Shown one piece after another: positions 1 to 57,288 of a DNA stretch of 57,288 bases. The DNA lies in assembly GCA_944327195.1 (NCBI GenBank), contig CALVGV010000010.1, forward strand, positions 1 through 57,288. The letters are read 5' to 3'. The stretch is from an uncultured Limosilactobacillus sp. (GTDB lineage: Bacteria > Bacillota > Bacilli > Lactobacillales > Lactobacillaceae). Position numbers and translations under genes: made by a program. Position 1 is the stretch's first letter, and the number at the start of each line of letters is the position of its first letter. The notes beneath the pieces are model-generated. The model did no database searches. It saw only the letters and a list, made by a program, of their open reading frames with translations, and was not told where the DNA came from.

Positions 1-235
1 GCTTTAGTTTGATCTGTGGGATTTATAATTTCGAGAACTGCTAGAAATAGGTTATCTATTTCCGCGGAGGTCTATTCATCTCAACCTATGAAAACATTAC
101 ACTACCGGGGCTTCTTTGAGGTGCTCTGAGCTCTTGATTCAAGGGCCTTTTCTAGATCCTGCTCGATAGAATCACCAAGTGTTTAAAATATTTTTTAGGG
201 AAGGACCTTTAAGCTCTAGTCTAGGGGTTGACAAC
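1..235. other. AT-richer intergenic edge, no intact gene
   Basis: This stretch is visibly richer in A and T than the rest of the window and holds no intact reading frame. On the minus strand a short stop-free piece (about 102-182) reads like charged, coding-like protein but has no start codon, so it could be the tail of a decayed gene. A 19-base motif at 58-76 recurs in inverted orientation at the right edge of the window (57214-57232), so mobile-element remains are possible. No transposase could be recognised. Confidence 0.4.
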
Positions 236-241
236 TGGTAG

Positions 242-285
242 AAAAAAAGCTGCCGGCCGGCACTTGCCGGCTGACAGCTTCTTTC
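242..285 (-). terminator. Rho-independent terminator of glmM
   Basis: Read on the minus strand, arms AAGCTG/CAGCTT and GCCGGCA/TGCCGGC form a GC-rich stem followed by a run of seven T. It lies about 30 bases past the glmM stop codon and ends the cdaA-cdaR-glmM transcript. Confidence 0.85.
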
Positions 286-314
286 GTTCTATTTGAAGAA
301 CCGATTCGAATTCC

Positions 315-1664
315 CTATTCAAATTCCTCGCGGGCCACCGCGGCGATCCGGGTCACGTAGGCGTGAACCAGTTCCTTGGTCGGCGCCTCGGCCATGATCC
401 GCAGTAGCGGTTCGGTCCCGCTCGGCCGAACCAGGACCCGGCCGTCGCCGTGCATGTCGGCTTCGACTTCGGCGATGACCTCCTTCAGGCGGGCGTTTTC
501 CATCGCCGTCGCCTTGTCCGGCACGGTGATGTTGACTAGCTCCTGCGGGTAAGTAGTCACGTCGGCGGCCAGTTCCTTCAGCGACTTGCCGGTCGTCTTC
601 AGGACCTGGAGCAGCTGGAGGGCCGTCAGCATCCCGTCCCCGGTCGTGTTGTGGTCTAAGAAGATGATGTGGCCGGACTGCTCGCCGCCGAGGTTGTAGT
701 CGTTTTTGAGCATTTCTTCCACCACGTAGCGGTCGCCGACCTTGGTCTTGACGCTCTTCATCCCGTGGGCCTCGAGCGCCTTGTACATCCCGAGGTTGCT
801 CATCACGGTCGTAACCACGGTATCCTGCTTGAGGCGGCCGTTTTCTTCCATGTTCTTGCCGCAGATGTACATGATCTTGTCGCCGTCAACCAGGTTCCCC
901 TCGTTGTCGACGGCGATGCAGCGGTCGCCGTCGCCGTCAAAGGCAATCCCCAGGTCGGCCCCCTCGGCCACAACCGCCTTCTGCAGGCTTTCCGGGTGGG
1001 TCGAGCCGCAGTCGAGGTTGGTGTTTAAGCCGTCCGGTTGGTCGTGAATCGGCACCAGGTCAACGTTAAGGTCGGCAAAGAGGTTGGCGATGAAGCCGCT
1101 GGTTGCCCCGTTGGCCGCGTCGACCACCACCCGCAGGCCGGCCAGGTCGGTCGAGATGGTTTGCTCCAGGAAGGAGGTGTACTTAAGGGCCCCCTCCTTG
1201 TAGTCGTCGACCACGCCGAGCCCGTCGGCGGCCGGCCGCGGCAGCTCGTCGCTTTCGGCATCGAGGATCTGCTCGATTTCGTATTCCAGTTCATCGGAGA
1301 GCTTGAAGCCGTCGCCCCCGAAGTACTTGATCCCGTTGTATTCGATCGGGTTGTGGGAGGCGGTGATCATTACCCCGGCATCGGCCTCCTGGGCGCGGAC
1401 CAGGTAGGCCACCCCCGGCGTGGTGACAACGCCGAGGCGCAGGACCTCGATCCCAACCGAGAGCAGGCCGGCGATCAGGGCGCTTTCCAGCATTTCCCCG
1501 GAAATCCGCGTGTCGCGGGAAACCAAGACCTGCGGTCGCTTGCGTTCGGAGTGGCGGGTCAGAACGTACCCGCCGGCCCGGCCGACCTTAAAGGCCAGCT
1601 CCGGACTCAGTTCCTGGTTGGCAACCCCACGGACCCCGTCGGTCCCAAAATACTTCAACTTCAT
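315..1664 (-). CDS. glmM: Phosphoglucosamine mutase GlmM
   Basis: Cytoplasmic enzyme that converts glucosamine-6-phosphate to glucosamine-1-phosphate on the way to UDP-GlcNAc and peptidoglycan. The 449 residues match the family. FGTDGVRG is at 6-13, the phosphoserine loop TASHNP at 101-106 (Ser103), the metal-binding DGDGDR at 243-248, and the sugar-phosphate loop RPSGTEP near 414. The ATG follows a full AAGGAGG site. It is the last gene of the conserved cdaA-cdaR-glmM operon; in other Firmicutes GlmM also binds and restrains CdaA, which links wall precursor supply to c-di-AMP. Confidence 0.97.
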
Positions 1665-1678
1665 GCAATTAATCCTCC

Positions 1679-2617
1679 TTAACTGTAACTGCTACTACTT
1701 TCTTCAGCAGTGGAACTTGTACTCGTGCTACTACTCGCGCTTGAGCTACTGGTGCTGCTTGCGCTTGATTGTTTCTTGCTGCTTTCGCTACTGCTACTTG
1801 TTTCCTTGCTACTGGACTTGCTGCTCGTTTCGCTGCTCGAACTGGTCGAATCACTGTCGCTGGTCGAATCACTGCTCGAGCTGTCGCTATCCGATGAGCT
1901 CTTGGTGGCACTGATCGGCACCGTGATCGTGACCGTGCTTGGCATGACCACCACGTTGACCGTCCGGCCGTTCTTGTCGAGCGCCTGGAGGGTCACTTGG
2001 CGCCGCAGGTCACTGGTGGCGCTCTTCGGCATCGAAACGTAGGCCACCACCTTGGTAACCCGCTTTACCTCGCTCTTGGCCCCGGTTAGCTGGACGTTGG
2101 ACAGCGAGCTGGTGGCCGTGCCGACCTTGTAGTTGCCGGAGACGGTCTTGGAGCTCAGTCGGATCGTGACCGGCATCGTCTTGGTCGTCCGCGGCTGGAT
2201 CTTGACCTTGATCGTGGACGGGTTGACCCGGGAGCTGAGCTCGCCGTTTAGCCCCGAGGTCTTCAGCTTGACGGTGTGCTCGCCGGTCCCCAACTTGCTG
2301 AGGTTGGCGTAGACGCTAAAGTTCTGGGTGTTGGTCGTGGTGGTCACCAAAGCCGAGGGGCCGGTGATCCGCACCCGGACGTACTGCGGGTAGCCGGAAA
2401 CGACGTACTTCTGGCTGTTGACCTTCAGGTCGAGCGGCATCTTGACGACGACCGTCTTGTTGGCCATCAGTGTCGAGGTCTGCCCGCTCCGCGTTGTCTG
2501 CCGCAAGAAGCCACTCTTGCTGGAGTTGACGTAGGCAAACAAGAAGAGGGCCAAGACCAAGGCGGTCAGGCGGAAGAACCAGGTGCTGTTGAAAAAGGCA
2601 GAAATTTTCTCTCTCAC
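1679..2617 (-). CDS. cdaR: YbbR-domain c-di-AMP cyclase regulator CdaR
   Basis: Membrane-anchored partner of CdaA. One transmembrane segment near residues 14-32 is followed by YbbR-type beta-rich repeats to about residue 240, which would lie outside the membrane. The last 70 or so residues are almost pure Ser with Asp, Glu, Thr and Lys, an unusual extension for this family. The GTG start has a GGGGAGG site, and only two bases separate it from the cdaA stop. The tail is low complexity and resembles serine-rich linkers of surface proteins; its role is unknown. CdaR is known to modulate CdaA activity in related bacteria. Confidence 0.9.
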
Positions 2618-2619
2618 GG

Positions 2620-3444
2620 CTACCTCCCCTTTACCCGCGCCAGCAGGTCTTCAATTAGGTTCCGCGAGCCACTCTCTTCCTTGTAGAGGTGGGCGCGGAG
2701 GAACTTGAGGTAATTCTTCTGCGACATGTTGCGCAACAACTCGTTGTCCTTGGTCAAAGAGACCTCGCCGGTTTCCTCGGAGATGACGATCGTCAAGGCG
2801 TCGGTGACCTCGGAGATGCCGACCGCCGCCCGGTGGCGGGTCCCCAGTTCCTTGGGGATCAGCTTGCTATCCGAGAGGGGCAGGTAGGCGGCGGCCACGG
2901 CGACCCGGTTGTTCTTGATGATCACCGCCCCGTCGTGAAGCGGGGTGTTGGGGATGAAGGTGTTGATCAAGAGGGCCCCGGTGATGTTGGCATCGAGCGG
3001 GATCCCGGTTTCGATGTACTCCTCCAGCCCGGTTTCCATTTGAATCGAGATCAGGGCCCCGATCCGCCGCTTGGACATGTACTGGATCGCCTGGTCGAGT
3101 TGTTGGATCATTTCCTCCTCGTCCTCGTTGGCCACCCGGTTGCGGGTGAGCATCGTCCCCCGTCCGAGGTGTTCCAGGCCGCGCCGGATTTCCGGCTGGA
3201 AGATGATCACCATCGCGATGACCCCCCAGTTAATCACCTGGTCCATCAACCAGGAAACCGTCGAGAGGCCAACGTACCAGGAGACCACCTTGATGGCGAT
3301 GATGATCAAGATTCCCTTGAAGAGCTGGACCGCCCGGGTCCCCTTCAAGAGGAGCATCAGCTCGTAGATCACCAGCCAGATTACAAGAATATCGATTAAA
3401 TGGATAAAATTCCGCCACGTGAGGAGGGCAGCGACCCATTCCAT
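2620..3444 (-). CDS. cdaA: Diadenylate cyclase CdaA
   Basis: Makes c-di-AMP from two ATP at the membrane; c-di-AMP controls potassium and osmolyte uptake and wall homeostasis. The protein is 274 residues from the chosen ATG (MEWVAALL), which sits nine bases after GAGAGGGG; an in-frame TTG six codons upstream is less likely. Three hydrophobic helices fill residues 1-85. The DAC domain follows, with the DGA motif at 171-173 and RHR at 203-205, both required for catalysis. It is the first gene of the cdaA-cdaR-glmM operon. Confidence 0.96.
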   Translation of the reverse strand: MEWVAALLTWRNFIHLIDILVIWLVIYELMLLLKGTRAVQLFKGILIIIAIKVVSWYVGLSTVSWLMDQVINWGVIAMVIIFQPEIRRGLEHLGRGTMLTRNRVANEDEEEMIQQLDQAIQYMSKRRIGALISIQMETGLEEYIETGIPLDANITGALLINTFIPNTPLHDGAVIIKNNRVAVAAAYLPLSDSKLIPKELGTRHRAAVGISEVTDALTIVISEETGEVSLTKDNELLRNMSQKNYLKFLRAHLYKEESGSRNLIEDLLARVKGR

Positions 3445-3529
3445 TTCAGCATCCCCTCTCAATGAATTACCGTCCCATTATAGCACCTTCCCGCCCCTTC
3501 CACAGGCCAGCGGGCAAAATTGTGCGGGA

Positions 3530-4426
3530 CTAGTCGCGGCCGATGATCCGGACCTCGGTTTCCAGCTGGACGCCGAACTTTGCCAGCACCGTTTCCTGGA
3601 CGTGGCGGATGACGGCCTGGTAGTCCTTGGCCGTCCCCTGGCCGATGTTAACGATGAAGCCGGCGTGCTTGGTCGAAACCTGGGCGCCGCCGACCGTGTA
3701 GCCCTGCAGGCCGGCGTCGTGGATCAGCTTGCCGGCGTAGTGGCCAACCGGGCGCTTGAAGACGCTCCCGCACGAGGGCAGCTCCAGCGGCTGCTTGGCG
3801 GCGCGGCGGGCGTTTAGGTCGTCCATTTCGGCCTTGATCTGGTCGAAGTCGCCCGGGGTCAGCTCGAAGGTGGCGTCCAAGACGACCATCTTGCCGTCCT
3901 GGACGGCGCTGTGGCGGTAGCCGAAGTCGAGGGCGGCGTTGTCGAGGGTTTCGAGCTCCCCGGCCGGGGTGAGGACGGTCGCCTGCTTGACGACGTTCTT
4001 GGTCTCACCGCCGTAGGCCCCGGCGTTCATGAAGACCGCCCCGCCGATGCTGCCGGGGATCCCGGCGGCAAACTCGATCCCGGACAGGGAGTGGTCGCGG
4101 GCCACGATCGTGGTGTCGATGTAGGCGGCCCCGGCCTGGGCGGTCAACAGGTTGCCGCTCACGGTGATCTTCTTCATCTTGGTCAGAATCAAGACCAGCC
4201 CCTCAATCCCGCCGTCCTTGACGATCAGGTTGCTGGCGTTGCCGAGGACGGTCAGCGGGATCTGGTGGTCATGGGTGTAGGTCACGATTTCTTGGACCTG
4301 AGCCACCGTTTCCGGAAAGGCCAACCAGTCGGCGGGACCCCCGGTCTTGGTGTAGGTGTACTTGGAAAGGGGCTCGTCCTTCAAGAGGGTGACCCCGGCA
4401 AATTGGTCAGCAGTTAAAACAGCCAT
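3530..4426 (-). CDS. murB: UDP-N-acetylenolpyruvoylglucosamine reductase MurB
   Basis: FAD enzyme that reduces UDP-GlcNAc-enolpyruvate to UDP-MurNAc with NADPH. The FAD-binding part shows [13 protein letters not shown] and [17 protein letters not shown]. The substrate domain carries the catalytic serine in SCGSVFKRP and the late glutamate in LETEVRI. At 298 residues it is the short, type II form usual in Firmicutes. The ATG (MAVLTADQ) follows AGGAAGGA; the frame is open further upstream only through a TTG. It lies just upstream of the cdaA operon, as in many lactobacilli. Confidence 0.96.
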
Positions 4427-4474
4427 TCTAAATTGGTCCTTCCTATTCAAGTTTTAGGCAGGGCGGGATTGCTT

Positions 4475-4536
4475 GCTCGCCATCGCCGCCTTGCCGTACA
4501 ATTAGTTTCAGTTAAGCACAACGGAGGAATTTTTCA
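4475..4536 (+). promoter_or_regulatory. Probable promoter and RBS of the exonuclease gene
   Basis: A TACAAT box at about 4498-4503 has a weak TTGCTC-like -35 about 18 bases upstream. ACGGAGGA lies just before the ATG at 4537. The region is divergent from murB. Confidence 0.5.
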
Positions 4537-5073
4537 ATGAATTTTATCGCAATCGATTTTGAAACCGCCTCGGCCAAGCGGTTCAGTGCCTGTTCGCTGG
4601 CCCTGATCGTGGTCCGCCAGGGGCAGATTGTCGACGAATTTTACAGTCTGATCAACCCGCAGACCCCCTTCTTCTGGCGCAACGTCCAGGTGCACGGCAT
4701 CCACGAGCGCGACGTCCAGGCGGCGCCGACCTTCCCGGCGATCTGGGACCACATCCAGTCCTTCTTCACCCCGGAAAAGCTGGTGATCGCCCACAATGCC
4801 ACCTTTGACAACAGCGTCCTCAAGAACACCCTGACCCACTACGGGATCACCCCGCCGCGCTACTTGACCCTCGATACGGTCAAGACCAGCCGGGCCTTCA
4901 TGCCCAACCTGGTGAACCACAAGCTCAACACGGTGGCCGCGGCCCTGCAAATCGACCTCCACCACCACCACAACGCCCTCGACGACGCCCAGGCCTGCGC
5001 CAACATCCTGCTTGCCCAGGCCAACCAGTACGGCGCCGCCCGCCTGCAGCCCTTCGTCAAGCCGGTGGGCTAG
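4537..5073 (+). CDS. DnaQ-like 3'-5' exonuclease (DEDDh)
   Basis: 178 residues forming a single exonuclease domain of the DNA polymerase III epsilon/PolC type. The DEDDh signature is visible: Asp7 and Glu9 in FIAIDFETA, an Asp in AHNATFDNS, and His...Asp in HNALDDAQA. It should remove nucleotides from 3' ends of DNA or RNA in the cytoplasm; the true substrate is unknown. It stands alone on the plus strand between two minus-strand operons and ends in a convergent region filled by a structured repeat. Confidence 0.88.
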   Translation: MNFIAIDFETASAKRFSACSLALIVVRQGQIVDEFYSLINPQTPFFWRNVQVHGIHERDVQAAPTFPAIWDHIQSFFTPEKLVIAHNATFDNSVLKNTLTHYGITPPRYLTLDTVKTSRAFMPNLVNHKLNTVAAALQIDLHHHHNALDDAQACANILLAQANQYGAARLQPFVKPVG

Positions 5074-5090
5074 CAAGCGGCGTTAAAACA

Positions 5091-5281
5091 CAAAAGGAGA
5101 GGTTGGGAAGAAACCCGTTTCTTCCCAACCTTTTTTCGTCCCTTTCCGAATATTTCACTGCAATCGCGGAAAGAAAGGGCGCTCCTCGCATCTAAGCAAG
5201 AACGACCTCCGGCCCGTTCCGTGCCGAAGCCCATTCTCACTTAGCTGTCCGGAGCGCTTTGAACCTTTCTTCCCAGCTTCT
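5091..5281 (-). repeat. Family 2 structured repeat, copy 1
   Basis: About 190 bp, reverse-oriented relative to the copies near 23620 and 28790 and clearly similar to them along its whole length. Read on the minus strand it has a long stem (GGAAGAAAGG with CCTTTCTTTCC, then GCGCTCC with GGAGCGC), an AT-richer linker, and a terminator hairpin with arms AGGTTGGGAAGAAA and TTTCTTCCCAACCT. The terminator's C-G pair in the other copies is a T-A pair here. It fills the convergent gap between the exonuclease and acetyltransferase genes and probably stops transcription from both sides. Confidence 0.85.
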
Positions 5282-5290
5282 CTTTGTATC

Positions 5291-5791
5291 CTATTTAGCT
5301 TGGTAGGTCATCGCCACCGCCGTCTTGCTGCCGCCCGCCGGCAGCGGCTCTTGCAGGTGGCCGCTTTCGGTGAAACCGAGGGCCCGGTAGAGGTGACGGG
5401 CGCGGGCGTTTTCCTCGTAGACGGTCAAAACCAGCCGGTCGAGGCTGCTATAGTGCTCGTACCAGTACTGGCCCTCCTCCAGCAGGAGGCGGCCAATTCC
5501 CTGGCCCCAGTAGGGCTGGTCGACCACCAGGCCGACCTCGCCCGCCCCGGGGTGATCCTGCTGGTGCATGATCGTCAGCAGGCCCAGCAGCTGGTCGTCG
5601 GCAACCGCCAGCAGGATCAGGCAGTCGTTGCGGTTGGCCACCGCCGCCAAGCGAACCGCCTCCTCGGCCGTGGTCACCTTATCGATCCCCGGCAGGAGAA
5701 TGGCCTCGCTCTGCTTGGTCACCCGGTTGAGGAAGGCCAGCAGGGTGGCGGCGTCTTCGCGCTCGGCCAAGCGCAGGCTGACCTCAGTCAT
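5291..5791 (-). CDS. GNAT-family N-acetyltransferase
   Basis: 166-residue acetyl-CoA-dependent acetyltransferase. The acetyl-CoA pyrophosphate loop is visible as YWGQGIGRLLLEEG after a VGLVVDQPYW strand, and a late GFTESG closes the fold. The start is the ATG giving MTEVSLRL, which overlaps the tsaE stop by eight bases; a longer frame inside tsaE is unlikely. Its place after tsaE recalls tsaE-tsaB-rimI groups, but the sequence gives no proof that it is RimI, so the substrate stays open. Confidence 0.85.
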   Translation of the reverse strand: MTEVSLRLAEREDAATLLAFLNRVTKQSEAILLPGIDKVTTAEEAVRLAAVANRNDCLILLAVADDQLLGLLTIMHQQDHPGAGEVGLVVDQPYWGQGIGRLLLEEGQYWYEHYSSLDRLVLTVYEENARARHLYRALGFTESGHLQEPLPAGGSKTAVAMTYQAK

Positions 5792-6248
5792 CGGGCCACC
5801 CCGCCAGGAGCTTGGCAAAGCGGTCCCCGTGGGCGGTGATCGTCAGCTGGCGCTCGTCTTCCTTATCCGTCCGGGTGAAGGTGAGGTCCAGGTAGTCGGC
5901 CGGCAGTTCGTCGGCAATGAACTGGGCCCACTCGACCACCGAAACGCCGTCGCCGGCGAAGTACTCCTCGAGGCCGAGCTCCTCGGCCCCGCCCTCCTCC
6001 AGGCGGTAGATGTCCATGTGGTAGAGGGGCAGGCGGCCGCCCTGGTACTCGCGGATGATGGTGAAGGTCGGGCTCTTGATCACCTGCTGGATCCCCAGCC
6101 CGGCGGCCAGGCCCTTGGTGAAGGTCGTCTTGCCGGCCCCGAGGTCGCCGTTTAAGACCAGCACATCCCCGGCGGCAAGCAGGGGCGCCAGGGTCTTGGC
6201 GAGGGCGATCGTCTGCGCCCGGTTGGCGAGGGTAACTTGCTTGGTCAA
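5784..6248 (-). CDS. tsaE: tRNA t6A ATPase TsaE
   Basis: ATPase that helps TsaB and TsaD place threonylcarbamoyl on A37 of ANN-decoding tRNAs. In 154 residues it shows the Walker A loop GDLGAGKTT at 34-42 and the family motif [10 protein letters not shown] followed by LYHMDIYRL. It starts with TTG, two bases past the pta stop, with AGGTG inside the pta end, so it is coupled to pta. The ung-pta-tsaE-acetyltransferase order suggests one transcript. Confidence 0.95.
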
Positions 6249-6249
6249 G

Positions 6250-7224
6250 CTACTTCACCTGGGCCGCGGTGATCACGGCCACCTTGTAGACGTCCTCTTC
6301 GCTCGTCCCCCGCGAAAGGTCGGCGATCGGGGCGTTCAAGCCTTGCAGGATCGGGCCAACCGCTTCGAAGCCGCCGAAACGTTGGGCAATCTTGTAGCCG
6401 ATGTTGCCGGCTTCGAGGCTCGGGAAGACGAAGACGTTGGCGTGGCCGGCCACCGGCGAACCCGGTGCCTTGAGTTGGCCAACTTCGGGAACGAAGGCGG
6501 CGTCGAATTGCATTTCGCCGTCGACGGCCAGGTCCGGGGCCTGTTCGTGAACCAGCTTGGTTGCTTCGGCCACCTTGGTGACCATTTCACCCTTGGCCGA
6601 ACCCTTGGTGGAGAAGGAAAGCATGGCCACCTTCGGGTCGAGGCCGAAGAGCTTGGCCGTTTCGGCACTCTGGATGGCAACGGCGGCCATCGTTTCGGCG
6701 TCGAGCTCGATGTTGATCGCGCAGTCGGCAAAGACGTAGCGCTCGTCGCCCTTTTGCATGATGAAGGCCCCGGAGATCCGCTTTTGGCCCGGCTTGGTCT
6801 TGACGATCTGCAGAGCCGGCCGGACGGTGGCCCCGGTGGAGTGAACCGCCCCGGAAACCATCCCGTCAACCTTCTTGAGGTAAACCAGCATCGTGCCGAA
6901 GTAGGAGACGTCCTTGAGCATCTCGGTTACCTCTTCGGCGGTGTTCTTCCCCTTGCGGCGGTCAAGAAGGGCCTGGTGCATCTCTGCCATTGCCTCTGCC
7001 GGGTAGTTGGCTGGGTCGAGGATTTCCAGCCCAGTCAAATCGAAGCCCTTGTCAGCGGCGACCTGCTTGAGGTCTGCTTCATTGCCGAGCAGGACCGGGT
7101 CGAGGATGCCATCGGCCTTGAGGCGAACAGCGGCCCCCATTACCCGCGGGTCACTGCCTTCCGGGAAGACGATCCGGCGGTGCTTACCCTTGAGGTCTTG
7201 CGCTAACTTTCCAAAGATATCCAT
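6250..7224 (-). CDS. pta: Phosphate acetyltransferase Pta
   Basis: Interconverts acetyl-CoA and acetyl-phosphate. In a heterofermenter the phosphoketolase produces acetyl-phosphate, and Pta opens the route to ethanol or links to acetate kinase. The chosen ATG gives MDIFGKLAQ and 324 residues, the usual size of the single-domain form. [12 protein letters not shown] near the N terminus and [16 protein letters not shown] mid-protein are family landmarks. A clear AAGGGAG site precedes this ATG, and the gene starts 17 bases after the ung stop. A longer reading into ung is not supported. Confidence 0.96.
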
Positions 7225-7240
7225 TGCAAAAACTCCCTTC

Positions 7241-7936
7241 TTACTCACCATCAACAGTTGCTGGCAGCTGCCAGTCGATCGGCGTTTCCCCCATCGCCAC
7301 CAGGGCCTGGTTGGTCTTGGAAAAGGGCCGCGAGCCAAAGAAGCCGCGGTAGGCCGAAAGGGGACTCGGATGGGCGGATTTCAAAACGAGGTTGGTTTCC
7401 TGGTTGATCAGCTTGATCTTGTTCTGGGCCGACCGTCCCCAGAGGATGAAGACGACCGGCTCCGGCCGCGCCGAGAGGGCCTTGATCGCCGCGTCGGTGA
7501 TCAGCTCCCAACCGCGCCCGCGGTGGGAATTGGCCTCACCGGCGCGCACGGTCAAAACGGCATTCAAGAGCAGCACCCCCTGGTCGGCCCACTTCTTCAG
7601 GTAGCCGTGGTTGACCGGCGGGTAGCCGAGGTCGGCCTCCAGCTCCTTGTAGATGTTTTGCAAGGACGGCGGCACCGCCACCCCGGGCAAAACGGAGAAG
7701 CTCAAGCCGTGGGCCTGGTGGGGCCCATGATAGGGATCCTGGCCCAAAATGACCACCTTGACCTTGGAAAAGGGAGTCCACTCGAAGGCGGTGAAAATGT
7801 GGTGCATTTCCGGGTAAACCGTCTTGGTGGAGTATTCCTCAACCAAAAAGTCGTGGAGTTGCTGGTATTCTGGGCTCTCAAATTCTGGCCGGAGGACCGG
7901 CCACCAGTCGTTATCAATCAGTTGTTTCAAAATCAC
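7241..7936 (-). CDS. ung: Uracil-DNA glycosylase Ung
   Basis: Removes uracil from DNA as the first step of base excision repair. The catalytic water-activating loop [18 protein letters not shown] and the minor-groove loop [16 protein letters not shown] are both intact in 231 residues. The frame opens with a GTG only two bases after a GAGG site; the TTG two codons later (7930) has better spacing and may be the true start. First gene of the ung-pta-tsaE run. Confidence 0.95.
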
Positions 7937-8069
7937 GCACCTCGAATCTCATTTTAGCATACTTCCCCCGCCGGCGGAACAGAAAGTGAAATCGCTCTCA
8001 CCGGACTGTTCAAACCTCCGGGGCACTGGTAAAATACAGGTAGGAATTTTTGCGAAAGGAGGTCGTCCC

Positions 8070-8639
8070 GTGCGCAAGCTCTACATGCGTGACCACGCCA
8101 CCGACCGGCAACCGGCCACCGTGATTCACGACGAAAACAACGACGCCATCTACCTCTTGGCCGGCAAGTGGGGCTTGCGCCAGGACGTGCTCTCCCTCTA
8201 CAACATGCTCGGCGACCTGCTGGCCGAGGTCAGCCAGCAAAGCCTCGGCCTCCTGCCCCGCTTTGCCCTCTACGTCGACCACCAGCGGGTCGGCACGGTC
8301 GGCAAGTCGCTGGGCTTCGTCCGCGAGGTGGTCTACATCCGCGGGCTGAACTGGGTGATCGTCGGCAACGCCCTCACCAACCACTACCGGGTCTTCCGCG
8401 GCAGTCACCTGGTCTTTTCGATGGCCCCGCTCGAGGAAACCGGCGGCGCCTTCCTCGAACTCAAGGTATCCAGCGAGCGCGACGAGCCGCTGGCGATCCT
8501 GGTGGCCTGCGTGCTCAACCACTGGGCCAAGCGCCCCGACGCCAGCCCGGCCAAGCGCCGCTTCCGCCTGCCCTCGCTGGCCAACCCCAACCTCTCCTAC
8601 GGAATCAGCTGCCCGCCGAGTTCCGCCAAGAAGGACTAA
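8070..8639 (+). CDS. LURP-one-related (tubby C-terminal-like) protein
   Basis: 189 residues with no catalytic motif. The sequence alternates short hydrophobic strands with charged turns, and the stretch around VVYIRGLNWVIVGNALTNHY fits the LURP-one/YxjI family, a beta-barrel fold related to tubby and scramblases. Its biochemical role in bacteria is not known. The start is a GTG seven bases after GAAAGGAGG; the ATG five codons later is an alternative. It is transcribed alone, divergent from ung and convergent with ldh. Confidence 0.7.
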   Translation: MRKLYMRDHATDRQPATVIHDENNDAIYLLAGKWGLRQDVLSLYNMLGDLLAEVSQQSLGLLPRFALYVDHQRVGTVGKSLGFVREVVYIRGLNWVIVGNALTNHYRVFRGSHLVFSMAPLEETGGAFLELKVSSERDEPLAILVACVLNHWAKRPDASPAKRRFRLPSLANPNLSYGISCPPSSAKKD

Positions 8640-8683
8640 AAAAAGTGCGTCCCCCCGATTTTCCGGAGGGACGCACTTTTTGG
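8638..8683. terminator. Bidirectional terminator between LURP-like gene and ldh
   Basis: AAAAAGTGCGTCC and GGACGCACTTTTT form a stem flanked by A and T runs, so it can end transcription from both convergent genes. Confidence 0.88.
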
Positions 8684-8692
8684 GTCCAGCGA

Positions 8693-9652
8693 TTAGTTTT
8701 CGGCGGCCTGGTTGGCGGCTTCCAAGGAGTCGAGGACTTCTTGCATCTTGTCGGCTGAGTGCTGGAACTGGGCCAGTTCGTTGTCGGACAGCTTGGTTTC
8801 GATTACGTGTTGGATCCCGGAGCGGTTGATGATCGACGGCGTCCCGATGTAGAGGTCGTTTTCGATCCCGTAGAAACCAGTGACCGGGGCCGAAACCGGT
8901 AGGGAGAGGTCGCGGTTGGTCAGGATCGCCTCACAGATCTGGCTCAGGCAGCGGGCCACCCCGTAGTAGGTAGCGCCCTTGTGCTTGATGATCTCGCCAC
9001 CCTTCTTGCGGACCGCCGTCAGGATGTTGGCCTTGTCCTCGTCGTCCATCGGCATTACCCGCAACAGCTGCTTGGAGCCCAGCTTGGCTTCGTCGAAGTT
9101 GACGAAGGAGGTGTCGCCGTGTTCACCCATCACGTAGGCGTTGACCTCGGAAACCGGCACGTGGTTCTTTTGCGCCAGCAGCACCCGCAGGCGGGCGGTG
9201 TCCAGCGAGGTCCCGGTCCCGATCACCCGCTTCTTCGGGAAGCCGGTGATCTTTTGGGTCAGGGTGGTCAGGATGTCAACCGGGTTGGCCGAGATGACGA
9301 AGATCCCGTCGAAGCCGGAGGCCATGATCGGTTCCAAAATTGAACGGAGGATCTTTTCGTTCTTGGCCACCAGGTCGAGGCGGGTTTCGCCTTCCTTGCG
9401 CGGCACCCCGGCGGTGATGACCACGATCGTGGCGTCCTTGGCGTCGAAGTAGGTCCCCGGGTGAACGTTAGTCGGGTAGTCGAAGCAGGTCACGTCCTCG
9501 AGGTCGAGCGAGTCACCGAGCGGTTGGTCCTGCTTGCGGTCAACGATTACCAATTCGTCCAGGGCGGTCGTCCGTTGGAGGAGCGAGAAGGCGAAGGCCG
9601 ACCCCACGGCCCCGTCGCCGACCAGGACAACCTTGTTGTTTTGTTGAATCAT
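8693..9652 (-). CDS. ldh: L-lactate dehydrogenase
   Basis: Reduces pyruvate to L-lactate and reoxidises NADH. The 319 residues carry the NAD loop VGDGAVGSAFAFSL, the substrate loop GVPRKEGETRLDL, NPVDILT, GTGTSLDTARL, and the proton-relay histidine in MGEHGDTSF. These identify the L-LDH/malate dehydrogenase superfamily; the GEHGDTSF block and the substrate loop favour lactate over malate. Single gene with its own promoter and a terminator shared with the convergent upstream gene. Confidence 0.95.
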   Translation of the reverse strand: MIQQNNKVVLVGDGAVGSAFAFSLLQRTTALDELVIVDRKQDQPLGDSLDLEDVTCFDYPTNVHPGTYFDAKDATIVVITAGVPRKEGETRLDLVAKNEKILRSILEPIMASGFDGIFVISANPVDILTTLTQKITGFPKKRVIGTGTSLDTARLRVLLAQKNHVPVSEVNAYVMGEHGDTSFVNFDEAKLGSKQLLRVMPMDDEDKANILTAVRKKGGEIIKHKGATYYGVARCLSQICEAILTNRDLSLPVSAPVTGFYGIENDLYIGTPSIINRSGIQHVIETKLSDNELAQFQHSADKMQEVLDSLEAANQAAEN

Positions 9653-9697
9653 GTTCGTGTTCCCCTTTATCTAATGTCCTTTTTCAAATCCGCCCTC

Positions 9698-9703
9698 ATT
9701 ATA
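9698..9703 (-). promoter_or_regulatory. ldh -10 box (extended)
   Basis: On the minus strand TGGTATAAT forms an extended -10 about 45 bases before the ldh ATG. No good -35 is visible at 17 bases. AAAGGGGAA lies before the start codon. Confidence 0.6.
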
Positions 9704-9761
9704 CCATGGGAGCGGCACTCGTTTTGCTTTTTTGTAAAAAATACGGCTTATTTTAGCAAAC

Positions 9762-10559
9762 TTAAAAATCGTGGGCCTTCAGGAAGGCGGTTAGTTGCCG
9801 GTTGAAGGCCGCCGGCTGCTCCCCCATCACCACGTGGCCGCAACTGTCAATGCAGGCGGTCTCGATCGCCGGGTTGGCCGCGGCCAGGGTGGTGGCAAAG
9901 GCCGGCTTGAAGTAGGGACTCTCCTTGGCGGTCACCAGCAGGGTCGGCACCGTGGTGGCCAAGAGCGGCTTGCGCCAGTCGCGGCGGGCGTGGTCGAAGA
10001 GCAGGGCCTGGTGATCGGCGCGGTCGAAGGGAAAGAGCTCCTTGACCGGGGCCAGCGCCCACTTGAGCTCGTCTGGCACCCCGCGGTAGGTCTCGCGGAC
10101 CGACCTGTTGTCCAGCAGGACCTGGCGGTAGTTGGCCCGGGTCGCCGTCCGGTAGCCGTAGGGCCACTTGGGGGTGTTGAGCATCTTGGGCGACTGGTCG
10201 ACGGCAACGATCGCCCGCACCGGCACCTGGGGGAAGAGCTTCAAGAAGCCGTAAATCACGCTCGCCCCCATCGAGTGACCCACCAAAATTGGGTTCTCCA
10301 CCTTAAGGGCCGCCAAGAAATCGGCCAGGTCGGCGATCAGCACCCCGATGTCATCCAGGTCCGGGGCCGGGCTGGAGGCCCCGTGGCCACGCTGGTCGTA
10401 GGTATAGACCGAGTAGCCCTGGTCGGCAAAGGTCTGGGCCTGGAAGTGCCAGATCTGCTGGTAGCCGCCGAAGCCGTGGATGAAGACCAGCGGCTGGCCG
10501 TTTTCCGGGCCGAAGTGTTGGTAGTTCAGTGACTGGTGATCCCTGGTTTCAATCTTCAC
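9762..10559 (-). CDS. Alpha/beta hydrolase
   Basis: 265-residue hydrolase. The oxyanion-hole segment FIHGFGGYQQIW, the nucleophile elbow GHSMGAS and the late histidine in CGHVVMGEQP give the catalytic set. No signal peptide. The GTG start overlaps the citXG stop by four bases (GTGA), so it is translated from the citXG transcript. The substrate is unknown; the coupling hints at a role connected with citrate use, but it may be only a passenger. Confidence 0.88.
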   Translation of the reverse strand: MKIETRDHQSLNYQHFGPENGQPLVFIHGFGGYQQIWHFQAQTFADQGYSVYTYDQRGHGASSPAPDLDDIGVLIADLADFLAALKVENPILVGHSMGASVIYGFLKLFPQVPVRAIVAVDQSPKMLNTPKWPYGYRTATRANYRQVLLDNRSVRETYRGVPDELKWALAPVKELFPFDRADHQALLFDHARRDWRKPLLATTVPTLLVTAKESPYFKPAFATTLAAANPAIETACIDSCGHVVMGEQPAAFNRQLTAFLKAHDF

Positions 10560-11962
10560 AGCATGTCCTCCATCATCCCCACAAAGAGGGTCACGATCAA
10601 GAGGTCGGCGGTGCCGCCCATGCTCAGGTGGCGACGGCTGAAGTCGGCCTCGGTTTCTAACAACAGTTGGCGGCCGGCAGGCGTGGCCGGGCCCCCGGCA
10701 GCGGCAATCTTGGTGAAGCGGGCCGTCTTTTCGGCCAGAATCTCCGGCCCCCCCGCCCGCTTGACGAGGGTCGAATCGGCGGTGTGGCGGGCCAGGGCCA
10801 CGAAGGTCGTCAAAATCCGCTCGTTGGTTTTGCCGGTCGCCGCCTTGAGGGTCGGCAGACCGATCTCAAAGACCGCCGGGTAGCCGGCGCGGGCCTCGCC
10901 GCGGATCCCGGTCAGGCCGTACTTGAGGAACTGCTGCTCGCCGGCGGTCAGCGGCCCCTGCTTTTGCTTGAGCGCCTTGAAGTCGTGGGCGGTCAAATCC
11001 ACCAGCATCGCCTTGACCTGGGCCTGGAGGGCGGCCGGTGTTACCGGCCGGGCGCTGGCCCAGCAGGCCGCGTAGGCGCAGGTCAGCACCCCGAGGGAGA
11101 AGAGGGCCCCCTTGTGGGTGTTGACCCCCTTGGTGGCGGTAAACATTGCCCGCTCGGCGGCCAGGCCGAAGCGGCGGATCTGCTTAAAGAGCAGTTGCGG
11201 GCGGGCCGAAGCGGCGGCCAGGCCAGCCTGACCGCACTGGCGGAGGTAGGTCCGCAGGGCCAGCGAGCTATCGAGGAACATGAAGGTGTCCATGTCGGGG
11301 TGGGCGGCCCCCTCCACCGGGTCAACCAGGCCCGGCTTCGGCCAGGTGACCACCTCGTAGGTCAGCGCCCGCAGGCCGTTGGTCACTAGTCGCTCCACTA
11401 GGGCCGCCTCTTCTTCGGCCGCGCTGGCCGCCGCAATCATCCGGGCGACCGCCGCCTGCAGGTCGGCCACCGAGTGGCGCCGTGAGCGGCCGCACTCCTT
11501 GGCCGGCCGGCCGCAAACCAGGCAGGTCCTCGCCGGCTGGTTGGCATCGGCCCGGCTGAGGCCGACCACCTGGCCTTCCTGGCGGGTCAGGACGTCGAGG
11601 TCAAAGAGGCGGCGGAAGGGTTGCGACTCCTCGAAACGGGTCGTCAGTGCCTTGACCGCCGGGGCGGGGGCGAAGACCTGGTAGAAGCGCTCCGGCCCGG
11701 TGGCCGCCGTTGGCCATTCTCTGGCCACCAGGAAGGAAATTCCGGCGGCCAGCAGCTGGTCCTCGAAGGCGGCCAGCTGGCGGGTGAAGAAGGCCGCAAT
11801 GGTGGCGTTGTTCTTGATTGGGCCGGGGATATTGAGCTTGGCGGCAACCACGGCGCCGACCCCGGGCGTGAGCAGGTGGGCCTGGGTGGCCACCCGCCGG
11901 TCGCGATTTTCGAGGACGGCCGGAATGTCGACCGCCGTCCCCTGGGCAAATAAGTTCTCCAT
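10556..11962 (-). CDS. citXG: CitX-CitG fusion for citrate lyase prosthetic group
   Basis: The first 180 or so residues correspond to CitX (apo-citrate lyase phosphoribosyl-dephospho-CoA transferase) and the rest to CitG (triphosphoribosyl-dephospho-CoA synthase). CitG makes the cofactor from dephospho-CoA and ATP, and CitX loads it onto CitD. The 468-residue fusion resembles the bifunctional protein known in Leuconostoc. A CxxC..C cluster (TCLVCGRPAKECGRS) lies at the end of the CitX part. The start ATG (MENLFAQG) follows GAAAGGATC. It is separated from citF by about 750 bases of repeats, so it may have its own promoter. Confidence 0.93.
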   Translation of the reverse strand: MENLFAQGTAVDIPAVLENRDRRVATQAHLLTPGVGAVVAAKLNIPGPIKNNATIAAFFTRQLAAFEDQLLAAGISFLVAREWPTAATGPERFYQVFAPAPAVKALTTRFEESQPFRRLFDLDVLTRQEGQVVGLSRADANQPARTCLVCGRPAKECGRSRRHSVADLQAAVARMIAAASAAEEEAALVERLVTNGLRALTYEVVTWPKPGLVDPVEGAAHPDMDTFMFLDSSLALRTYLRQCGQAGLAAASARPQLLFKQIRRFGLAAERAMFTATKGVNTHKGALFSLGVLTCAYAACWASARPVTPAALQAQVKAMLVDLTAHDFKALKQKQGPLTAGEQQFLKYGLTGIRGEARAGYPAVFEIGLPTLKAATGKTNERILTTFVALARHTADSTLVKRAGGPEILAEKTARFTKIAAAGGPATPAGRQLLLETEADFSRRHLSMGGTADLLIVTLFVGMMEDML

Positions 11963-12036
11963 GAATTGATCCTTTCGGTGGTTTTGAGGGGCCTGCGCTC
12001 CGCGAAACGTAGCCCTGCTGGAACGCCGGGGCCTCC

Positions 12037-12169
12037 GGGGAGTAGCTTCCGGGAGACTGGAACGGGGTGGGCACAACTTTGAGCCCGTTCCGGTCTCAAA
12101 GCTTGGCCTTGTTCTAGGCGATAAATCGCCAAGAACAATTTCACCCCTGAGCTCCCGGGTCTACTCCCC
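12037..12169 (+). repeat. Family 1 structured repeat, copy A
   Basis: An outer stem pairs GGGGAGTAG (12037-12045) with CTACTCCCC (12161-12169), CCGGGAG with CTCCCGG, and GGGGTG with CACCCC. Two inner hairpins follow: CTTTGAG/CTCAAAG at 12077-12101, and TTGTTCT-A-GGCGA paired with TCGCC-A-AGAACAA at 12109-12138 with a TAAA loop. The sequence of the outer stem differs from the other copies but pairs just as well. Confidence 0.8.
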
Positions 12170-12344
12170 TCCGGCGGTGGTACCACTGCTACTTTTCGCA
12201 CTTGGAGGGAGGAGGCTTCACTTTGGCAGAAATTCCCCGGCTGAGGGAGCTATTTTCGCTCGGTCGACAACTGCTGATAAACAATGCTACTAACAAGTGA
12301 CGGCACGTGGAACGGGCAACTTTCCGGCTAAACGAAAAATTAGC

Positions 12345-12422
12345 GTGATCCTAGTTCATCCCTAGAATCACTAGCCAATCGAACCACTACGAATAAGTGG
12401 TTGTTGCCTGATCACAATCAGG
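12345..12422. repeat. Three small hairpins in tandem
   Basis: GTGATCCTAG with CTAGAATCAC (12345-12371, one mismatch), CCACT with AGTGG (12384-12400), and CCTGA with TCAGG (12407-12422) are stacked within 80 bases upstream of citXG. They could be RNA structure, operator sites or leftovers of a repeat. Confidence 0.45.
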
Positions 12423-12450
12423 TGCCTTAGTAGCACTTCGTCGCCGGGCC

Positions 12451-12590
12451 GGAGCGGAGCAAAAGGGCGGGCCAAGATAGCGAAATTTCACTTGGCGGGT
12501 TTCCCGCCTAGTGAAAGGTCGAGCTTTGAGACTCTGCAAGAGGCTCAAAGTCGTGCCCGCTATCGTCACGGTCCCGCCCCTTTTGCGGAG
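12451..12590 (-). repeat. Family 1 structured repeat, copy B
   Basis: Inverted relative to copies A and C. Outer stem: GCAAAAGGGCGGGCC (12459-12473) with GGTCCCGCCCCTTTTGC (12570-12586), then GATAGCG (12476-12482) with CGCTATC (12558-12564). Inner hairpins: TTTCACT and GGCGGG with CCCGCC and AGTGAAA at 12486-12516, and CTTTGAG with CTCAAAG at 12524-12550. Nearly the same sequence as copy D near 44886. Confidence 0.85.
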
Positions 12591-12712
12591 CGGAGGCCCA
12601 CCATCGTCACGGCCCACAATTTTCGCGGAGCGGAGGCCCTCCACCCCATCATAAAACAAAAGAAGCCAGGAACAAACTCCCGACCTCTGCTGTTTACTGA
12701 ATTTGCTAGTGG

Positions 12713-14263
12713 CTAGTCCTTTACCTGCTTGATCACGTCGATCAGGCTGCCGTCGCGGTAGGTAACCAGGGCAACGGTGCGGTCGGTGTATTCAAGCGGT
12801 TGCGGCTTACCAACGATCTTTTCGGCCCGTTGTTGCAGTTCCTCAATCGAAACCAGCGGCAGGCCCGGGACCTGCTTGAAGGCGTCAATCAGGTCTTGGC
12901 GCTTCGGGTTAACCGCGATCCCAACTTCGGTAACCAGGACGTCAATCGAGCTCCCCGGCGTAACCACGGTCGAAACCTTCGGCACAACGGTGGCGATCCG
13001 GCCCCGGGTCAGCGGCGCGGAGATGATCGTCATCTTGGCCGTGGCGGCGTCTTGGTGGCCCCCAATCGCTCCCCGAATGACCCCGTTGGACCCGGTCATG
13101 ACGTTGACGTTGAAGTCGGTGTCGATTTCCAGGGCCGAAAGGATGGCCACGTCGAGTTGGTCAACCATTGCCCCCTTGTTTTCAGGGTCGGCGTACCAGG
13201 AGGCGTCGATTTCCTGCTGGTTCTTGTTGTTCTTCATCGAGGAAGCGGCGCCCTTGTCGAAGTCTTGGACGTCCATCACCTTGTTGACCAAGCCTTCTTC
13301 GAGCAGGTCAACGATCGGCTTGGTGATCCCACCGAGGGCGAAGGAGGCCTTGATGTCGCTGTCGATCATCGACTGGCGCAGGAAGCGGGCCACGGCCAGG
13401 GCAGCCCCACCGGAACCGGTTTGGAAGGAGAAGCCCTGCTTGAAGTACGGCGAGTGCACGATCACGTCGTTTACCATCTTGGCAATCTTGAGGTCCTTCG
13501 GGTTCTTGGTGAAGCGGGTGGCCCCAGTCCCGATCCTGTCCGGGTCGCCGACTTGGTCGACCTTAACCACGTAGTCGACCTGGGTCTGCTTGATCGAGGC
13601 CGGCGTGTTCGGGTAGTCAACCAGGTTGTCGGTCAGGAGAACCACCTTGTTGGCGTAGTTGGCGTCCATCAGGGCGTACCCGAGCGAACCGAAGGCGGCG
13701 TCGCCGGTCATCCCGTTGGCGTTCCCCAGCCGGTCGGCGTTCGGTACTCCGAGGAAGGCAACGTCGATCTTGATTTCGCCGTTTTCAATCGAACGGGCGC
13801 GGTTCCCGTGGGAACGGAAGATGACCGGGTTCTTGAGCAAACCGTGGGAAACGGCTTCCCCGAGGCTGCCCCGCATCCCCGAGCTGGTGATGTTGGTGAT
13901 CGTTCCGGCCTTGATGGCTTCAACCACCTTGTCGTTCATCGTGTTGGTCAACGACGACGGCGCCAGGGTCAGGTCCTTGATGCCGAGGGAGATGATTGCG
14001 TCCATCACCTTGTTGAAGATGAAGTCCCCTTCACGCAGGTGGTGGTGGAAGGAAATCGTCATCCCGTCCTTAACCAGCTTCTTGACGATGTCTTCGATCG
14101 AGTCGACCACCTTGTCATCCCCGGTCGAAACCCGCACTTGCGGGGCCGTCCGTTGGATTTCCGGGTTGCCGATTTCGGTGCTTTCAAAGCCCTTGCGCGT
14201 TTCTAAGAATTCTGCCGGAATTTCGCGTTCTACCTTATTCTTCAATGTATTCACCATCCTCAT
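12713..14263 (-). CDS. citF: Citrate lyase alpha subunit CitF
   Basis: Citrate:acetyl-ACP transferase; it swaps acetate for citrate on the CitD thioester, giving citryl-ACP. The 516 residues are the full family length, with the Gly-rich [13 protein letters not shown] and [12 protein letters not shown] segments of this CoA-transferase-like family. The start lies inside the end of citE (overlap of about 29 bases). Two in-frame ATGs (14263, 14257) are possible and neither has an obvious ribosome site, so it is probably translated by coupling. Last of citC-D-E-F. Confidence 0.96.
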
Positions 14264-15140
14264 CAATCAGGCCAGATGCCTTTGCCAAGCGCAATACCCG
14301 TTGAGCGCGGAGCACCACTGGGCGGTCAACCATTTGCCCGTTCATCGAGATCACCCCGGAACCCTTGGCGTTGGCTTCTTCGATTGCCGCTTCCACGTCG
14401 AGGGCGTTTTCGATTTCCTTCTTGGTCGGTTCGTAAACCTTGTTGACCCAGTCGATTTGCCGCGGGTTAACCAGCGACTTGCCGTCGAAGCCGAGTTGGT
14501 GGATGTGCTCGGTTTCGCGTTGGAAGCCTTCCACGTCGTTCATGTTGGTGAAGACGGTGTCGAAGGCGGCGATCCCGGCCGCCCGGGCGGCGTGGAGGAT
14601 CATGTTGCGGGCAAATTCAAGCTCCGCCCCGTCTGGGTAGCGGTGGGTCTTCATGTCGGTGGTGTAGTCTTCCGCCGACAGGGCCAGGCCGATCATCCGG
14701 TCGGTGCTTTCGGCGATTTCCAGGGCCTTGAGAACCCCGCGGGCGCTTTCGATGGCGGCCATCACGTGGGTGGTACCAACCGGAATGTTGAACTTCTTCT
14801 CGGCTTCTTCAACCACGGCCACCAGGTCCTTCATCATTTGGGCCGATTCAACCTTCGGCAGGCGGACCACTTGGATCCCGGCCTTGACCATTGCGAAGAC
14901 GTCGTTCTTGAAGTAAGGGGTGTCGATCCCGTTAACCCGGACAACCAGTTCGGCATCGCCGTAGTCCTGGGTTTGCAGGGCCTCGTAGACCAGCATCCGC
15001 GCCGCGTCCTTTTGGTCCATCGAAACCGAGTCTTCGAGGTCGAACATGATCGAGTCGGCCCCGTAGATCCCGGCATCCTTAACCATCCCGGCGTTGTTGC
15101 CCGGGACAAACATCATCGTCCGCCGTAAGCGTTCTTCCAT
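14235..15140 (-). CDS. citE: Citrate lyase beta subunit CitE
   Basis: Citryl-ACP lyase; cleaves citryl-ACP to oxaloacetate and acetyl-ACP. The 301 residues show [11 protein letters not shown] at the start, the metal-site region [10 protein letters not shown], and [14 protein letters not shown] mid-protein, all typical of the CitE/HpcH family. The ATG (MEERLRR) begins one base after citD ends, with GAGGTG before it. The frame runs further upstream only through citD. Confidence 0.97.
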
Positions 15141-15141
15141 C

Positions 15142-15435
15142 TTAAAGCACCTCCCAGTTTGGTTCGTCAACCGTCCCCAAAGCACGTTGGGCAGCCGCCA
15201 GGGTCCGCGCCTTGATCACGCAGTCCAGCGCCCCCTTGTCAACGGCCTTGACCTGGGTGTTGTCGATTCCGGCCGCCTGCAACGTGGTCGTGATGACCTG
15301 CTTGATTTGCGGGCCGTAGAGGGCTTCGACGGAGGAGTCGAGCTCGATTTGAATCCCATTGCTCCCTTGGCTGAGGGTGATTTGGATATCCGAGGATTCC
15401 AAGGTCCCCGCCAGGGCGGTTTGCTTAATTTCCAT
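15142..15435 (-). CDS. citD: Citrate lyase acyl carrier protein CitD
   Basis: 97-residue carrier subunit that holds the phosphoribosyl-dephospho-CoA group. The attachment serine is expected at residue 14 in GTLESSDIQI. The start ATG is three bases past the citC stop. Its prosthetic group is made and attached by the downstream CitX-CitG fusion, then acetylated by CitC. Confidence 0.96.
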   Translation of the reverse strand: MEIKQTALAGTLESSDIQITLSQGSNGIQIELDSSVEALYGPQIKQVITTTLQAAGIDNTQVKAVDKGALDCVIKARTLAAAQRALGTVDEPNWEVL

Positions 15436-15438
15436 TCC

Positions 15439-16470
15439 TTACTTACTTCCCTTCTTCTGAATCCGTGCCTGTAAGTCGGCAAAGTTCTCCTTAACAAAGG
15501 TCAAGGTGGTTGGTGGCAACAAGCGGGCCAGCTGGTCCTGATCCCCCGCCAGGATTGCCTGCCGGACCGTGGTCGCGGAAACAATCTCGCCTGCTTCCGT
15601 GTGGCGGGGAATGATCTTGACGGCCACTTGCGGGGCTAAGACTGCCGAGAGGGCAGCGTTATAGGCCGCGGTCGTCTTAGAAGTGGGCTCTTCACCCAGG
15701 TAGCGGGCGGTGATGTGCAGCGGCTTGGCGATCGAATCGCGAAAGATCGTCGCGTCCAACTCGGCCTGGTAGGCGCCGATTTCCTGGTCCGACTTCAAGA
15801 AGTAGGCCGGGAAGGTGGCGCTGGAGACCATGTAGTCGCCGCCGGGGACGACCACCACGTTGGTAAGGTCGCTGACCCCCTGCTTGACTAGGTCAAAGCG
15901 CTCGGCAAAGGTGAAGACGGAGCGGTCGGCCTGGACAACGAAGAGGTAGACCTGGTCGTTTTCGGCGCTGGCCTTCTCCACTAGGGCGCGGTGGCCCTTG
16001 GTGAAGGGGTTGGCGTTCATCACGATCGCCGCCGTCTTCCCCCGCTCAAAGTGGGGCAGGTTCGCCAGGTAGTCGCTAACCCCCGGGGTACCGCTTTCCA
16101 AAAAGGCCCCCTGATCGGTCTGGGCCAGCGGCTTGAAGCCGACGTAGCCGAAGCTCTTGACGTACTTGGGCTTGGTGAAGACCAACAGGTGGAAGCGGCC
16201 GCGGCTGGCCTCCTCGTTGACCAGGTGGGAAACCACCTGGTTGAAGAGGGCGCCGCCGTCCTTGAACTTCTCGCACACGGCCACGTACTTGAGCACCTTG
16301 CCGGCAATCGAGCCGGTGGCGGCGAGCTCGCCGTCCTCTTCCCACACGTAGGTCTTTTCGATCGGCGCCAGTTCGGCCTGGCCAAACTCGTGAATGCCGT
16401 TGTGCTCCATGAATGCCTGCCAGCGTTTGCGGTAACGCGGAAGCCGCAGGTTGTATTCGCGGATCTGCAC
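15439..16470 (-). CDS. citC: [Citrate lyase] ligase CitC
   Basis: Acetylates the CitD prosthetic group with acetate and ATP, switching citrate lyase on. The 343 residues have a GNAT-like N-terminal half and a nucleotidyltransferase C-terminal half with the HIGH-like MNANPFTKGHRALVEKA. The start is GTG after a GGGGAGG site with short spacing. First gene of the citrate lyase operon, divergent from the regulator gene. Confidence 0.95.
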   Translation of the reverse strand: MQIREYNLRLPRYRKRWQAFMEHNGIHEFGQAELAPIEKTYVWEEDGELAATGSIAGKVLKYVAVCEKFKDGGALFNQVVSHLVNEEASRGRFHLLVFTKPKYVKSFGYVGFKPLAQTDQGAFLESGTPGVSDYLANLPHFERGKTAAIVMNANPFTKGHRALVEKASAENDQVYLFVVQADRSVFTFAERFDLVKQGVSDLTNVVVVPGGDYMVSSATFPAYFLKSDQEIGAYQAELDATIFRDSIAKPLHITARYLGEEPTSKTTAAYNAALSAVLAPQVAVKIIPRHTEAGEIVSATTVRQAILAGDQDQLARLLPPTTLTFVKENFADLQARIQKKGSK

Positions 16471-16520
16471 AGATCCTCCCCCTTCCTGGTAAAAAGCTCA
16501 CTAATAAACAAGCTGATTTT

Positions 16521-16582
16521 AATATACCACTTTGTTTAACTTTTTTAAATAACAACGGCAAATTTAATGTTTTTAAAATTTA
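16521..16582 (-). promoter_or_regulatory. citC promoter and AT-rich control region
   Basis: On the minus strand a TATATT -10 box (16521-16526) has no good -35, as expected for an activated promoter. The 50 bases upstream are strongly AT-rich with repeated TTTAA and TTTTAAA blocks. CitI of Weissella binds comparable AT-rich sites between citI and citC, so this is the likely regulator target. Confidence 0.55.
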
Positions 16583-16588
16583 CTCACC

Positions 16589-16617
16589 TTGTCCTCCCCG
16601 GCCAATCCCGGTAAAAT
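16589..16617 (+). promoter_or_regulatory. Promoter of the citrate regulator gene
   Basis: TTGTCC (16589-16594) and TAAAAT (16612-16617) are 17 bases apart, facing the regulator. GAGAGAGGA lies before the ATG at 16684. Confidence 0.6.
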
Positions 16618-16683
16618 AGATGATAAGAATTATCGCTTAATCGCCCCCGGTTCGGCAATACTAAGCAAGAGAGAGGAATTACG

Positions 16684-17625
16684 ATGGACGCGCAACACTC
16701 ACTGCTCCTGGGAAACCTTGCCCAGGACTACTATTTCAGCAAGATGCCAATCAACAAGATGGTGGAAAAGTACTCGCTCAGCCGCTACCTGATCCTCAAG
16801 TACCTCGACGAGGCGCTGGCCAGCGGGATCGTGGAAATCACCGTCCACGCCAGCTACGAGCGGCGGGTCGAGCTGGAACGCCAGCTCAAGGAGCACTTCA
16901 AGATCCCCCACCTCTACGTGGTTGCCGACCCGACCAACCTAGCCAAGCGCGACGACCGGGTGGCCGCCTTCGCCGCCATCCAGGCCCAGTCGCTGATCAA
17001 GCAGGCCCAGGTGGTCAGCCTCTCCTGGGGGGAGACGATCTTTGAGGTGATCGACCACTTCGTCAAGACCGAGCAGGAGGAGTTGACCTTCGCCCAGTTC
17101 ATGGGGGAAAACATGAAGTACCACTCCTCGACCGGGTCGATGCGGATGGTCCAGCGAGCGGCGGCCAAGTTCGGCGCCCACTACTTTACCATCCCGGGCC
17201 CATTATACATCCTAAACGACCAGGTGCGGGCCGGATTCATGGCCGAACCGTCGATTGAGCGGACCCTGGCCGTGGCCAAGCGGGCCGACCTGATCATCAG
17301 CGGGATCGGCACCCTCGAGTCGGTCGATTCGATCCCGCTCTGGAACGAGAACCGGGCGGCGATCTTCCCCGAGGTGGCCGCCGACCAGGTGGCGGGGATG
17401 GTCTTTGGCCGCCCCTACGACGTCAACGGCGTCTTCCTCAACGCCGGCCAGGACAAGTGCCTCTCCCTGCCGCTGGACACGATCCTAAAGGTGCCGCGCC
17501 GCTTTGCGATCGTCCAGGGGAAGTCGAAGTACCGGGCCGCGCTCGGCGCCCTACGCGGCGAGTTCTTCACCGACCTGGTAATCAACGAGGCGACCGCCGT
17601 CCGGATCCTCAACGAGCTCAAGTAA
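16684..17625 (+). CDS. citI: SorC/DeoR-type regulator of citrate genes (CitI-like)
   Basis: 313 residues. The N terminus (about 1-55) holds a helix-turn-helix (INKMVEKYSLSRYLILKYLDEA), and the rest is the sugar-binding-like effector domain of the SorC family with GISGIGTLES-type segments. In Weissella and Leuconostoc the homologous CitI activates citrate genes when citrate binds. Here the gene is divergent from citC and followed by the transporter on the opposite strand, which supports that role. The name rests on family and context. Confidence 0.82.
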   Translation: MDAQHSLLLGNLAQDYYFSKMPINKMVEKYSLSRYLILKYLDEALASGIVEITVHASYERRVELERQLKEHFKIPHLYVVADPTNLAKRDDRVAAFAAIQAQSLIKQAQVVSLSWGETIFEVIDHFVKTEQEELTFAQFMGENMKYHSSTGSMRMVQRAAAKFGAHYFTIPGPLYILNDQVRAGFMAEPSIERTLAVAKRADLIISGIGTLESVDSIPLWNENRAAIFPEVAADQVAGMVFGRPYDVNGVFLNAGQDKCLSLPLDTILKVPRRFAIVQGKSKYRAALGALRGEFFTDLVINEATAVRILNELK

Positions 17626-17639
17626 CTTTTCCTCTCCTT

Positions 17640-17678
17640 AACAGCGCTGGTGGCGATTCTCCCCCAGCGCTGTTTTTT
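17640..17678 (+). terminator. Terminator of the citrate regulator gene
   Basis: AACAGCGCTGG pairs with CCAGCGCTGTT and is followed by a T run, 15 bases after the stop codon. Confidence 0.88.
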
Positions 17679-17694
17679 TCCGTCCCCACACACG

Positions 17695-17723
17695 AAAAAA
17701 GCACCGCCGCAGCGGTGCTTTTT
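17695..17723 (-). terminator. Terminator of the DASS transporter gene
   Basis: AAAAAGCACCGC and GCGGTGCTTTTT form a stem with flanking A/T runs just past the transporter stop codon. It may act in both directions. Confidence 0.85.
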
Positions 17724-17738
17724 GAATGCAATTAAGAA

Positions 17739-19157
17739 CTAGCCGAGGCCAATCATCTTCATCCAGAGGATGCCGACCGTGGACAGAACCACGATGTAGA
17801 AGATCCCGAGGACGAAGTTCAGCTTCCACCAGGTCCCCTGCTTAACGTAACCAGAGGAAGCCAGGATCGAAGCCGGCCCGTTGGCGTAGTGGGTAGTCGA
17901 GGCCATCACGGCAGACATGGCGGCCAGGAACATGGCGGCCAGGTAGTGCGGGGCCCCGGCGGAGATGGCCACCCCGAGGAACGGAGCGTACATCGCCGTC
18001 ACGTGGGCCGTGGCACTGGCAAAGAAGTAGTGGGTGTAGAAGAGGACGACCCCGAGGATGACCAGGACGGTAACCCAGCCCATCCCGTGGAGGCTAGATG
18101 CCATCGCGTCCGACAGCCACTTGATCAACCCGGATTCGGTGAGCAGGCCGGCCATGTAAACCAGGATACTCAACCAAACCAGCACGTTCCAGGCCCCCTT
18201 TTCGGCCAGAACGTCTTGAACCGAGAGGACCCCGGTAACCAGGAGAATGTCGATTGCCAAGAAGGCAATGAAGGTGGCGTCCATCCCGGTAACGCTGGTC
18301 AGCATCCAGAGAACCAGGGTCAGGATGAAGGCGAAGCTCATGATGATTTCACCCGGCTTCATCTTGCCCATCTTGTCCAGTTCACCTTCGGCCCATTCCT
18401 TGGCGTTCGGCGTTTGCTTGATCTTCGGCGGGAAGAGCTTGTAGATGATCCACGGAACAACGACCAGGCAAAGCAGGACCGGAATCGAAGTTGCCAGGAA
18501 CCAGCCGATCCAGGTGATGTGGACGCCGAGCTTGTCGGCCATTTGCATGGCAACCAGGTTCGGGGCCATCGCCGTCATGAAGAGGGCACTGGTCAGCAGG
18601 TTGGCGTGGAACTCGGTGAAGACCAGGTAGGACCCGATTTCGCCTTCGGTCCCCTTGTCCGGGGTCGAGTTGAAGGTTTCGGCCAGCGACTTGATCAGCG
18701 GGAAGACGATCCCCCCGGCCCGGGCGGTGTTACTTGGCGTCGCCGGGGCGGTGATCAGGTCAATCCCGGTGATGGCGTAGGCCAGCCCGAGGGTCCGCTT
18801 CCCGAAGAGGCGGACGAAGATCAGGGCCACCCGGCGGCCGAGCCCGGTCTTAACGATCCCCCGCGAAAGAAGGAAGGCCATCGCGATCAGCCAAGCGGCG
18901 GAGTTTTCAAAGGCGGTCAGGGCCGTCTTCATGTCGGTGAAGCCAAGGGCAACGGTCAGGACGAACCCGATCAAGGTAACCCCGGCAATCCCGAGGGGTT
19001 GGGTGATACAACCGACAATCGTGGCCACGAAGAGGGCCAGCAGGTGCCAGGCAGTAACCGAGACCCCGCTCGGCCGGACTGGCGCGGTAAACCAGATCAA
19101 GAGGCCAATCACGATCGGCCAGATGAACTTTTTATAGTTGATTTTCTCTAATTCCAT
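17739..19157 (-). CDS. DASS-family citrate/dicarboxylate transporter
   Basis: 472-residue membrane protein with about a dozen hydrophobic helices, matching the divalent anion:sodium symporter family (CitT/YflS type). Family segments include ITAPATPSNTARAGGIVFP, with the substrate-site SNT motif, and a second repeat near ASTTHYANGPASI. It sits in the citrate cluster and is the only likely citrate carrier in the window, in place of the CitP (2HCT) carrier of Leuconostoc. It may exchange citrate for succinate, acetate or malate; this is not visible in the sequence. Confidence 0.88.
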   Translation of the reverse strand: MELEKINYKKFIWPIVIGLLIWFTAPVRPSGVSVTAWHLLALFVATIVGCITQPLGIAGVTLIGFVLTVALGFTDMKTALTAFENSAAWLIAMAFLLSRGIVKTGLGRRVALIFVRLFGKRTLGLAYAITGIDLITAPATPSNTARAGGIVFPLIKSLAETFNSTPDKGTEGEIGSYLVFTEFHANLLTSALFMTAMAPNLVAMQMADKLGVHITWIGWFLATSIPVLLCLVVVPWIIYKLFPPKIKQTPNAKEWAEGELDKMGKMKPGEIIMSFAFILTLVLWMLTSVTGMDATFIAFLAIDILLVTGVLSVQDVLAEKGAWNVLVWLSILVYMAGLLTESGLIKWLSDAMASSLHGMGWVTVLVILGVVLFYTHYFFASATAHVTAMYAPFLGVAISAGAPHYLAAMFLAAMSAVMASTTHYANGPASILASSGYVKQGTWWKLNFVLGIFYIVVLSTVGILWMKMIGLG

Positions 19158-19514
19158 TGTTCAACCTCATTCAATCCATCGAATAAATGCGTTTTCCAAC
19201 CAATAATTGCAAGCCTTTCCACTTGCCGCCGACCGCGGAATCGCCGGTTTTGTGAAAAGTATCATTTGATTACGGTATCCATTATACACCAAGTCCTTTT
19301 GAAAATCTTTAATTCTTTTGCTCTTTTTTGAACAATTAAAAAAGGAAAGCCGGTTCCGCTTGCAAATTAAGGATCCTCCGTCCCGAACTTTGATTAGTTA
19401 GTGAAAATGCCCCTGGCGGCTTGTTTTCAAAAATGGCGGCCCCCACCCACCACTGCCAAGCAGGGTTGTGAACAGCGGCCACAAGTCCCGCGGGGCCGCC
19501 TTTGCTGGAAAGCA
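19158..19514. promoter_or_regulatory. Leader of the transporter gene and spacer to fusA
   Basis: On the minus strand TGTATAAT (-10 at 19281-19286) gives a 5' leader of about 120 bases for the transporter. The leader contains a GC-rich segment that can form a weak hairpin. Beyond it, to the fusA terminator, nothing recognisable was seen. Confidence 0.55.
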
Positions 19515-19552
19515 CAAAAAACCGGGAAGCCGATTGCTCAGCTTCCCGGTTT
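19515..19552 (-). terminator. Terminator of fusA
   Basis: AAACCGGGAAGC and GCTTCCCGGTTT form a 12-bp stem followed by T residues on the minus strand, 16 bases past the fusA stop. Confidence 0.9.
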
Positions 19553-19567
19553 CCCGGTAGGCAATAA

Positions 19568-21655
19568 TTACTTGTTGCCGCCGTTCTTTTCGATGATTTC
19601 TTCTTGGATGGACTTCGGCACAGCGGAGTAGTGATCGAAGGTCATCGTGAAGGTCCCGCGCCCTTGGGTAGCGGAACGAAGGGTGGTTGCGTAACCGAAC
19701 ATTTCGGACAGCGGAACGAAGGCGTGAACCAGTTGGGCGTTCCCGCGTTCTTCCATCCCGTCGATCGAACCACGACGAGCGGTAACGTGACCCATTACGT
19801 CCCCGAGGTTGTCTTCTGGGGCAACGATGTCAACCTTCATGATTGGTTCGAGGATGACCGCTTCACCCTTCGGAGCAGCGTTCTTCAGGGCCAGCGAAGC
19901 GGCAACCTTGAAGGCCGCTTCGGAGGAGTCGACTTCGTGGTAGGAACCATCGTAGAGCTTGGCCTTGAGGTCAACCAGTGGGTAACCGGCGAGGACCCCG
20001 TTTTCCATGGCTTCCTTGAGCCCTTGTTCAACGGCCGGGATGTATTCACGCGGAACAACCCCACCGACGATGGCGTCTTCGAATTGGAACCCTTCCCCTT
20101 CTTCAAGCGGCGTGAATTCAATCCAAACGTCCCCGTATTGACCCTTACCACCAGATTGACGAACAAACTTCCCTTGGGCGGAAACTTGCTTGGTGAAGGC
20201 TTCCCGGTAGGAAACTTGCGGCTTCCCAACGGTAACTTCGGCGTGGAATTCACGACGGAGCCGTTCAACGATGATGTCCAAGTGGAGTTCACCCATCCCG
20301 GCGATCAGGGTTTCACCGGTTTCTGGGTTGGTTTCGGCCTTGAAGGTCGGGTCTTCTTCGGCCAGCTTTTGCAGCCCCTTGTCCATCTTGTCTTGGTCGT
20401 TCTTGGACTTTGGTTCAACCGACACTTGGATAACCGGTTCTGGGAAGTCCATCGATTCGAGTTGCAGCGGGTGGTCAGGGTCGGTCAGGGAGTCACCAGT
20501 AGTGGTGTTCTTCAGGCCGATTGCGGCTGCGATGTCCCCGGAGAAGACTTCCGGAATTTCTTGTTGTTGGTTGGAGTGCATTTGCAGCAAACGACCAATC
20601 CGTTCCCGCTTGCCCTTAGTGGCGTTGAGAACGTAAGAACCGGATTGCAGGGAACCGGTGTAGACCCGCAGGAAGGTCAACCGCCCAACGAACGGGTCGG
20701 TGGCGATCTTGAAGGCCAGGGCAGCGAACGGCTTGTCGTCGCCGGCAGTCAGTTCAACTTCGTTCCCGTCTTCGTCAGTGGCCACGAACGGCTTAACGTC
20801 AAGCGGGGATGGCAGGAAGTCGAGCACGGCGTCGAGCATCATTTGGATCCCCTTATCCTTGTAGGCGGAACCTGCCAGAACCGGGAAGAGTTCGATGTCC
20901 AGGGTTGCCTTCCGGATTGCGGCCTTGATTTCATCAACGGAAATTTCGTCCCCTTCGAGGTACTTTTCCATGATGTCGTCGTTAACGTCGGCCAGGGTTT
21001 CGATCATGGCGTCGTGACGCTTTTGGGCTTCGTCCTTGAGGTCGTCCGGAATGTCAACCGTGTCCCAGTTTTCGCCGAGCTTGTCTTCGTCGTAGATGTA
21101 GGCCTTCATTTCGATCAGGTCAACCAGACCGATGAAGTCGTCTTCGGCCCCGATTGGCATTTGGATCGGCAACGGGGTAACGTTGAGCCGGTCCTTGATC
21201 GTTTGAACGGAGTAGTCGAAGTTGGCCCCCAACTTGTCCATCTTGTTGGCGAAGACGATCCGCGGAACGTTGAAGTCGTCGGCTTGGCGCCAAACAGTTT
21301 CGGTTTGCGGTTCAACCCCCGCTTGGGCGTCGAGGACGGTTACCGCCCCGTCGAGCACCCGGAGGGCCCGTTCAACTTCGACGGTGAAGTCCACGTGCCC
21401 CGGGGTGTCGATGATGTTGATCCGGTGGTCCTTCCAAACGGCCGTGGTGGCAGCGGAAGTGATCGTGATCCCACGTTCCTTTTCTTCATCCATCCAGTCC
21501 ATTTGGGAAGCCCCGTCGTGGGTTTCACCAATCTTGTGAATCTTCCCGGTGTAGTAGAGAATCCGTTCGGTTGCCGTGGTCTTCCCCGCGTCGATGTGGG
21601 CCATGATCCCGATGTTGCGGGTCTTGGCAAGTGGGTATTCACGTTTGTTAGCCAT
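19568..21655 (-). CDS. fusA: Elongation factor G
   Basis: GTPase that drives translocation on the ribosome. The 695 residues have the G1 loop AHIDAGKTT, the switch region [19 protein letters not shown] and NKMDKLG in the G domain, then domains II-V. The ATG has an AAGGGAG site. It follows rpsG in the str operon, but a strong hairpin separates the two genes, so its level may be set separately. EF-Tu is not next to it here. Confidence 0.98.
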
Positions 21656-21696
21656 CTTGAATTAATCTCCCTTCAAATTTGGTCTTAATTTGAGAA

Positions 21697-21733
21697 AAAG
21701 GGGTGACGAAAAATAGTCTGCGTCGCCCCTTTA
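21697..21733 (-). terminator. Hairpin between rpsG and fusA
   Basis: On the minus strand AAAGGGGCGACG pairs with CGTCACCCCTTT (one mismatch) and is followed by a short T run. It sits inside the str operon and can act as a partial terminator or as an RNA-stability element. Confidence 0.7.
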
Positions 21734-21768
21734 ATATTGAACACAGTCAGGCGACTGCCCCCAAGAAA

Positions 21769-22239
21769 TTACCAGCGGTAGTGAGCAAAGGCCCGGTTGG
21801 CTTCGGCCATCCGCAGGGTGTCTTCCTTCTTCTTGATGGAAGCCCCGGTGTTGTTCGAAGCGTCGATGATTTCGTTTGCCAGGCGTTCCACCATCGTGTG
21901 TTCACCCCGCAGACGAGCGTATTGGGTCAACCAACGAAGGGCCAGGGTCCGTTGCCGGTCCGGGCGAACTTCGATCGGCACTTGGTAGTTAGAACCACCG
22001 ATCCGGCGGGCCTTAACTTCCAGGGCTGGTTGAACGTTTTCCATGGCTTGTTCAAAGACTTCAACCGGGTCGTTCCCAGTTTGTTCCTTGATCACTTCAA
22101 AGGCTTGGTACAAGATCTTGGAAGCAGTCCCCCGCTTCCCGTCGAGCATCAGGTGGTTGATCATCGACGTTACCAGCTTTGAGTTGTAAATCGGGTCTGG
22201 TAATACTTCTGGCTTGGCAATGTGTCCTTTACGCGGCAT
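21769..22239 (-). CDS. rpsG: 30S ribosomal protein S7
   Basis: 156 residues, the usual S7 length. It nucleates assembly of the 30S head by binding the 3' domain of 16S r[21 protein letters not shown] and the conserved [12 protein letters not shown] are present. Second gene of the rpsL-rpsG-fusA operon. In Escherichia coli S7 represses this operon by binding the rpsL-rpsG spacer; whether that holds here is unknown. Confidence 0.98.
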
Positions 22240-22271
22240 TGCTTAATCCCTCCTTAAATCTGCTCTTATGC

Positions 22272-22685
22272 TTACTTCTTCGGCTTCTTAGCACCGTACT
22301 TGGAACGGCTTTGCATCCGGCCTTCAACCCCGGCGGTGTCGAGCGTCCCCCGGATGATGTGGTAACGAACCCCAGGCAAGTCCTTTACACGGCCCCCCCG
22401 AATGAGGACAACCGAGTGTTCTTGCAGGTTGTGGCCAATCCCCGGAATGTAAGCAGTAACTTCGATCAGGTTGGACAGACGAACACGGGCGTACTTCCGC
22501 AATGCCGAGTTCGGCTTCTTCGGCGTCATCGTGCCGACACGGGTAGCAACCCCCCGCTTTTGCGGTGACGGGTCCTTGATTTCTTCCTTCTTGAAGCTGT
22601 TGTAAACGTAACCCAAGGCAGGTGACTTGGACTTGCCCTTGTGGGACTTGCGGCCCTTGCGAACCAATTGGTTGATAGTAGGCAT
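22272..22685 (-). CDS. rpsL: 30S ribosomal protein S12
   Basis: 137 residues. Part of the decoding centre. The conserved [11 protein letters not shown] loop around residues 53-63 is unchanged, and the lysine that gives streptomycin resistance when altered is still the wild-type Lys. It opens the str operon and is preceded by a strong promoter and a structured leader. Confidence 0.98.
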
Positions 22686-22716
22686 TATTTTTCCCCTTCC
22701 TAATTTTTAAGTCCAC

Positions 22717-22762
22717 ATATCCAGGCGGTTCTTTTTTGCGAATAAAAAAAGGGCCCGGATAT
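22717..22762 (-). promoter_or_regulatory. Hairpin in the rpsL leader
   Basis: On the minus strand ATATCC pairs with GGATAT, GGC with GCC, and CTTTTTT with AAAAAAG around a small loop, giving a 45-base hairpin that ends about 30 bases before the rpsL start. A second, smaller hairpin (GTCTGTC region) lies upstream. They may control str operon expression. Confidence 0.55.
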
Positions 22763-22840
22763 TATTTCTTTCTGTGCTATCGCTGGGACAGACGTCTGCC
22801 CCTCGACAGACTTTTCCGTTGCTAAAAAAGCACCTTTGTT

Positions 22841-22869
22841 AAGGTACCACGAACGGGGGGCAAAGTCAA
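22841..22869 (-). promoter_or_regulatory. Promoter of the rpsL-rpsG-fusA operon
   Basis: Minus-strand TTGACT (22864-22869) and TACCTT (22841-22846) are exactly 17 bases apart, leaving a leader of about 150 bases before rpsL. Confidence 0.75.
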
Positions 22870-22940
22870 CGCAAGTTAAAAAATTTTGACCGAACTTTTT
22901 CGGGCCTTTGCGCGTATATAAATAGTAGGAGGTAAATTTC

Positions 22941-23612
22941 ATGAACTGGATTCGTTTCGTCTTTGGGGCCTGCTGGGCCTCCTTTGTCACCACGATGGTC
23001 TGGCGCCACTGGCTAAACCACGCGCACCCCTACCCGCCCTACTCGGCCTGCGAGAACTGTGGCCACCGCCTGCGGGTCTGGCAGCTGGTGCCGGTGGTCG
23101 GCTGGCTAGTGCAGCGGGGCCGCTGCCACGATTGTGGGGCCACCATCAGCCCCTTCTGGCCGCTGAGCGAACTGGCCAGCGGGGCCGCCCTGGTCATCCT
23201 GGCGCCCGGGTCTTTGCCAAGCTGGGGAGCGAGCCTGGTGGTCGTCTCCGCCCTGCTGGTGATGGCGACGACCGACTGGACCCGCCAGTGGATCTGCCCC
23301 TGGTTACTAGTCGGCCTGCTGCCGCTGGCCCTGCTGACCCCGCCGGCAAGCTGGACCGGCCTCGACCTGGCCCTGGCCCTCTGCTGGCTACTGCTCGCCC
23401 GCCTGCCGGGACTAGGCAGCGGCGACGGTGACTTTCTCTGCGCCCTGACCCTGCTGGCCGGGAGCGAGCTGGCCTGCTGGACGGTCCTCTTCGGCAGCCT
23501 GTTGACCCTGGCCGACCGCCGCCTCTACGCCCGCCAGCCGCTGCCGCTGGTCCCCTACCTGGCGGCCGGCTGGGTGCTGGCATTGGGGAGCCGGGTGCTA
23601 CTGTTCGCCTAA
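22941..23612 (+). CDS. Prepilin peptidase, A24 family (ComC-like)
   Basis: 223-residue inner-membrane aspartic protease that cuts type IV prepilin-like leaders, here most likely competence pseudopilins. Two CxxC pairs (CENCGH and CHDCGA) form the N-terminal cytoplasmic domain. The catalytic aspartates are in ATTDWTRQ and in GSGDGDF. Several hydrophobic helices fill the rest. RBS TAGGAGG, with a -10-like TATATAAAT upstream. No pilin or com genes lie nearby, so its substrates must be elsewhere. Confidence 0.9.
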   Translation: MNWIRFVFGACWASFVTTMVWRHWLNHAHPYPPYSACENCGHRLRVWQLVPVVGWLVQRGRCHDCGATISPFWPLSELASGAALVILAPGSLPSWGASLVVVSALLVMATTDWTRQWICPWLLVGLLPLALLTPPASWTGLDLALALCWLLLARLPGLGSGDGDFLCALTLLAGSELACWTVLFGSLLTLADRRLYARQPLPLVPYLAAGWVLALGSRVLLFA

Positions 23613-23619
23613 AGCAAAA

Positions 23620-23805
23620 GAAGCTGGGAAACAAGGTTTCAAGCGCTCCGTACAGCTAAGTGAGAGCGGGCTTTGGCACGGGACGGGCCAGAGTTCGTCC
23701 TTGCGCAGCTGCTAGGAGCGCCCTTGTTTCCCGCGATTGCAGTGTAATATTCGGAGAGGAACGTAAAGAGGCTGGGAAGAAATGAGTTTCTTCCCAGCCT
23801 CTTTG
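23620..23805 (+). repeat. Family 2 structured repeat, copy 2
   Basis: Outer stem GGGAAACAAGG (23626-23636) with CCTTGTTTCCC (23722-23732), then GCGCTCC (23643-23649) with GGAGCGC (23715-23721), then CAGCT with AGCTG. A linker follows, and then a perfect terminator hairpin whose 18-base arms (23765-23782 and 23787-23804) enclose the loop TGAG. It fills the convergent gap between the prepilin peptidase and smpB genes. Confidence 0.88.
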
Positions 23806-24279
23806 CTAGTAGTGCTTCATTACCCGCGCGATCTGGCGCTCCTGTTCGCGGCGCCGGATGTCGTTGCGCTTGTCGTACTCGTGCTTCCCCTTGGCCAGGC
23901 CGAGGAGGACCTTGGCGAAGCCGTGCTTGAGGTACATCTTGAGCGGAATCAGGGTGACCCCCTTGGTGGCCAGGGCCTCGCGTAGCTTCTTGAGCTCCTT
24001 CTTGTGGAGGAGGAGCTTGCGGTTGCGGAGCGGGTCGTGGTTGAAGACGGTGCCGTTATCGTACTCGTTGATGTGGACGTTCATCAGCCACAGCTCGCCG
24101 TCGTGGAACTGGGCGTAGCCGTCCTTGAGCTGGACCCGGCGGGCGCGGACCGACTTGATCTCGGTCCCGGTCAGCACCAGGCCGGCCTCGTAGGTCTCGG
24201 TGACCGCGTAGTCGTGGCGGGCCTTGCGGTTTTGCGCGATCAGGTTCGCGTCGAGCGCTTGCTTTTTCTTCTTTGCCAT
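23806..24279 (-). CDS. smpB: SsrA-binding protein SmpB
   Basis: 157 residues. It binds tmRNA and brings it to stalled ribosomes for trans-translation. The OB-fold core shows [18 protein letters not shown] and GTEIKSVR, and the tail [21 protein letters not shown] is the basic helix that enters the mRNA channel. It follows rnr; RNase R is the known partner that degrades the rescued mRNA. No tmRNA gene is visible nearby. Confidence 0.97.
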
Positions 24280-24327
24280 TCAAATCCCCCCAGGAAAATC
24301 AGGTCGTCCCCCCTTTGGGGCGCCCGG

Positions 24328-26691
24328 CTAGTGGCGGTTGCCGTTGTTGCGCCGGCGGCGGTGGGCCTCCTTGTCGCCCTTGTGGCGGGTTTGACCGCGG
24401 TTGATTTGGTAACTGTTGCGGTCGCCGTTTTCGCGCCGCTTCTCGGCCCGCTGGTTACGCTGGCGGCCCTGGTTGCGCCGCGAGCTGCCGCGACCGCGGT
24501 GGTGATCGGTTTGGTGCGGCACCCGCAGCTTGGTAACCGGGGCCTCGCCCGGGTTAACCAACTCGAAGTCGACCTCGCGCTGGTCCTTGTCGACCCGCAG
24601 TAGCTTGACCTTGACCGGCTGGCCGATCTGGAAGATGTGGTGGTTGCGCCGCCCCACCAGGGCCATGTGCTTTTCGAGGTACTCGTAGAAGTCGTCCTGC
24701 ATGGCGCTGATGTGGATCAGCCCCTCGACCGTGTTTTCCAGGGCGACGAAGAGGCCGAACTTCATTACCGAGGAGACCACCGCGTCGAAGGTTTCGCCCA
24801 CGTGGTCGGCCATGTACTCGGCCTTCTTCATGCTGTCGACGTCGCGCTCGGTGTCGATCCCGCGCCGTTCGGTGACCGAGGTGTGCTCGGCGATCTCGGC
24901 CAGGCGATCCTTGTACTTGGCCTTGGCCTCCGCCCCGGTGCCGTGCTCCTTGTACCAGCGGATCAGGCGATGAACCGTCGTGTCCGGGTAACGGCGAATC
25001 GGCGAGGTGAAGTGGGTGTAGTACTTAGCGCCGAGGCCGAAGTGGCCGACTTCCTCATCGGCGTACTTGGCCTGCTGCATGCTCCGCAGCATCATCACCT
25101 GAACCATCTGTTCCTCCGGCGTCCCGGCCACGTCCTTGAGGACCTTTTGCAGCATCTTCGGTGAGACGTTCTTGAGATCGCCCTTCATCTGGATGCCAAA
25201 GACGCTCAAGAACTCGGCGAAGTTCTTGATCCGCTCGCCATCCGGGGTCTCGTGGATCCGGTAGAGGAAGGGCACGTGGAGCTTGTAGTAGTGCTCGGCG
25301 ACGGTTTCGTTGGCCGCCAGCATGAAGGACTCGATCATCCGCTCGGACAGGCCGCGGTCGCGGAGCTCAATGTCGGTCGGGTGGCCGGCCTCGTCGACGA
25401 TGATCTTGGCCTCCGGGGCCTCGAAGTCGATCGCCCCGCGGCGGTGGCGGTGCTTGAGCAGGATCCGGTGCAAGTCGGCCATCGTTTCAAACATCGGCAC
25501 CAGCTCGTGGTACTGCTGGCGGGTCTTTTCGTCGTGGTCGGACAAAATCCGGTTGACCGCCTTGTAGGTCATCCGGGCGTGGGAGCGGATCACCGACGGG
25601 AAGATTTCTTCCTTGACGACCTCCCCCTGGGGGTTGATTTCCATTTCGCAGGACATCGCCAAGCGGTCCTCGTTCGGGTTGAGCGAGCAGATCCCGTTCG
25701 AGAGCCGCTTCGGCAGCATCGGGATCACCCGGTCGGTCAAGTAGACCGAGGTGCCGCGCTTGAAGGCCTCCTCGTCGAGCGGGGTCCCCGGCTTGACGTA
25801 GTGGGAAACGTCGGCAATGTGGACGCCGAGGTGGTAGTTGCCGTTATCGAGCTTCCAGGCAACCACGGCGTCGTCGAGGTCCTTGGACTCGATGCTGTCG
25901 ATCGTCACCAGGGGCTGGTCGGTCAGGTCGCGCCGCCCCTTGCGCTCTTCGTCCAGGACGTGGAGCGGAATTGCATTAGCCTGGTCGATCGCCTCCTGCG
26001 GGAACTCGTGCGGCACCTCGTGGGCGTAGACCACCGAGAGGATGTCGATCCCCGGCTCGTCCTTGTCACCGATCACTTCCAGGGCCGGGCCGGTCATGAT
26101 GGTTGGCGCGTCGGCCGTCGGGTAGGTCTTGATCGAGGCGGTGATCACCTCGTTGTCTTGCGGGTGAATCCCCTCGCCGGTGACGTAGAAGCGGAAGTTG
26201 GTCAGCTTCTTGTCCTTTAGGATCACTTCGCCGATGAAGTCGCCCATCGTCAGGTTCTTGAACTCGCCGACCACCTGGGTGTACTTGTGGTTCAAGATCT
26301 CGGTGACTTCCCCCTCCGGTCCCTGGTCGCGGGTCGGGTCGCCGGCCTTCAGGATCTTGACCTTGACCTCGTCGCCGGTCAGGGCGTGGGCGGTGTGGTC
26401 GGGGTTGACGTAGATGTCGGGCAGTTCCTCGTCGTAGGCCACGAAGCCAAAGCCCTTGGCGTTACCGTGGAAGACGCCGACGATTTCTTGGGCCTGGGGC
26501 ACGAGGCGGAACTCGCCGCGGTCGGTGACCTCAACTTTCTTTTCCCGCTCCAGCTGGGCCAGGGCCTGAACGATCGGGGTGAAGTCGGTGGCGGTCGTCT
26601 TCTTGAGCTGGCGACTAATCTTTTCGACCGTCAAGCTGATCGTCGGCTTCTCGCCGAGGACGGCCAGGATTGCTGCTTTTAAGTCTGTCAT
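24328..26691 (-). CDS. rnr: Ribonuclease R
   Basis: 787-residue 3'-5' exoribonuclease. Order of parts: N-terminal winged helix, cold-shock domains (about 70-230), the RNB catalytic domain with DSIESKDLDDAVVAW and GVHIADVSHYV aspartates (about 265-300), then an S1 domain (about 640-720). The last 60 residues are an Arg/Asn/Gln-rich basic tail, longer and more basic than needed for the fold, probably for RNA or ribosome contact. It precedes smpB in the same operon. Confidence 0.97.
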   Translation of the reverse strand: MTDLKAAILAVLGEKPTISLTVEKISRQLKKTTATDFTPIVQALAQLEREKKVEVTDRGEFRLVPQAQEIVGVFHGNAKGFGFVAYDEELPDIYVNPDHTAHALTGDEVKVKILKAGDPTRDQGPEGEVTEILNHKYTQVVGEFKNLTMGDFIGEVILKDKKLTNFRFYVTGEGIHPQDNEVITASIKTYPTADAPTIMTGPALEVIGDKDEPGIDILSVVYAHEVPHEFPQEAIDQANAIPLHVLDEERKGRRDLTDQPLVTIDSIESKDLDDAVVAWKLDNGNYHLGVHIADVSHYVKPGTPLDEEAFKRGTSVYLTDRVIPMLPKRLSNGICSLNPNEDRLAMSCEMEINPQGEVVKEEIFPSVIRSHARMTYKAVNRILSDHDEKTRQQYHELVPMFETMADLHRILLKHRHRRGAIDFEAPEAKIIVDEAGHPTDIELRDRGLSERMIESFMLAANETVAEHYYKLHVPFLYRIHETPDGERIKNFAEFLSVFGIQMKGDLKNVSPKMLQKVLKDVAGTPEEQMVQVMMLRSMQQAKYADEEVGHFGLGAKYYTHFTSPIRRYPDTTVHRLIRWYKEHGTGAEAKAKYKDRLAEIAEHTSVTERRGIDTERDVDSMKKAEYMADHVGETFDAVVSSVMKFGLFVALENTVEGLIHISAMQDDFYEYLEKHMALVGRRNHHIFQIGQPVKVKLLRVDKDQREVDFELVNPGEAPVTKLRVPHQTDHHRGRGSSRRNQGRQRNQRAEKRRENGDRNSYQINRGQTRHKGDKEAHRRRRNNGNRH

Positions 26692-26723
26692 TACACAATT
26701 CCTCTCAGATAGTAAGAAGGGGC

Positions 26724-26756
26724 CGTGACTGTTGCCACCGCCCCTTCAAGCATTTT
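26724..26756 (-). terminator. Hairpin between secG and rnr
   Basis: On the minus strand GAAGGGGCGGTG can pair with the GGCCCCTTC side (imperfect). It lacks a long T run, so it is probably an attenuator or processing site. Confidence 0.5.
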
Positions 26757-26775
26757 CTATTTCTTGGCGCGTTGT

Positions 26776-27006
26776 CTAGTGCGCGGAAATGTAGATGATC
26801 GCCAGGGCCAAAATGAAGAAGATGATCCCCACAATCGTGGTGACGATCTGCATCACGGCCTCAAACCCCCGGGCCTTGCGGCGGGAGAAGAGGTCGCCGG
26901 ACCCACCGGTCAAGGCGGACATGGCGTCATTATCAGTCTTTGCTGGTTGCATCATTACGCAAGCAATTAGCACAACGCAGTCGATCAAGAAGAGGGTCAT
27001 TAACAT
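26776..27006 (-). CDS. secG: Protein translocase subunit SecG
   Basis: 76 residues with two transmembrane segments (about 3-20 and 52-72) joined by a Gly/Ser-rich loop containing SALTGGSGDLFSRRKARG, the typical SecG loop. It assists SecYE in protein export. The secG-rnr-smpB order is common in Firmicutes. Confidence 0.95.
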   Translation of the reverse strand: MLMTLFLIDCVVLIACVMMQPAKTDNDAMSALTGGSGDLFSRRKARGFEAVMQIVTTIVGIIFFILALAIIYISAH

Positions 27007-27049
27007 GCTGCTTTTTTCCTCCTATTTTCAACCACTAGATATCTTAACG

Positions 27050-27079
27050 ATCATACCATACTTAAGCGGGGTTCCTCAA
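27050..27079 (-). promoter_or_regulatory. secG promoter
   Basis: Minus-strand TTGAGG (27074-27079) and TATGAT (27050-27055) are 18 bases apart, partly inside the end of the ClC gene. TAGGAGG lies before the secG start. Confidence 0.6.
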
Positions 27080-28638
27080 CCATTAGCCCCCTTCTCTTGC
27101 CCCTGGCCGGCCGCCTGGCGCAACTGGCGCTGGTAGCTGGCCGCCTTGGGCCCGGTTAGCTGGATCAGGAGGGTGTCGCCGGCCTGGAGGGTGGTTTGCC
27201 CGTGGGGGATCACCTCGCCGTCCCCGCGGTAGATCATCAAGATCAGGCTCCCGGTAGGCCAGGGGTAGTCCTTGATCTTAACCCCCTCCAGCGGAGCGCC
27301 GGTGAAGATGGTGGTCGTCATCTGGGTCAACCCTACCAGCGGCCGGGCCGGTTGCTTGTGCATGAAGTTGGCCAGCATGGCGGCGTAGACCGGCGCCCCG
27401 TTGAGCGCGTCGACCACCAGGTAGGCAATCACCGCCACCACCGCCAGCGGCATCAGGTGGGCCATCGTCCCCACCATCTCGGTGATCAAGAGGATCGCCG
27501 TGAAGGGGGCCTTGGAGATGCAGGCAAAGTAGCCGGCCATCGCGTAGATGATGTAGTTGGCCAGGTAGCGTTGCGGTACCAGGTGGAGGTTAATTAAAAT
27601 CACGCAGTAGAGGCCGCCGAGGACCGCCCCCAGAGAGAGGATCGGCAGGAAGATCCCGCCGGGCAGCTCGGTCCCGTAGGAAATCATCGAAAAGACGAAG
27701 CGGAGGACGAAGAGACCCAAAAAGAGGCCCACCGAGGCCGGCAGGGTGTTGAGCTTGACGATCAGCTCGTTGCCCCCGCCGAGGGTGGTCGGCAACCACC
27801 AGGCGATCGGGATCAGCAAGAGCAATGCAAGTACCGGGTACCAGGTCGGCTTCAGCCAGCTAATTTTGCGGCTCCACTTGCCCAGCCGCAGGACCACCAG
27901 CTGGTAGCCCCGCCCCAGCAGGCCGAGGAGGACGCCGAGACCAATCAGGTACCAGTACTGGTGGAGGGGGAAGAGGGTTTCGTGGGGAACGTTGAGGTCG
28001 GGCTTGAGGCCGAAGAACTGGATCGAGACCAGATTGGCCGCCAGCGAGCTGATGAAGACCGAGAGCCAGACCAGCGGCGAGAAGTTGTGGTAGACCTCCT
28101 CGAGGATGAAGAGGGTGCTGGCAATCGGGGCGTTGAAGGCCGCCGAGAGGCCCGCCGCCGCCCCGCTGGCGATTCCGACCCGCCGCTCGACCGGGGTCAC
28201 CTCGCCGTGCTCGCTGATCCCCTGGCCGACGGTCGCGCCGAGCTGGATCGACGGTCCCTCGCGACCAAGGTAGAGGCCGGAGCCGATCGCCAGGATCCCG
28301 CCGCAGAACTTACGCCAGAGGACCGGCCACCATTCCTCGTCGTACTGGCCGGTCAGTTGCCCCTCGACCTGGGGAATCCCCGACCCCTTGATGTCCGGGT
28401 AGCGCTGGGCCAGGTTCCCCAGGGCCAGCCCCAGGAGAACCATCATCGCCGCCCAGGCCAGCAGCCAGAGCGGTTGCTGGTGGAAGAAGGCAAAGGCCTG
28501 CTTGACCCCGCCGAGGACGGCCTGGATCGCCAACCGAAAGAGGCTGACCACTAGGCCGGTCACCAGGCCGATCACGATCGCCCGCCAGATTTGCCGGCTG
28601 TTGGCATAGCGAACCCCGATCAATTTTCGCTTCCGCAC
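27076..28638 (-). CDS. ClC-type chloride transporter with TrkA-C domain
   Basis: 520 residues from a GTG start that follows GGGAG. About ten helices form the ClC fold: GSGIPQ, GREGPSIQLGATVGQG with the gating glutamate, and LFILEEV with the internal proton glutamate. These two glutamates favour a Cl-/H+ antiporter over a channel. A TrkA-C domain covers the last 75 residues, as in Firmicutes homologues that sense nucleotides such as c-di-AMP; binding here is an inference. Two ATTTCCCGGGAAA-like palindromes lie upstream. Confidence 0.92.
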   Translation of the reverse strand: MRKRKLIGVRYANSRQIWRAIVIGLVTGLVVSLFRLAIQAVLGGVKQAFAFFHQQPLWLLAWAAMMVLLGLALGNLAQRYPDIKGSGIPQVEGQLTGQYDEEWWPVLWRKFCGGILAIGSGLYLGREGPSIQLGATVGQGISEHGEVTPVERRVGIASGAAAGLSAAFNAPIASTLFILEEVYHNFSPLVWLSVFISSLAANLVSIQFFGLKPDLNVPHETLFPLHQYWYLIGLGVLLGLLGRGYQLVVLRLGKWSRKISWLKPTWYPVLALLLLIPIAWWLPTTLGGGNELIVKLNTLPASVGLFLGLFVLRFVFSMISYGTELPGGIFLPILSLGAVLGGLYCVILINLHLVPQRYLANYIIYAMAGYFACISKAPFTAILLITEMVGTMAHLMPLAVVAVIAYLVVDALNGAPVYAAMLANFMHKQPARPLVGLTQMTTTIFTGAPLEGVKIKDYPWPTGSLILMIYRGDGEVIPHGQTTLQAGDTLLIQLTGPKAASYQRQLRQAAGQGQEKGANG

Positions 28639-28729
28639 AATCTTCGTCTCCCTTATTGCTTTTATTTCCGGGCCCCGCCGCCTGCGCGGGGGCCCGGATA
28701 CCAAACGATTCCTAGTGTACCAAATTCTA

Positions 28730-28778
28730 TTTCCCGGGAAAAGGGCGGACCGTCGTCTGCCAAATATTTCCCGGGAAA
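28730..28778. promoter_or_regulatory. Pair of palindromic operator-like sites upstream of the ClC gene
   Basis: TTTCCCGGGAAA occurs at 28730-28741 and again at 28767-28778 (extended to ATTTCCCGGGAAAT), 37 bases apart centre to centre. A TACACT -10-like box for the ClC gene lies just downstream on the minus strand. The pair looks like binding sites for a dimeric repressor. Confidence 0.6.
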
Positions 28779-28786
28779 TGAAAAAA

Positions 28787-28967
28787 GAAGCTGAAAAAAA
28801 AGGTTTAAAGCGTTCCGTACAGCTAAGTGAGAACGGGCTTTGGCACGGGGACCGGGCCGGAGTTCGTTCTTGCGCAGCTGCTAGGAGCGCCCTTTTTCCC
28901 GCGATTGCAGAGTAATATTAGGAGAAGTCAAAAAGAGGCTGGGAAGAAATGAGTTTCTTCCCAGCCC
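28787..28967 (+). repeat. Family 2 structured repeat, copy 3
   Basis: Same order as copy 2, with the outer stem changed to AAAAGG/CCTTTTT, GCGTTCC with GGAGCGC (G-T pair), CAGCT/AGCTG, and a terminator hairpin GGCTGGGAAGAAA-TGAG-TTTCTTCCCAGCC. It lies between the permease and ClC genes, both on the minus strand, so it is not limited to convergent sites. Confidence 0.86.
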
Positions 28968-28990
28968 CGAATTATCAGCTATTTCCAATT

Positions 28991-30382
28991 TCATTTCTTA
29001 GCCAGTTGGTCGCGGTGGCGAACCAGGTAGAAGAGGGTGGCAATGATCAGGACCGCCGCCCCGACGGTTACCGACACCCGGGTGTCCGGGTTAACGAACA
29101 TGAAGCCGACGATCACGATCAGCATGACGAAGGCAAAGTAGTTCGAGAACGGGTAGAGGGGCAGCTTGAAGGGGTGGTCAGCCATCATTTCCTGGTTGTT
29201 GCGGCGGAAGCGCAACTCGGCCAGCAAAATCACGAACCACGGGATCATCCCCGGCAGGACCGAGGAACTGAAGACCACCACGAAGAGGTCGGCGGTCGAC
29301 TTGTTGGAGGCCGAGACCAGCATGTCAAGGATGAAGCCCAGCAGGATCCCGCCGGAAATCCCGAGGATGGCGGCGTCGGGAACGATCCGCTTGGACAGGC
29401 GGCCGAAGATCTTCGGCGCGTCGCCCTCGTGGGCCAGCTTGAAGAGCATCCGGCTCGAGGAGTAGATCCCCGAGTTGGCCCCGGAGAGGGCCGCCGTCAG
29501 GACGACGAAGTTAATGATCGAGGCCGCCGCCGTGATCCCCACCTTGGCGAAGGTCGAAACGAATGGCGAGCCGACGCTACTCAGGTGGTTCCACGGGTAG
29601 ATGGTCACGATCACGAAGATCGCCCCAACGTAGAAGATCAGGATCCGGAAGAGGACCGACTTAACCGACTTGACGACCGCCTGCTGTGGGTTGGCCACTT
29701 CCCCGGCCGAGATCCCCAGCAGTTCGATTCCCTGGTAGGAGCCGACGATGATCGACATCGAGAAGAAGAAGCCGGTCCAGCCCCCGGTGAAGAAGCCACC
29801 GTTCTTCCAGAGGTTGCTAAGGCCCACCGGGTGACCGCCGTTCCCCACCCCGAGGAAGATCACCAGGAGGCCGAGGACGATCATGAAGATGATCGTGACC
29901 ACCTTGATCATGGCAAACCAGAATTCCAGCGACCCGTAGGCCTTGGCACTAGCGAGGTTGGCCAGGACCAAAAAGGCGATGATGATCAGGCCGACGCTGA
30001 AGGGGTGGAGTTTGGGCCACCAGTACTTGAGGTACTCGGTGGCCGCCACGACTTCCGACATCCCAACCACGATGTATTCAAAGACGTTGGCCCACTTGGC
30101 GAGGTAGCCGGCCAGCGGGTGGACGTACTCGGTAGCGTAGTCGGCAAAGGAGCCGGTCCCGGGATTGACGTAGATCATCTCCCCAAGGGCCCGCATCACG
30201 ATGTACAAGATCAGGCCGACAAACATGTAGGCCAAGAGGACGGACGGCCCCGTCCACTTAATCGTCGAGGTCGACCCCATGAAGAGTCCGACCCCGATCG
30301 CTCCCCCGAGGGAGATCATCTCCATTTGGCCCGCCGACATTGTTCGGTTCAATTCCGGCGCGCCGCCATTCTTTTGCGACAT
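28991..30382 (-). CDS. Amino acid permease (APC superfamily, AAT type)
   Basis: 463 residues with twelve hydrophobic segments. The first helix carries the family motif SLGGAIGVGLFMGS. PGTGSFADYATEY and the helix-6 region GSYQGIELLGISAGEVANPQ are typical of the AAT group (CycA/GabP/AnsP types). The substrate cannot be told from the sequence; a D-alanine/glycine/serine carrier is one candidate. The ATG (MSQKNGG) follows GGAGG by eight bases, so the longer frame is rejected. Confidence 0.88.
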   Translation of the reverse strand: MSQKNGGAPELNRTMSAGQMEMISLGGAIGVGLFMGSTSTIKWTGPSVLLAYMFVGLILYIVMRALGEMIYVNPGTGSFADYATEYVHPLAGYLAKWANVFEYIVVGMSEVVAATEYLKYWWPKLHPFSVGLIIIAFLVLANLASAKAYGSLEFWFAMIKVVTIIFMIVLGLLVIFLGVGNGGHPVGLSNLWKNGGFFTGGWTGFFFSMSIIVGSYQGIELLGISAGEVANPQQAVVKSVKSVLFRILIFYVGAIFVIVTIYPWNHLSSVGSPFVSTFAKVGITAAASIINFVVLTAALSGANSGIYSSSRMLFKLAHEGDAPKIFGRLSKRIVPDAAILGISGGILLGFILDMLVSASNKSTADLFVVVFSSSVLPGMIPWFVILLAELRFRRNNQEMMADHPFKLPLYPFSNYFAFVMLIVIVGFMFVNPDTRVSVTVGAAVLIIATLFYLVRHRDQLAKK

Positions 30383-30515
30383 CTTCTCTTCCTCCATTTC
30401 GGGCGGTTCCCTATGGTACCCCCCTAAAGTGACCGCAAACCGTTTGGGCTCCCGGCCCGCTTCCCTCCTCCCCCACGATTGGAGAGTGGGCCGGGTTAGC
30501 GTTCCGGCAGCGACT

Positions 30516-30568
30516 AACGTTAAACGTTCCTAAGAAATAATTATACGGAAATCTTAAGGGAGCTGCAA
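30516..30568 (-). promoter_or_regulatory. Permease promoter with operator-like repeat
   Basis: Minus-strand TTGCAG (30563-30568) and TATAAT (30540-30545) are 17 bases apart. AACGTTAAACGTT (30516-30528), a double AACGTT, lies just downstream of the -10 and could be a repressor site. A leader of about 140 bases follows. Confidence 0.65.
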
Positions 30569-30612
30569 GCATTTCTAATTTTGCTTTAATTTCGCTCCCG
30601 AAAACGCAAATA

Positions 30613-30645
30613 AAAAGAGGACGGAATTGCTTCCGTCCCCCTTTG
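30613..30645 (-). terminator. Terminator of eno
   Basis: GGACGGAA and TTCCGTCC form a stem around a TTG loop; the flanking A run on the plus strand gives a T run on the eno transcript. Confidence 0.88.
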
Positions 30646-30662
30646 CACCGGTCCCGCTAAAA

Positions 30663-32012
<1,350 letters not shown>

Positions 32013-32036
32013 CTAGTAATTTTGCTTACGCTCCCT

Positions 32037-32065
32037 ATTGTATTATTTTGTTCAGCTTAAAACAA
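32037..32065 (-). promoter_or_regulatory. eno promoter
   Basis: Minus-strand TTGTTT (32060-32065) and TACAAT (32037-32042) are 17 bases apart. The AGGAGAG site lies before the ATG. Confidence 0.7.
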
Positions 32066-32147
32066 GGCTGAAGGGAAAAGGAATTTTCGGGAAGCGGTTG
32101 CATTTATGGGATAATTTTGGTAGCAAAATTAGGAAATTAATTCGGTG

Positions 32148-32195
32148 TTACAATAGAAAGTGACTCACACAACCAAGCAGAAAGGATCGTTAATA
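32148..32195 (+). promoter_or_regulatory. Start region of the PAS gene
   Basis: GTGTTACAAT gives a probable -10 near 32148-32153, with no clear -35. AGAAAGGA precedes the ATG at 32196 by eight bases. Confidence 0.45.
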
Positions 32196-32618
32196 ATGGA
32201 AACAATCACCCTTCCCGGTGGCCAACTGACGACGGCCGAGTTAAGCGCCATCTTCGCCACCATCCCGGTCGAATTCGACTTCATCGACGACCACGACATC
32301 GTCCGCTGGTCCTCGGCCAACCGCCACCGACTCTTCGCCCGCACCGACGCCGACCTCGGCAAGCCGGTGCGGGCGGTCCACCCCGGCCACAGCCAGGCCC
32401 GGGTGCAGGCGGTGCTCGACCAGATGCATGCCGGCAAGCGGGGCAAGCTCAGCCTGCTGATCCACCACCAGGGCCAGCCGGTCAACATCGCCTTCTACGC
32501 CCTCCACGATGCGGCCGGCAAGTACCTCGGCTGCGTCGAGGTCACCCAACCGGTGGCCGACCACCAGGAAAAGGGTGGCTGGTGGCGCAACCTCAAGCAG
32601 ATGCTTCTCCGCCACTAG
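32196..32618 (+). CDS. Small PAS-domain protein (DUF438-like C-terminal module)
   Basis: 140 residues forming a lone PAS domain. VEFDFIDDHDIVRWSS, then a His/Pro-rich VRAVHPGHSQARVQAVL, match the sensor part seen at the end of DUF438 proteins, but the N-terminal DUF438 part is missing. The core ends near residue 122 (YLGCVEVTQ); a short basic tail follows. It may bind haem or another small ligand; no output domain is present. Its last 26 bases overlap the end of tpiA on the other strand. Confidence 0.75.
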   Translation: METITLPGGQLTTAELSAIFATIPVEFDFIDDHDIVRWSSANRHRLFARTDADLGKPVRAVHPGHSQARVQAVLDQMHAGKRGKLSLLIHHQGQPVNIAFYALHDAAGKYLGCVEVTQPVADHQEKGGWWRNLKQMLLRH

Positions 32619-33378
32619 CGGCCACCACCTGGTCGACCATCGTCAGGAAGGTGGCCGGGTCGAGGCTGGCGCGGCCAATCAGCACCCCGTCGATGTCGGG
32701 CCGGCCGATCAGCTGGGGCAGGTTCGCCTGGTTGACGCTCCCGCCGTAGAGGATCCGCACCCGGTTGGCGGCGGCCTCGCCGTACAGGCAGGCAACCGTC
32801 TGGCGAATCAGGTAGCAGCCTTCGTTGGCCTCCACCGGGCTGGCGGCCGCCTTGCCGGTGCCGATCGCCCAGCTTGGTTCGTAGGCGATCACGATGTGGG
32901 CCAGCTGGTCCTCGCTGACCCCGGCCAGGCCGGTAATCACCTGGTTGACCACCCAGGCCACCTGGCCGTGCTCGGCCAAGCGCTTCATCGTTTCGTCGAC
33001 GCAGAGGATCGGGCAGAGGCCGGCGCTGAGGGCGGCGTGAACCTTCTGGTTGACCACCTGGTCGCTTTCGAAGAAGAGCCGCCGCCGCTCGGAGTGGCCG
33101 AGGATGACGTGCTTGATCCCCAGCTCGCGGAGGGCCAGCGGGCTGGTTTCGCCGGTGAAGGCCCCCTCATCCTGGTAGAAGCAGTTCTCGGCCACGATCT
33201 TGAGCGGTGAGGCAGCGGTCAGCCGGGCCAATGACTGCAAGAAGAGGGTCGGCACCGCCAGTTCCACCTCGGCCACCTGCTTGGCCGGCAGGCGGTCCTT
33301 GATTTGGGCAACGTAGTCCTCGGCCTCGGTGATCGTTTTGTACATCTTCCAGTTGCCGACGATTAATGGTTTGCGCAT
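32593..33378 (-). CDS. tpiA: Triosephosphate isomerase
   Basis: Interconverts dihydroxyacetone phosphate and glyceraldehyde-3-phosphate. 261 residues from the ATG giving MRKPLIVGNWKMYK. Asn9 and Lys11, the catalytic histidine in LGHSERR, the catalytic glutamate in AYEPSWAIGTG and the phosphate loop YGGSV are all present. Third gene of gap-pgk-tpiA, with a terminator-like hairpin before it. The 3' end overlaps the convergent PAS gene. Confidence 0.96.
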   Translation of the reverse strand: MRKPLIVGNWKMYKTITEAEDYVAQIKDRLPAKQVAEVELAVPTLFLQSLARLTAASPLKIVAENCFYQDEGAFTGETSPLALRELGIKHVILGHSERRRLFFESDQVVNQKVHAALSAGLCPILCVDETMKRLAEHGQVAWVVNQVITGLAGVSEDQLAHIVIAYEPSWAIGTGKAAASPVEANEGCYLIRQTVACLYGEAAANRVRILYGGSVNQANLPQLIGRPDIDGVLIGRASLDPATFLTMVDQVVAASGGEASA

Positions 33379-33416
33379 CGCTTTGCCCCCGTTTCTCAAT
33401 TTTCAGTGTGACCCAT

Positions 33417-33455
33417 CAAAAAAACGTACCCCGCCTTGCAGTGGAGTACCGTTTT
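33417..33455 (-). terminator. Hairpin between pgk and tpiA
   Basis: AACGGTACTCC and GGGGTACGTT pair on the minus strand, with a long T run after the stem. A partial terminator here would lower tpiA relative to pgk. Confidence 0.75.
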
Positions 33456-33459
33456 TGCA

Positions 33460-34665
33460 TTACTTGTCGGAGATGGCAACGATCCCCGGCAGCGGCTTGC
33501 CTTCGAGGTAAGTCAAGGAAGCACCCCCACCAGTGGAGATGTGGGTCAGCTTGTCGGCGATGCCGAGTTGCTTTGCGGCCGCCGTGGAGTCCCCCCCACC
33601 GACGATCGTCGTTGCATCAGTCAACGTGCCGAGGAACTTCCCAACTTCCAGGGTCCCCTTGGCAAAGTTTTCCATTTCGAAGACGCCCATTGGACCGTTC
33701 CAAACAACGGTCTTGGCGTCGGCCAATACCTTCTTGAAGAGGTCAACTGACTTCGGACCGATGTCGAGCCCCATCCAGCCGTCGTCGATGTCGCCTTCAA
33801 CCACCTTGGTGTTGGCGTCGTTGGCAAACTTGTCGGCGACCACGTCGTCAACCGGCAGAACCAGCTTGTCGCCGGCCTTGGCCAGGATGTCCTTGGCCAC
33901 TTCGATCTTGTCCTTTTCAACCAGGGAGTTGCCGACCTTTTCGCCCTTGGCGGCCTTGAAGGTGTAAGCCATCCCCCCGCCGACGATGATCTTGTCGGCC
34001 TTTTCAAGCAGGTTGGTGATCACGCCGATCTTGTCGGAAACCTTGGCCCCACCCAGAATGGCAACAAACGGGTGCTCCGGGTTGTCCACGGCGTCGCCGA
34101 GAAACTTGATTTCCTTTTCCATCAGGAAGCCGGCCGCCGCCTTACCTTCCATGTTGGTGGCAATCCCAACGTTGGAGGCGTGCTTGCGGTGGGCAGTCCC
34201 GAAGGCGTCGTTAACGAAGACGTCACCCAGTGAAGCCCAGTACTTGCCAAGTTCCGGGTCGTTGCCGGATTCGCGCTTGACGTATTCGCCGTTCACCACG
34301 TCTTCGTAGCGGGTGTTTTGGACAACCAGGACGTCACCGTCGGCCATCTTGTTGATGGCTTCTTCCAGTTGGGCCCCTTCGGTTACCGGCACGAAGGTAA
34401 CTGGCTTGCCCAGCAGGTTGGACAGCTTTTCAGCAACCGGCCGCATCGACAGGCCCGGCTTGTCTTCTTCCTTCTTGATCCGGCCCAGGTGGGAGAAGAG
34501 GATTGCCTTCCCCTTGTGGTCCAGAACGTACTTGATCGTTGGCAGGGCCGCCACGATCCGGTTGTCGTCGCCGACCACGCCGTCCTTAACCGGAACGTTG
34601 AAGTCGACCCGCATTAATACCTTCTTGCCTTCCAGTTGAAGGTCTTCAACGGTTAATTTAGCCAT
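33460..34665 (-). CDS. pgk: Phosphoglycerate kinase
   Basis: Makes ATP from 1,3-bisphosphoglycerate. 401 residues from MAKLTVEDL, with [11 protein letters not shown], the SHLGR loop, the hinge region, WNGPMGVFE and GGGDSTAA of the nucleotide site. The ATG follows AAAGGAG. Flanked by hairpins on both sides, so levels of gap, pgk and tpiA can differ. Confidence 0.97.
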
Positions 34666-34684
34666 TAATTCATGTTCTCCTTTC

Positions 34685-34717
34685 AAAAAAGGCAGGCGGA
34701 GTCTCCTCCTCCCGCCT
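34685..34717 (-). terminator. Hairpin between gap and pgk
   Basis: On the minus strand AAGGCGGGAG pairs with CTCCGCCTGCCTT (imperfect) and is followed by six T. It sits 18 bases after gap and overlaps the pgk ribosome-site region, so it probably reduces read-through from gap. Confidence 0.75.
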
Positions 34718-34734
34718 TCATTTAACCTTGCAAA

Positions 34735-35748
34735 TTAGAGGGTTGCAAAGTGGATCAGGGTCCGGATCATGTTGGAAGTGAACCCGTATTCGTTGTCGTA
34801 CCAAGCAACGGTCTTAACGAGTTGGGTGCCGTCTTCGGCTTCCATGATTTCGGTTTGGGATGGGTCAAAGACGGAACCGTAAGTCGAACCGATGATGTCG
34901 GAGGATACGATTGGGTCTTCAGTGTAACCGTAAGCGTCGTTGCCTTCGGTTGCCTTCTTCATTGCGGCGTTGATTTCGTCAACCGTGGTCTTCTTGTTGA
35001 GGATCGAAACCAGTTCGGTCAGGGAACCGTCAACCACGCCAACCCGTTGTGCGTGACCCGACAGCTTGCCGTTCAGTTCTGGGATAACCAGACCAATGGC
35101 CTTGGCAGCACCAGAGGAGTGCGGAATGGTGTTGGTCGAAGCAGTCCGGTTGTTGCGCATCTTCTTGCCCCGTGGGCCATCAAGGATGGCTTGGGTAGAA
35201 GTGAAGGCGTGAACCGTGGTCATCGTGCCGACCTTGAGGCCGAAGTCCTTGTTCAGGAAGTAAGCCATTGGGGCCAGGCAGGAAGTGGTGCAGGAACCTG
35301 CAGAAACGATCTTGTCTTCCGCCTTCAGCGTGTCCAGGTTAACCCCTGGCACAACCGTTGGGATGTTGCCGGCTGGGGCAGAGATCAGTACCCGCTTAGC
35401 GCCAGCGTCGAGGTGGGCTTGGGACTTTTCAGCTGAAGTGTAGAAACCAGTACATTCGAGAACGAAGTCTACGCCGTCGTTCTTAACCCAAGGAATGTTC
35501 TTGGCGTCGCGTTCAGCGTAAACTGGGTACTTCTTGCCGTCAACAACGATCCCTTCGTCGTAAGCAGAAACTTCACCCGGGAACTTGCCGTGAGTGGAGT
35601 CGTACTTCAGCAGGTAAGCCAGCATGGAAGGAGTCGTCAGGTCGTTGATGGCAACAACTTCGATTGCGTCAGAGTTAAGTTCGTGAATCCGACGGAAAGC
35701 CAACCGACCAATCCGGCCGAAACCGTTAATACCAATCTTAACAGTCAT
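34735..35748 (-). CDS. gap: Glyceraldehyde-3-phosphate dehydrogenase
   Basis: NAD-dependent oxidation of glyceraldehyde-3-phosphate to 1,3-bisphosphoglycerate. 337 residues with [13 protein letters not shown] (NAD loop), the catalytic cysteine in [13 protein letters not shown] and the histidine in TVHAFTSTQ. No cggR regulator precedes it, unlike in many Firmicutes; whiA is the next upstream gene. A 13-base palindrome AATTCGGCGAATT (35839-35851) lies about 90 bases upstream. Confidence 0.97.
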
Positions 35749-35838
35749 ACTGTAAGTTCCTCCTTTTAGGAAAACAAATAATTAATTTACGAGTTTCATT
35801 TTAACACGGATGACCAAAAAGTACAGTTTTTCGCCCCC

Positions 35839-35851
35839 AATTCGGCGAATT
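35839..35851. promoter_or_regulatory. Palindrome upstream of gap
   Basis: AATTCGGCGAATT is a perfect palindrome apart from its central base and sits in the gap promoter region. A TTAAAAT -10-like box for gap lies downstream on the minus strand. Confidence 0.4.
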
Positions 35852-35941
35852 TTGTGAAAAATGTACAATCGCTCCCAGGCGCGCCAGAGCGGCAATCGCC
35901 CGCCCTTGGGCAATGATAACGCTACCAATTCACAGGCTTGC

Positions 35942-36874
35942 TCAGGCGCCGGTGCGGATTTTTTCGGCGTAGGCGTTGAGCTTGCGGAGGCGGTGGTTGA
36001 CCCCCGACTTGGAGATCGGCCCGCCCGGCACCAGGGTCCCCAGCTCCTTGAGGCTGACCTCCTGGTGGGCCAGGCGGGTCTGGGCAATGTCGCGCAGCTT
36101 CGGCGGCAGGCTGGCCAGGCCGACCGTCGACTCGATCAGGCGAATGTTTTCGACCTGCTTGTTGGCGGCGGTGGCCACCTTGTCGAGGTTGGCGTTCTCG
36201 CAGTTGACCAGGCGGTTGACCGAGTTTCGCATGTCGCGAACGATCCGGATGTTTTCGAATTCGAGCATCGAGGAAGTGGCGCCGATCAGCTGGAGGAAGT
36301 TGGCGATCTTTTCGGCCTCCTTGAGGTAGACGATGTAGCCGCTGCGGCGGTTGGTGGTCTTGGCGTTGAGGCCAAACTGGTTGATCAGCTTGGCAATCAT
36401 CTCGTTGTGCTCCTCATAGAGGGAGTAGATCTCGAGGTGGTAGCGCGAGGTTTCCGGGTTGTTGACCGAGCCGCCGGCCAAGAAGGCCCCCCGCAGGTAG
36501 GACTGGACCATCAGGTCGTTTTTCAGCATCCCGGTCGGCACCCGCTCCATGATCTTGAAGCCGTCGAGGATCCCGAGGGTGGTGAGGATCTCCTTGACCT
36601 GGTAGCGGAGGCGGACCACGTAGGTGTTGTTCTTCTTGAGCTTCATCTTGCGGCGGACGACGATGTCGGATTCAACGCCGAAGAACTCCTTGAGCAAGGA
36701 GTAGATCCGCCGGGCGATCGCCGGGCTTTCGGTTTGCACCGAGAGGACCATCTGCTGGTTGGCGATCCCGAGGGCGCCGTTCATCCGGATCAGGGCCATC
36801 AGTTCCGCCTTTGCGTTATCCTGATGAACCTTGATTCCGGTCAGTTCCTTCTTAACTTCACTTGCGTATGACAT
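35942..36874 (-). CDS. whiA: DNA-binding protein WhiA
   Basis: 310 residues from [11 protein letters not shown], with GGAGG before the ATG. The N-terminal two thirds is a degenerate LAGLIDADG homing-endonuclease fold ([14 protein letters not shown]), and the C-terminal third is a helix-turn-helix ([25 protein letters not shown]). It influences cell division and chromosome segregation in Firmicutes. It belongs to the rapZ-yvcK-whiA group, but a 630-base repeat region separates it from yvcK here. Confidence 0.96.
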
Positions 36875-36924
36875 GCTTGCCTCCTTGGAATTTACTTTTG
36901 GGGGGTGTGGGGTGGTGGGGGTGG

Positions 36925-37190
36925 CCTCCGCTCCGCGAAAGGGGCGGGACCGTGACGATGGTGGGCACAACTTGCGAATGTTACTTAGTCGGAGAGCGAC
37001 TGAAAGGAGCGCTCAGGCTTAGAAACATTCCATGCGATAGCCATCCAAGAACGAGGAGCTTTGCGACGAGCGATTGGCGAATGGCGAACCGCTTGAGCCC
37101 CATGCGGGTCTCAAAGCTTGGCCTTTCACTAGGCGGTAAACCGCCAAGTGAAACTTCACCATCTTGGCCCGCCCTTTCGCTCCGCTCCGG
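36925..37190 (+). repeat. Family 1 structured repeat, copy C with an insert
   Basis: Outer stem CGAAAGGGGCGGG with CCCGCCCTTTCG (37170-37180 region), then GATGGTG (36957-36963) with CACCATC (37157-37163). The hairpin TTTCACT-A-GGCGGT with ACCGCC-A-AGTGAAA is at 37124-37153; the other one, CTTGAG with CTCAAAG at 37092-37116, is weakened. About 120 extra bases (36969-37090) sit in the junction. Confidence 0.8.
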
Positions 37191-37192
37191 CC

Positions 37193-37389
37193 AGGTGGTA
37201 CCAATGCAACTAAGAGTAGGACCGATGTGCGAAGGCTCCTTTGCCAGAAAGCGACCACTAGGATCTTAAGAGCTCTGGAACCTTTTCTCCGGTAACCACC
37301 CAAGAACGAGGAGTGATTGGCTTGTGGCGAACCGGGCAAGCATTTTAGCCCGCCGGTTCGCTCCGCTCCGGCTCGGTGGTACCAGTGCA
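37193..37389. repeat. Repeated GGTGGTACCA motif
   Basis: GGTGGTACCANTGCAACTAAGAG occurs next to 37195 and 37376, and a similar GGTGGTACCACTGCTACT at 12176. The core resembles the T-box sequence (UGGNACC), but no specifier hairpin or downstream gene supports a T-box. Confidence 0.55.
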
Positions 37390-37508
37390 ACTAAGAGCGG
37401 GCCGAAGTTTCCAACTAAGATCAGAAATAGCTTCCTTACCCTAGTTTTTCTTCAGAACTTCTCCTAGAACCGCCCCATTGCTTAGCCCCGTAGCCTTTTT
37501 GTTCGCCC

Positions 37509-38492
37509 CTAGTGGACGTCATGGAGGCGGTTCATTAGTTCTTCCACCACCCGGTCGCGGTCGTGGAAGGCGCCGTTATCCTTTAGGCGCAGGAAGTTGG
37601 CCGAGATCACCCGGCAGCCCTGGGCCCGCAGGCCGGCGAAGTCGTGGCGGACCGGCTCGGAAATCTCGTTCCACTCCTGGAAGTTGATGTAGTCCTCCGG
37701 CACCGGTTGGATGTTGACCAGGACCGTGTCGATGAACTGCTTGCCGAGGTGGTCGTTGAGCACCCGGACGTGGTCGGCGTCGGTGAAGTGGTCGGTCTCC
37801 CCCTTCTGGGTCATGATGTTGCAAATGTAGACCACCTCGGCGCTGGTTTCGCGGACCGCCTCGCCGACGTTATCAATCACCAGGTTCGGCAGGATGCTGG
37901 TGAAGAGGCTCCCCGGCCCGAGGATGATCTGATCGGCGTCGTGAATCGCCTCGATCACCGCGTGCATCCCCGCCGCCTGGTGACCGTCGTTATCGTTGGT
38001 CGGCGTGATCCAGACCCGCTGGATCTGCTTGTGGGCGGCGGTGATCTCCGCCTCCCCGCTCAGGGTGGTGCCGTCGGTGAACTCGGCGTTTAGAGTCAGC
38101 GGCTCGCGGGCCACCGGGTAGATGTGGCCCTTGATCTGCATCAGCTGGCTCAGTTCCTGAACCGCCTGGTAGATGTCGCCCTTCATTTCGGCGAGGGCGG
38201 TGATGATCAGGTTGCCGATCGCGTGGCCGGCCAAAAACTGGTCGGAGCTATCAAAGCGGTACTGGAAGATATCGCGCTCCACCTTCGGCATGGTGGTCAG
38301 GGCCACCAGGGCGTTGCGGATGTCGCCCGGCGGAACGACGTTGATGTAGTTGCGCAGGATCCCCGAGGACCCGCCGTCGTCGGCGACCGTTACCACCGCC
38401 GTAATGTCAATGTTTTTGTCGCGCAAGCCGCGCAAGATGATCGGCAGCCCGGTCCCGCCGCCAATCACGACTACCTTTGGTCGATGTCGCAT
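37509..38492 (-). CDS. yvcK: YvcK/GlnK-type gluconeogenesis factor
   Basis: 327 residues. The start [18 protein letters not shown] and later [13 protein letters not shown] match the CofD-like fold of YvcK. In Bacillus it binds UDP-GlcNAc and is needed for growth on gluconeogenic sources and normal cell shape. It begins 17 bases after rapZ ends. Confidence 0.93.
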
Positions 38493-38509
38493 ACTGATTC
38501 CTTCTTTTC

Positions 38510-39382
38510 TTACTTTGCCTTGTCCACGTCGCGGTGGTGGATGTAGGTGTTATAGCCGGCTTCCTTGAGGGCGCTGCCCAGCCGGTTGGCCAGGGTAACC
38601 GAGCGGTGCTGACCGCCGGTGCAGCCGATCGCAATCGTCAGGCTCGACTTGCCCTCGTTGACGTAGCCCGGCAGGGCCCCCTCGATCAAGGACAGGAGGT
38701 GCTGGTAGAAGTTTTGCGCCAGCGGCGACTTCATCACGTAGTCCTGGACCGGTTGGTCGTTGCCGGTCAGGTGCTTGAGCTCCGGCAAATAGAAGGGGTT
38801 GGGCAGGAAGCGGACGTCCATCACGATGTCGGCGTCCAGCGGCAGGCCGTACTTAAAGCCGAAGGACTCGACCTGGATGTAGAAGGGCGGGCGGCCGCTG
38901 CCGTCGCCGAAGTAATCGGCGATCCGCAGACTGAGCTTGCGCGGCGTCAGCGGGGTGGTGTCGATCTTGACGTCGGCCTGGCTGTTGAGCTGGGCCATCA
39001 GGCGGCGCTCCCGTTGGATCCCGGCCAGCACGCCGTCGTGGTTGGCCAGCGGGTGGGCGCGGCGGGTCTCCTTGTAGCGGGAAACCAGCTTGACGTCGTC
39101 GGCGTCGAGGAAGAGGAGCTTCACCGCTAGGTCGTCCTGGGCCCGCAGCTCCTTCAGGCAGGGCGCGATCTGCTCGTAAAAGGCCCGCGAGCGCGCGTCC
39201 ATCACCATCGCCATCTTGGTGAACTCACCCGACTGCTTGATGACGTCGACGAACTGGTGGGCCAGGCTCGGCAGGATGTTATCGATCACGAAGTAGCCGA
39301 GGTCCTCGAAGGCGTGCACGGCAACCGTCTTGCCGGCCCCGCTCATCCCGGTGATCACAACCACCTCAAATTTCTTTTCCAT
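38510..39382 (-). CDS. rapZ: RNase adapter/UDP-GlcNAc sensor RapZ
   Basis: 290 residues from [21 protein letters not shown] (Walker A near residues 12-19). The C-terminal part contains [10 protein letters not shown] and [18 protein letters not shown]. In E. coli it controls GlmS through small RNAs; in Firmicutes its job is less clear, but it is linked with YvcK and UDP-GlcNAc. First gene of rapZ-yvcK. Confidence 0.94.
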
Positions 39383-39473
39383 ATGGTTTCCACCCCTTTT
39401 TAGAATACTGCCCAATTCTAACACACCGGGCGTGTCATTTCAGCGAAAATTCTGAAAATCCCGCTTAACAAAG

Positions 39474-39500
39474 AAGCGCCGCGGGATTCCCGTGACGCTT
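39474..39500 (-). terminator. Terminator of uvrA
   Basis: AAGCGCCGCGGG and CCCGTGACGCTTT form an imperfect stem seven bases past the uvrA stop. Confidence 0.65.
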
Positions 39501-39506
39501 TCATCG

Positions 39507-42365
39507 TTATTTTTCCTGCTTGGCGGCCCGGGCCGCGTCGCGTTCCAGCATCTTCTTCAAATACTGGCCGGTGTAGGAGGCGGGCACCTGGGCCACCTCC
39601 TCCGGGGTCCCGGTGGCCACGATCTGGCCGCCGGCCGCCCCGCCCTCGGGCCCGAGGTCGATCAGGTAGTCGGCCGACTTGACGACGTCGAGGTCGTGCT
39701 CGATCACCAAGACGGTATTGCCGGCGTCGACCAGCCGCTGCAGAACGGCCAGGAGGCGCTTGATGTCGGCCATGTGGAGGCCGGTCGTCGGTTCGTCGAG
39801 GATGTAAAAGCTCTTGCCGTGCGACTGACGGTGGAGTTCGCTGGCCAGCTTCATCCGCTGGGCCTCCCCGCCGGAGAGGGTCGTCGCCGGCTGGCCGAGG
39901 TGGACGTAGCCGAGACCAACGTCCTCGATCGTCTGCAGCTTGCGGCGGATCTTCGGGATCGCCGAGAAGAAGTCGAGCGCCTCGCTGACCGTCATGTCGA
40001 GCACCTGGGCGATGTTCTTGCCCTTGTACTCTACCTCGAGGGTCTCGGAGTTGTAGCGGGTACCGTGGCAGACCTCGCAGGGTACATAGACGTCGGGGAG
40101 GAAGTTCATCTCGATCTTGATGATCCCGTCCCCGTGGCAGGCCTCGCAGCGGCCACCCTTGACGTTGAAGCTGAAGCGGCCCTTGGAGTAGCCGCGCACC
40201 TTGGCGGCGTTGGTCTGGGCAAAGAGGTCGCGGATGTCGTCGAAGACCCCGGTGTAGGTGGCCGGGTTCGAGCGCGGCGTCCGCCCGATCGGCGACTGGT
40301 CGATGTCGATCACCTTCTCGACGTTCTCGATCCCGGAAAGCGACCGGTACTTGCCCGGCTTGGCCGAGTTGTTGTTCAGCTTCTGGGCGAGGATTCGCTT
40401 GAGGATCTGGTTGACCAAGGTCGACTTACCGGAGCCGGACACCCCGGTCACGCAGGTGAAGGTGCCGAGCGGGAACTTGACCGTCAAGTCCTTGAGGTTG
40501 TTCTCGGCCGCCCCGGTCAGGGTCAGGTAGTGGCCGTTGCCCTCGCGCCGCTTGGCCGGCACCGGAATCTGCTGCTTGCCGGATAGGTACTGGCCGGTCA
40601 GCGACTTGCGGGCGCGCATGATCTGCTTGGGGGTGCCGGCGGCCATCACCTGGCCCCCCTTCTCGCCGGCGCCGGGGCCGATGTCGATGATGTAGTCGGC
40701 CGCCAGCATCGTGTCCTCGTCGTGCTCGACCACGATCAGGGTGTTGCCGAGGTCGCGCATCTTCTTCAGCGAGGCGATCAGCCGGTCGTTGTCGCGCTGG
40801 TGGAGACCAATCGATGGCTCGTCGAGGACGTACATCACCCCGGAGAGGTTGGAGCCAATCTGGGTGGCCAGCCGGATCCGCTGGGCCTCGCCCCCGGAGA
40901 GGGTCCGCGCCGAGCGGCTGAGGGTCAGGTAGTCGACGCCGACGTTTTGCATGAAGGTCAGCCGGTCGATGATTTCCTTCAGGATCGGCTTGGCGATCTT
41001 GGCCTTGGCCTCCGGCAGGTCGAGGCCGTGGAAGAAGGTCAGCTCGCGGCTGATCGGCAGGTCGCTGACCGCGCCGATGTTTTCGCCGCCCACCTGGACG
41101 GCCAGCGCCCGCTCGTTGAGCCGGTAGCCGTGGCAGACCGGGCAGGCCAGCTCGGTCATGTACTTGCGCATCTGCTCGCGGGTGAAGTCGGAGTTGGTCT
41201 CGCGATAGCGGCGGGAAACGTTGTTGACGACCCCCTCAAAGGGCACGTCGACATCGCGGACGCCGCCGAAGTCGTTTTCGTAGTGGAAGTGGAAGAGCTG
41301 GTCGCCGTTGCCGTAGAGGAGCTGCTTTTGCTGCTTCTTGGGCAGGCCAGCGAAGGGGGTGTTCATGTCGATCCCGGCGGATTGGCAGAATTGGGCCAGC
41401 ATCTCCGGGTAGTACTTAGAGGAAATCGGGTTCCAGGGCACCAGCGCCCCCTCGGCCAGGGTCTTCTCGCGGTCGGGGATCACCAGGTCCTCGTCGACCT
41501 CAAGCTTTTGCCCCAGCCCCTCGCAGGCCGGGCAGGCGCCGATCGGGGCATTGAAGGAGAAGAGGCGCGGTTCCAGCTCGCCGACGGTGAAGCCGCAGAT
41601 CGGGCAGGCGTACTGCTCGGAGAAGAAGAGCGGCTCGCCGCCGATCACGTCGACGGTCGCGTAGCCCTCGCTGAGGCGCAAAGCGGCCTCAAAGGAGTCG
41701 AAGAGGCGCGAGCGGATCCCCTCCTTGACCACGATCCGGTCGACGACGACCGCAATCTCGTGCTGCTGGTTCTTGTTGAGCTCCGGCACCTCTTCCAGGT
41801 CGTAGGTTTCGCCGTCGACCCGGACGCGGACGAAGCCGCCGCGCTTGATCTCCTCGAGGACCTTCTTGTGGGTTCCCTTCTTGCCGCGAACCACCGGGGC
41901 CAGGATCTGGAGCTTGGTCCGCTCCGGCAGCTGGAGGACGCGGTCGACCATCTGCTCGGGCGACTGGCTGGTGATCGGGATGTGGTCGTTGGGGCAGATC
42001 GGGGTGCCGACCCGCGCCCACAGCAGGCGGAGGAAGTCGTTGATCTCGGTGACCGTGCCGACCGTCGAGCGCGGGTTGTGCGAGGTCGTCTTCTGGTCGA
42101 TTGAGATCGCCGGCGAGAGGCCGTCAATCGAGTCGACGTCTGGCTTGTCCATCTGGCCCAAAAACTGGCGGGCGTAGGCGGAGAGGCTCTCCACGTAGCG
42201 ACGCTGCCCCTCGGCGTAGAGGGTATCGAAGGCGAGCGAGCTCTTGCCCGAGCCGGACAGGCCGGTGATCACCACCAGCTTGTTCTTGGGAATCGTCACG
42301 TCGATGTTCTTGAGGTTGTGGGCCCGGGCGCCCTTGATCACAATCTTGTTATTCGTGCTTGCCAC
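39507..42365 (-). CDS. uvrA: Excinuclease ABC subunit A
   Basis: 952 residues; damage-recognition ATPase of nucleotide excision repair. Two ABC modules each with Walker A ([12 protein letters not shown] near residue 33; [12 protein letters not shown] near 640) and signature [18 protein letters not shown]. Zinc fingers appear as CPICG..CPACEG and CEACHG..CEVCHG. The GTG start overlaps uvrB by 17 bases, so uvrB and uvrA are coupled. Confidence 0.98.
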
Positions 42366-44394
42366 TGTTCTTCTTTCCCCTTCCCTTCTTTTGCTTGGCG
42401 GTCAGCTCCATGATCGTGTCGCGCAGGGTGGCCGCCTGCTCGAAGTCAAGCCGCTTGGCCGCCGATTGCATCTGCTCGGTCAGCTCGGTCAGCATCGTCT
42501 CCTGGTCGGCCGCCGACAGCTTGGCGAAGTCGGCCGCGGTGAACTCGGCCGACTGGTCGTCTGCCGTCTCGTCGACCTTCTTGACCGCGGTGATTGCCTC
42601 CTGGATCGGCTTGATGATCGTCTTCGGCGTGATGTGGTGCTTTTGGTTGTAGGCCTCCTGGATCGACCGCCGCCGCTTGGTTTCCTCGATCGCCGCCTTC
42701 ATCGAATCGGTGATTGTGTCGGCGTACATGATGACCGCCCCGTGGGCGTTGCGGGCCGCCCGGCCGATCGTTTGGATCAGCGAGCGCTCGTTGCGCAAAA
42801 AGCCTTCCTTGTCGGCGTCGAGGATCGCCACCAGCGAAACCTCGGGAATGTCGAGCCCCTCCCGCAAGAGGTTGATACCGACCAGGACGTCGAACTTGCC
42901 CAGCCGCAGGTCGCGGATGATCTGGGTCCGCTCGAGGGTCTTGATGTCGGAGTGGAGATACTTGACCTTGAGGCCAAGGTCCTTCATGTAGTCGGACAGG
43001 TCCTCGGCCATCTTCTTGGTCAAGGTGGTGATCAGCACCCGCTCGTGTTTTTCGATCCGCTGGTTGATCTCGCCAACCAGGTCGTCGATCTGGCCCATCA
43101 CCGGCCGGACCTCGATCGTCGGGTCGAGCAGGCCGGTCGGCCGGATGATCTGTTGCACCACGTGGTCGGTCTGGGCCTCCTCGTAAGGGCCCGGGGTGGC
43201 CGACATGTAGATTACCTGGTTGACGTGGCCCTCGAATTCCTTTAGGGTCAGCGGCCGGTTGTCGAGGGCCGAGGGCAGGCGGAAGCCGTAGTCGATCAGC
43301 ATCTGCTTGCGGGCCTTGTCGCCGTTGTACATCCCCCGCACCTGGGGCATCGTCTGGTGGGACTCGTCGACCACCAGCAGGAAGTCCTTGGGGAAGAAGT
43401 CGAGCAGGGTGTAGGGCGGCTCGCCGGGCTTGCGGCGGTCCATGTAGCGGGAATAGTTTTCGATCCCGTTGGTGTAGCCCATCTCGCGCATCATTTCGAT
43501 GTCGTAGGTTGTCCGCTGCTGGATCCGCTGGGCCTCCAGCAGCTTGCCCTCCTTGGTGAACTTGGCGACCTGCTTCTTGAGGTCGGCCTCGATCTCTGGC
43601 AGGGCCAGGTCCATGATTTCGTCGCTGGTCAGGAAGTGGGTGGCCGGGAAGATCGACACGTGTTCCAGCTCTCCGGTCACCTCGCCGGTCAGGGCGTCGA
43701 CCTCGCGGATCCGGTCGATCTCGTCGCCGAAGAACTCCACCCGCAGAGCCTTCTCCTCCCGCGAGGCCGGGAAGATTTCGACCACGTCGCCGCGCACCCG
43801 GAAGCGTCCCCGCTGGAAGTCGATGTCGTTGCGGTCAAACTGGATCGTCACCAAGTCGCGCAAGAGGCGGTCGCGGGAGATCTCCTGGCCGACCCGCAGG
43901 GAAACGACGTGGTTTTGGTACTCGGCCGGCGACCCGAGACCGAAGATGCTGGAAACCGAGGCGACCACGATCACGTCGTTGCGTTCGAGCAAGGACGAGG
44001 TGGCCGAGTGGCGCAGCTGGTCGATTTCATCGTTGATCGAGGCGTCCTTTTCGATGTAGGTATCGCTGGAGGGAACGTAGGCCTCGGGTTGGTAATAATC
44101 ATAGTAGGAAACGAAGTACTCGACCGCGTTGTGGGGGAAGAACTTCTTCATTTCCCCGTAGAGCTGACCGGCCAGGGTCTTGTTGTGCGACAGGATCAGG
44201 GTCGGCTTGTTGACGTTCTTGATCACGTTGGAGATGGTGAAGGTCTTCCCGGTCCCGGTGGCCCCCAGCAGGATCTGGGCGTGTTCGCCCTCCTTAACCC
44301 CCTTGGTGAGGGCCGCGATGGCCTCCGGCTGGTCCCCGGTTGGCTGGTAGTCGGAAACCAGGTCAAATTGCTGGTCGTCCTGGCGGTAAATCAT
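42349..44394 (-). CDS. uvrB: Excinuclease ABC subunit B
   Basis: 681 residues from [10 protein letters not shown]. Helicase motifs: Walker [18 protein letters not shown] box, and [10 protein letters not shown]; the beta-hairpin region [12 protein letters not shown] binds damaged DNA, and the C-terminal UVR helix pair (about 640-680) meets UvrC. The ATG follows GAGGGGGA. A longer frame through the repeat region upstream is rejected. Order uvrB-uvrA as in most Firmicutes. Confidence 0.98.
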
Positions 44395-45018
44395 TGTCAA
44401 TCCCCCTCGAAAAAGTGCTGTCCCTAGTGTAGCACGCGAACATTCTTTCCGAAAAGAAATTGGATTGGCGATTTTGAAAAAAAGTTGGTGGGGGGCCTGC
44501 GCTCCGCGAAGTGAGCGGGACCGTGACGAAAGACGATCCATAAACTGGGAAAAACAAGGGGCGATATCGGCTTTCCCACAGAAGGGACCAGTGGGAGAGT
44601 GCGGTGATAGTCTTTTGGATAGATCCCGCTAAGGCTTTTAACCAAGCGTAAATGGTGTAGCCACGCGGACAAAGGGAAGCGAGGGGCCGCTTGCTAATCA
44701 GTCACCGGAATGTGACTAGTCCGTCCTAAATTTACCTCTTCCCGTTGGTTGCTTGTAGGAAAAATGGCTCCCTATCGTCAGCAGTGTCATTTCTGAAAAA
44801 AAGGCGGCCGGTCCACAAAGAGGCAACCATTTCGCTTTTCCCAGTTTGGTAGCTGGGGTTCGCCATCGTTGCCGGCCGGAGCGGAGCGAAAATGCGGGCC
44901 AAGATAGCGAAATTTCACTTGGCGGGTTTCCCGCCTAGTGAAAGGTCGAGTTCTGAGACCCGGAGGGGCTCAGAATCGTGCCCGCTATCGTCACGGCCCG
45001 CAATTTTCGCGGAGCGTC
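44395..45018. other. Repeat-filled region between the LacI-type gene and uvrB
   Basis: About 620 bases without a gene. It contains the left end of one family 1 unit (44497-44525), a far-spaced inverted repeat AAACTGGGAAAA (44542-44553) and TTTTCCCAGTTT (44836-44847), and the complete copy D at the end. Frames here are by-products of the repeats. The uvrB promoter was not recognised. Confidence 0.75.
44886..45010 (-). repeat. Family 1 structured repeat, copy D
   Basis: Outer stem GCGAAAATGCGGGCC (44886-44900) with GGCCCGCAATTTTCGC (44995-45010), then GATAGCG with CGCTATC. Inner hairpins TTTCACT-T-GGCGGG with CCCGCC-T-AGTGAAA (44913-44943) and TTCTGAG with CTCAGAA (44951-44975). It ends eight bases before the stop codon of the LacI-type gene. 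Confidence 0.86.
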
Positions 45019-46026
45019 CTACACCGACGGCGCCTTCACCCAGCTCACCGGCACGAAGGTCGTCGCCGCGCCGGGTTTACCGGCCTCAATCTGCTCCAGG
45101 AGGCGCTTGGCCGCCAGGTTGCCCATCATTTCCATGTCCTGCTTAACCAGGAAGATCCCCTCGCCAACAAAGCGCGACCAGGCCCAGTCGTCAAAGCTAA
45201 CCAGGCCAACGTCTTGCGGAAAGGACCAGCCCTGCTCCTTGAAGATCGCCAGCAGGTCGAAGAGGACCGGCCCCATCAGCGAGATGATCACCGTCTTCCC
45301 CTTCAGGCTACTGACCCACTTGACCAGCTGGGCCGCCAGGTGGGCGCGGTCTTCGCCCTGCGTGGTGGGGATGTTGAGGTAGTTGGCCCCGGTGGCGTCG
45401 GCCGCCGCCTGGAGGCCGGCCATCCGCGGCAGTTGGCCCGAGGCCTCGGCAAACTGGGCGCTGACCGAGAGCAGGTTTTGGTAGCCCTGCCCAACCAGGT
45501 AGCGGCCGAGGTCGTAGCAGGCGGTCCGGTTGGGGCTGGTCACCCGGCCGACGTTGAGCGGCTGGTCGGCCACCTCGCGATCGACCACCACCAGCGGGCA
45601 GCCGCCGTCAATCACCGCCTGGTACTGGGCAAAGGCGCGCGAATCGGGCTGGACAATGATCCCGTCGACCTGCTGGCTGGCCAGCCGCCGGAGGGCGCGG
45701 GCCTCGCTGGCCTTGTCGTTGTTGGTGTTCATCAAGAGCAGGTCGTAACCGGCCGGCTGCAAGACGTCGTCGACCCCCTTGGCCAAGAGGGAGGAGAAGG
45801 GGTTGCCGATGTCGCCGACCAGGAGGCCGACCAGGTTGGTCTTGTCCTGGCGGAGGCGGCGGGCCGAGGCGGCCGGGGCGTAGTTTAAAGCGGCGATCGT
45901 CTTGGCGATCCGCTCACGGGTGGCCGGCCGCATCCGTTCATAGTGGCCGTTGAGGTAGCGCGAAACGGTGGTCACCGACACCCCGGCCTGCTTGGCAACG
46001 TCCTTGATGGTTGCGTGTTGGTACAT
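45019..46026 (-). CDS. gntR: LacI-family regulator of gluconate genes
   Basis: 335 residues. The N-terminal helix-turn-helix TIKDVAKQAGVSVTTVSRYLNGH and hinge ALNYAPAASARRL are classical, followed by a periplasmic-binding-like effector domain (NLVGLLVGDIGNPFSS). It follows gntK and gntP and so probably represses them until gluconate or 6-phosphogluconate binds. The ATG (MYQHATIKD) is preceded by a GGGGGAAAG site. The symbol reflects context only. Confidence 0.85.
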   Translation of the reverse strand: MYQHATIKDVAKQAGVSVTTVSRYLNGHYERMRPATRERIAKTIAALNYAPAASARRLRQDKTNLVGLLVGDIGNPFSSLLAKGVDDVLQPAGYDLLLMNTNNDKASEARALRRLASQQVDGIIVQPDSRAFAQYQAVIDGGCPLVVVDREVADQPLNVGRVTSPNRTACYDLGRYLVGQGYQNLLSVSAQFAEASGQLPRMAGLQAAADATGANYLNIPTTQGEDRAHLAAQLVKWVSSLKGKTVIISLMGPVLFDLLAIFKEQGWSFPQDVGLVSFDDWAWSRFVGEGIFLVKQDMEMMGNLAAKRLLEQIEAGKPGAATTFVPVSWVKAPSV

Positions 46027-46098
46027 ACTCTTTCCCCCAATTGTGCGTGTTAACCTCGATTTTACGGACCGCCGCCGGCCACGGCAAGCCCCAAACCA

Positions 46099-46128
46099 AA
46101 ATGGGTGCCCCATCCGGAGCACCCATTT
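46099..46128 (-). terminator. Hairpin between gntP and the regulator gene
   Basis: AAATGGGTGCTCC and GGGGCACCCATTT form a strong stem on the minus strand, seven bases after gntP. It probably ends most gntKP transcripts before the regulator. Confidence 0.75.
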
Positions 46129-46134
46129 ATTTCA

Positions 46135-47478
46135 TTAAAGAACTAGGGACATCAGCCAAACCGTCAGCAGGCCGGCCAGGGCCAGGACGCAGGTCAGGGT
46201 AGTCCAGGCGATGAAGTTTTCCTTCAGGCTGAGGCCGAAGTATTCCTTGATCATCCAGAAACCGGCGTCGTTGACGTGGCCACCAAAGACCGACCCGGCC
46301 CCCACGGCAAGGACCATCAGGGCGGCCATCGTCGACCCGGAACCGAACTGGTGGGCCATCGGGGCGATCAGGCCGGCGGCGGTCATTGCCGACACGGTCG
46401 AGGAACCGAGGGCGATCCGCAGGATGGCGGTGATCAGCCAGGCGGCCAGGATCGGCGACAGGTTGGTGTTGGTGAAGAGGCTGGAGACGTACTTGGAGAT
46501 CCCCCCGTCAACGAGGACCTGCTTGAAGGCCCCACCCCCACCGATGATCAGAAGCATCATGGCGATTTGCTTGACGGCGGTGGTCATCGAGTTGGAGATT
46601 TCGCTCATCTTCTTGCCGCGCTTGAGCCCCATCGTGACGATCGCAAACAGCAGCGAGATCAGCATCGCCGCGTCCGGGGCACCAACGAACTGGATGAACT
46701 CGTTGACCGGGTTCTTGCTTGGCAAGACGAAGGAGCAGATCGTGGCGACGGCAATCAGGATCACCGGCAGCATCGCCGTCAGGACCGAAATCCAGAAGCC
46801 CGGCGTTTCCTCGAGGTCAAACTCCTTGTATTCGCCAAGGACGGCGATGTCGAGGTTCTTGCGGTAGACCTTCGGGTAGAAGCGGTGCAGGAAGTAGTTG
46901 TAGACCGGGCCGGCGATGATGATCGTCGGGATGGCCGCGATGATGCCGAGCAAGAGGACGTGGCCGAGGTTGGCACCGAGGATCTCGGTGATCGCCGTTG
47001 GCGCCGGGTGCGGCGGCAAGAAGGCGTGGGTGACGTTCAGGGTGGCCGCCATCGGTACGCCGAGGTAGATCAGCGGCAGGTCCATTTCCCGGGCAATAAT
47101 GAAGATGATCGGCAGAACCACCACCAGGCCGACCTCAAAGAAGAGGGCCAGGCCGATGATGAAGGAGGCCAGGATGACGGCCACCTGGATCCAGCGGCGA
47201 CCGAACTTCTGGATCAGGGTGGTGGCGATCCGGTAGCCGCCACCGGAATCGGAAACCAGCTGGCCGAGCATCGAACCGAAGCCGAAGATGACGGCCAGGT
47301 GACCGAGTTGGCCGCCGATCCCGGTTTCGATCGTCGTTGGGATCTTGGAAATCGGGATCTGCAGCATCAGGGCAATGATGAAGGAGGTTACCACCAGCGA
47401 AACGAAGGTGTTCATCTTCAGCTTGATGATCATGAAGATCAAGAGGGCAACCCCGATCAGAACGATTAATAATGGCAT
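46135..47478 (-). CDS. gntP: Gluconate permease GntP
   Basis: 447-residue proton-linked gluconate transporter with about 12-14 helices. The segments FGFGSMLGQLVSDSGGGYRIA, FLPPHPAPTAI and AVGAGSVFGGHVNDAGFWMIKEYF are hallmarks of the GntP family. It starts one base after gntK ends and is followed by a terminator. Confidence 0.94.
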   Translation of the reverse strand: MPLLIVLIGVALLIFMIIKLKMNTFVSLVVTSFIIALMLQIPISKIPTTIETGIGGQLGHLAVIFGFGSMLGQLVSDSGGGYRIATTLIQKFGRRWIQVAVILASFIIGLALFFEVGLVVVLPIIFIIAREMDLPLIYLGVPMAATLNVTHAFLPPHPAPTAITEILGANLGHVLLLGIIAAIPTIIIAGPVYNYFLHRFYPKVYRKNLDIAVLGEYKEFDLEETPGFWISVLTAMLPVILIAVATICSFVLPSKNPVNEFIQFVGAPDAAMLISLLFAIVTMGLKRGKKMSEISNSMTTAVKQIAMMLLIIGGGGAFKQVLVDGGISKYVSSLFTNTNLSPILAAWLITAILRIALGSSTVSAMTAAGLIAPMAHQFGSGSTMAALMVLAVGAGSVFGGHVNDAGFWMIKEYFGLSLKENFIAWTTLTCVLALAGLLTVWLMSLVL

Positions 47479-47479
47479 C

Positions 47480-49015
47480 TTACTTATCCTCCGTGGTTAA
47501 CTTGGCTTGCAGGTCGGCCACCGCCTTGTAGGAGGGGCTGACCTCGCGTTCAACTTGCTCGAAGAGGGGCTTGATCATGGTATAGGTGTCCTGGGCGGCC
47601 TGCGGTTGGTAGTCGTCGGTGGCACCGATGAACTGCTGGACGGCGTCGACCGAATCGATCAGCCCGAGGCTCTTCATCGCCATCGTGATTGCCCCCAGGC
47701 AGCCGGACTCGAAGGTTTCCGGCACCCGCACCGGCACCGCCAGCACGTCGGCCAGCATCTGCTTCCAAACCGCCGACTGGGCGAAGCCGCCGGTGGCGGT
47801 CACCTGCTGCGGCCGGCCGACCAGTTCCTCGACCGCGCCGAAGACGGTGGCGATGTTGAGGCAGATCCCCTCCATCACCGCCCGCAGCATGTCGGCCCGG
47901 GTGTGGAGCGGGGTGAGGCCGAAGAAGGAACCGCGGGCGTTGGCGTCCCAGAGCGGGGCCCGCTCGCCCCCGAGGAAGGGGTGGAAGAGGAGGCCGTGGG
48001 CGCCGGCCGGGGTGGTGGCGATCACCTGGTTGGCCAGGGTGAAGGCGTCGACCCCCTCCTGGCGGGCGGCCCGGGCGTCAACCAGGTGCTCAACCGCCCA
48101 CTGGAAGACGGCGCCGCCGTTGTTGATCGGGCCGCCGACCACGTAGCTGCCCTCGTCGATCGCGTAGCAGAAGAGGCGGCGCTGGGGGTCGATCACCGGG
48201 TGGTCGGTCGCCACGCGGACGGCCGCCGAGGTGCCGATCGTGATCGCCACCGTGTCCTGGCGGGTGGCGCCGACGCCGAGGTTGGAGAGGGCGCCGTCAA
48301 AGGCCCCGTAGACGAAGGGGGTCGTTGACGGGATGCCCATTTCAGCCGCCACCTCCGGCAGGAGCCCCTGGGCCTGGCTGGTACCGGCAACCACTTCCGG
48401 CAGCTGACTCCGGCTGATCCCGGTCAGCTTGAGGGCCTCCTCGTCCCAGTCGTTGGTGAAGAGGTTGAACATCCCGGTGCAGGAGGCAATCGAGATGTCG
48501 ACCTTAAAGGTGTGGAAGAGCTCCCAGAAGAGGTAGGACTTGATGTCGGCCACGTAGGCGGCCTTGGCCACCAGCTCCGGCTGGCTTTGCCGCAGCCAGA
48601 TCAGCTTGGTCAGCGGCGACATCGGGTGCAGCGGGGTCCCGGTGTGCTCAAAGAGGTTGACGGCAGCCGGCTCCTGCTTGAGGGCCTCGGCCACCCCGCG
48701 GGCGCGGGTGTCGGCCCAGGTCAGCGCCCGGGTCAGCGGCCGGTGGTCCTGGTCAAGCAGGATCACGCTCTGGTTAGCGCTGGAGAAGGAAACCGCTAAC
48801 AATTTTCCCGAAACTAAGTCGGCCTTGGCGGCGGCCTGGCCGATCACCTGCTTGACGGCGGCCACGATCGCCGCCGGGTCCTGCTCGGCCATCCCGGTGG
48901 CATCGCGGTAGAGCGAGTAACCGGCCTTGAAGCTGGCCTGCACCCGGGCCTGGTCATCATAAAGTACTGCCTTGGTCGCCGTCGTGCCGACGTCGACCCC
49001 AATCAAATAGTCCAT
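47480..49015 (-). CDS. gntK: Gluconokinase (FGGY family)
   Basis: 511 residues. Phosphorylates gluconate to 6-phosphogluconate, which enters the phosphoketolase pathway. GVDVGTTATKAVL at the N terminus and GLLFHPFLGGERAPLWD mid-protein belong to the FGGY sugar kinases. The identity as gluconokinase is based on family length and on GntP next to it. First gene of the gnt operon. Confidence 0.92.
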   Translation of the reverse strand: MDYLIGVDVGTTATKAVLYDDQARVQASFKAGYSLYRDATGMAEQDPAAIVAAVKQVIGQAAAKADLVSGKLLAVSFSSANQSVILLDQDHRPLTRALTWADTRARGVAEALKQEPAAVNLFEHTGTPLHPMSPLTKLIWLRQSQPELVAKAAYVADIKSYLFWELFHTFKVDISIASCTGMFNLFTNDWDEEALKLTGISRSQLPEVVAGTSQAQGLLPEVAAEMGIPSTTPFVYGAFDGALSNLGVGATRQDTVAITIGTSAAVRVATDHPVIDPQRRLFCYAIDEGSYVVGGPINNGGAVFQWAVEHLVDARAARQEGVDAFTLANQVIATTPAGAHGLLFHPFLGGERAPLWDANARGSFFGLTPLHTRADMLRAVMEGICLNIATVFGAVEELVGRPQQVTATGGFAQSAVWKQMLADVLAVPVRVPETFESGCLGAITMAMKSLGLIDSVDAVQQFIGATDDYQPQAAQDTYTMIKPLFEQVEREVSPSYKAVADLQAKLTTEDK

Positions 49016-49043
49016 TCCGTTGCCCTCTCTCTTGCAAATATGG

Positions 49044-49055
49044 TTTATCGATACA
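49044..49055. promoter_or_regulatory. Candidate operator for the gluconate regulator
   Basis: TTTATCGATACA is a near palindrome with a central CG pair, the usual form for LacI-family sites. It lies just downstream of the gntK -10 box, where a bound repressor would block transcription. Confidence 0.55.
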
Positions 49056-49061
49056 CCAAGG

Positions 49062-49090
49062 ATAATACATTAGCAAGAAACCGCTGTCAA
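49062..49090 (-). promoter_or_regulatory. gntK promoter
   Basis: Minus-strand TTGACA (49085-49090) and TATTAT (49062-49067) are 17 bases apart, a near-consensus sigma-A promoter. Confidence 0.85.
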
Positions 49091-49108
49091 TGGTTTTGGG
49101 AAAATTAG

Positions 49109-49122
49109 GGTAACGTTTTCCG
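49109..49122. promoter_or_regulatory. cre-like site upstream of gntK
   Basis: GGTAACGTTTTCCG (reverse CGGAAAACGTTACC) resembles a catabolite-responsive element and lies about 20 bases upstream of the -35 box. CcpA control is an inference. Confidence 0.5.
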
Positions 49123-49150
49123 AAATCGCTATCACTAACGAGCCAAAAAA

Positions 49151-49177
49151 GCGGCCGGGCACCCTCGTCCCGGCCGC
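49151..49177 (-). terminator. Terminator of the VOC gene
   Basis: GCGGCCGGG and CCCGGCCGC form a nine-base stem followed by six T on the minus strand. Confidence 0.88.
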
Positions 49178-49193
49178 AAAGCCAATCAAGTAA

Positions 49194-49571
49194 CTATTCG
49201 TGAATTTCCAGCGGCAGGCCGTCCGGGTCGAAGAAGAAGGTCATCGGCTCGCCGGTGTAGTCGTCGGTCCGGACCGGTTCGCACTCGATCCCCCGCTCTT
49301 TTAAGGCGGCCACCGTTTCCTTCACGCTGGCCACCTTGAAGGCCAGGTGGCGCAGGCCGCACGCCTCCGGGTAGCTTGGCCGCTCTGGGGCGGTCGGCTT
49401 GATGAAGAGCTCCAGCTGGAGGTCGCCGCAGGCCAGGTCGAGCTTCCAGTCGCCCTTGGCCGCCCGCTGGTGTTCGCCGACGACCGTAAAGCCCAGTTGG
49501 TCGACGTAGAAGTGGCGGGAGCGCTGGTAGTCGCTGCCAATGATCGCCACGTGGTGAATCGCATCAAACAT
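49194..49571 (-). CDS. VOC-family (glyoxalase-like) protein
   Basis: 125 residues with the vicinal oxygen chelate fold. Metal ligands are likely His in IHHVAI, Glu in LQLELFI, His in LRHLAFKV and Glu near the end in GLPLEIHE. It may be a small glyoxalase I-type or other lyase; substrate unknown. It overlaps the upstream small membrane gene by eight bases and is the last gene of a three-gene run. Confidence 0.85.
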   Translation of the reverse strand: MFDAIHHVAIIGSDYQRSRHFYVDQLGFTVVGEHQRAAKGDWKLDLACGDLQLELFIKPTAPERPSYPEACGLRHLAFKVASVKETVAALKERGIECEPVRTDDYTGEPMTFFFDPDGLPLEIHE

Positions 49572-49770
49572 CCTTTTCTTCCCCCTTCACTTCCCTGCGG
49601 ATTCGCTGGCGGAGGGTCGCCCAGCACCAGGCGTGGCCGGCCGCCGCCACCAAAAAGACCACCAGGCAGGCGATGAAGAAGACCCAGGCGCGCAGCACCA
49701 TCGCCGCCCCGGCGCCAAACATCGCCAGGCTGGCCAGCCCCAGGAGGAGGATTACGCCGTCGTTTTTCAT
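49564..49770 (-). CDS. Small membrane protein
   Basis: 68 residues with two hydrophobic helices (about 6-25 and 29-50) and a basic/acidic tail RQRIRREVKGEEKDV. No family recognised. A GGTAGGTGG site overlaps the end of the HD gene before it. Coupling to both neighbours supports that it is a real gene. Confidence 0.7.
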   Translation of the reverse strand: MKNDGVILLLGLASLAMFGAGAAMVLRAWVFFIACLVVFLVAAAGHAWCWATLRQRIRREVKGEEKDV

Positions 49771-49778
49771 TCGCCCAC

Positions 49779-50414
49779 CTACCTTTGGATAATCTGGGTG
49801 GTCACAATCGCCAGCTGCTGGCGGTTGGTGCCGGCGTTGTCCTCGAGGAGGGCCGGCAGGATCTTCTTCAGGAAGTACTGGACGCAGGCCAGCTGGTTGA
49901 AGTCCATGATCGCCGTCAGGCTCGACTTGTAGATGTCCATGTAGACCGGCTCCGGGTTGCCCTTCTGGATCTCACCGAAGGACTCGTACATCAGGTCGAT
50001 CTTGTCGGCCACCGCCAGGATCTTGCCCTCCAGGCTCTGGTCCTTGCCCTCGGCGAAGCGGCGGGTGTAGGCCGCGCGGAAGTCGGCCGGGATTTCGGTC
50101 TGGATGAAGTTGGCCGTCAGCGACCGGTCCACCTTGGCCAGCATCTTGCGTAGTTCCGGGGTGGCGTACTTGACCGGGGTCTTGATGTCGCCGATGAAGC
50201 GCTCGGTGTAGTCGTGGTTGAGCGCCTTTTCGTAGAGCGAGCGCCAGTCGATCTTGTTGCCGGCCTGCTCCTCGATGTCGCCCAGCATCTGGGCCGCCTG
50301 GGTGACTTTGAAGGAGTGGGCGGCCACGTTGTGTTGTTCAAACTTGAAGTAGCCCGGCGCCCGGTTGATCATCTCCAGGTCGCTCAGGCTCTTCAGGTAT
50401 TCGTGCATCCCCAT
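49779..50414 (-). CDS. HD-domain nucleotidase (YfbR-like)
   Basis: 211 residues. His in FEQHNVAAHSF, the His-Asp pair in LNHDYTERFIGDI and Asp in AVADKIDLMYE give the metal site of HD phosphohydrolases. The layout fits YfbR-type 5'-deoxynucleotidases. The ATG (MGMHEYL) follows GGGGAGAAAG; a longer frame into the upstream terminator is rejected. First gene of a run with the small membrane protein and the VOC protein. Confidence 0.85.
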   Translation of the reverse strand: MGMHEYLKSLSDLEMINRAPGYFKFEQHNVAAHSFKVTQAAQMLGDIEEQAGNKIDWRSLYEKALNHDYTERFIGDIKTPVKYATPELRKMLAKVDRSLTANFIQTEIPADFRAAYTRRFAEGKDQSLEGKILAVADKIDLMYESFGEIQKGNPEPVYMDIYKSSLTAIMDFNQLACVQYFLKKILPALLEDNAGTNRQQLAIVTTQIIQR

Positions 50415-50433
50415 GTGCTTTCTCCCCTTTTTG

Positions 50434-50467
50434 AAAAAAGAAGCCGGGATCTTTCCCAGCCTCTTTT
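50434..50467 (-). terminator. Terminator of pgcA
   Basis: On the minus strand AAAAGAGGCTGGG pairs with CCCGGCTTCTTTT, with T residues after it. It overlaps the start region of the HD gene and resembles the terminator hairpin of family 2 repeats. Confidence 0.75.
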
Positions 50468-50489
50468 CCGTCAATTAGTTTAATTCAGC

Positions 50490-52202
50490 CTAGAATTCGG
50501 CCAGGGCCTTTTCGAATTCGGCCAACTTGGCGCTGGCTTCCTCGTCGGTGGCCGCCGCGGTCCCAACGTAGTACTTCAGCTTCGGCTCGGTCCCGGACGG
50601 CCGGATGGCGATCCAGGTTTCGTCGTCGAGCACGTAGCGCAGAACGTTGGAGTTTGGAATGTCCATTTCCTCCACCGTCCCGTCGGCCAGGGTCTTGGTG
50701 CCCTTGGAGAAGTCTTCTAGGGCCACCACCTTGTGGCCGGCGAAGGCTTCCGGTGATTCTTCGCGGAACTTCTTCATCAGACCAGCAATCTTGGCCGGGC
50801 CGTCAACGCCGGCGTAGACGTTGGCAATCGTCTTTTCCTTGAAGTAGCCGTACTTCTTGAAGAGTTCTTGGACCCCGTCGTAGAGGGTCATCTGCCGGCT
50901 GCGGTAGTAAGCGGCCACTTCGGCCAGCAGGGTCAGCGATTGGATGGCGTCCTTGTCGCGAACGAATGGCTTAACCAGGTAGCCGTAGCTTTCTTCGAAG
51001 CCAAACATGAAGGTGTGGTTGTGCTTGGTTTCGTACTGGTGAATTTGGTCGGCGATCCACTTGAAGCCGGTCAGGACGTTGATCATTTCCACCCCGTAGC
51101 TTTCGGCGATCTTGGCGGCGAAGTTGGTCGAAACGATCGACTTAACGGTAGCCGCGTTGTCCGGCAGGGTGCCGGCCTGCTTGTGGGCCTCGAGGATGTA
51201 GGCCAGCATCAGGGAGGCGATCTGGTTCCCGGTCAGCAGTTGGTATTCGCCGTTTGGTTGGCGAACGGCGCAACCGAGGCGGTCGGCGTCCGGGTCGGTG
51301 GCGATCAAGACGTCGGCGTCAACCTTCTTGCCGAGGGCGATCGAGCGGGTGAAGGCCTCAGCAAATTCCGGGTTCGGGTTCTTCAGGCCCGGGAAGTCAC
51401 CGTTCGGTTGGGCTTCCAGCGGTTCGATCACGAAGTTGACGAAGCCGGCCTGGCGGAGGGCCCGTTCACCGAGCATCCGGCCGGTCCCGCACAGCGGCGA
51501 GAAGACGAACTTCATGTCGCGGCCGTATTCCTTGGCCAGTTCCTTGTTGATGGTAACCGACTTGGCCTCGGTCAGGTAGGCGTGGTCCACGTCTTCGCCC
51601 ATCAGGGTTTCGAGGCCGGAGTTGAGCATTTCCTGCTCGTCGGCCAGTTCGATGCCGAAGAGATCGTCGATCTTGCGGATGTAGCCGGTCATCATGTCGG
51701 ATTCCTTCGGCGGCAGTTGGCCCCCGTCTTCCCCGTAGATCTTGTAGCCGTTGTACTCCTTCGGGTTGTGGGAGGCGGTGATCATGATCCCGGCGTAGGC
51801 GTGGTTGTAGCGCACGGCAAAGGACAGTTCCGGCGTTGGCCGCACGTTGTCGTAAATGAAGACCGGAATCTGGTGGGCCCCCAGCACACGCGCGCAGTCG
51901 TGGGCGAATTCCGCCGAGTGGTGACGGGAGTCGTAGCCAATGGCAACCCCGCGTTGCTTGGTTTCCTCGCCGAGCGATTCCATCAGGGCGGCCAGCCCGG
52001 CGGTGGCTTGGCGAACGGTGTAGATGTTCATCCGGTTAATCCCCGGGCCCATCAAACCGCGCATCCCGGCGGTCCCAAAGGAAAGCGGCCCGTAAAAGGC
52101 GTCTTCCTTTTCTTCGTCCTTCATTGCAGCGAGTTCCTGCTTGAGCGCAGGGGCCAGGCGCGGCTCATCGGCCCACGCTTGGTAAGTTTCCTTCCAAGTC
52201 AA
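50490..52202 (-). CDS. pgcA: Phosphoglucomutase (alpha-phosphohexomutase) PgcA
   Basis: 570 residues, the long Firmicutes form. Interconverts glucose-6-phosphate and glucose-1-phosphate for UDP-glucose, wall and exopolysaccharide. Active serine loop TASHNPKEYNG (about 143-153), metal loop DPDADRLG and late RPSGTEPKLKYY are present. It starts at a TTG eight bases after AGGAG; the nearer ATG is out of frame. Minus-strand TATACT (near 52249) is the likely -10 box. Confidence 0.95.
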   Translation of the reverse strand: MTWKETYQAWADEPRLAPALKQELAAMKDEEKEDAFYGPLSFGTAGMRGLMGPGINRMNIYTVRQATAGLAALMESLGEETKQRGVAIGYDSRHHSAEFAHDCARVLGAHQIPVFIYDNVRPTPELSFAVRYNHAYAGIMITASHNPKEYNGYKIYGEDGGQLPPKESDMMTGYIRKIDDLFGIELADEQEMLNSGLETLMGEDVDHAYLTEAKSVTINKELAKEYGRDMKFVFSPLCGTGRMLGERALRQAGFVNFVIEPLEAQPNGDFPGLKNPNPEFAEAFTRSIALGKKVDADVLIATDPDADRLGCAVRQPNGEYQLLTGNQIASLMLAYILEAHKQAGTLPDNAATVKSIVSTNFAAKIAESYGVEMINVLTGFKWIADQIHQYETKHNHTFMFGFEESYGYLVKPFVRDKDAIQSLTLLAEVAAYYRSRQMTLYDGVQELFKKYGYFKEKTIANVYAGVDGPAKIAGLMKKFREESPEAFAGHKVVALEDFSKGTKTLADGTVEEMDIPNSNVLRYVLDDETWIAIRPSGTEPKLKYYVGTAAATDEEASAKLAEFEKALAEF

Positions 52203-52302
52203 AGAAACATCTCCTATCTGTGTCGATTATCAATTCTCACTGCTCATAGTATACCGCATGGGCGCCGCCGGGAAAACCAGGATTTTTGGCCACCAAAAAA
52301 GG

Positions 52303-52324
52303 ACGGGAATCGCTTCCCGCCCCG
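52303..52324 (-). terminator. Terminator of trxB
   Basis: GGGCGGGAAGCGATTCCCGTCC folds into a short stem followed by six T, just past the trxB stop. Confidence 0.85.
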
Positions 52325-52327
52325 GTC

Positions 52328-53266
52328 TTACTTTTGGCTGTCGAGGTACTTGTAAACCTGCTGACCGGCAATTGCGCCGTCGCCAACCGCCGTGGCCACC
52401 TGGCGCAGGACGGTGTCGCGGACGTCGCCGACCGCAAAGATCCCCGGCACGGCCGTGGCCATCTTGTCGTCGGTCTTGACCCAGCCCTTGTCGTCGAGGA
52501 TGCCGAGGCCCTTGAAGGGCGCCGTCATCGGCACGTTGCCGACGTAAATGAAGACCCCGTCGGCCGCCATTTCCCCGGTTTCGCCGGTGACGTTGTTGAC
52601 GGTCTTAACCCCGGTGACCTTGGTGTCGTCACCGACAATTTCGGTCACGCTGGTGTTGTAGACGAACTCCAGCTTCGGGTTCTTGAAGGCCTTTTCCTGC
52701 TCAATCGGTTGGGCGCGGAGCTTGTCGCGGCGCACGAGGACGGTCACCTTGTTGGCCAACTGGGTCAAATAGCCCCCCTCTTCAACCGCGGAGTCCCCGC
52801 CGCCGACGACGATCAGGTTCTTGCCCTTGAAGAAGGCGCCGTCGCAGACCGCGCAGTAGGAAACCCCGCGGCCGGAGAATTCGGCCTCGCCCGGGACAGC
52901 CAGCTTGCGTTGGTCGGACCCGGTGGCGATCACCACCGCCTTGGCAACGAAGGTGTCGCCCATGTCGGTGGTCAGGTGCTTTTCGTCGCCAACCAGCTCC
53001 ACCTTTTCGACCGTCCCGTAGGCGTAGTCGGCGCCAAACTGAGTTGCCCCCTCGTACATTTGCTGGGCCAGGTCGGGGCCCTTGACCGACTTGAAGCCGG
53101 TGTAGTTTTCAATTTCCGCGGTGTTGTTGAGGTTCCCCCCGTAGATCCCGCGGTCGAGCATCAACACGGAGAGGTTGGCCCGCGACGCGTACATCGCTGC
53201 CGTCATCCCCCCCGGGCCGGCCCCGATCACAACAACGTCGTAATTGGTCTTCTTTTCTTCCGCCAT
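52328..53266 (-). CDS. trxB: Thioredoxin reductase
   Basis: 312 residues. Keeps thioredoxin reduced with NADPH. FAD loop VVVIGAGPGGMTAAMYA, redox cysteines in SYCAVCDGAFF, NADPH loop VVGGGDSAVEEG and the C-terminal GIFAVGDVRD are present. ATG after GAGGAGG. Single gene; an inverted repeat overlaps its promoter spacer. Confidence 0.97.
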   Translation of the reverse strand: MAEEKKTNYDVVVIGAGPGGMTAAMYASRANLSVLMLDRGIYGGNLNNTAEIENYTGFKSVKGPDLAQQMYEGATQFGADYAYGTVEKVELVGDEKHLTTDMGDTFVAKAVVIATGSDQRKLAVPGEAEFSGRGVSYCAVCDGAFFKGKNLIVVGGGDSAVEEGGYLTQLANKVTVLVRRDKLRAQPIEQEKAFKNPKLEFVYNTSVTEIVGDDTKVTGVKTVNNVTGETGEMAADGVFIYVGNVPMTAPFKGLGILDDKGWVKTDDKMATAVPGIFAVGDVRDTVLRQVATAVGDGAIAGQQVYKYLDSQK

Positions 53267-53330
53267 GATAATCCTCCTCTTGGTTGCTGATTTTGTAGCA
53301 ATGATACTTGTTTTTTTGCTCCCTGTCTAC

Positions 53331-53353
53331 CATTTTAACTTACTTTTTGTAAG
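53331..53353 (-). promoter_or_regulatory. trxB -10 box and inverted repeat
   Basis: Minus-strand TAAAAT (53331-53336) is the likely -10. CTTACTTTTTGTAAG (53339-53353) lies in the -35/-10 spacer and could be an operator for a redox or stress regulator. Confidence 0.5.
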
Positions 53354-53442
53354 ATTGACACGAACCGCCGTCCTTCAAGCTTTCGGCCGCTAGTTATCGA
53401 ATTGTGATCGCTTTGTAACCCCCATTCCGCCCACAAGACTGG

Positions 53443-53448
53443 TATAAT
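53443..53448 (+). promoter_or_regulatory. Extended -10 of the surface-protein gene
   Basis: TGGTATAAT with no good -35; AAGGAGG lies before the ATG at 53498. Confidence 0.6.
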
Positions 53449-53497
53449 TGAAATTTGAGAGAAATAATTACGCTTAATCAAGGAGGCTGCCCAGAAA

Positions 53498-55270
53498 ATG
53501 AAAATCAATCATTTTGGCCGTCGTCCCCGGCTTTCGTCCCTGCTCCTGTGCTCCGCTTTGCTAGGGGTTGCCCTGGTTGCCAGCCCGGCCCAGGCCGACC
53601 AACAAGCGGATAGCCAGGAAAACCCGACCGCAACCCAGGCGGCCACTGCCACCGGTTCGCTGACCAGCGCCAGCGCGGTTACCCTGGCGGCCACCAGCGC
53701 GGCCACCAGCACCAGTTCTACCAATAATAGTACGAGCGCCCGCCTCGCCAGCGCAAGCGATCCGGCTTCGGCCACCGCGGCGCTTTCGGCGGTGACCACC
53801 GGTGAGGCCGCAAGGAGCGTTTCTGGTCAAGCCCAGGCCGCTTCCGCCACGACCAACGTCAACGCAGCAAGCACCGCAACCACTTCGGCGGCCACCTCGC
53901 TGACCACCAGTGCCCCCAGCTCCCAGGCAACCACGGCGGGCGACCTGGCAAGTAACGACCCGACCACCAGTGCGATCGGCTCTAGCAACGGCCTGATGAG
54001 TGCCGGTCAAACGACTAGCGGGGCCACCAACCCCCTACTGGCCGATCCGGTGGCAAGCACCACGGTTGGCTTAGACAACGTTGGTAACGAGTTGGCGAGT
54101 GACATTCCGGCGGCAAGTACGGCAAGCGACCAGGCCCTGCCGACCGGCGACGCCTTCTTCTTCGCCACCCCGGTTAGCGCCACCAGCACCGGGAACGAAA
54201 TGACCACGACCGGCTTGCTCGGGGCGGACCAACTGGTGGCGAGCGACTGGTTCTGGAACCTGACCGCCTTCGCCAGCCTCCCCCAGGCCGCTGACCAGGT
54301 AGCCGCCCTGACCACTATGGAGACGGCCACCAGCCAGGAAGCCAGCGCGCCCCTGGCCGAAATGACCACCCTGCTGGCGGCGAGCGAGCCAGGCGCGAAC
54401 GAAACCAACAGCACCGCCACCACCCAGGGAACCCTCAAGGTGGAAAGCGAGGCGGTCAGCGCGGCCGCTTCCGCCGGGCCGGCCGCGAGCGCAAGCACCA
54501 GCCAGTCCGGCCCGGCGGCGACGCGGCCGACAACCGCCACGAGCCGGCCAAGCTGGCGGCCTTCCTGGTCAAGCGCCGCTCACTGGTGGAGCCGCCGCAA
54601 CAACTGGCAGGCCCAGTCGAGCAGCCCAACCACCCGTTGGCAGGCCCGGACCAGCAGCACGACCGCTCGCTGGCAAGCGGCCCCGACCACAAGCAAGTGG
54701 GCCCGCTCGTGGACGCCAGCCTTCTTTACGACCACGGCGGTGAACCGGTGGTGGCCAACGGCCGCTTTGACCCGCCAAGCGGCCACGCCGAGCCCATATT
54801 CGGTTCAAAAGGTGGCCGCCGCCAAGGCGAGCGCCCCGCAGGCCCAACCACAAGCCGCCCGGCTGACCCCGGCAGTAAACCCAGCGGCCAAGGCAGCTAG
54901 CCCGATCAAGGCGGCGGTTTCACGTGAAACACGCCGTTCCGTGGTCAGCCCAACCGTTGCCAAGGCCAATACCGGCAACCGGGACCGCAGCGACAAGGAC
55001 AACCAATCGGCTGACCGCCACGCCGGCGACTCGCTGGCCGGCGGCAACAATTCCCTGACCACCGCCGCCCTGAAGGACGGTCACAAGAAGCTGACCAGTA
55101 GCATGAACACCAACAGCCAGCCGCTGACCGCCGGCTCGATCACCGGCCTCTTCGCCGATCACTCGCGGGTGGCCACGATCGTTTCCCTGGCCATCCTGGT
55201 TGCCCTGGCAATCGGCGGGGCGGTGACCTTCGTCCGCGACCGGACCCGCCACCCCTTCGGCCAGGCCTAG
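53498..55270 (+). CDS. Ala/Ser/Thr-rich surface protein, probable frameshifted segment
   Basis: 590 residues. A signal peptide (about 1-33, cut after AQA) is followed by a long Ala/Ser/Thr-rich stretch to about residue 340, typical of extended or glycosylated cell-wall proteins. Residues about 341-434 change abruptly to Trp/Arg-rich sequence, while another frame over 54520-54800 reads as ordinary Pro/Gly/Asp-rich protein; this suggests two compensating frameshifts. The C terminus has a membrane helix (about 558-580) and a basic tail, but no LPxTG, so anchoring is by the helix. No homologue recognised. Confidence 0.8.
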   Translation: MKINHFGRRPRLSSLLLCSALLGVALVASPAQADQQADSQENPTATQAATATGSLTSASAVTLAATSAATSTSSTNNSTSARLASASDPASATAALSAVTTGEAARSVSGQAQAASATTNVNAASTATTSAATSLTTSAPSSQATTAGDLASNDPTTSAIGSSNGLMSAGQTTSGATNPLLADPVASTTVGLDNVGNELASDIPAASTASDQALPTGDAFFFATPVSATSTGNEMTTTGLLGADQLVASDWFWNLTAFASLPQAADQVAALTTMETATSQEASAPLAEMTTLLAASEPGANETNSTATTQGTLKVESEAVSAAASAGPAASASTSQSGPAATRPTTATSRPSWRPSWSSAAHWWSRRNNWQAQSSSPTTRWQARTSSTTARWQAAPTTSKWARSWTPAFFTTTAVNRWWPTAALTRQAATPSPYSVQKVAAAKASAPQAQPQAARLTPAVNPAAKAASPIKAAVSRETRRSVVSPTVAKANTGNRDRSDKDNQSADRHAGDSLAGGNNSLTTAALKDGHKKLTSSMNTNSQPLTAGSITGLFADHSRVATIVSLAILVALAIGGAVTFVRDRTRHPFGQA

Positions 55271-55287
55271 TTAACCCCAGAAATAAG

Positions 55288-55317
55288 AAAAACGCCCGCA
55301 GCTGCGGACGTTTTTTT
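55288..55317. terminator. Bidirectional terminator between surface-protein gene and map
   Basis: AAAACGCCCGCAG and CTGCGGACGTTTTTTT form a stem (one mismatch) with A and T runs on both sides. Confidence 0.88.
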
Positions 55318-55330
55318 AATGCGCGTGATG

Positions 55331-56194
55331 CTAGATTTGGCTGAAGTGCTTGGTCACCGTCTGGTCGGCGATTTCGCCGTAGTGGGCCAGGAAGCCGGCG
55401 TACTCGTCGTCGTAGAGGTAGTCCTTGTCGGCTTCCGGATCCTGGGAGGTCAGGATCTTCGGCCCCTTGTCGGTGATCACTAAAGTGTGTTCATATTGGC
55501 AGGAGAGGCCACCGTCGGCCGTCTTGGCCAGCCAACCACTCGGGTCGGAGGTGTCGGCCTTCCAGGTGCCGGTGTTAATCATCGGCTCAACCGTGATTGT
55601 CATCCCCTTGCGCAGGCGCACCCCGTGGCCGGCCTCACCGTAGTGCGGCACCATCGGGTCCTCGTGCATCGTCGGCCCGATCCCGTGGCCAACGAACTCG
55701 CGAACGTCGCCGTAGCCGTTCTCGTCCTCGGTGTAGTGCTGGATGGCGGCGCCGATGTCCCCGATCCGCTTGCCAACCTGGCACTGGTCAATCCCCAGGT
55801 AGAGGGCCTTCTTGGTGACCTCCATCAGCTTGGTCACTTCCGGAGTGGCCTTGCCGACCACGTAGGACCAGCAGGAATCGGAGAAGGCGCCGTCGAGGTT
55901 GACCACCGTGTCGACCTTGACCAGGTCGCCCTCCTTTAGGATCAGCTTCTTGCGCGGGAAGCCGTGGCAGATTTCGTCGTTGACGCTGACGCAGGTGGCG
56001 TATTCGTAGCCCTCAAAGCCCATCTCGGCCGGAATGGCGTTGCAGGCCTTGAAGTACTTGCGGGCGAAGTCTTCAATCACCCAACTCGAAATCCCCGGCT
56101 TGATCAGCTTGCGGATTCCGAGGTGCATCCCGGCCAGGACGGCCCCGGACTTTTCCATCTCGCGGATTTCGCGTGGTGACTTTAAACTAATCAT
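55331..56194 (-). CDS. map: Methionine aminopeptidase, type I
   Basis: Removes the N-terminal Met from new proteins. 287 residues, longer than the usual 250 because of an insertion around TGTWKADTSDPSGWLAKTADG and a C-terminal extension. Metal ligands: Asp in KVDTVVNLDGAFSDS (two), His in GHGIGPTMHEDP, Glu in TVEPMI and Glu in CQYEHTL. Such longer forms are common in lactobacilli. Divergent from the flavodoxin gene. Confidence 0.95.
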   Translation of the reverse strand: MISLKSPREIREMEKSGAVLAGMHLGIRKLIKPGISSWVIEDFARKYFKACNAIPAEMGFEGYEYATCVSVNDEICHGFPRKKLILKEGDLVKVDTVVNLDGAFSDSCWSYVVGKATPEVTKLMEVTKKALYLGIDQCQVGKRIGDIGAAIQHYTEDENGYGDVREFVGHGIGPTMHEDPMVPHYGEAGHGVRLRKGMTITVEPMINTGTWKADTSDPSGWLAKTADGGLSCQYEHTLVITDKGPKILTSQDPEADKDYLYDDEYAGFLAHYGEIADQTVTKHFSQI

Positions 56195-56294
56195 TGCAAA
56201 TTACCCCTTACTTTAAAATCTTATCCCCTAGTATAGCACCAATTCGGTTTGTGATATACTTGAGACAATTATGATTGGAAAAGGGGTAACAAAG

Positions 56295-56747
56295 ATGGCA
56301 AAAGCAGTTGTGGTTTACGCCACTATCACCGGGAACAACCAGGACGTCGCTGACCTGATCACCGACGCCCTCGAAAAGCAGGGGGTCGAAGTCGAGGAGG
56401 AGGAAATCACCACCGCCGACGTGGAGGACTTTGAGGACGCCGACATCTGCGTGGTTTGCCCGTACACCTACGACGAGGGCGCCCTGCCGGAAGAGGGGCT
56501 CGACTTCTACGACGACCTCAACGACGCCGACCTGGCCGGCAAGGTTTACGGGGTGGCCGGTTCCGGCGACACCTTCTACGCCGACGACTTCTGCCGGGCA
56601 GTTGACGACTTCGGCAAGGCCTTTGAGGCGGCCGGGGCCACCAAGGGGGCCGAGAACGTCCACATCGACCTCGCCCCGGACGAGGATGAGGACGTCAAGA
56701 AGCTCGACGCCTTCGCGGCGGCCCTGGTAAAGAAGGCGGAAGCATAG
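56295..56747 (+). CDS. Flavodoxin
   Basis: 150 residues. Small FMN electron carrier. The phosphate loop is TITGNNQDVADLI after VVVYA; the protein is very acidic (many Asp/Glu), as usual. The ATG (MAKAVVVY) follows AAAGGGG. It ends two bases before gtrA, so the two are co-transcribed. Partner enzymes are not in the window. Confidence 0.9.
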   Translation: MAKAVVVYATITGNNQDVADLITDALEKQGVEVEEEEITTADVEDFEDADICVVCPYTYDEGALPEEGLDFYDDLNDADLAGKVYGVAGSGDTFYADDFCRAVDDFGKAFEAAGATKGAENVHIDLAPDEDEDVKKLDAFAAALVKKAEA

Positions 56748-56749
56748 GC

Positions 56750-57211
56750 ATGGCGATGATTCAGCGGCTGTGGGCCAAGTACAAGTCGATCATTGCCTAC
56801 CTCTTCTGGGGCGTGGTCACCACGATCGTCAACCTGGCCTCCTACCAGTGGATGAGCACCGGCCTGCACTGGAACTTCGAAGTGGCGACGGTGATCGCCT
56901 GGTTCCTCTCGGTGCTAGTGGCCTACTTCACCAACAAGGTCTGGGTTTTTGGCTCCCACTACACCACCGTCAAGGCCTTCTTCGTTGAGTTGGTTCAGTT
57001 CTTCTTCTACCGCGGGCTGACCCTCCTGATGGACATGGCGATCATGTTCATCGGGGTCCAGCTGATGGGGATCCGCTCCTCGCTCGGTCAGTTCATCGTC
57101 AAGGTGATCGACAACGTGGTCGTCGTCTTGGCCAACTACTTCTTCTCCAAGTGGTTGATCTTCAAGGCCAACGACAAGATGGTCAAGAAGAGCGAGGAAC
57201 AGGAACACTAG
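56750..57211 (+). CDS. GtrA-family membrane protein
   Basis: 153 residues with four membrane helices: about 14-34, 42-64, 78-106 and 118-140. AYLFWGVVTTIVNLASY and AYFTNKVWVF are GtrA family marks. GtrA-like proteins help move lipid-linked sugars across the membrane for glycosylation of wall polymers. Coupled to the flavodoxin gene; a functional link is not evident. Confidence 0.88.
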   Translation: MAMIQRLWAKYKSIIAYLFWGVVTTIVNLASYQWMSTGLHWNFEVATVIAWFLSVLVAYFTNKVWVFGSHYTTVKAFFVELVQFFFYRGLTLLMDMAIMFIGVQLMGIRSSLGQFIVKVIDNVVVVLANYFFSKWLIFKANDKMVKKSEEQEH

Positions 57212-57288
57212 AAAATAGACTTCCGCGGAAATTAAAATCCTAGTTTTCAAATTTCACCTTTGGTATGATCTTGTCAAAAAAGGTGATT
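57212..57288 (+). promoter_or_regulatory. Right edge: inverted motif and start region of an unseen gene
   Basis: A 19-base motif AATAGACTTCCGCGGAAAT (57214-57232) matches 58-76 in inverted orientation with one difference. A TATGAT -10-like box (57264-57269) and AAAGGTGAT at the very end suggest that a plus-strand gene starts just outside the window. Confidence 0.45.

What the first reader, a model, noticed from the sequence alone, without database searches (positions are those of the whole stretch)
11987..45020. Family 1: multi-branched intergenic repeat with covarying stems
Four full copies (12037-12169, 12451-12590, about 36925-37190 and 44886-45010) plus fragments share one plan: an outer stem closing two inner hairpins. 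Paired bases change together. The inner arm is TTTCACT/AGTGAAA in three copies but TTGTTCT/AGAACAA in copy A. GATAGCG/CGCTATC in B and D is GATGGTG/CACCATC in C. CTTTGAG/CTCAAAG in A and B is TTCTGAG/CTCAGAA in D. Copy A has an outer stem of different sequence that still pairs. A mismatch in the hairpin is kept in all copies (A-A or T-T). This pattern means the fold is selected, as RNA or as single-stranded DNA. Copies lie upstream of citXG, whiA and uvrB, all minus-strand genes, but in both orientations.
Basis: seen in the sequence. Interest (0 to 1): 0.88.

Follow-up and report, generated by a model that had tools for sequence, protein, structure and literature searches.

The report
Paired T-shaped DNA repeats in lactobacilli
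Intergenic DNA repeats that fold into a conserved three-armed shape, and often sit as mirror-image pairs, are scattered through many lactobacilli; they look like an unreported kind of small mobile element whose folded ends, more than its letters, are what is kept.

Summary
The ~145-nt core (outer stem closing two hairpins, a three-way junction) has 83 model matches in the window's own genome and occurs in 34 of 151 sampled Lactobacillaceae genomes (12 of 40 genera); an order-wide sample gave no match outside that family. Covariation is strong: 26 of 48 pairs change on both sides, 98.5% of cells pair, 0 of 500 shuffles reach this. Unpaired features are also fixed, such as a T·T mismatch in 39 of 39 aligned copies. 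Where opposite cores lie within 700 bp they always point outward: 18 of 18 here, 23 of 23 in other loci. In this genome the two cores of such a unit tend to be of different types (permutation P=0.0003; not significant in two other species). Window copies A and B form one unit, between citF and citXG. No Rfam family matches. A RAYT/IS200-type transposase is not the driver: 19 of 34 carrier genomes show none. Best reading: a REPIN/MITE-like non-autonomous mobile element with structure-recognised ends; the enzyme is unknown and no fresh insertion was caught. A transcribed RNA function is the main rival.

The parts
12036..12177 (-). Core A, type-1 end (internal loop CTCAG/CGTTCCAG, hairpin TTGTTCT/AGAACAA); left end of unit 1, right foot outward
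   Evidence: R1 122.9 bits, E 1.2e-28; DNA fold z -8.2
12178..12445 (.). Interior of unit 1, 268 bp; its first ~80 bp resemble parts of three other own-genome interiors or flanks at about 75%; no other match of 50 bp or more was listed for the rest
12446..12599 (+). Core B, type-2 end (internal loop CCAAGA/TCGTCACGG); right end of unit 1, with right foot GGAGCGGAGGCC
   Evidence: R1 152.1 bits, E 6.1e-36 for 12446-12592; 88% to copy D
12600..12639 (+). Orphan right arm (outer-stem 3' strand plus foot) just outside unit 1
   Evidence: read from sequence
11990..12033 (-). Orphan right arm (type-1 letters GTTCCAG) just outside the other end of unit 1
   Evidence: read from sequence
37094..37193 (-). 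Core C, left foot, hairpin 1 and part of hairpin 2
   Evidence: 37094-37192, 87% to D; R1 87.4 bits for 37057-37193
36969..37093 (.). ~125-bp insert in hairpin 2 of core C (second repeat family)
   Evidence: gap between the core pieces; similar stretches in other own-genome loci (read)
36929..36968 (-). Right arm and foot of core C, beyond the insert
   Evidence: 85% to D positions 106-144
37317..37397 (-). Weak core remnant (left foot) next to C
   Evidence: R1 18.4 bits, E 0.017 at 37319-37374; 88% direct repeat 37160-37216/37341-37397
44873..45018 (+). Core D, type-2 end, single; right foot touches the stop codon of the LacI-type gene 45022-46122 (-), left side faces uvrB
   Evidence: R1 166.5 bits, E 1.5e-39

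Best explanation
These are the ends of small non-autonomous mobile elements, comparable in layout to REPINs or MITEs. A complete unit is two cores in inverted order, right feet outward, around a weakly conserved interior (168-680 bp here; shorter, down to none, elsewhere); here usually one core of type 1 and one of type 2. When a strand is single (lagging strand, or an extruded cruciform), each end folds into a T-shaped three-way junction with fixed irregularities: a T-T mismatch, a bulged G, an A-G mismatch, an AAA junction strand and, in several genera, purine GGA/GGA loops at the foot. I infer that an enzyme supplied in trans recognises that shape for cutting, joining or exchange. Shown: the shape, its covariation, the fixed irregularities, the outward inverted pairing, the two end types in this genome, a sharp outer boundary, spread over genera and onto plasmids, helix-by-helix exchange, tandem duplication and loss by deletion. 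Inferred: mobility, single-stranded DNA as the active form, and the enzyme.
For: 83 matches in the own genome, but only 5 of 50 same-genus genomes including it, and 34 of 151 in the family: patchy spread. Model-confirmed cores on 4 of 6 plasmid stretches tested: two Levilactobacillus brevis and two Lactiplantibacillus plantarum records. Orientation: opposite-strand neighbours within 700 bp are '-+' 18 of 18, 23 of 23 elsewhere, one of them a duplicate record, 16 of 16 in the Levilactobacillus stretches. Right foot median 60 bp from a gene (72 determined), left foot 432 bp (56 determined). Two end types: within-unit identity 0.688 against 0.748 in random pairing, P=0.0003, 15 of the 18 pairs used. 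Sharp outer border: C-rich for 7 bases after the foot, then background, 58 feet. G-U only 1.2-2.2% of pairs against 6.6% in 18 tRNAs of the same DNA, with G-U about twice A-C: strict pairing, one preferred strand. Cores lie in either direction to genes: gene 3' end faces the right foot in 46, 5' end in 26, undetermined in 8 of 80.
Against: No transposase is linked to the cores. Between sister species L. tongjiangensis and L. yonginensis, 19 of 21 element groups with an identified orthologous span hold a core in both. The two differences look like a deletion leaving a foot, and a 233-bp indel without target duplication: no clean new insertion. The two-type rule is not significant in L. yonginensis (P=0.18, 10 units) or in Ca. 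L. merdipullorum (P=0.055, 5 units). The foot loop GGA/GGA is absent by my strict test in several carriers, e.g. 0 of 22 in Ca. L. merdipullorum, 0 of 6 in L. brantae, 0 of 7 in L. tongjiangensis and L. yonginensis together. The low-G-U argument has an imperfect control: ARAGORN reported no A-C pair in the tRNAs, so only G-U compares. Two L. paracasei plasmid hits were not confirmed by the model.
Confidence: 0.55

Rival explanations
1. The fold works as RNA: a structured small RNA or untranslated-region element transcribed from the core strand (for example two divergent RNAs from one unit), spread secondarily.
For: Fold much better than shuffles with RNA parameters; G-U more tolerated than A-C on the core strand (60 against 26 cells in the inner helices of A2; 48 against 27 single transitions between sister species); paired sites change more slowly than flanks; in G047 (L095) a T-box match (97 bits, 1258-1465) lies beside a unit next to a gene that I read as ileS.
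Against: Cores stand in either direction to neighbouring genes (46 against 26); G-U is about 3 to 6 times rarer than in tRNAs; no Rfam match to the core in the window or in the 10 loci tried. No transcript data were available.
Confidence: 0.25
2. Covariation is mutational: inverted arms template each other (template switching) or are overwritten by gene conversion from other copies, with little selection on the fold.
For: Whole helices swap with their partners at orthologous sites (L190:6740 against L182:6465 has 11 compensated pairs and no single change; L127 against L137 differ in hairpin 1 and outer stem but share hairpin 2); broken pairs accumulate in resident copies (44 of 1526).
Against: Fixed mismatches and bulges inside the helices and the foot loop GGA/GGA in 24 of 101 non-own cores against 2.5 with permuted right arms are not explained by arms copying each other.
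Confidence: 0.13
3. Bidirectional terminator or mRNA-end element placed at gene ends (as recalled for Enterococcus Efar repeats).
For: 38 of 57 right feet within 150 bp of a gene face its 3' end; very stable hairpins.
Against: 19 of those 57 face a 5' end; copies lie between genes of one direction in the cit and yvcK-whiA regions; no T-run is evident at the feet (read); terminator-like hairpins are seen by eye in some interiors.
Confidence: 0.07

Closest known systems
REPINs (inverted REP doublets moved by RAYT transposases; PMC3116915 and PMC3733652, passages seen)
   Same: Inverted doublets with a less conserved spacer, intergenic, many copies, singlets that look like decayed doublets
   Different: Ends are ~145-nt three-way junctions instead of 20-40-bp palindromes; no GTAG tag in the consensus; own genome has one Y1 gene, read as plain IS200 TnpA, and no core within the 2-kb locus around it; 19 of 34 carrier genomes show no Y1 transposase
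MITEs with long terminal inverted repeats
   Same: No coding capacity seen, inverted ends, hundreds of bp, intergenic
   Different: The two ends tend to be of different types in this genome and are kept by fold as much as by letter; no target-site duplication at the one clean indel; no parent transposon found
Efa-1 / Efar repeats of Enterococcus faecalis (Efa-1: 163 bp, 65 copies, pair of adjacent stem-loops; PMC2267715 passages; Efar recalled only)
   Same: Size, paired hairpins, intergenic
   Different: Sequence relation not testable here; the order-wide sample gave matches only in Lactobacillaceae
bcr1 of the Bacillus cereus group (name, size and copy number from PMC2267715 passages)
   Same: ~150-bp intergenic repeat with predicted fold and, by the title of its paper, mobile-element character
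   Different: Other family of bacteria; not compared by sequence
Forked or T-shaped ssDNA recombination sites (CTX phage attP, parvovirus terminal repeats; recalled)
   Same: T-shaped folded ends
   Different: Analogy in shape only; no homologous enzyme looked for or found

Membership tests
REPIN/RAYT | inverted doublet as the unit | tested here: met
   '-+' in 18 of 18 opposite-strand neighbours within 700 bp, own genome
REPIN/RAYT | short (20-40 bp) palindrome tagged GTAG | tested here: not met
   ~145-nt three-way junction, consensus without GTAG
REPIN/RAYT | Y1 tyrosine transposase in the genome, flanked by the repeats | tested here: not met
   one Y1 gene in own genome, read as IS200 type, no core in its 2-kb locus; Y1 in 15 of 34 carrier genomes and 29 of 117 others, taking the two draws of 151 as the same; flanks of Y1 genes elsewhere not looked at
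MITE | target-site duplication | tested here: inconclusive
   none at the one clean indel L205/L170; flanks of 24 units printed and looked over by eye only
MITE | terminal inverted repeats alike at both ends | tested here: not met
   within-unit identity 0.58-0.86, mean 0.688, below random pairing in the own genome
Known Rfam RNA family | match to a covariance model | tested here: not met
   0 matches in the window at gathering threshold; in 10 loci at E<=1 only a T-box beside a unit
Efa-1/Efar | sequence homology to the E. faecalis repeat | not testable with these tools
   repeat sequence not at hand and genomes unnamed; order draw of 198 genomes, 3 with matches, all Lactobacillaceae
Cis-regulatory leader RNA | constant orientation to the downstream gene | tested here: not met
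   right-foot neighbour 46 convergent, 26 downstream sense, 8 undetermined of 80

The most novel reading that the evidence does not exclude
A new class of bacterial mobile element with two different ends on opposite strands, each recognised as a folded three-way junction of single-stranded DNA (T-T mismatch, purine GGA/GGA zipper at the foot) by an enzyme that is not of the Y1 HUH family. It would evolve by swapping whole helices between copies, so that the shape is inherited while the letters turn over.
Probability: 0.3. Interest if true: 0.88.

Novelty: new variant of a known kind. Interest (0 to 1): 0.72.

Why it matters
Palindromic repeats are common in bacteria, but a family held together by a three-way-junction fold across genera, laid out as outward inverted pairs and independent of Y1 transposases, is not among the families that my searches showed. 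If the ends are recognised as folded single strands, it points to an unknown recombinase in widely used food and gut bacteria. It also gives a natural data set, tens of copies per genome in many genomes, in which to watch a nucleic-acid shape evolve by block exchange.

Tried and rejected
Rfam: no family for the core. RAYT/REPIN: rejected as membership. Autonomous partner: the DNA between opposite cores more than 1 kb apart was inspected in two loci and held ordinary genes (an aldo-keto-reductase-like ORF in L089; carbohydrate-related ORFs in L138; my reading of the ORFs); the two '-+' own-genome pairs 0.7-3 kb apart were not inspected. Clustering ORFs of 110 codons or more in the loci then held gave household-type families by my reading, no shared transposase noticed among the 25 clusters printed. 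Phages: no blastn match of copy D; none in plasmids for that query, though other species' copies matched. Two L. paracasei plasmid hits were dropped after the model did not confirm them. Simple inversion of units between sister species: rejected. In three of six distinct units the whole unit matches better in reverse, but the interiors of those three score no better than shuffled sequence in either direction, while the interiors of the three direct ones are 84-95% identical; replacement by another unit fits better. Blautia pattern hits (L126, L130) were not confirmed by the model. Sharing of flanking genes between genera was not tested against chance and is not used as evidence. Papers: PMC2864571, PMC2267715, PMC3733652 and PMC3116915 were seen as found passages only; others as search listings. 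Efar, CTX attP, parvovirus ends and GNA-type DNA motifs are recalled.
Full report
WHAT IS THERE. The four copies exist and fold as described. A covariance model from 39 aligned copies (alignment, model) finds 83 matches at E<=1e-3 in the window's own 1.79-Mb genome. On the 39-row alignment (38 distinct rows) 98.5% of cells form a standard pair, 26 of 48 pairs show a change on both sides, and 0 of 500 shuffles reach any of the five measures; pairings slid by 1-3 columns give 40-46% paired. The alignment was made by sequence; its structure came from the same rows, so the slid control flatters it; shuffles do not keep relatedness.

ANATOMY. Core, 5' to 3' on the strand that the model reads: left foot; outer stem with an asymmetric internal loop; AAA at the junction; hairpin 1 with a T-T mismatch; hairpin 2 with a bulged G and an A-G mismatch; right outer arm; right foot. 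T-T is present in 39 of 39 copies here; across 99 cores of other species T stands in 81 and 94 of 99 on the two sides, the left side being A in 16. The foot is not a simple stem. In this genome it reads GGCC-GGA-GC-GGA-GC ... GC-GGA-GC-GGA-GGCC in the common type, so that GGA faces GGA twice. By a strict test (three Watson-Crick pairs on each side) 24 of 101 cores of other species have a GGA/GGA loop, against 2.5 GRA/GRA with permuted right arms. It is seen in zeae (8 of 12), chiayiensis (3 of 3), shenzhenensis (5 of 9), acidifarinae (1 of 3), faecigallinarum (1 of 3), an uncultured Lactobacillus (4 of 5) and unassigned loci (2 of 16); the other species tested show none, among them merdipullorum (0 of 22) and brantae (0 of 6). 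In the own genome the figures are 22 of 78 against 6.5, a weaker control because the copies are alike. The outer boundary is sharp: seven C-rich bases follow the foot, then background (58 feet).

THE UNIT. Opposite-strand neighbours within 700 bp are always '-+' (right feet outward): 18 of 18 in the own genome, with 7 '++' and 2 '--' besides; '+-' first appears at longer range (3 within 3 kb). Elsewhere 23 of 23, one of them a duplicate record, with 2 '--' and 1 '++'; 16 of 16 in the Levilactobacillus stretches, some at the same loci, with 1 '++' and 1 '--'. Right feet lie a median 60 bp from a gene (72 determined) and left feet 432 bp (56 determined); the right-foot neighbour shows its 3' end in 46, its 5' end in 26, undetermined in 8 of 80 cores (80 of the 83 were used). 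None was scored inside a gene, but my simple gene caller set aside ORFs under 600 bp that overlie a core. Window copies A and B are one unit of 268-bp interior between citF and citXG; C lies between yvcK and whiA; D stands alone, with its right foot at the stop codon of a LacI-type gene and its left side towards uvrB. In 15 of the 18 own pairs (left out: L057 and L031, truncated, and C31:4332/5148) the two cores are less alike (0.688) than randomly paired cores (0.748; P=0.0003): eleven pairs combine a GTTCCAG-loop end (type 1) with a CGTCACGG-loop end (type 2), one more is probably so (L041), and three are type 2 + type 2. The tendency is not significant in L. yonginensis (P=0.18, 10 units) and borderline in Ca. 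L. merdipullorum (P=0.055, 5 units). Interiors are mostly unique; a few match each other at about 70% over most of their length.

DISTRIBUTION. 5 of 50 genomes of the genus including the own one; 34 of 151 of the family, 12 of 40 genera; 3 of 198 of the order, all in the same family. These multi-genome searches used stricter filters that lose weak matches and capped the matches scored per genome. A pattern scan of named genomes gave 52 stretches in Lacticaseibacillus, Levilactobacillus, Lactiplantibacillus, Limosilactobacillus, Schleiferilactobacillus and an uncultured Lactobacillus, two of the 52 being Blautia; the model finds cores at E<1e-8 in 49 of the 52, a weak partial match in one (L101, E 0.036) and nothing in the two Blautia stretches. 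Plasmids: blastn matches in 6 and 17 records with two queries, two records being in both lists, none with copy D. Of six stretches fetched the model confirms four, from Lv. brevis (two) and Lp. plantarum (two), and not the two from L. paracasei. No phage match with copy D. The window's genus is taken to be Limosilactobacillus because same-genus genomes G025 and G026 share contig lengths with records of Ca. L. merdigallinarum and Ca. L. merdipullorum.

HOW IT EVOLVES. L. tongjiangensis has 38 core matches and L. yonginensis 49. In the fetched stretches, 21 of 34 element groups of L. yonginensis have an identified orthologous span in the fetched part of the sister; 19 of these 21 hold a core there, one of them only one of its two. 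The two without: one keeps only the right foot, so orphan right arms can arise by deletion; the other is a 233-bp indel without target duplication. Tandem duplication is seen (L206 against L173; L182 against L190). In one site a core of L. tongjiangensis is, in L. yonginensis, replaced except for its right arm by another structured sequence (L186/L187). Among 26 aligned core pairs, 25 helix pairs are compensated against 3.3 expected, but 11 of the 25 lie in one copy without any single change in a pair; 47 single changes keep a pair and 44 break it. With 21 direct orthologues, each folded in turn, stems change at 0.036, unpaired sites at 0.055 and flanks at 0.096 (flank alignments with 25% difference or more left out); single transitions keep the pair as G-T 48 times and break it 27 times, and 25 transversions break it. 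Whole helices differ together with their partners at orthologous sites. Of six distinct units compared, three match better in reverse; their interiors score no better than shuffled sequence in either direction, whereas the interiors of the three direct ones are 84-95% identical (for L203/L167 the second core of L167 was not detected, so its interior is approximate).

RNA OR DNA. G-U makes up 1.2% (own) and 2.2% (other species) of pairs against 6.6% in 18 tRNAs of the same DNA; A-C 0.5% and 1.1%. Strict pairing and cores in either direction to genes fit DNA better; the G-U preference over A-C says one strand matters, which fits single-stranded DNA or RNA. The alignment of other species' cores was fitted to the model, which leans towards pairs, and ARAGORN reported no A-C, so this is a hint only.

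MECHANISM. I read the units as non-autonomous mobile elements with structure-recognised ends. The usual candidate enzyme fails: the own genome has one Y1 gene, of plain IS200 type as I read it, without cores in its 2-kb locus, and Y1 genes occur in 15 of 34 carrier and 29 of 117 non-carrier genomes, taking the two draws as the same; carriers without Y1 include G173 (two contigs, matches at the scoring limit of 21). No other enzyme was found. Mobility is therefore inferred from spread, copy number, plasmid carriage and layout, not from a caught insertion.

STANDING AGAINST KNOWN KINDS. Layout like REPINs (PMC3116915, passages) but ends, tag and enzyme differ; size and double hairpin like Efa-1 of E. 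faecalis (PMC2267715, passages), homology untested. Nine full-text searches showed no description of this family; the library lacks most subscription journals.

Noticed in passing
window 36969-37093; also L031, L030, L035, L040, L059: A second repeat (~125 bp, beginning GCGAATGTTACTTAGT and ending GCGAACCGC) sits inside hairpin 2 of copy C; similar stretches lie in or beside other cores (clearly inside the outer arm in L031), so it may target these folds.
   Followed up: partly
L187:15060-15330: In L. yonginensis a different structured-looking sequence (GGAGACCAGGGAT ... ATCCCTGGTCTCC) stands where the sister species L. tongjiangensis has a core (L186:16017-16158); only the core's right arm remains.
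   Followed up: no
window 12170-12260; L013, L021, L041, L073, L017: GGTACC next to many left feet (15 of 36 type-1, 8 of 36 type-2 and 2 of 8 unclassified cores) resembles the T-box consensus on the opposite strand (recalled); possible captured leader remnant.
   Followed up: partly
L095:792-1120 and 1258-1465: A unit lies beside a T-box match and a gene read as ileS in G047; Ca. L. merdipullorum (L087) has a unit between the same neighbouring genes.
   Followed up: partly
L139 (Lacticaseibacillus brantae) 1752-2225: Three cores in direct tandem, about 168 bp apart, followed by an inverted one.
   Followed up: no
L009 (own) and L094 (Ca. L. merdigallinarum): Same intergenic site between an HD-domain-like and a DUF1934-like gene (names by my reading) carries cores in both species, with rather different letters.
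   Followed up: partly
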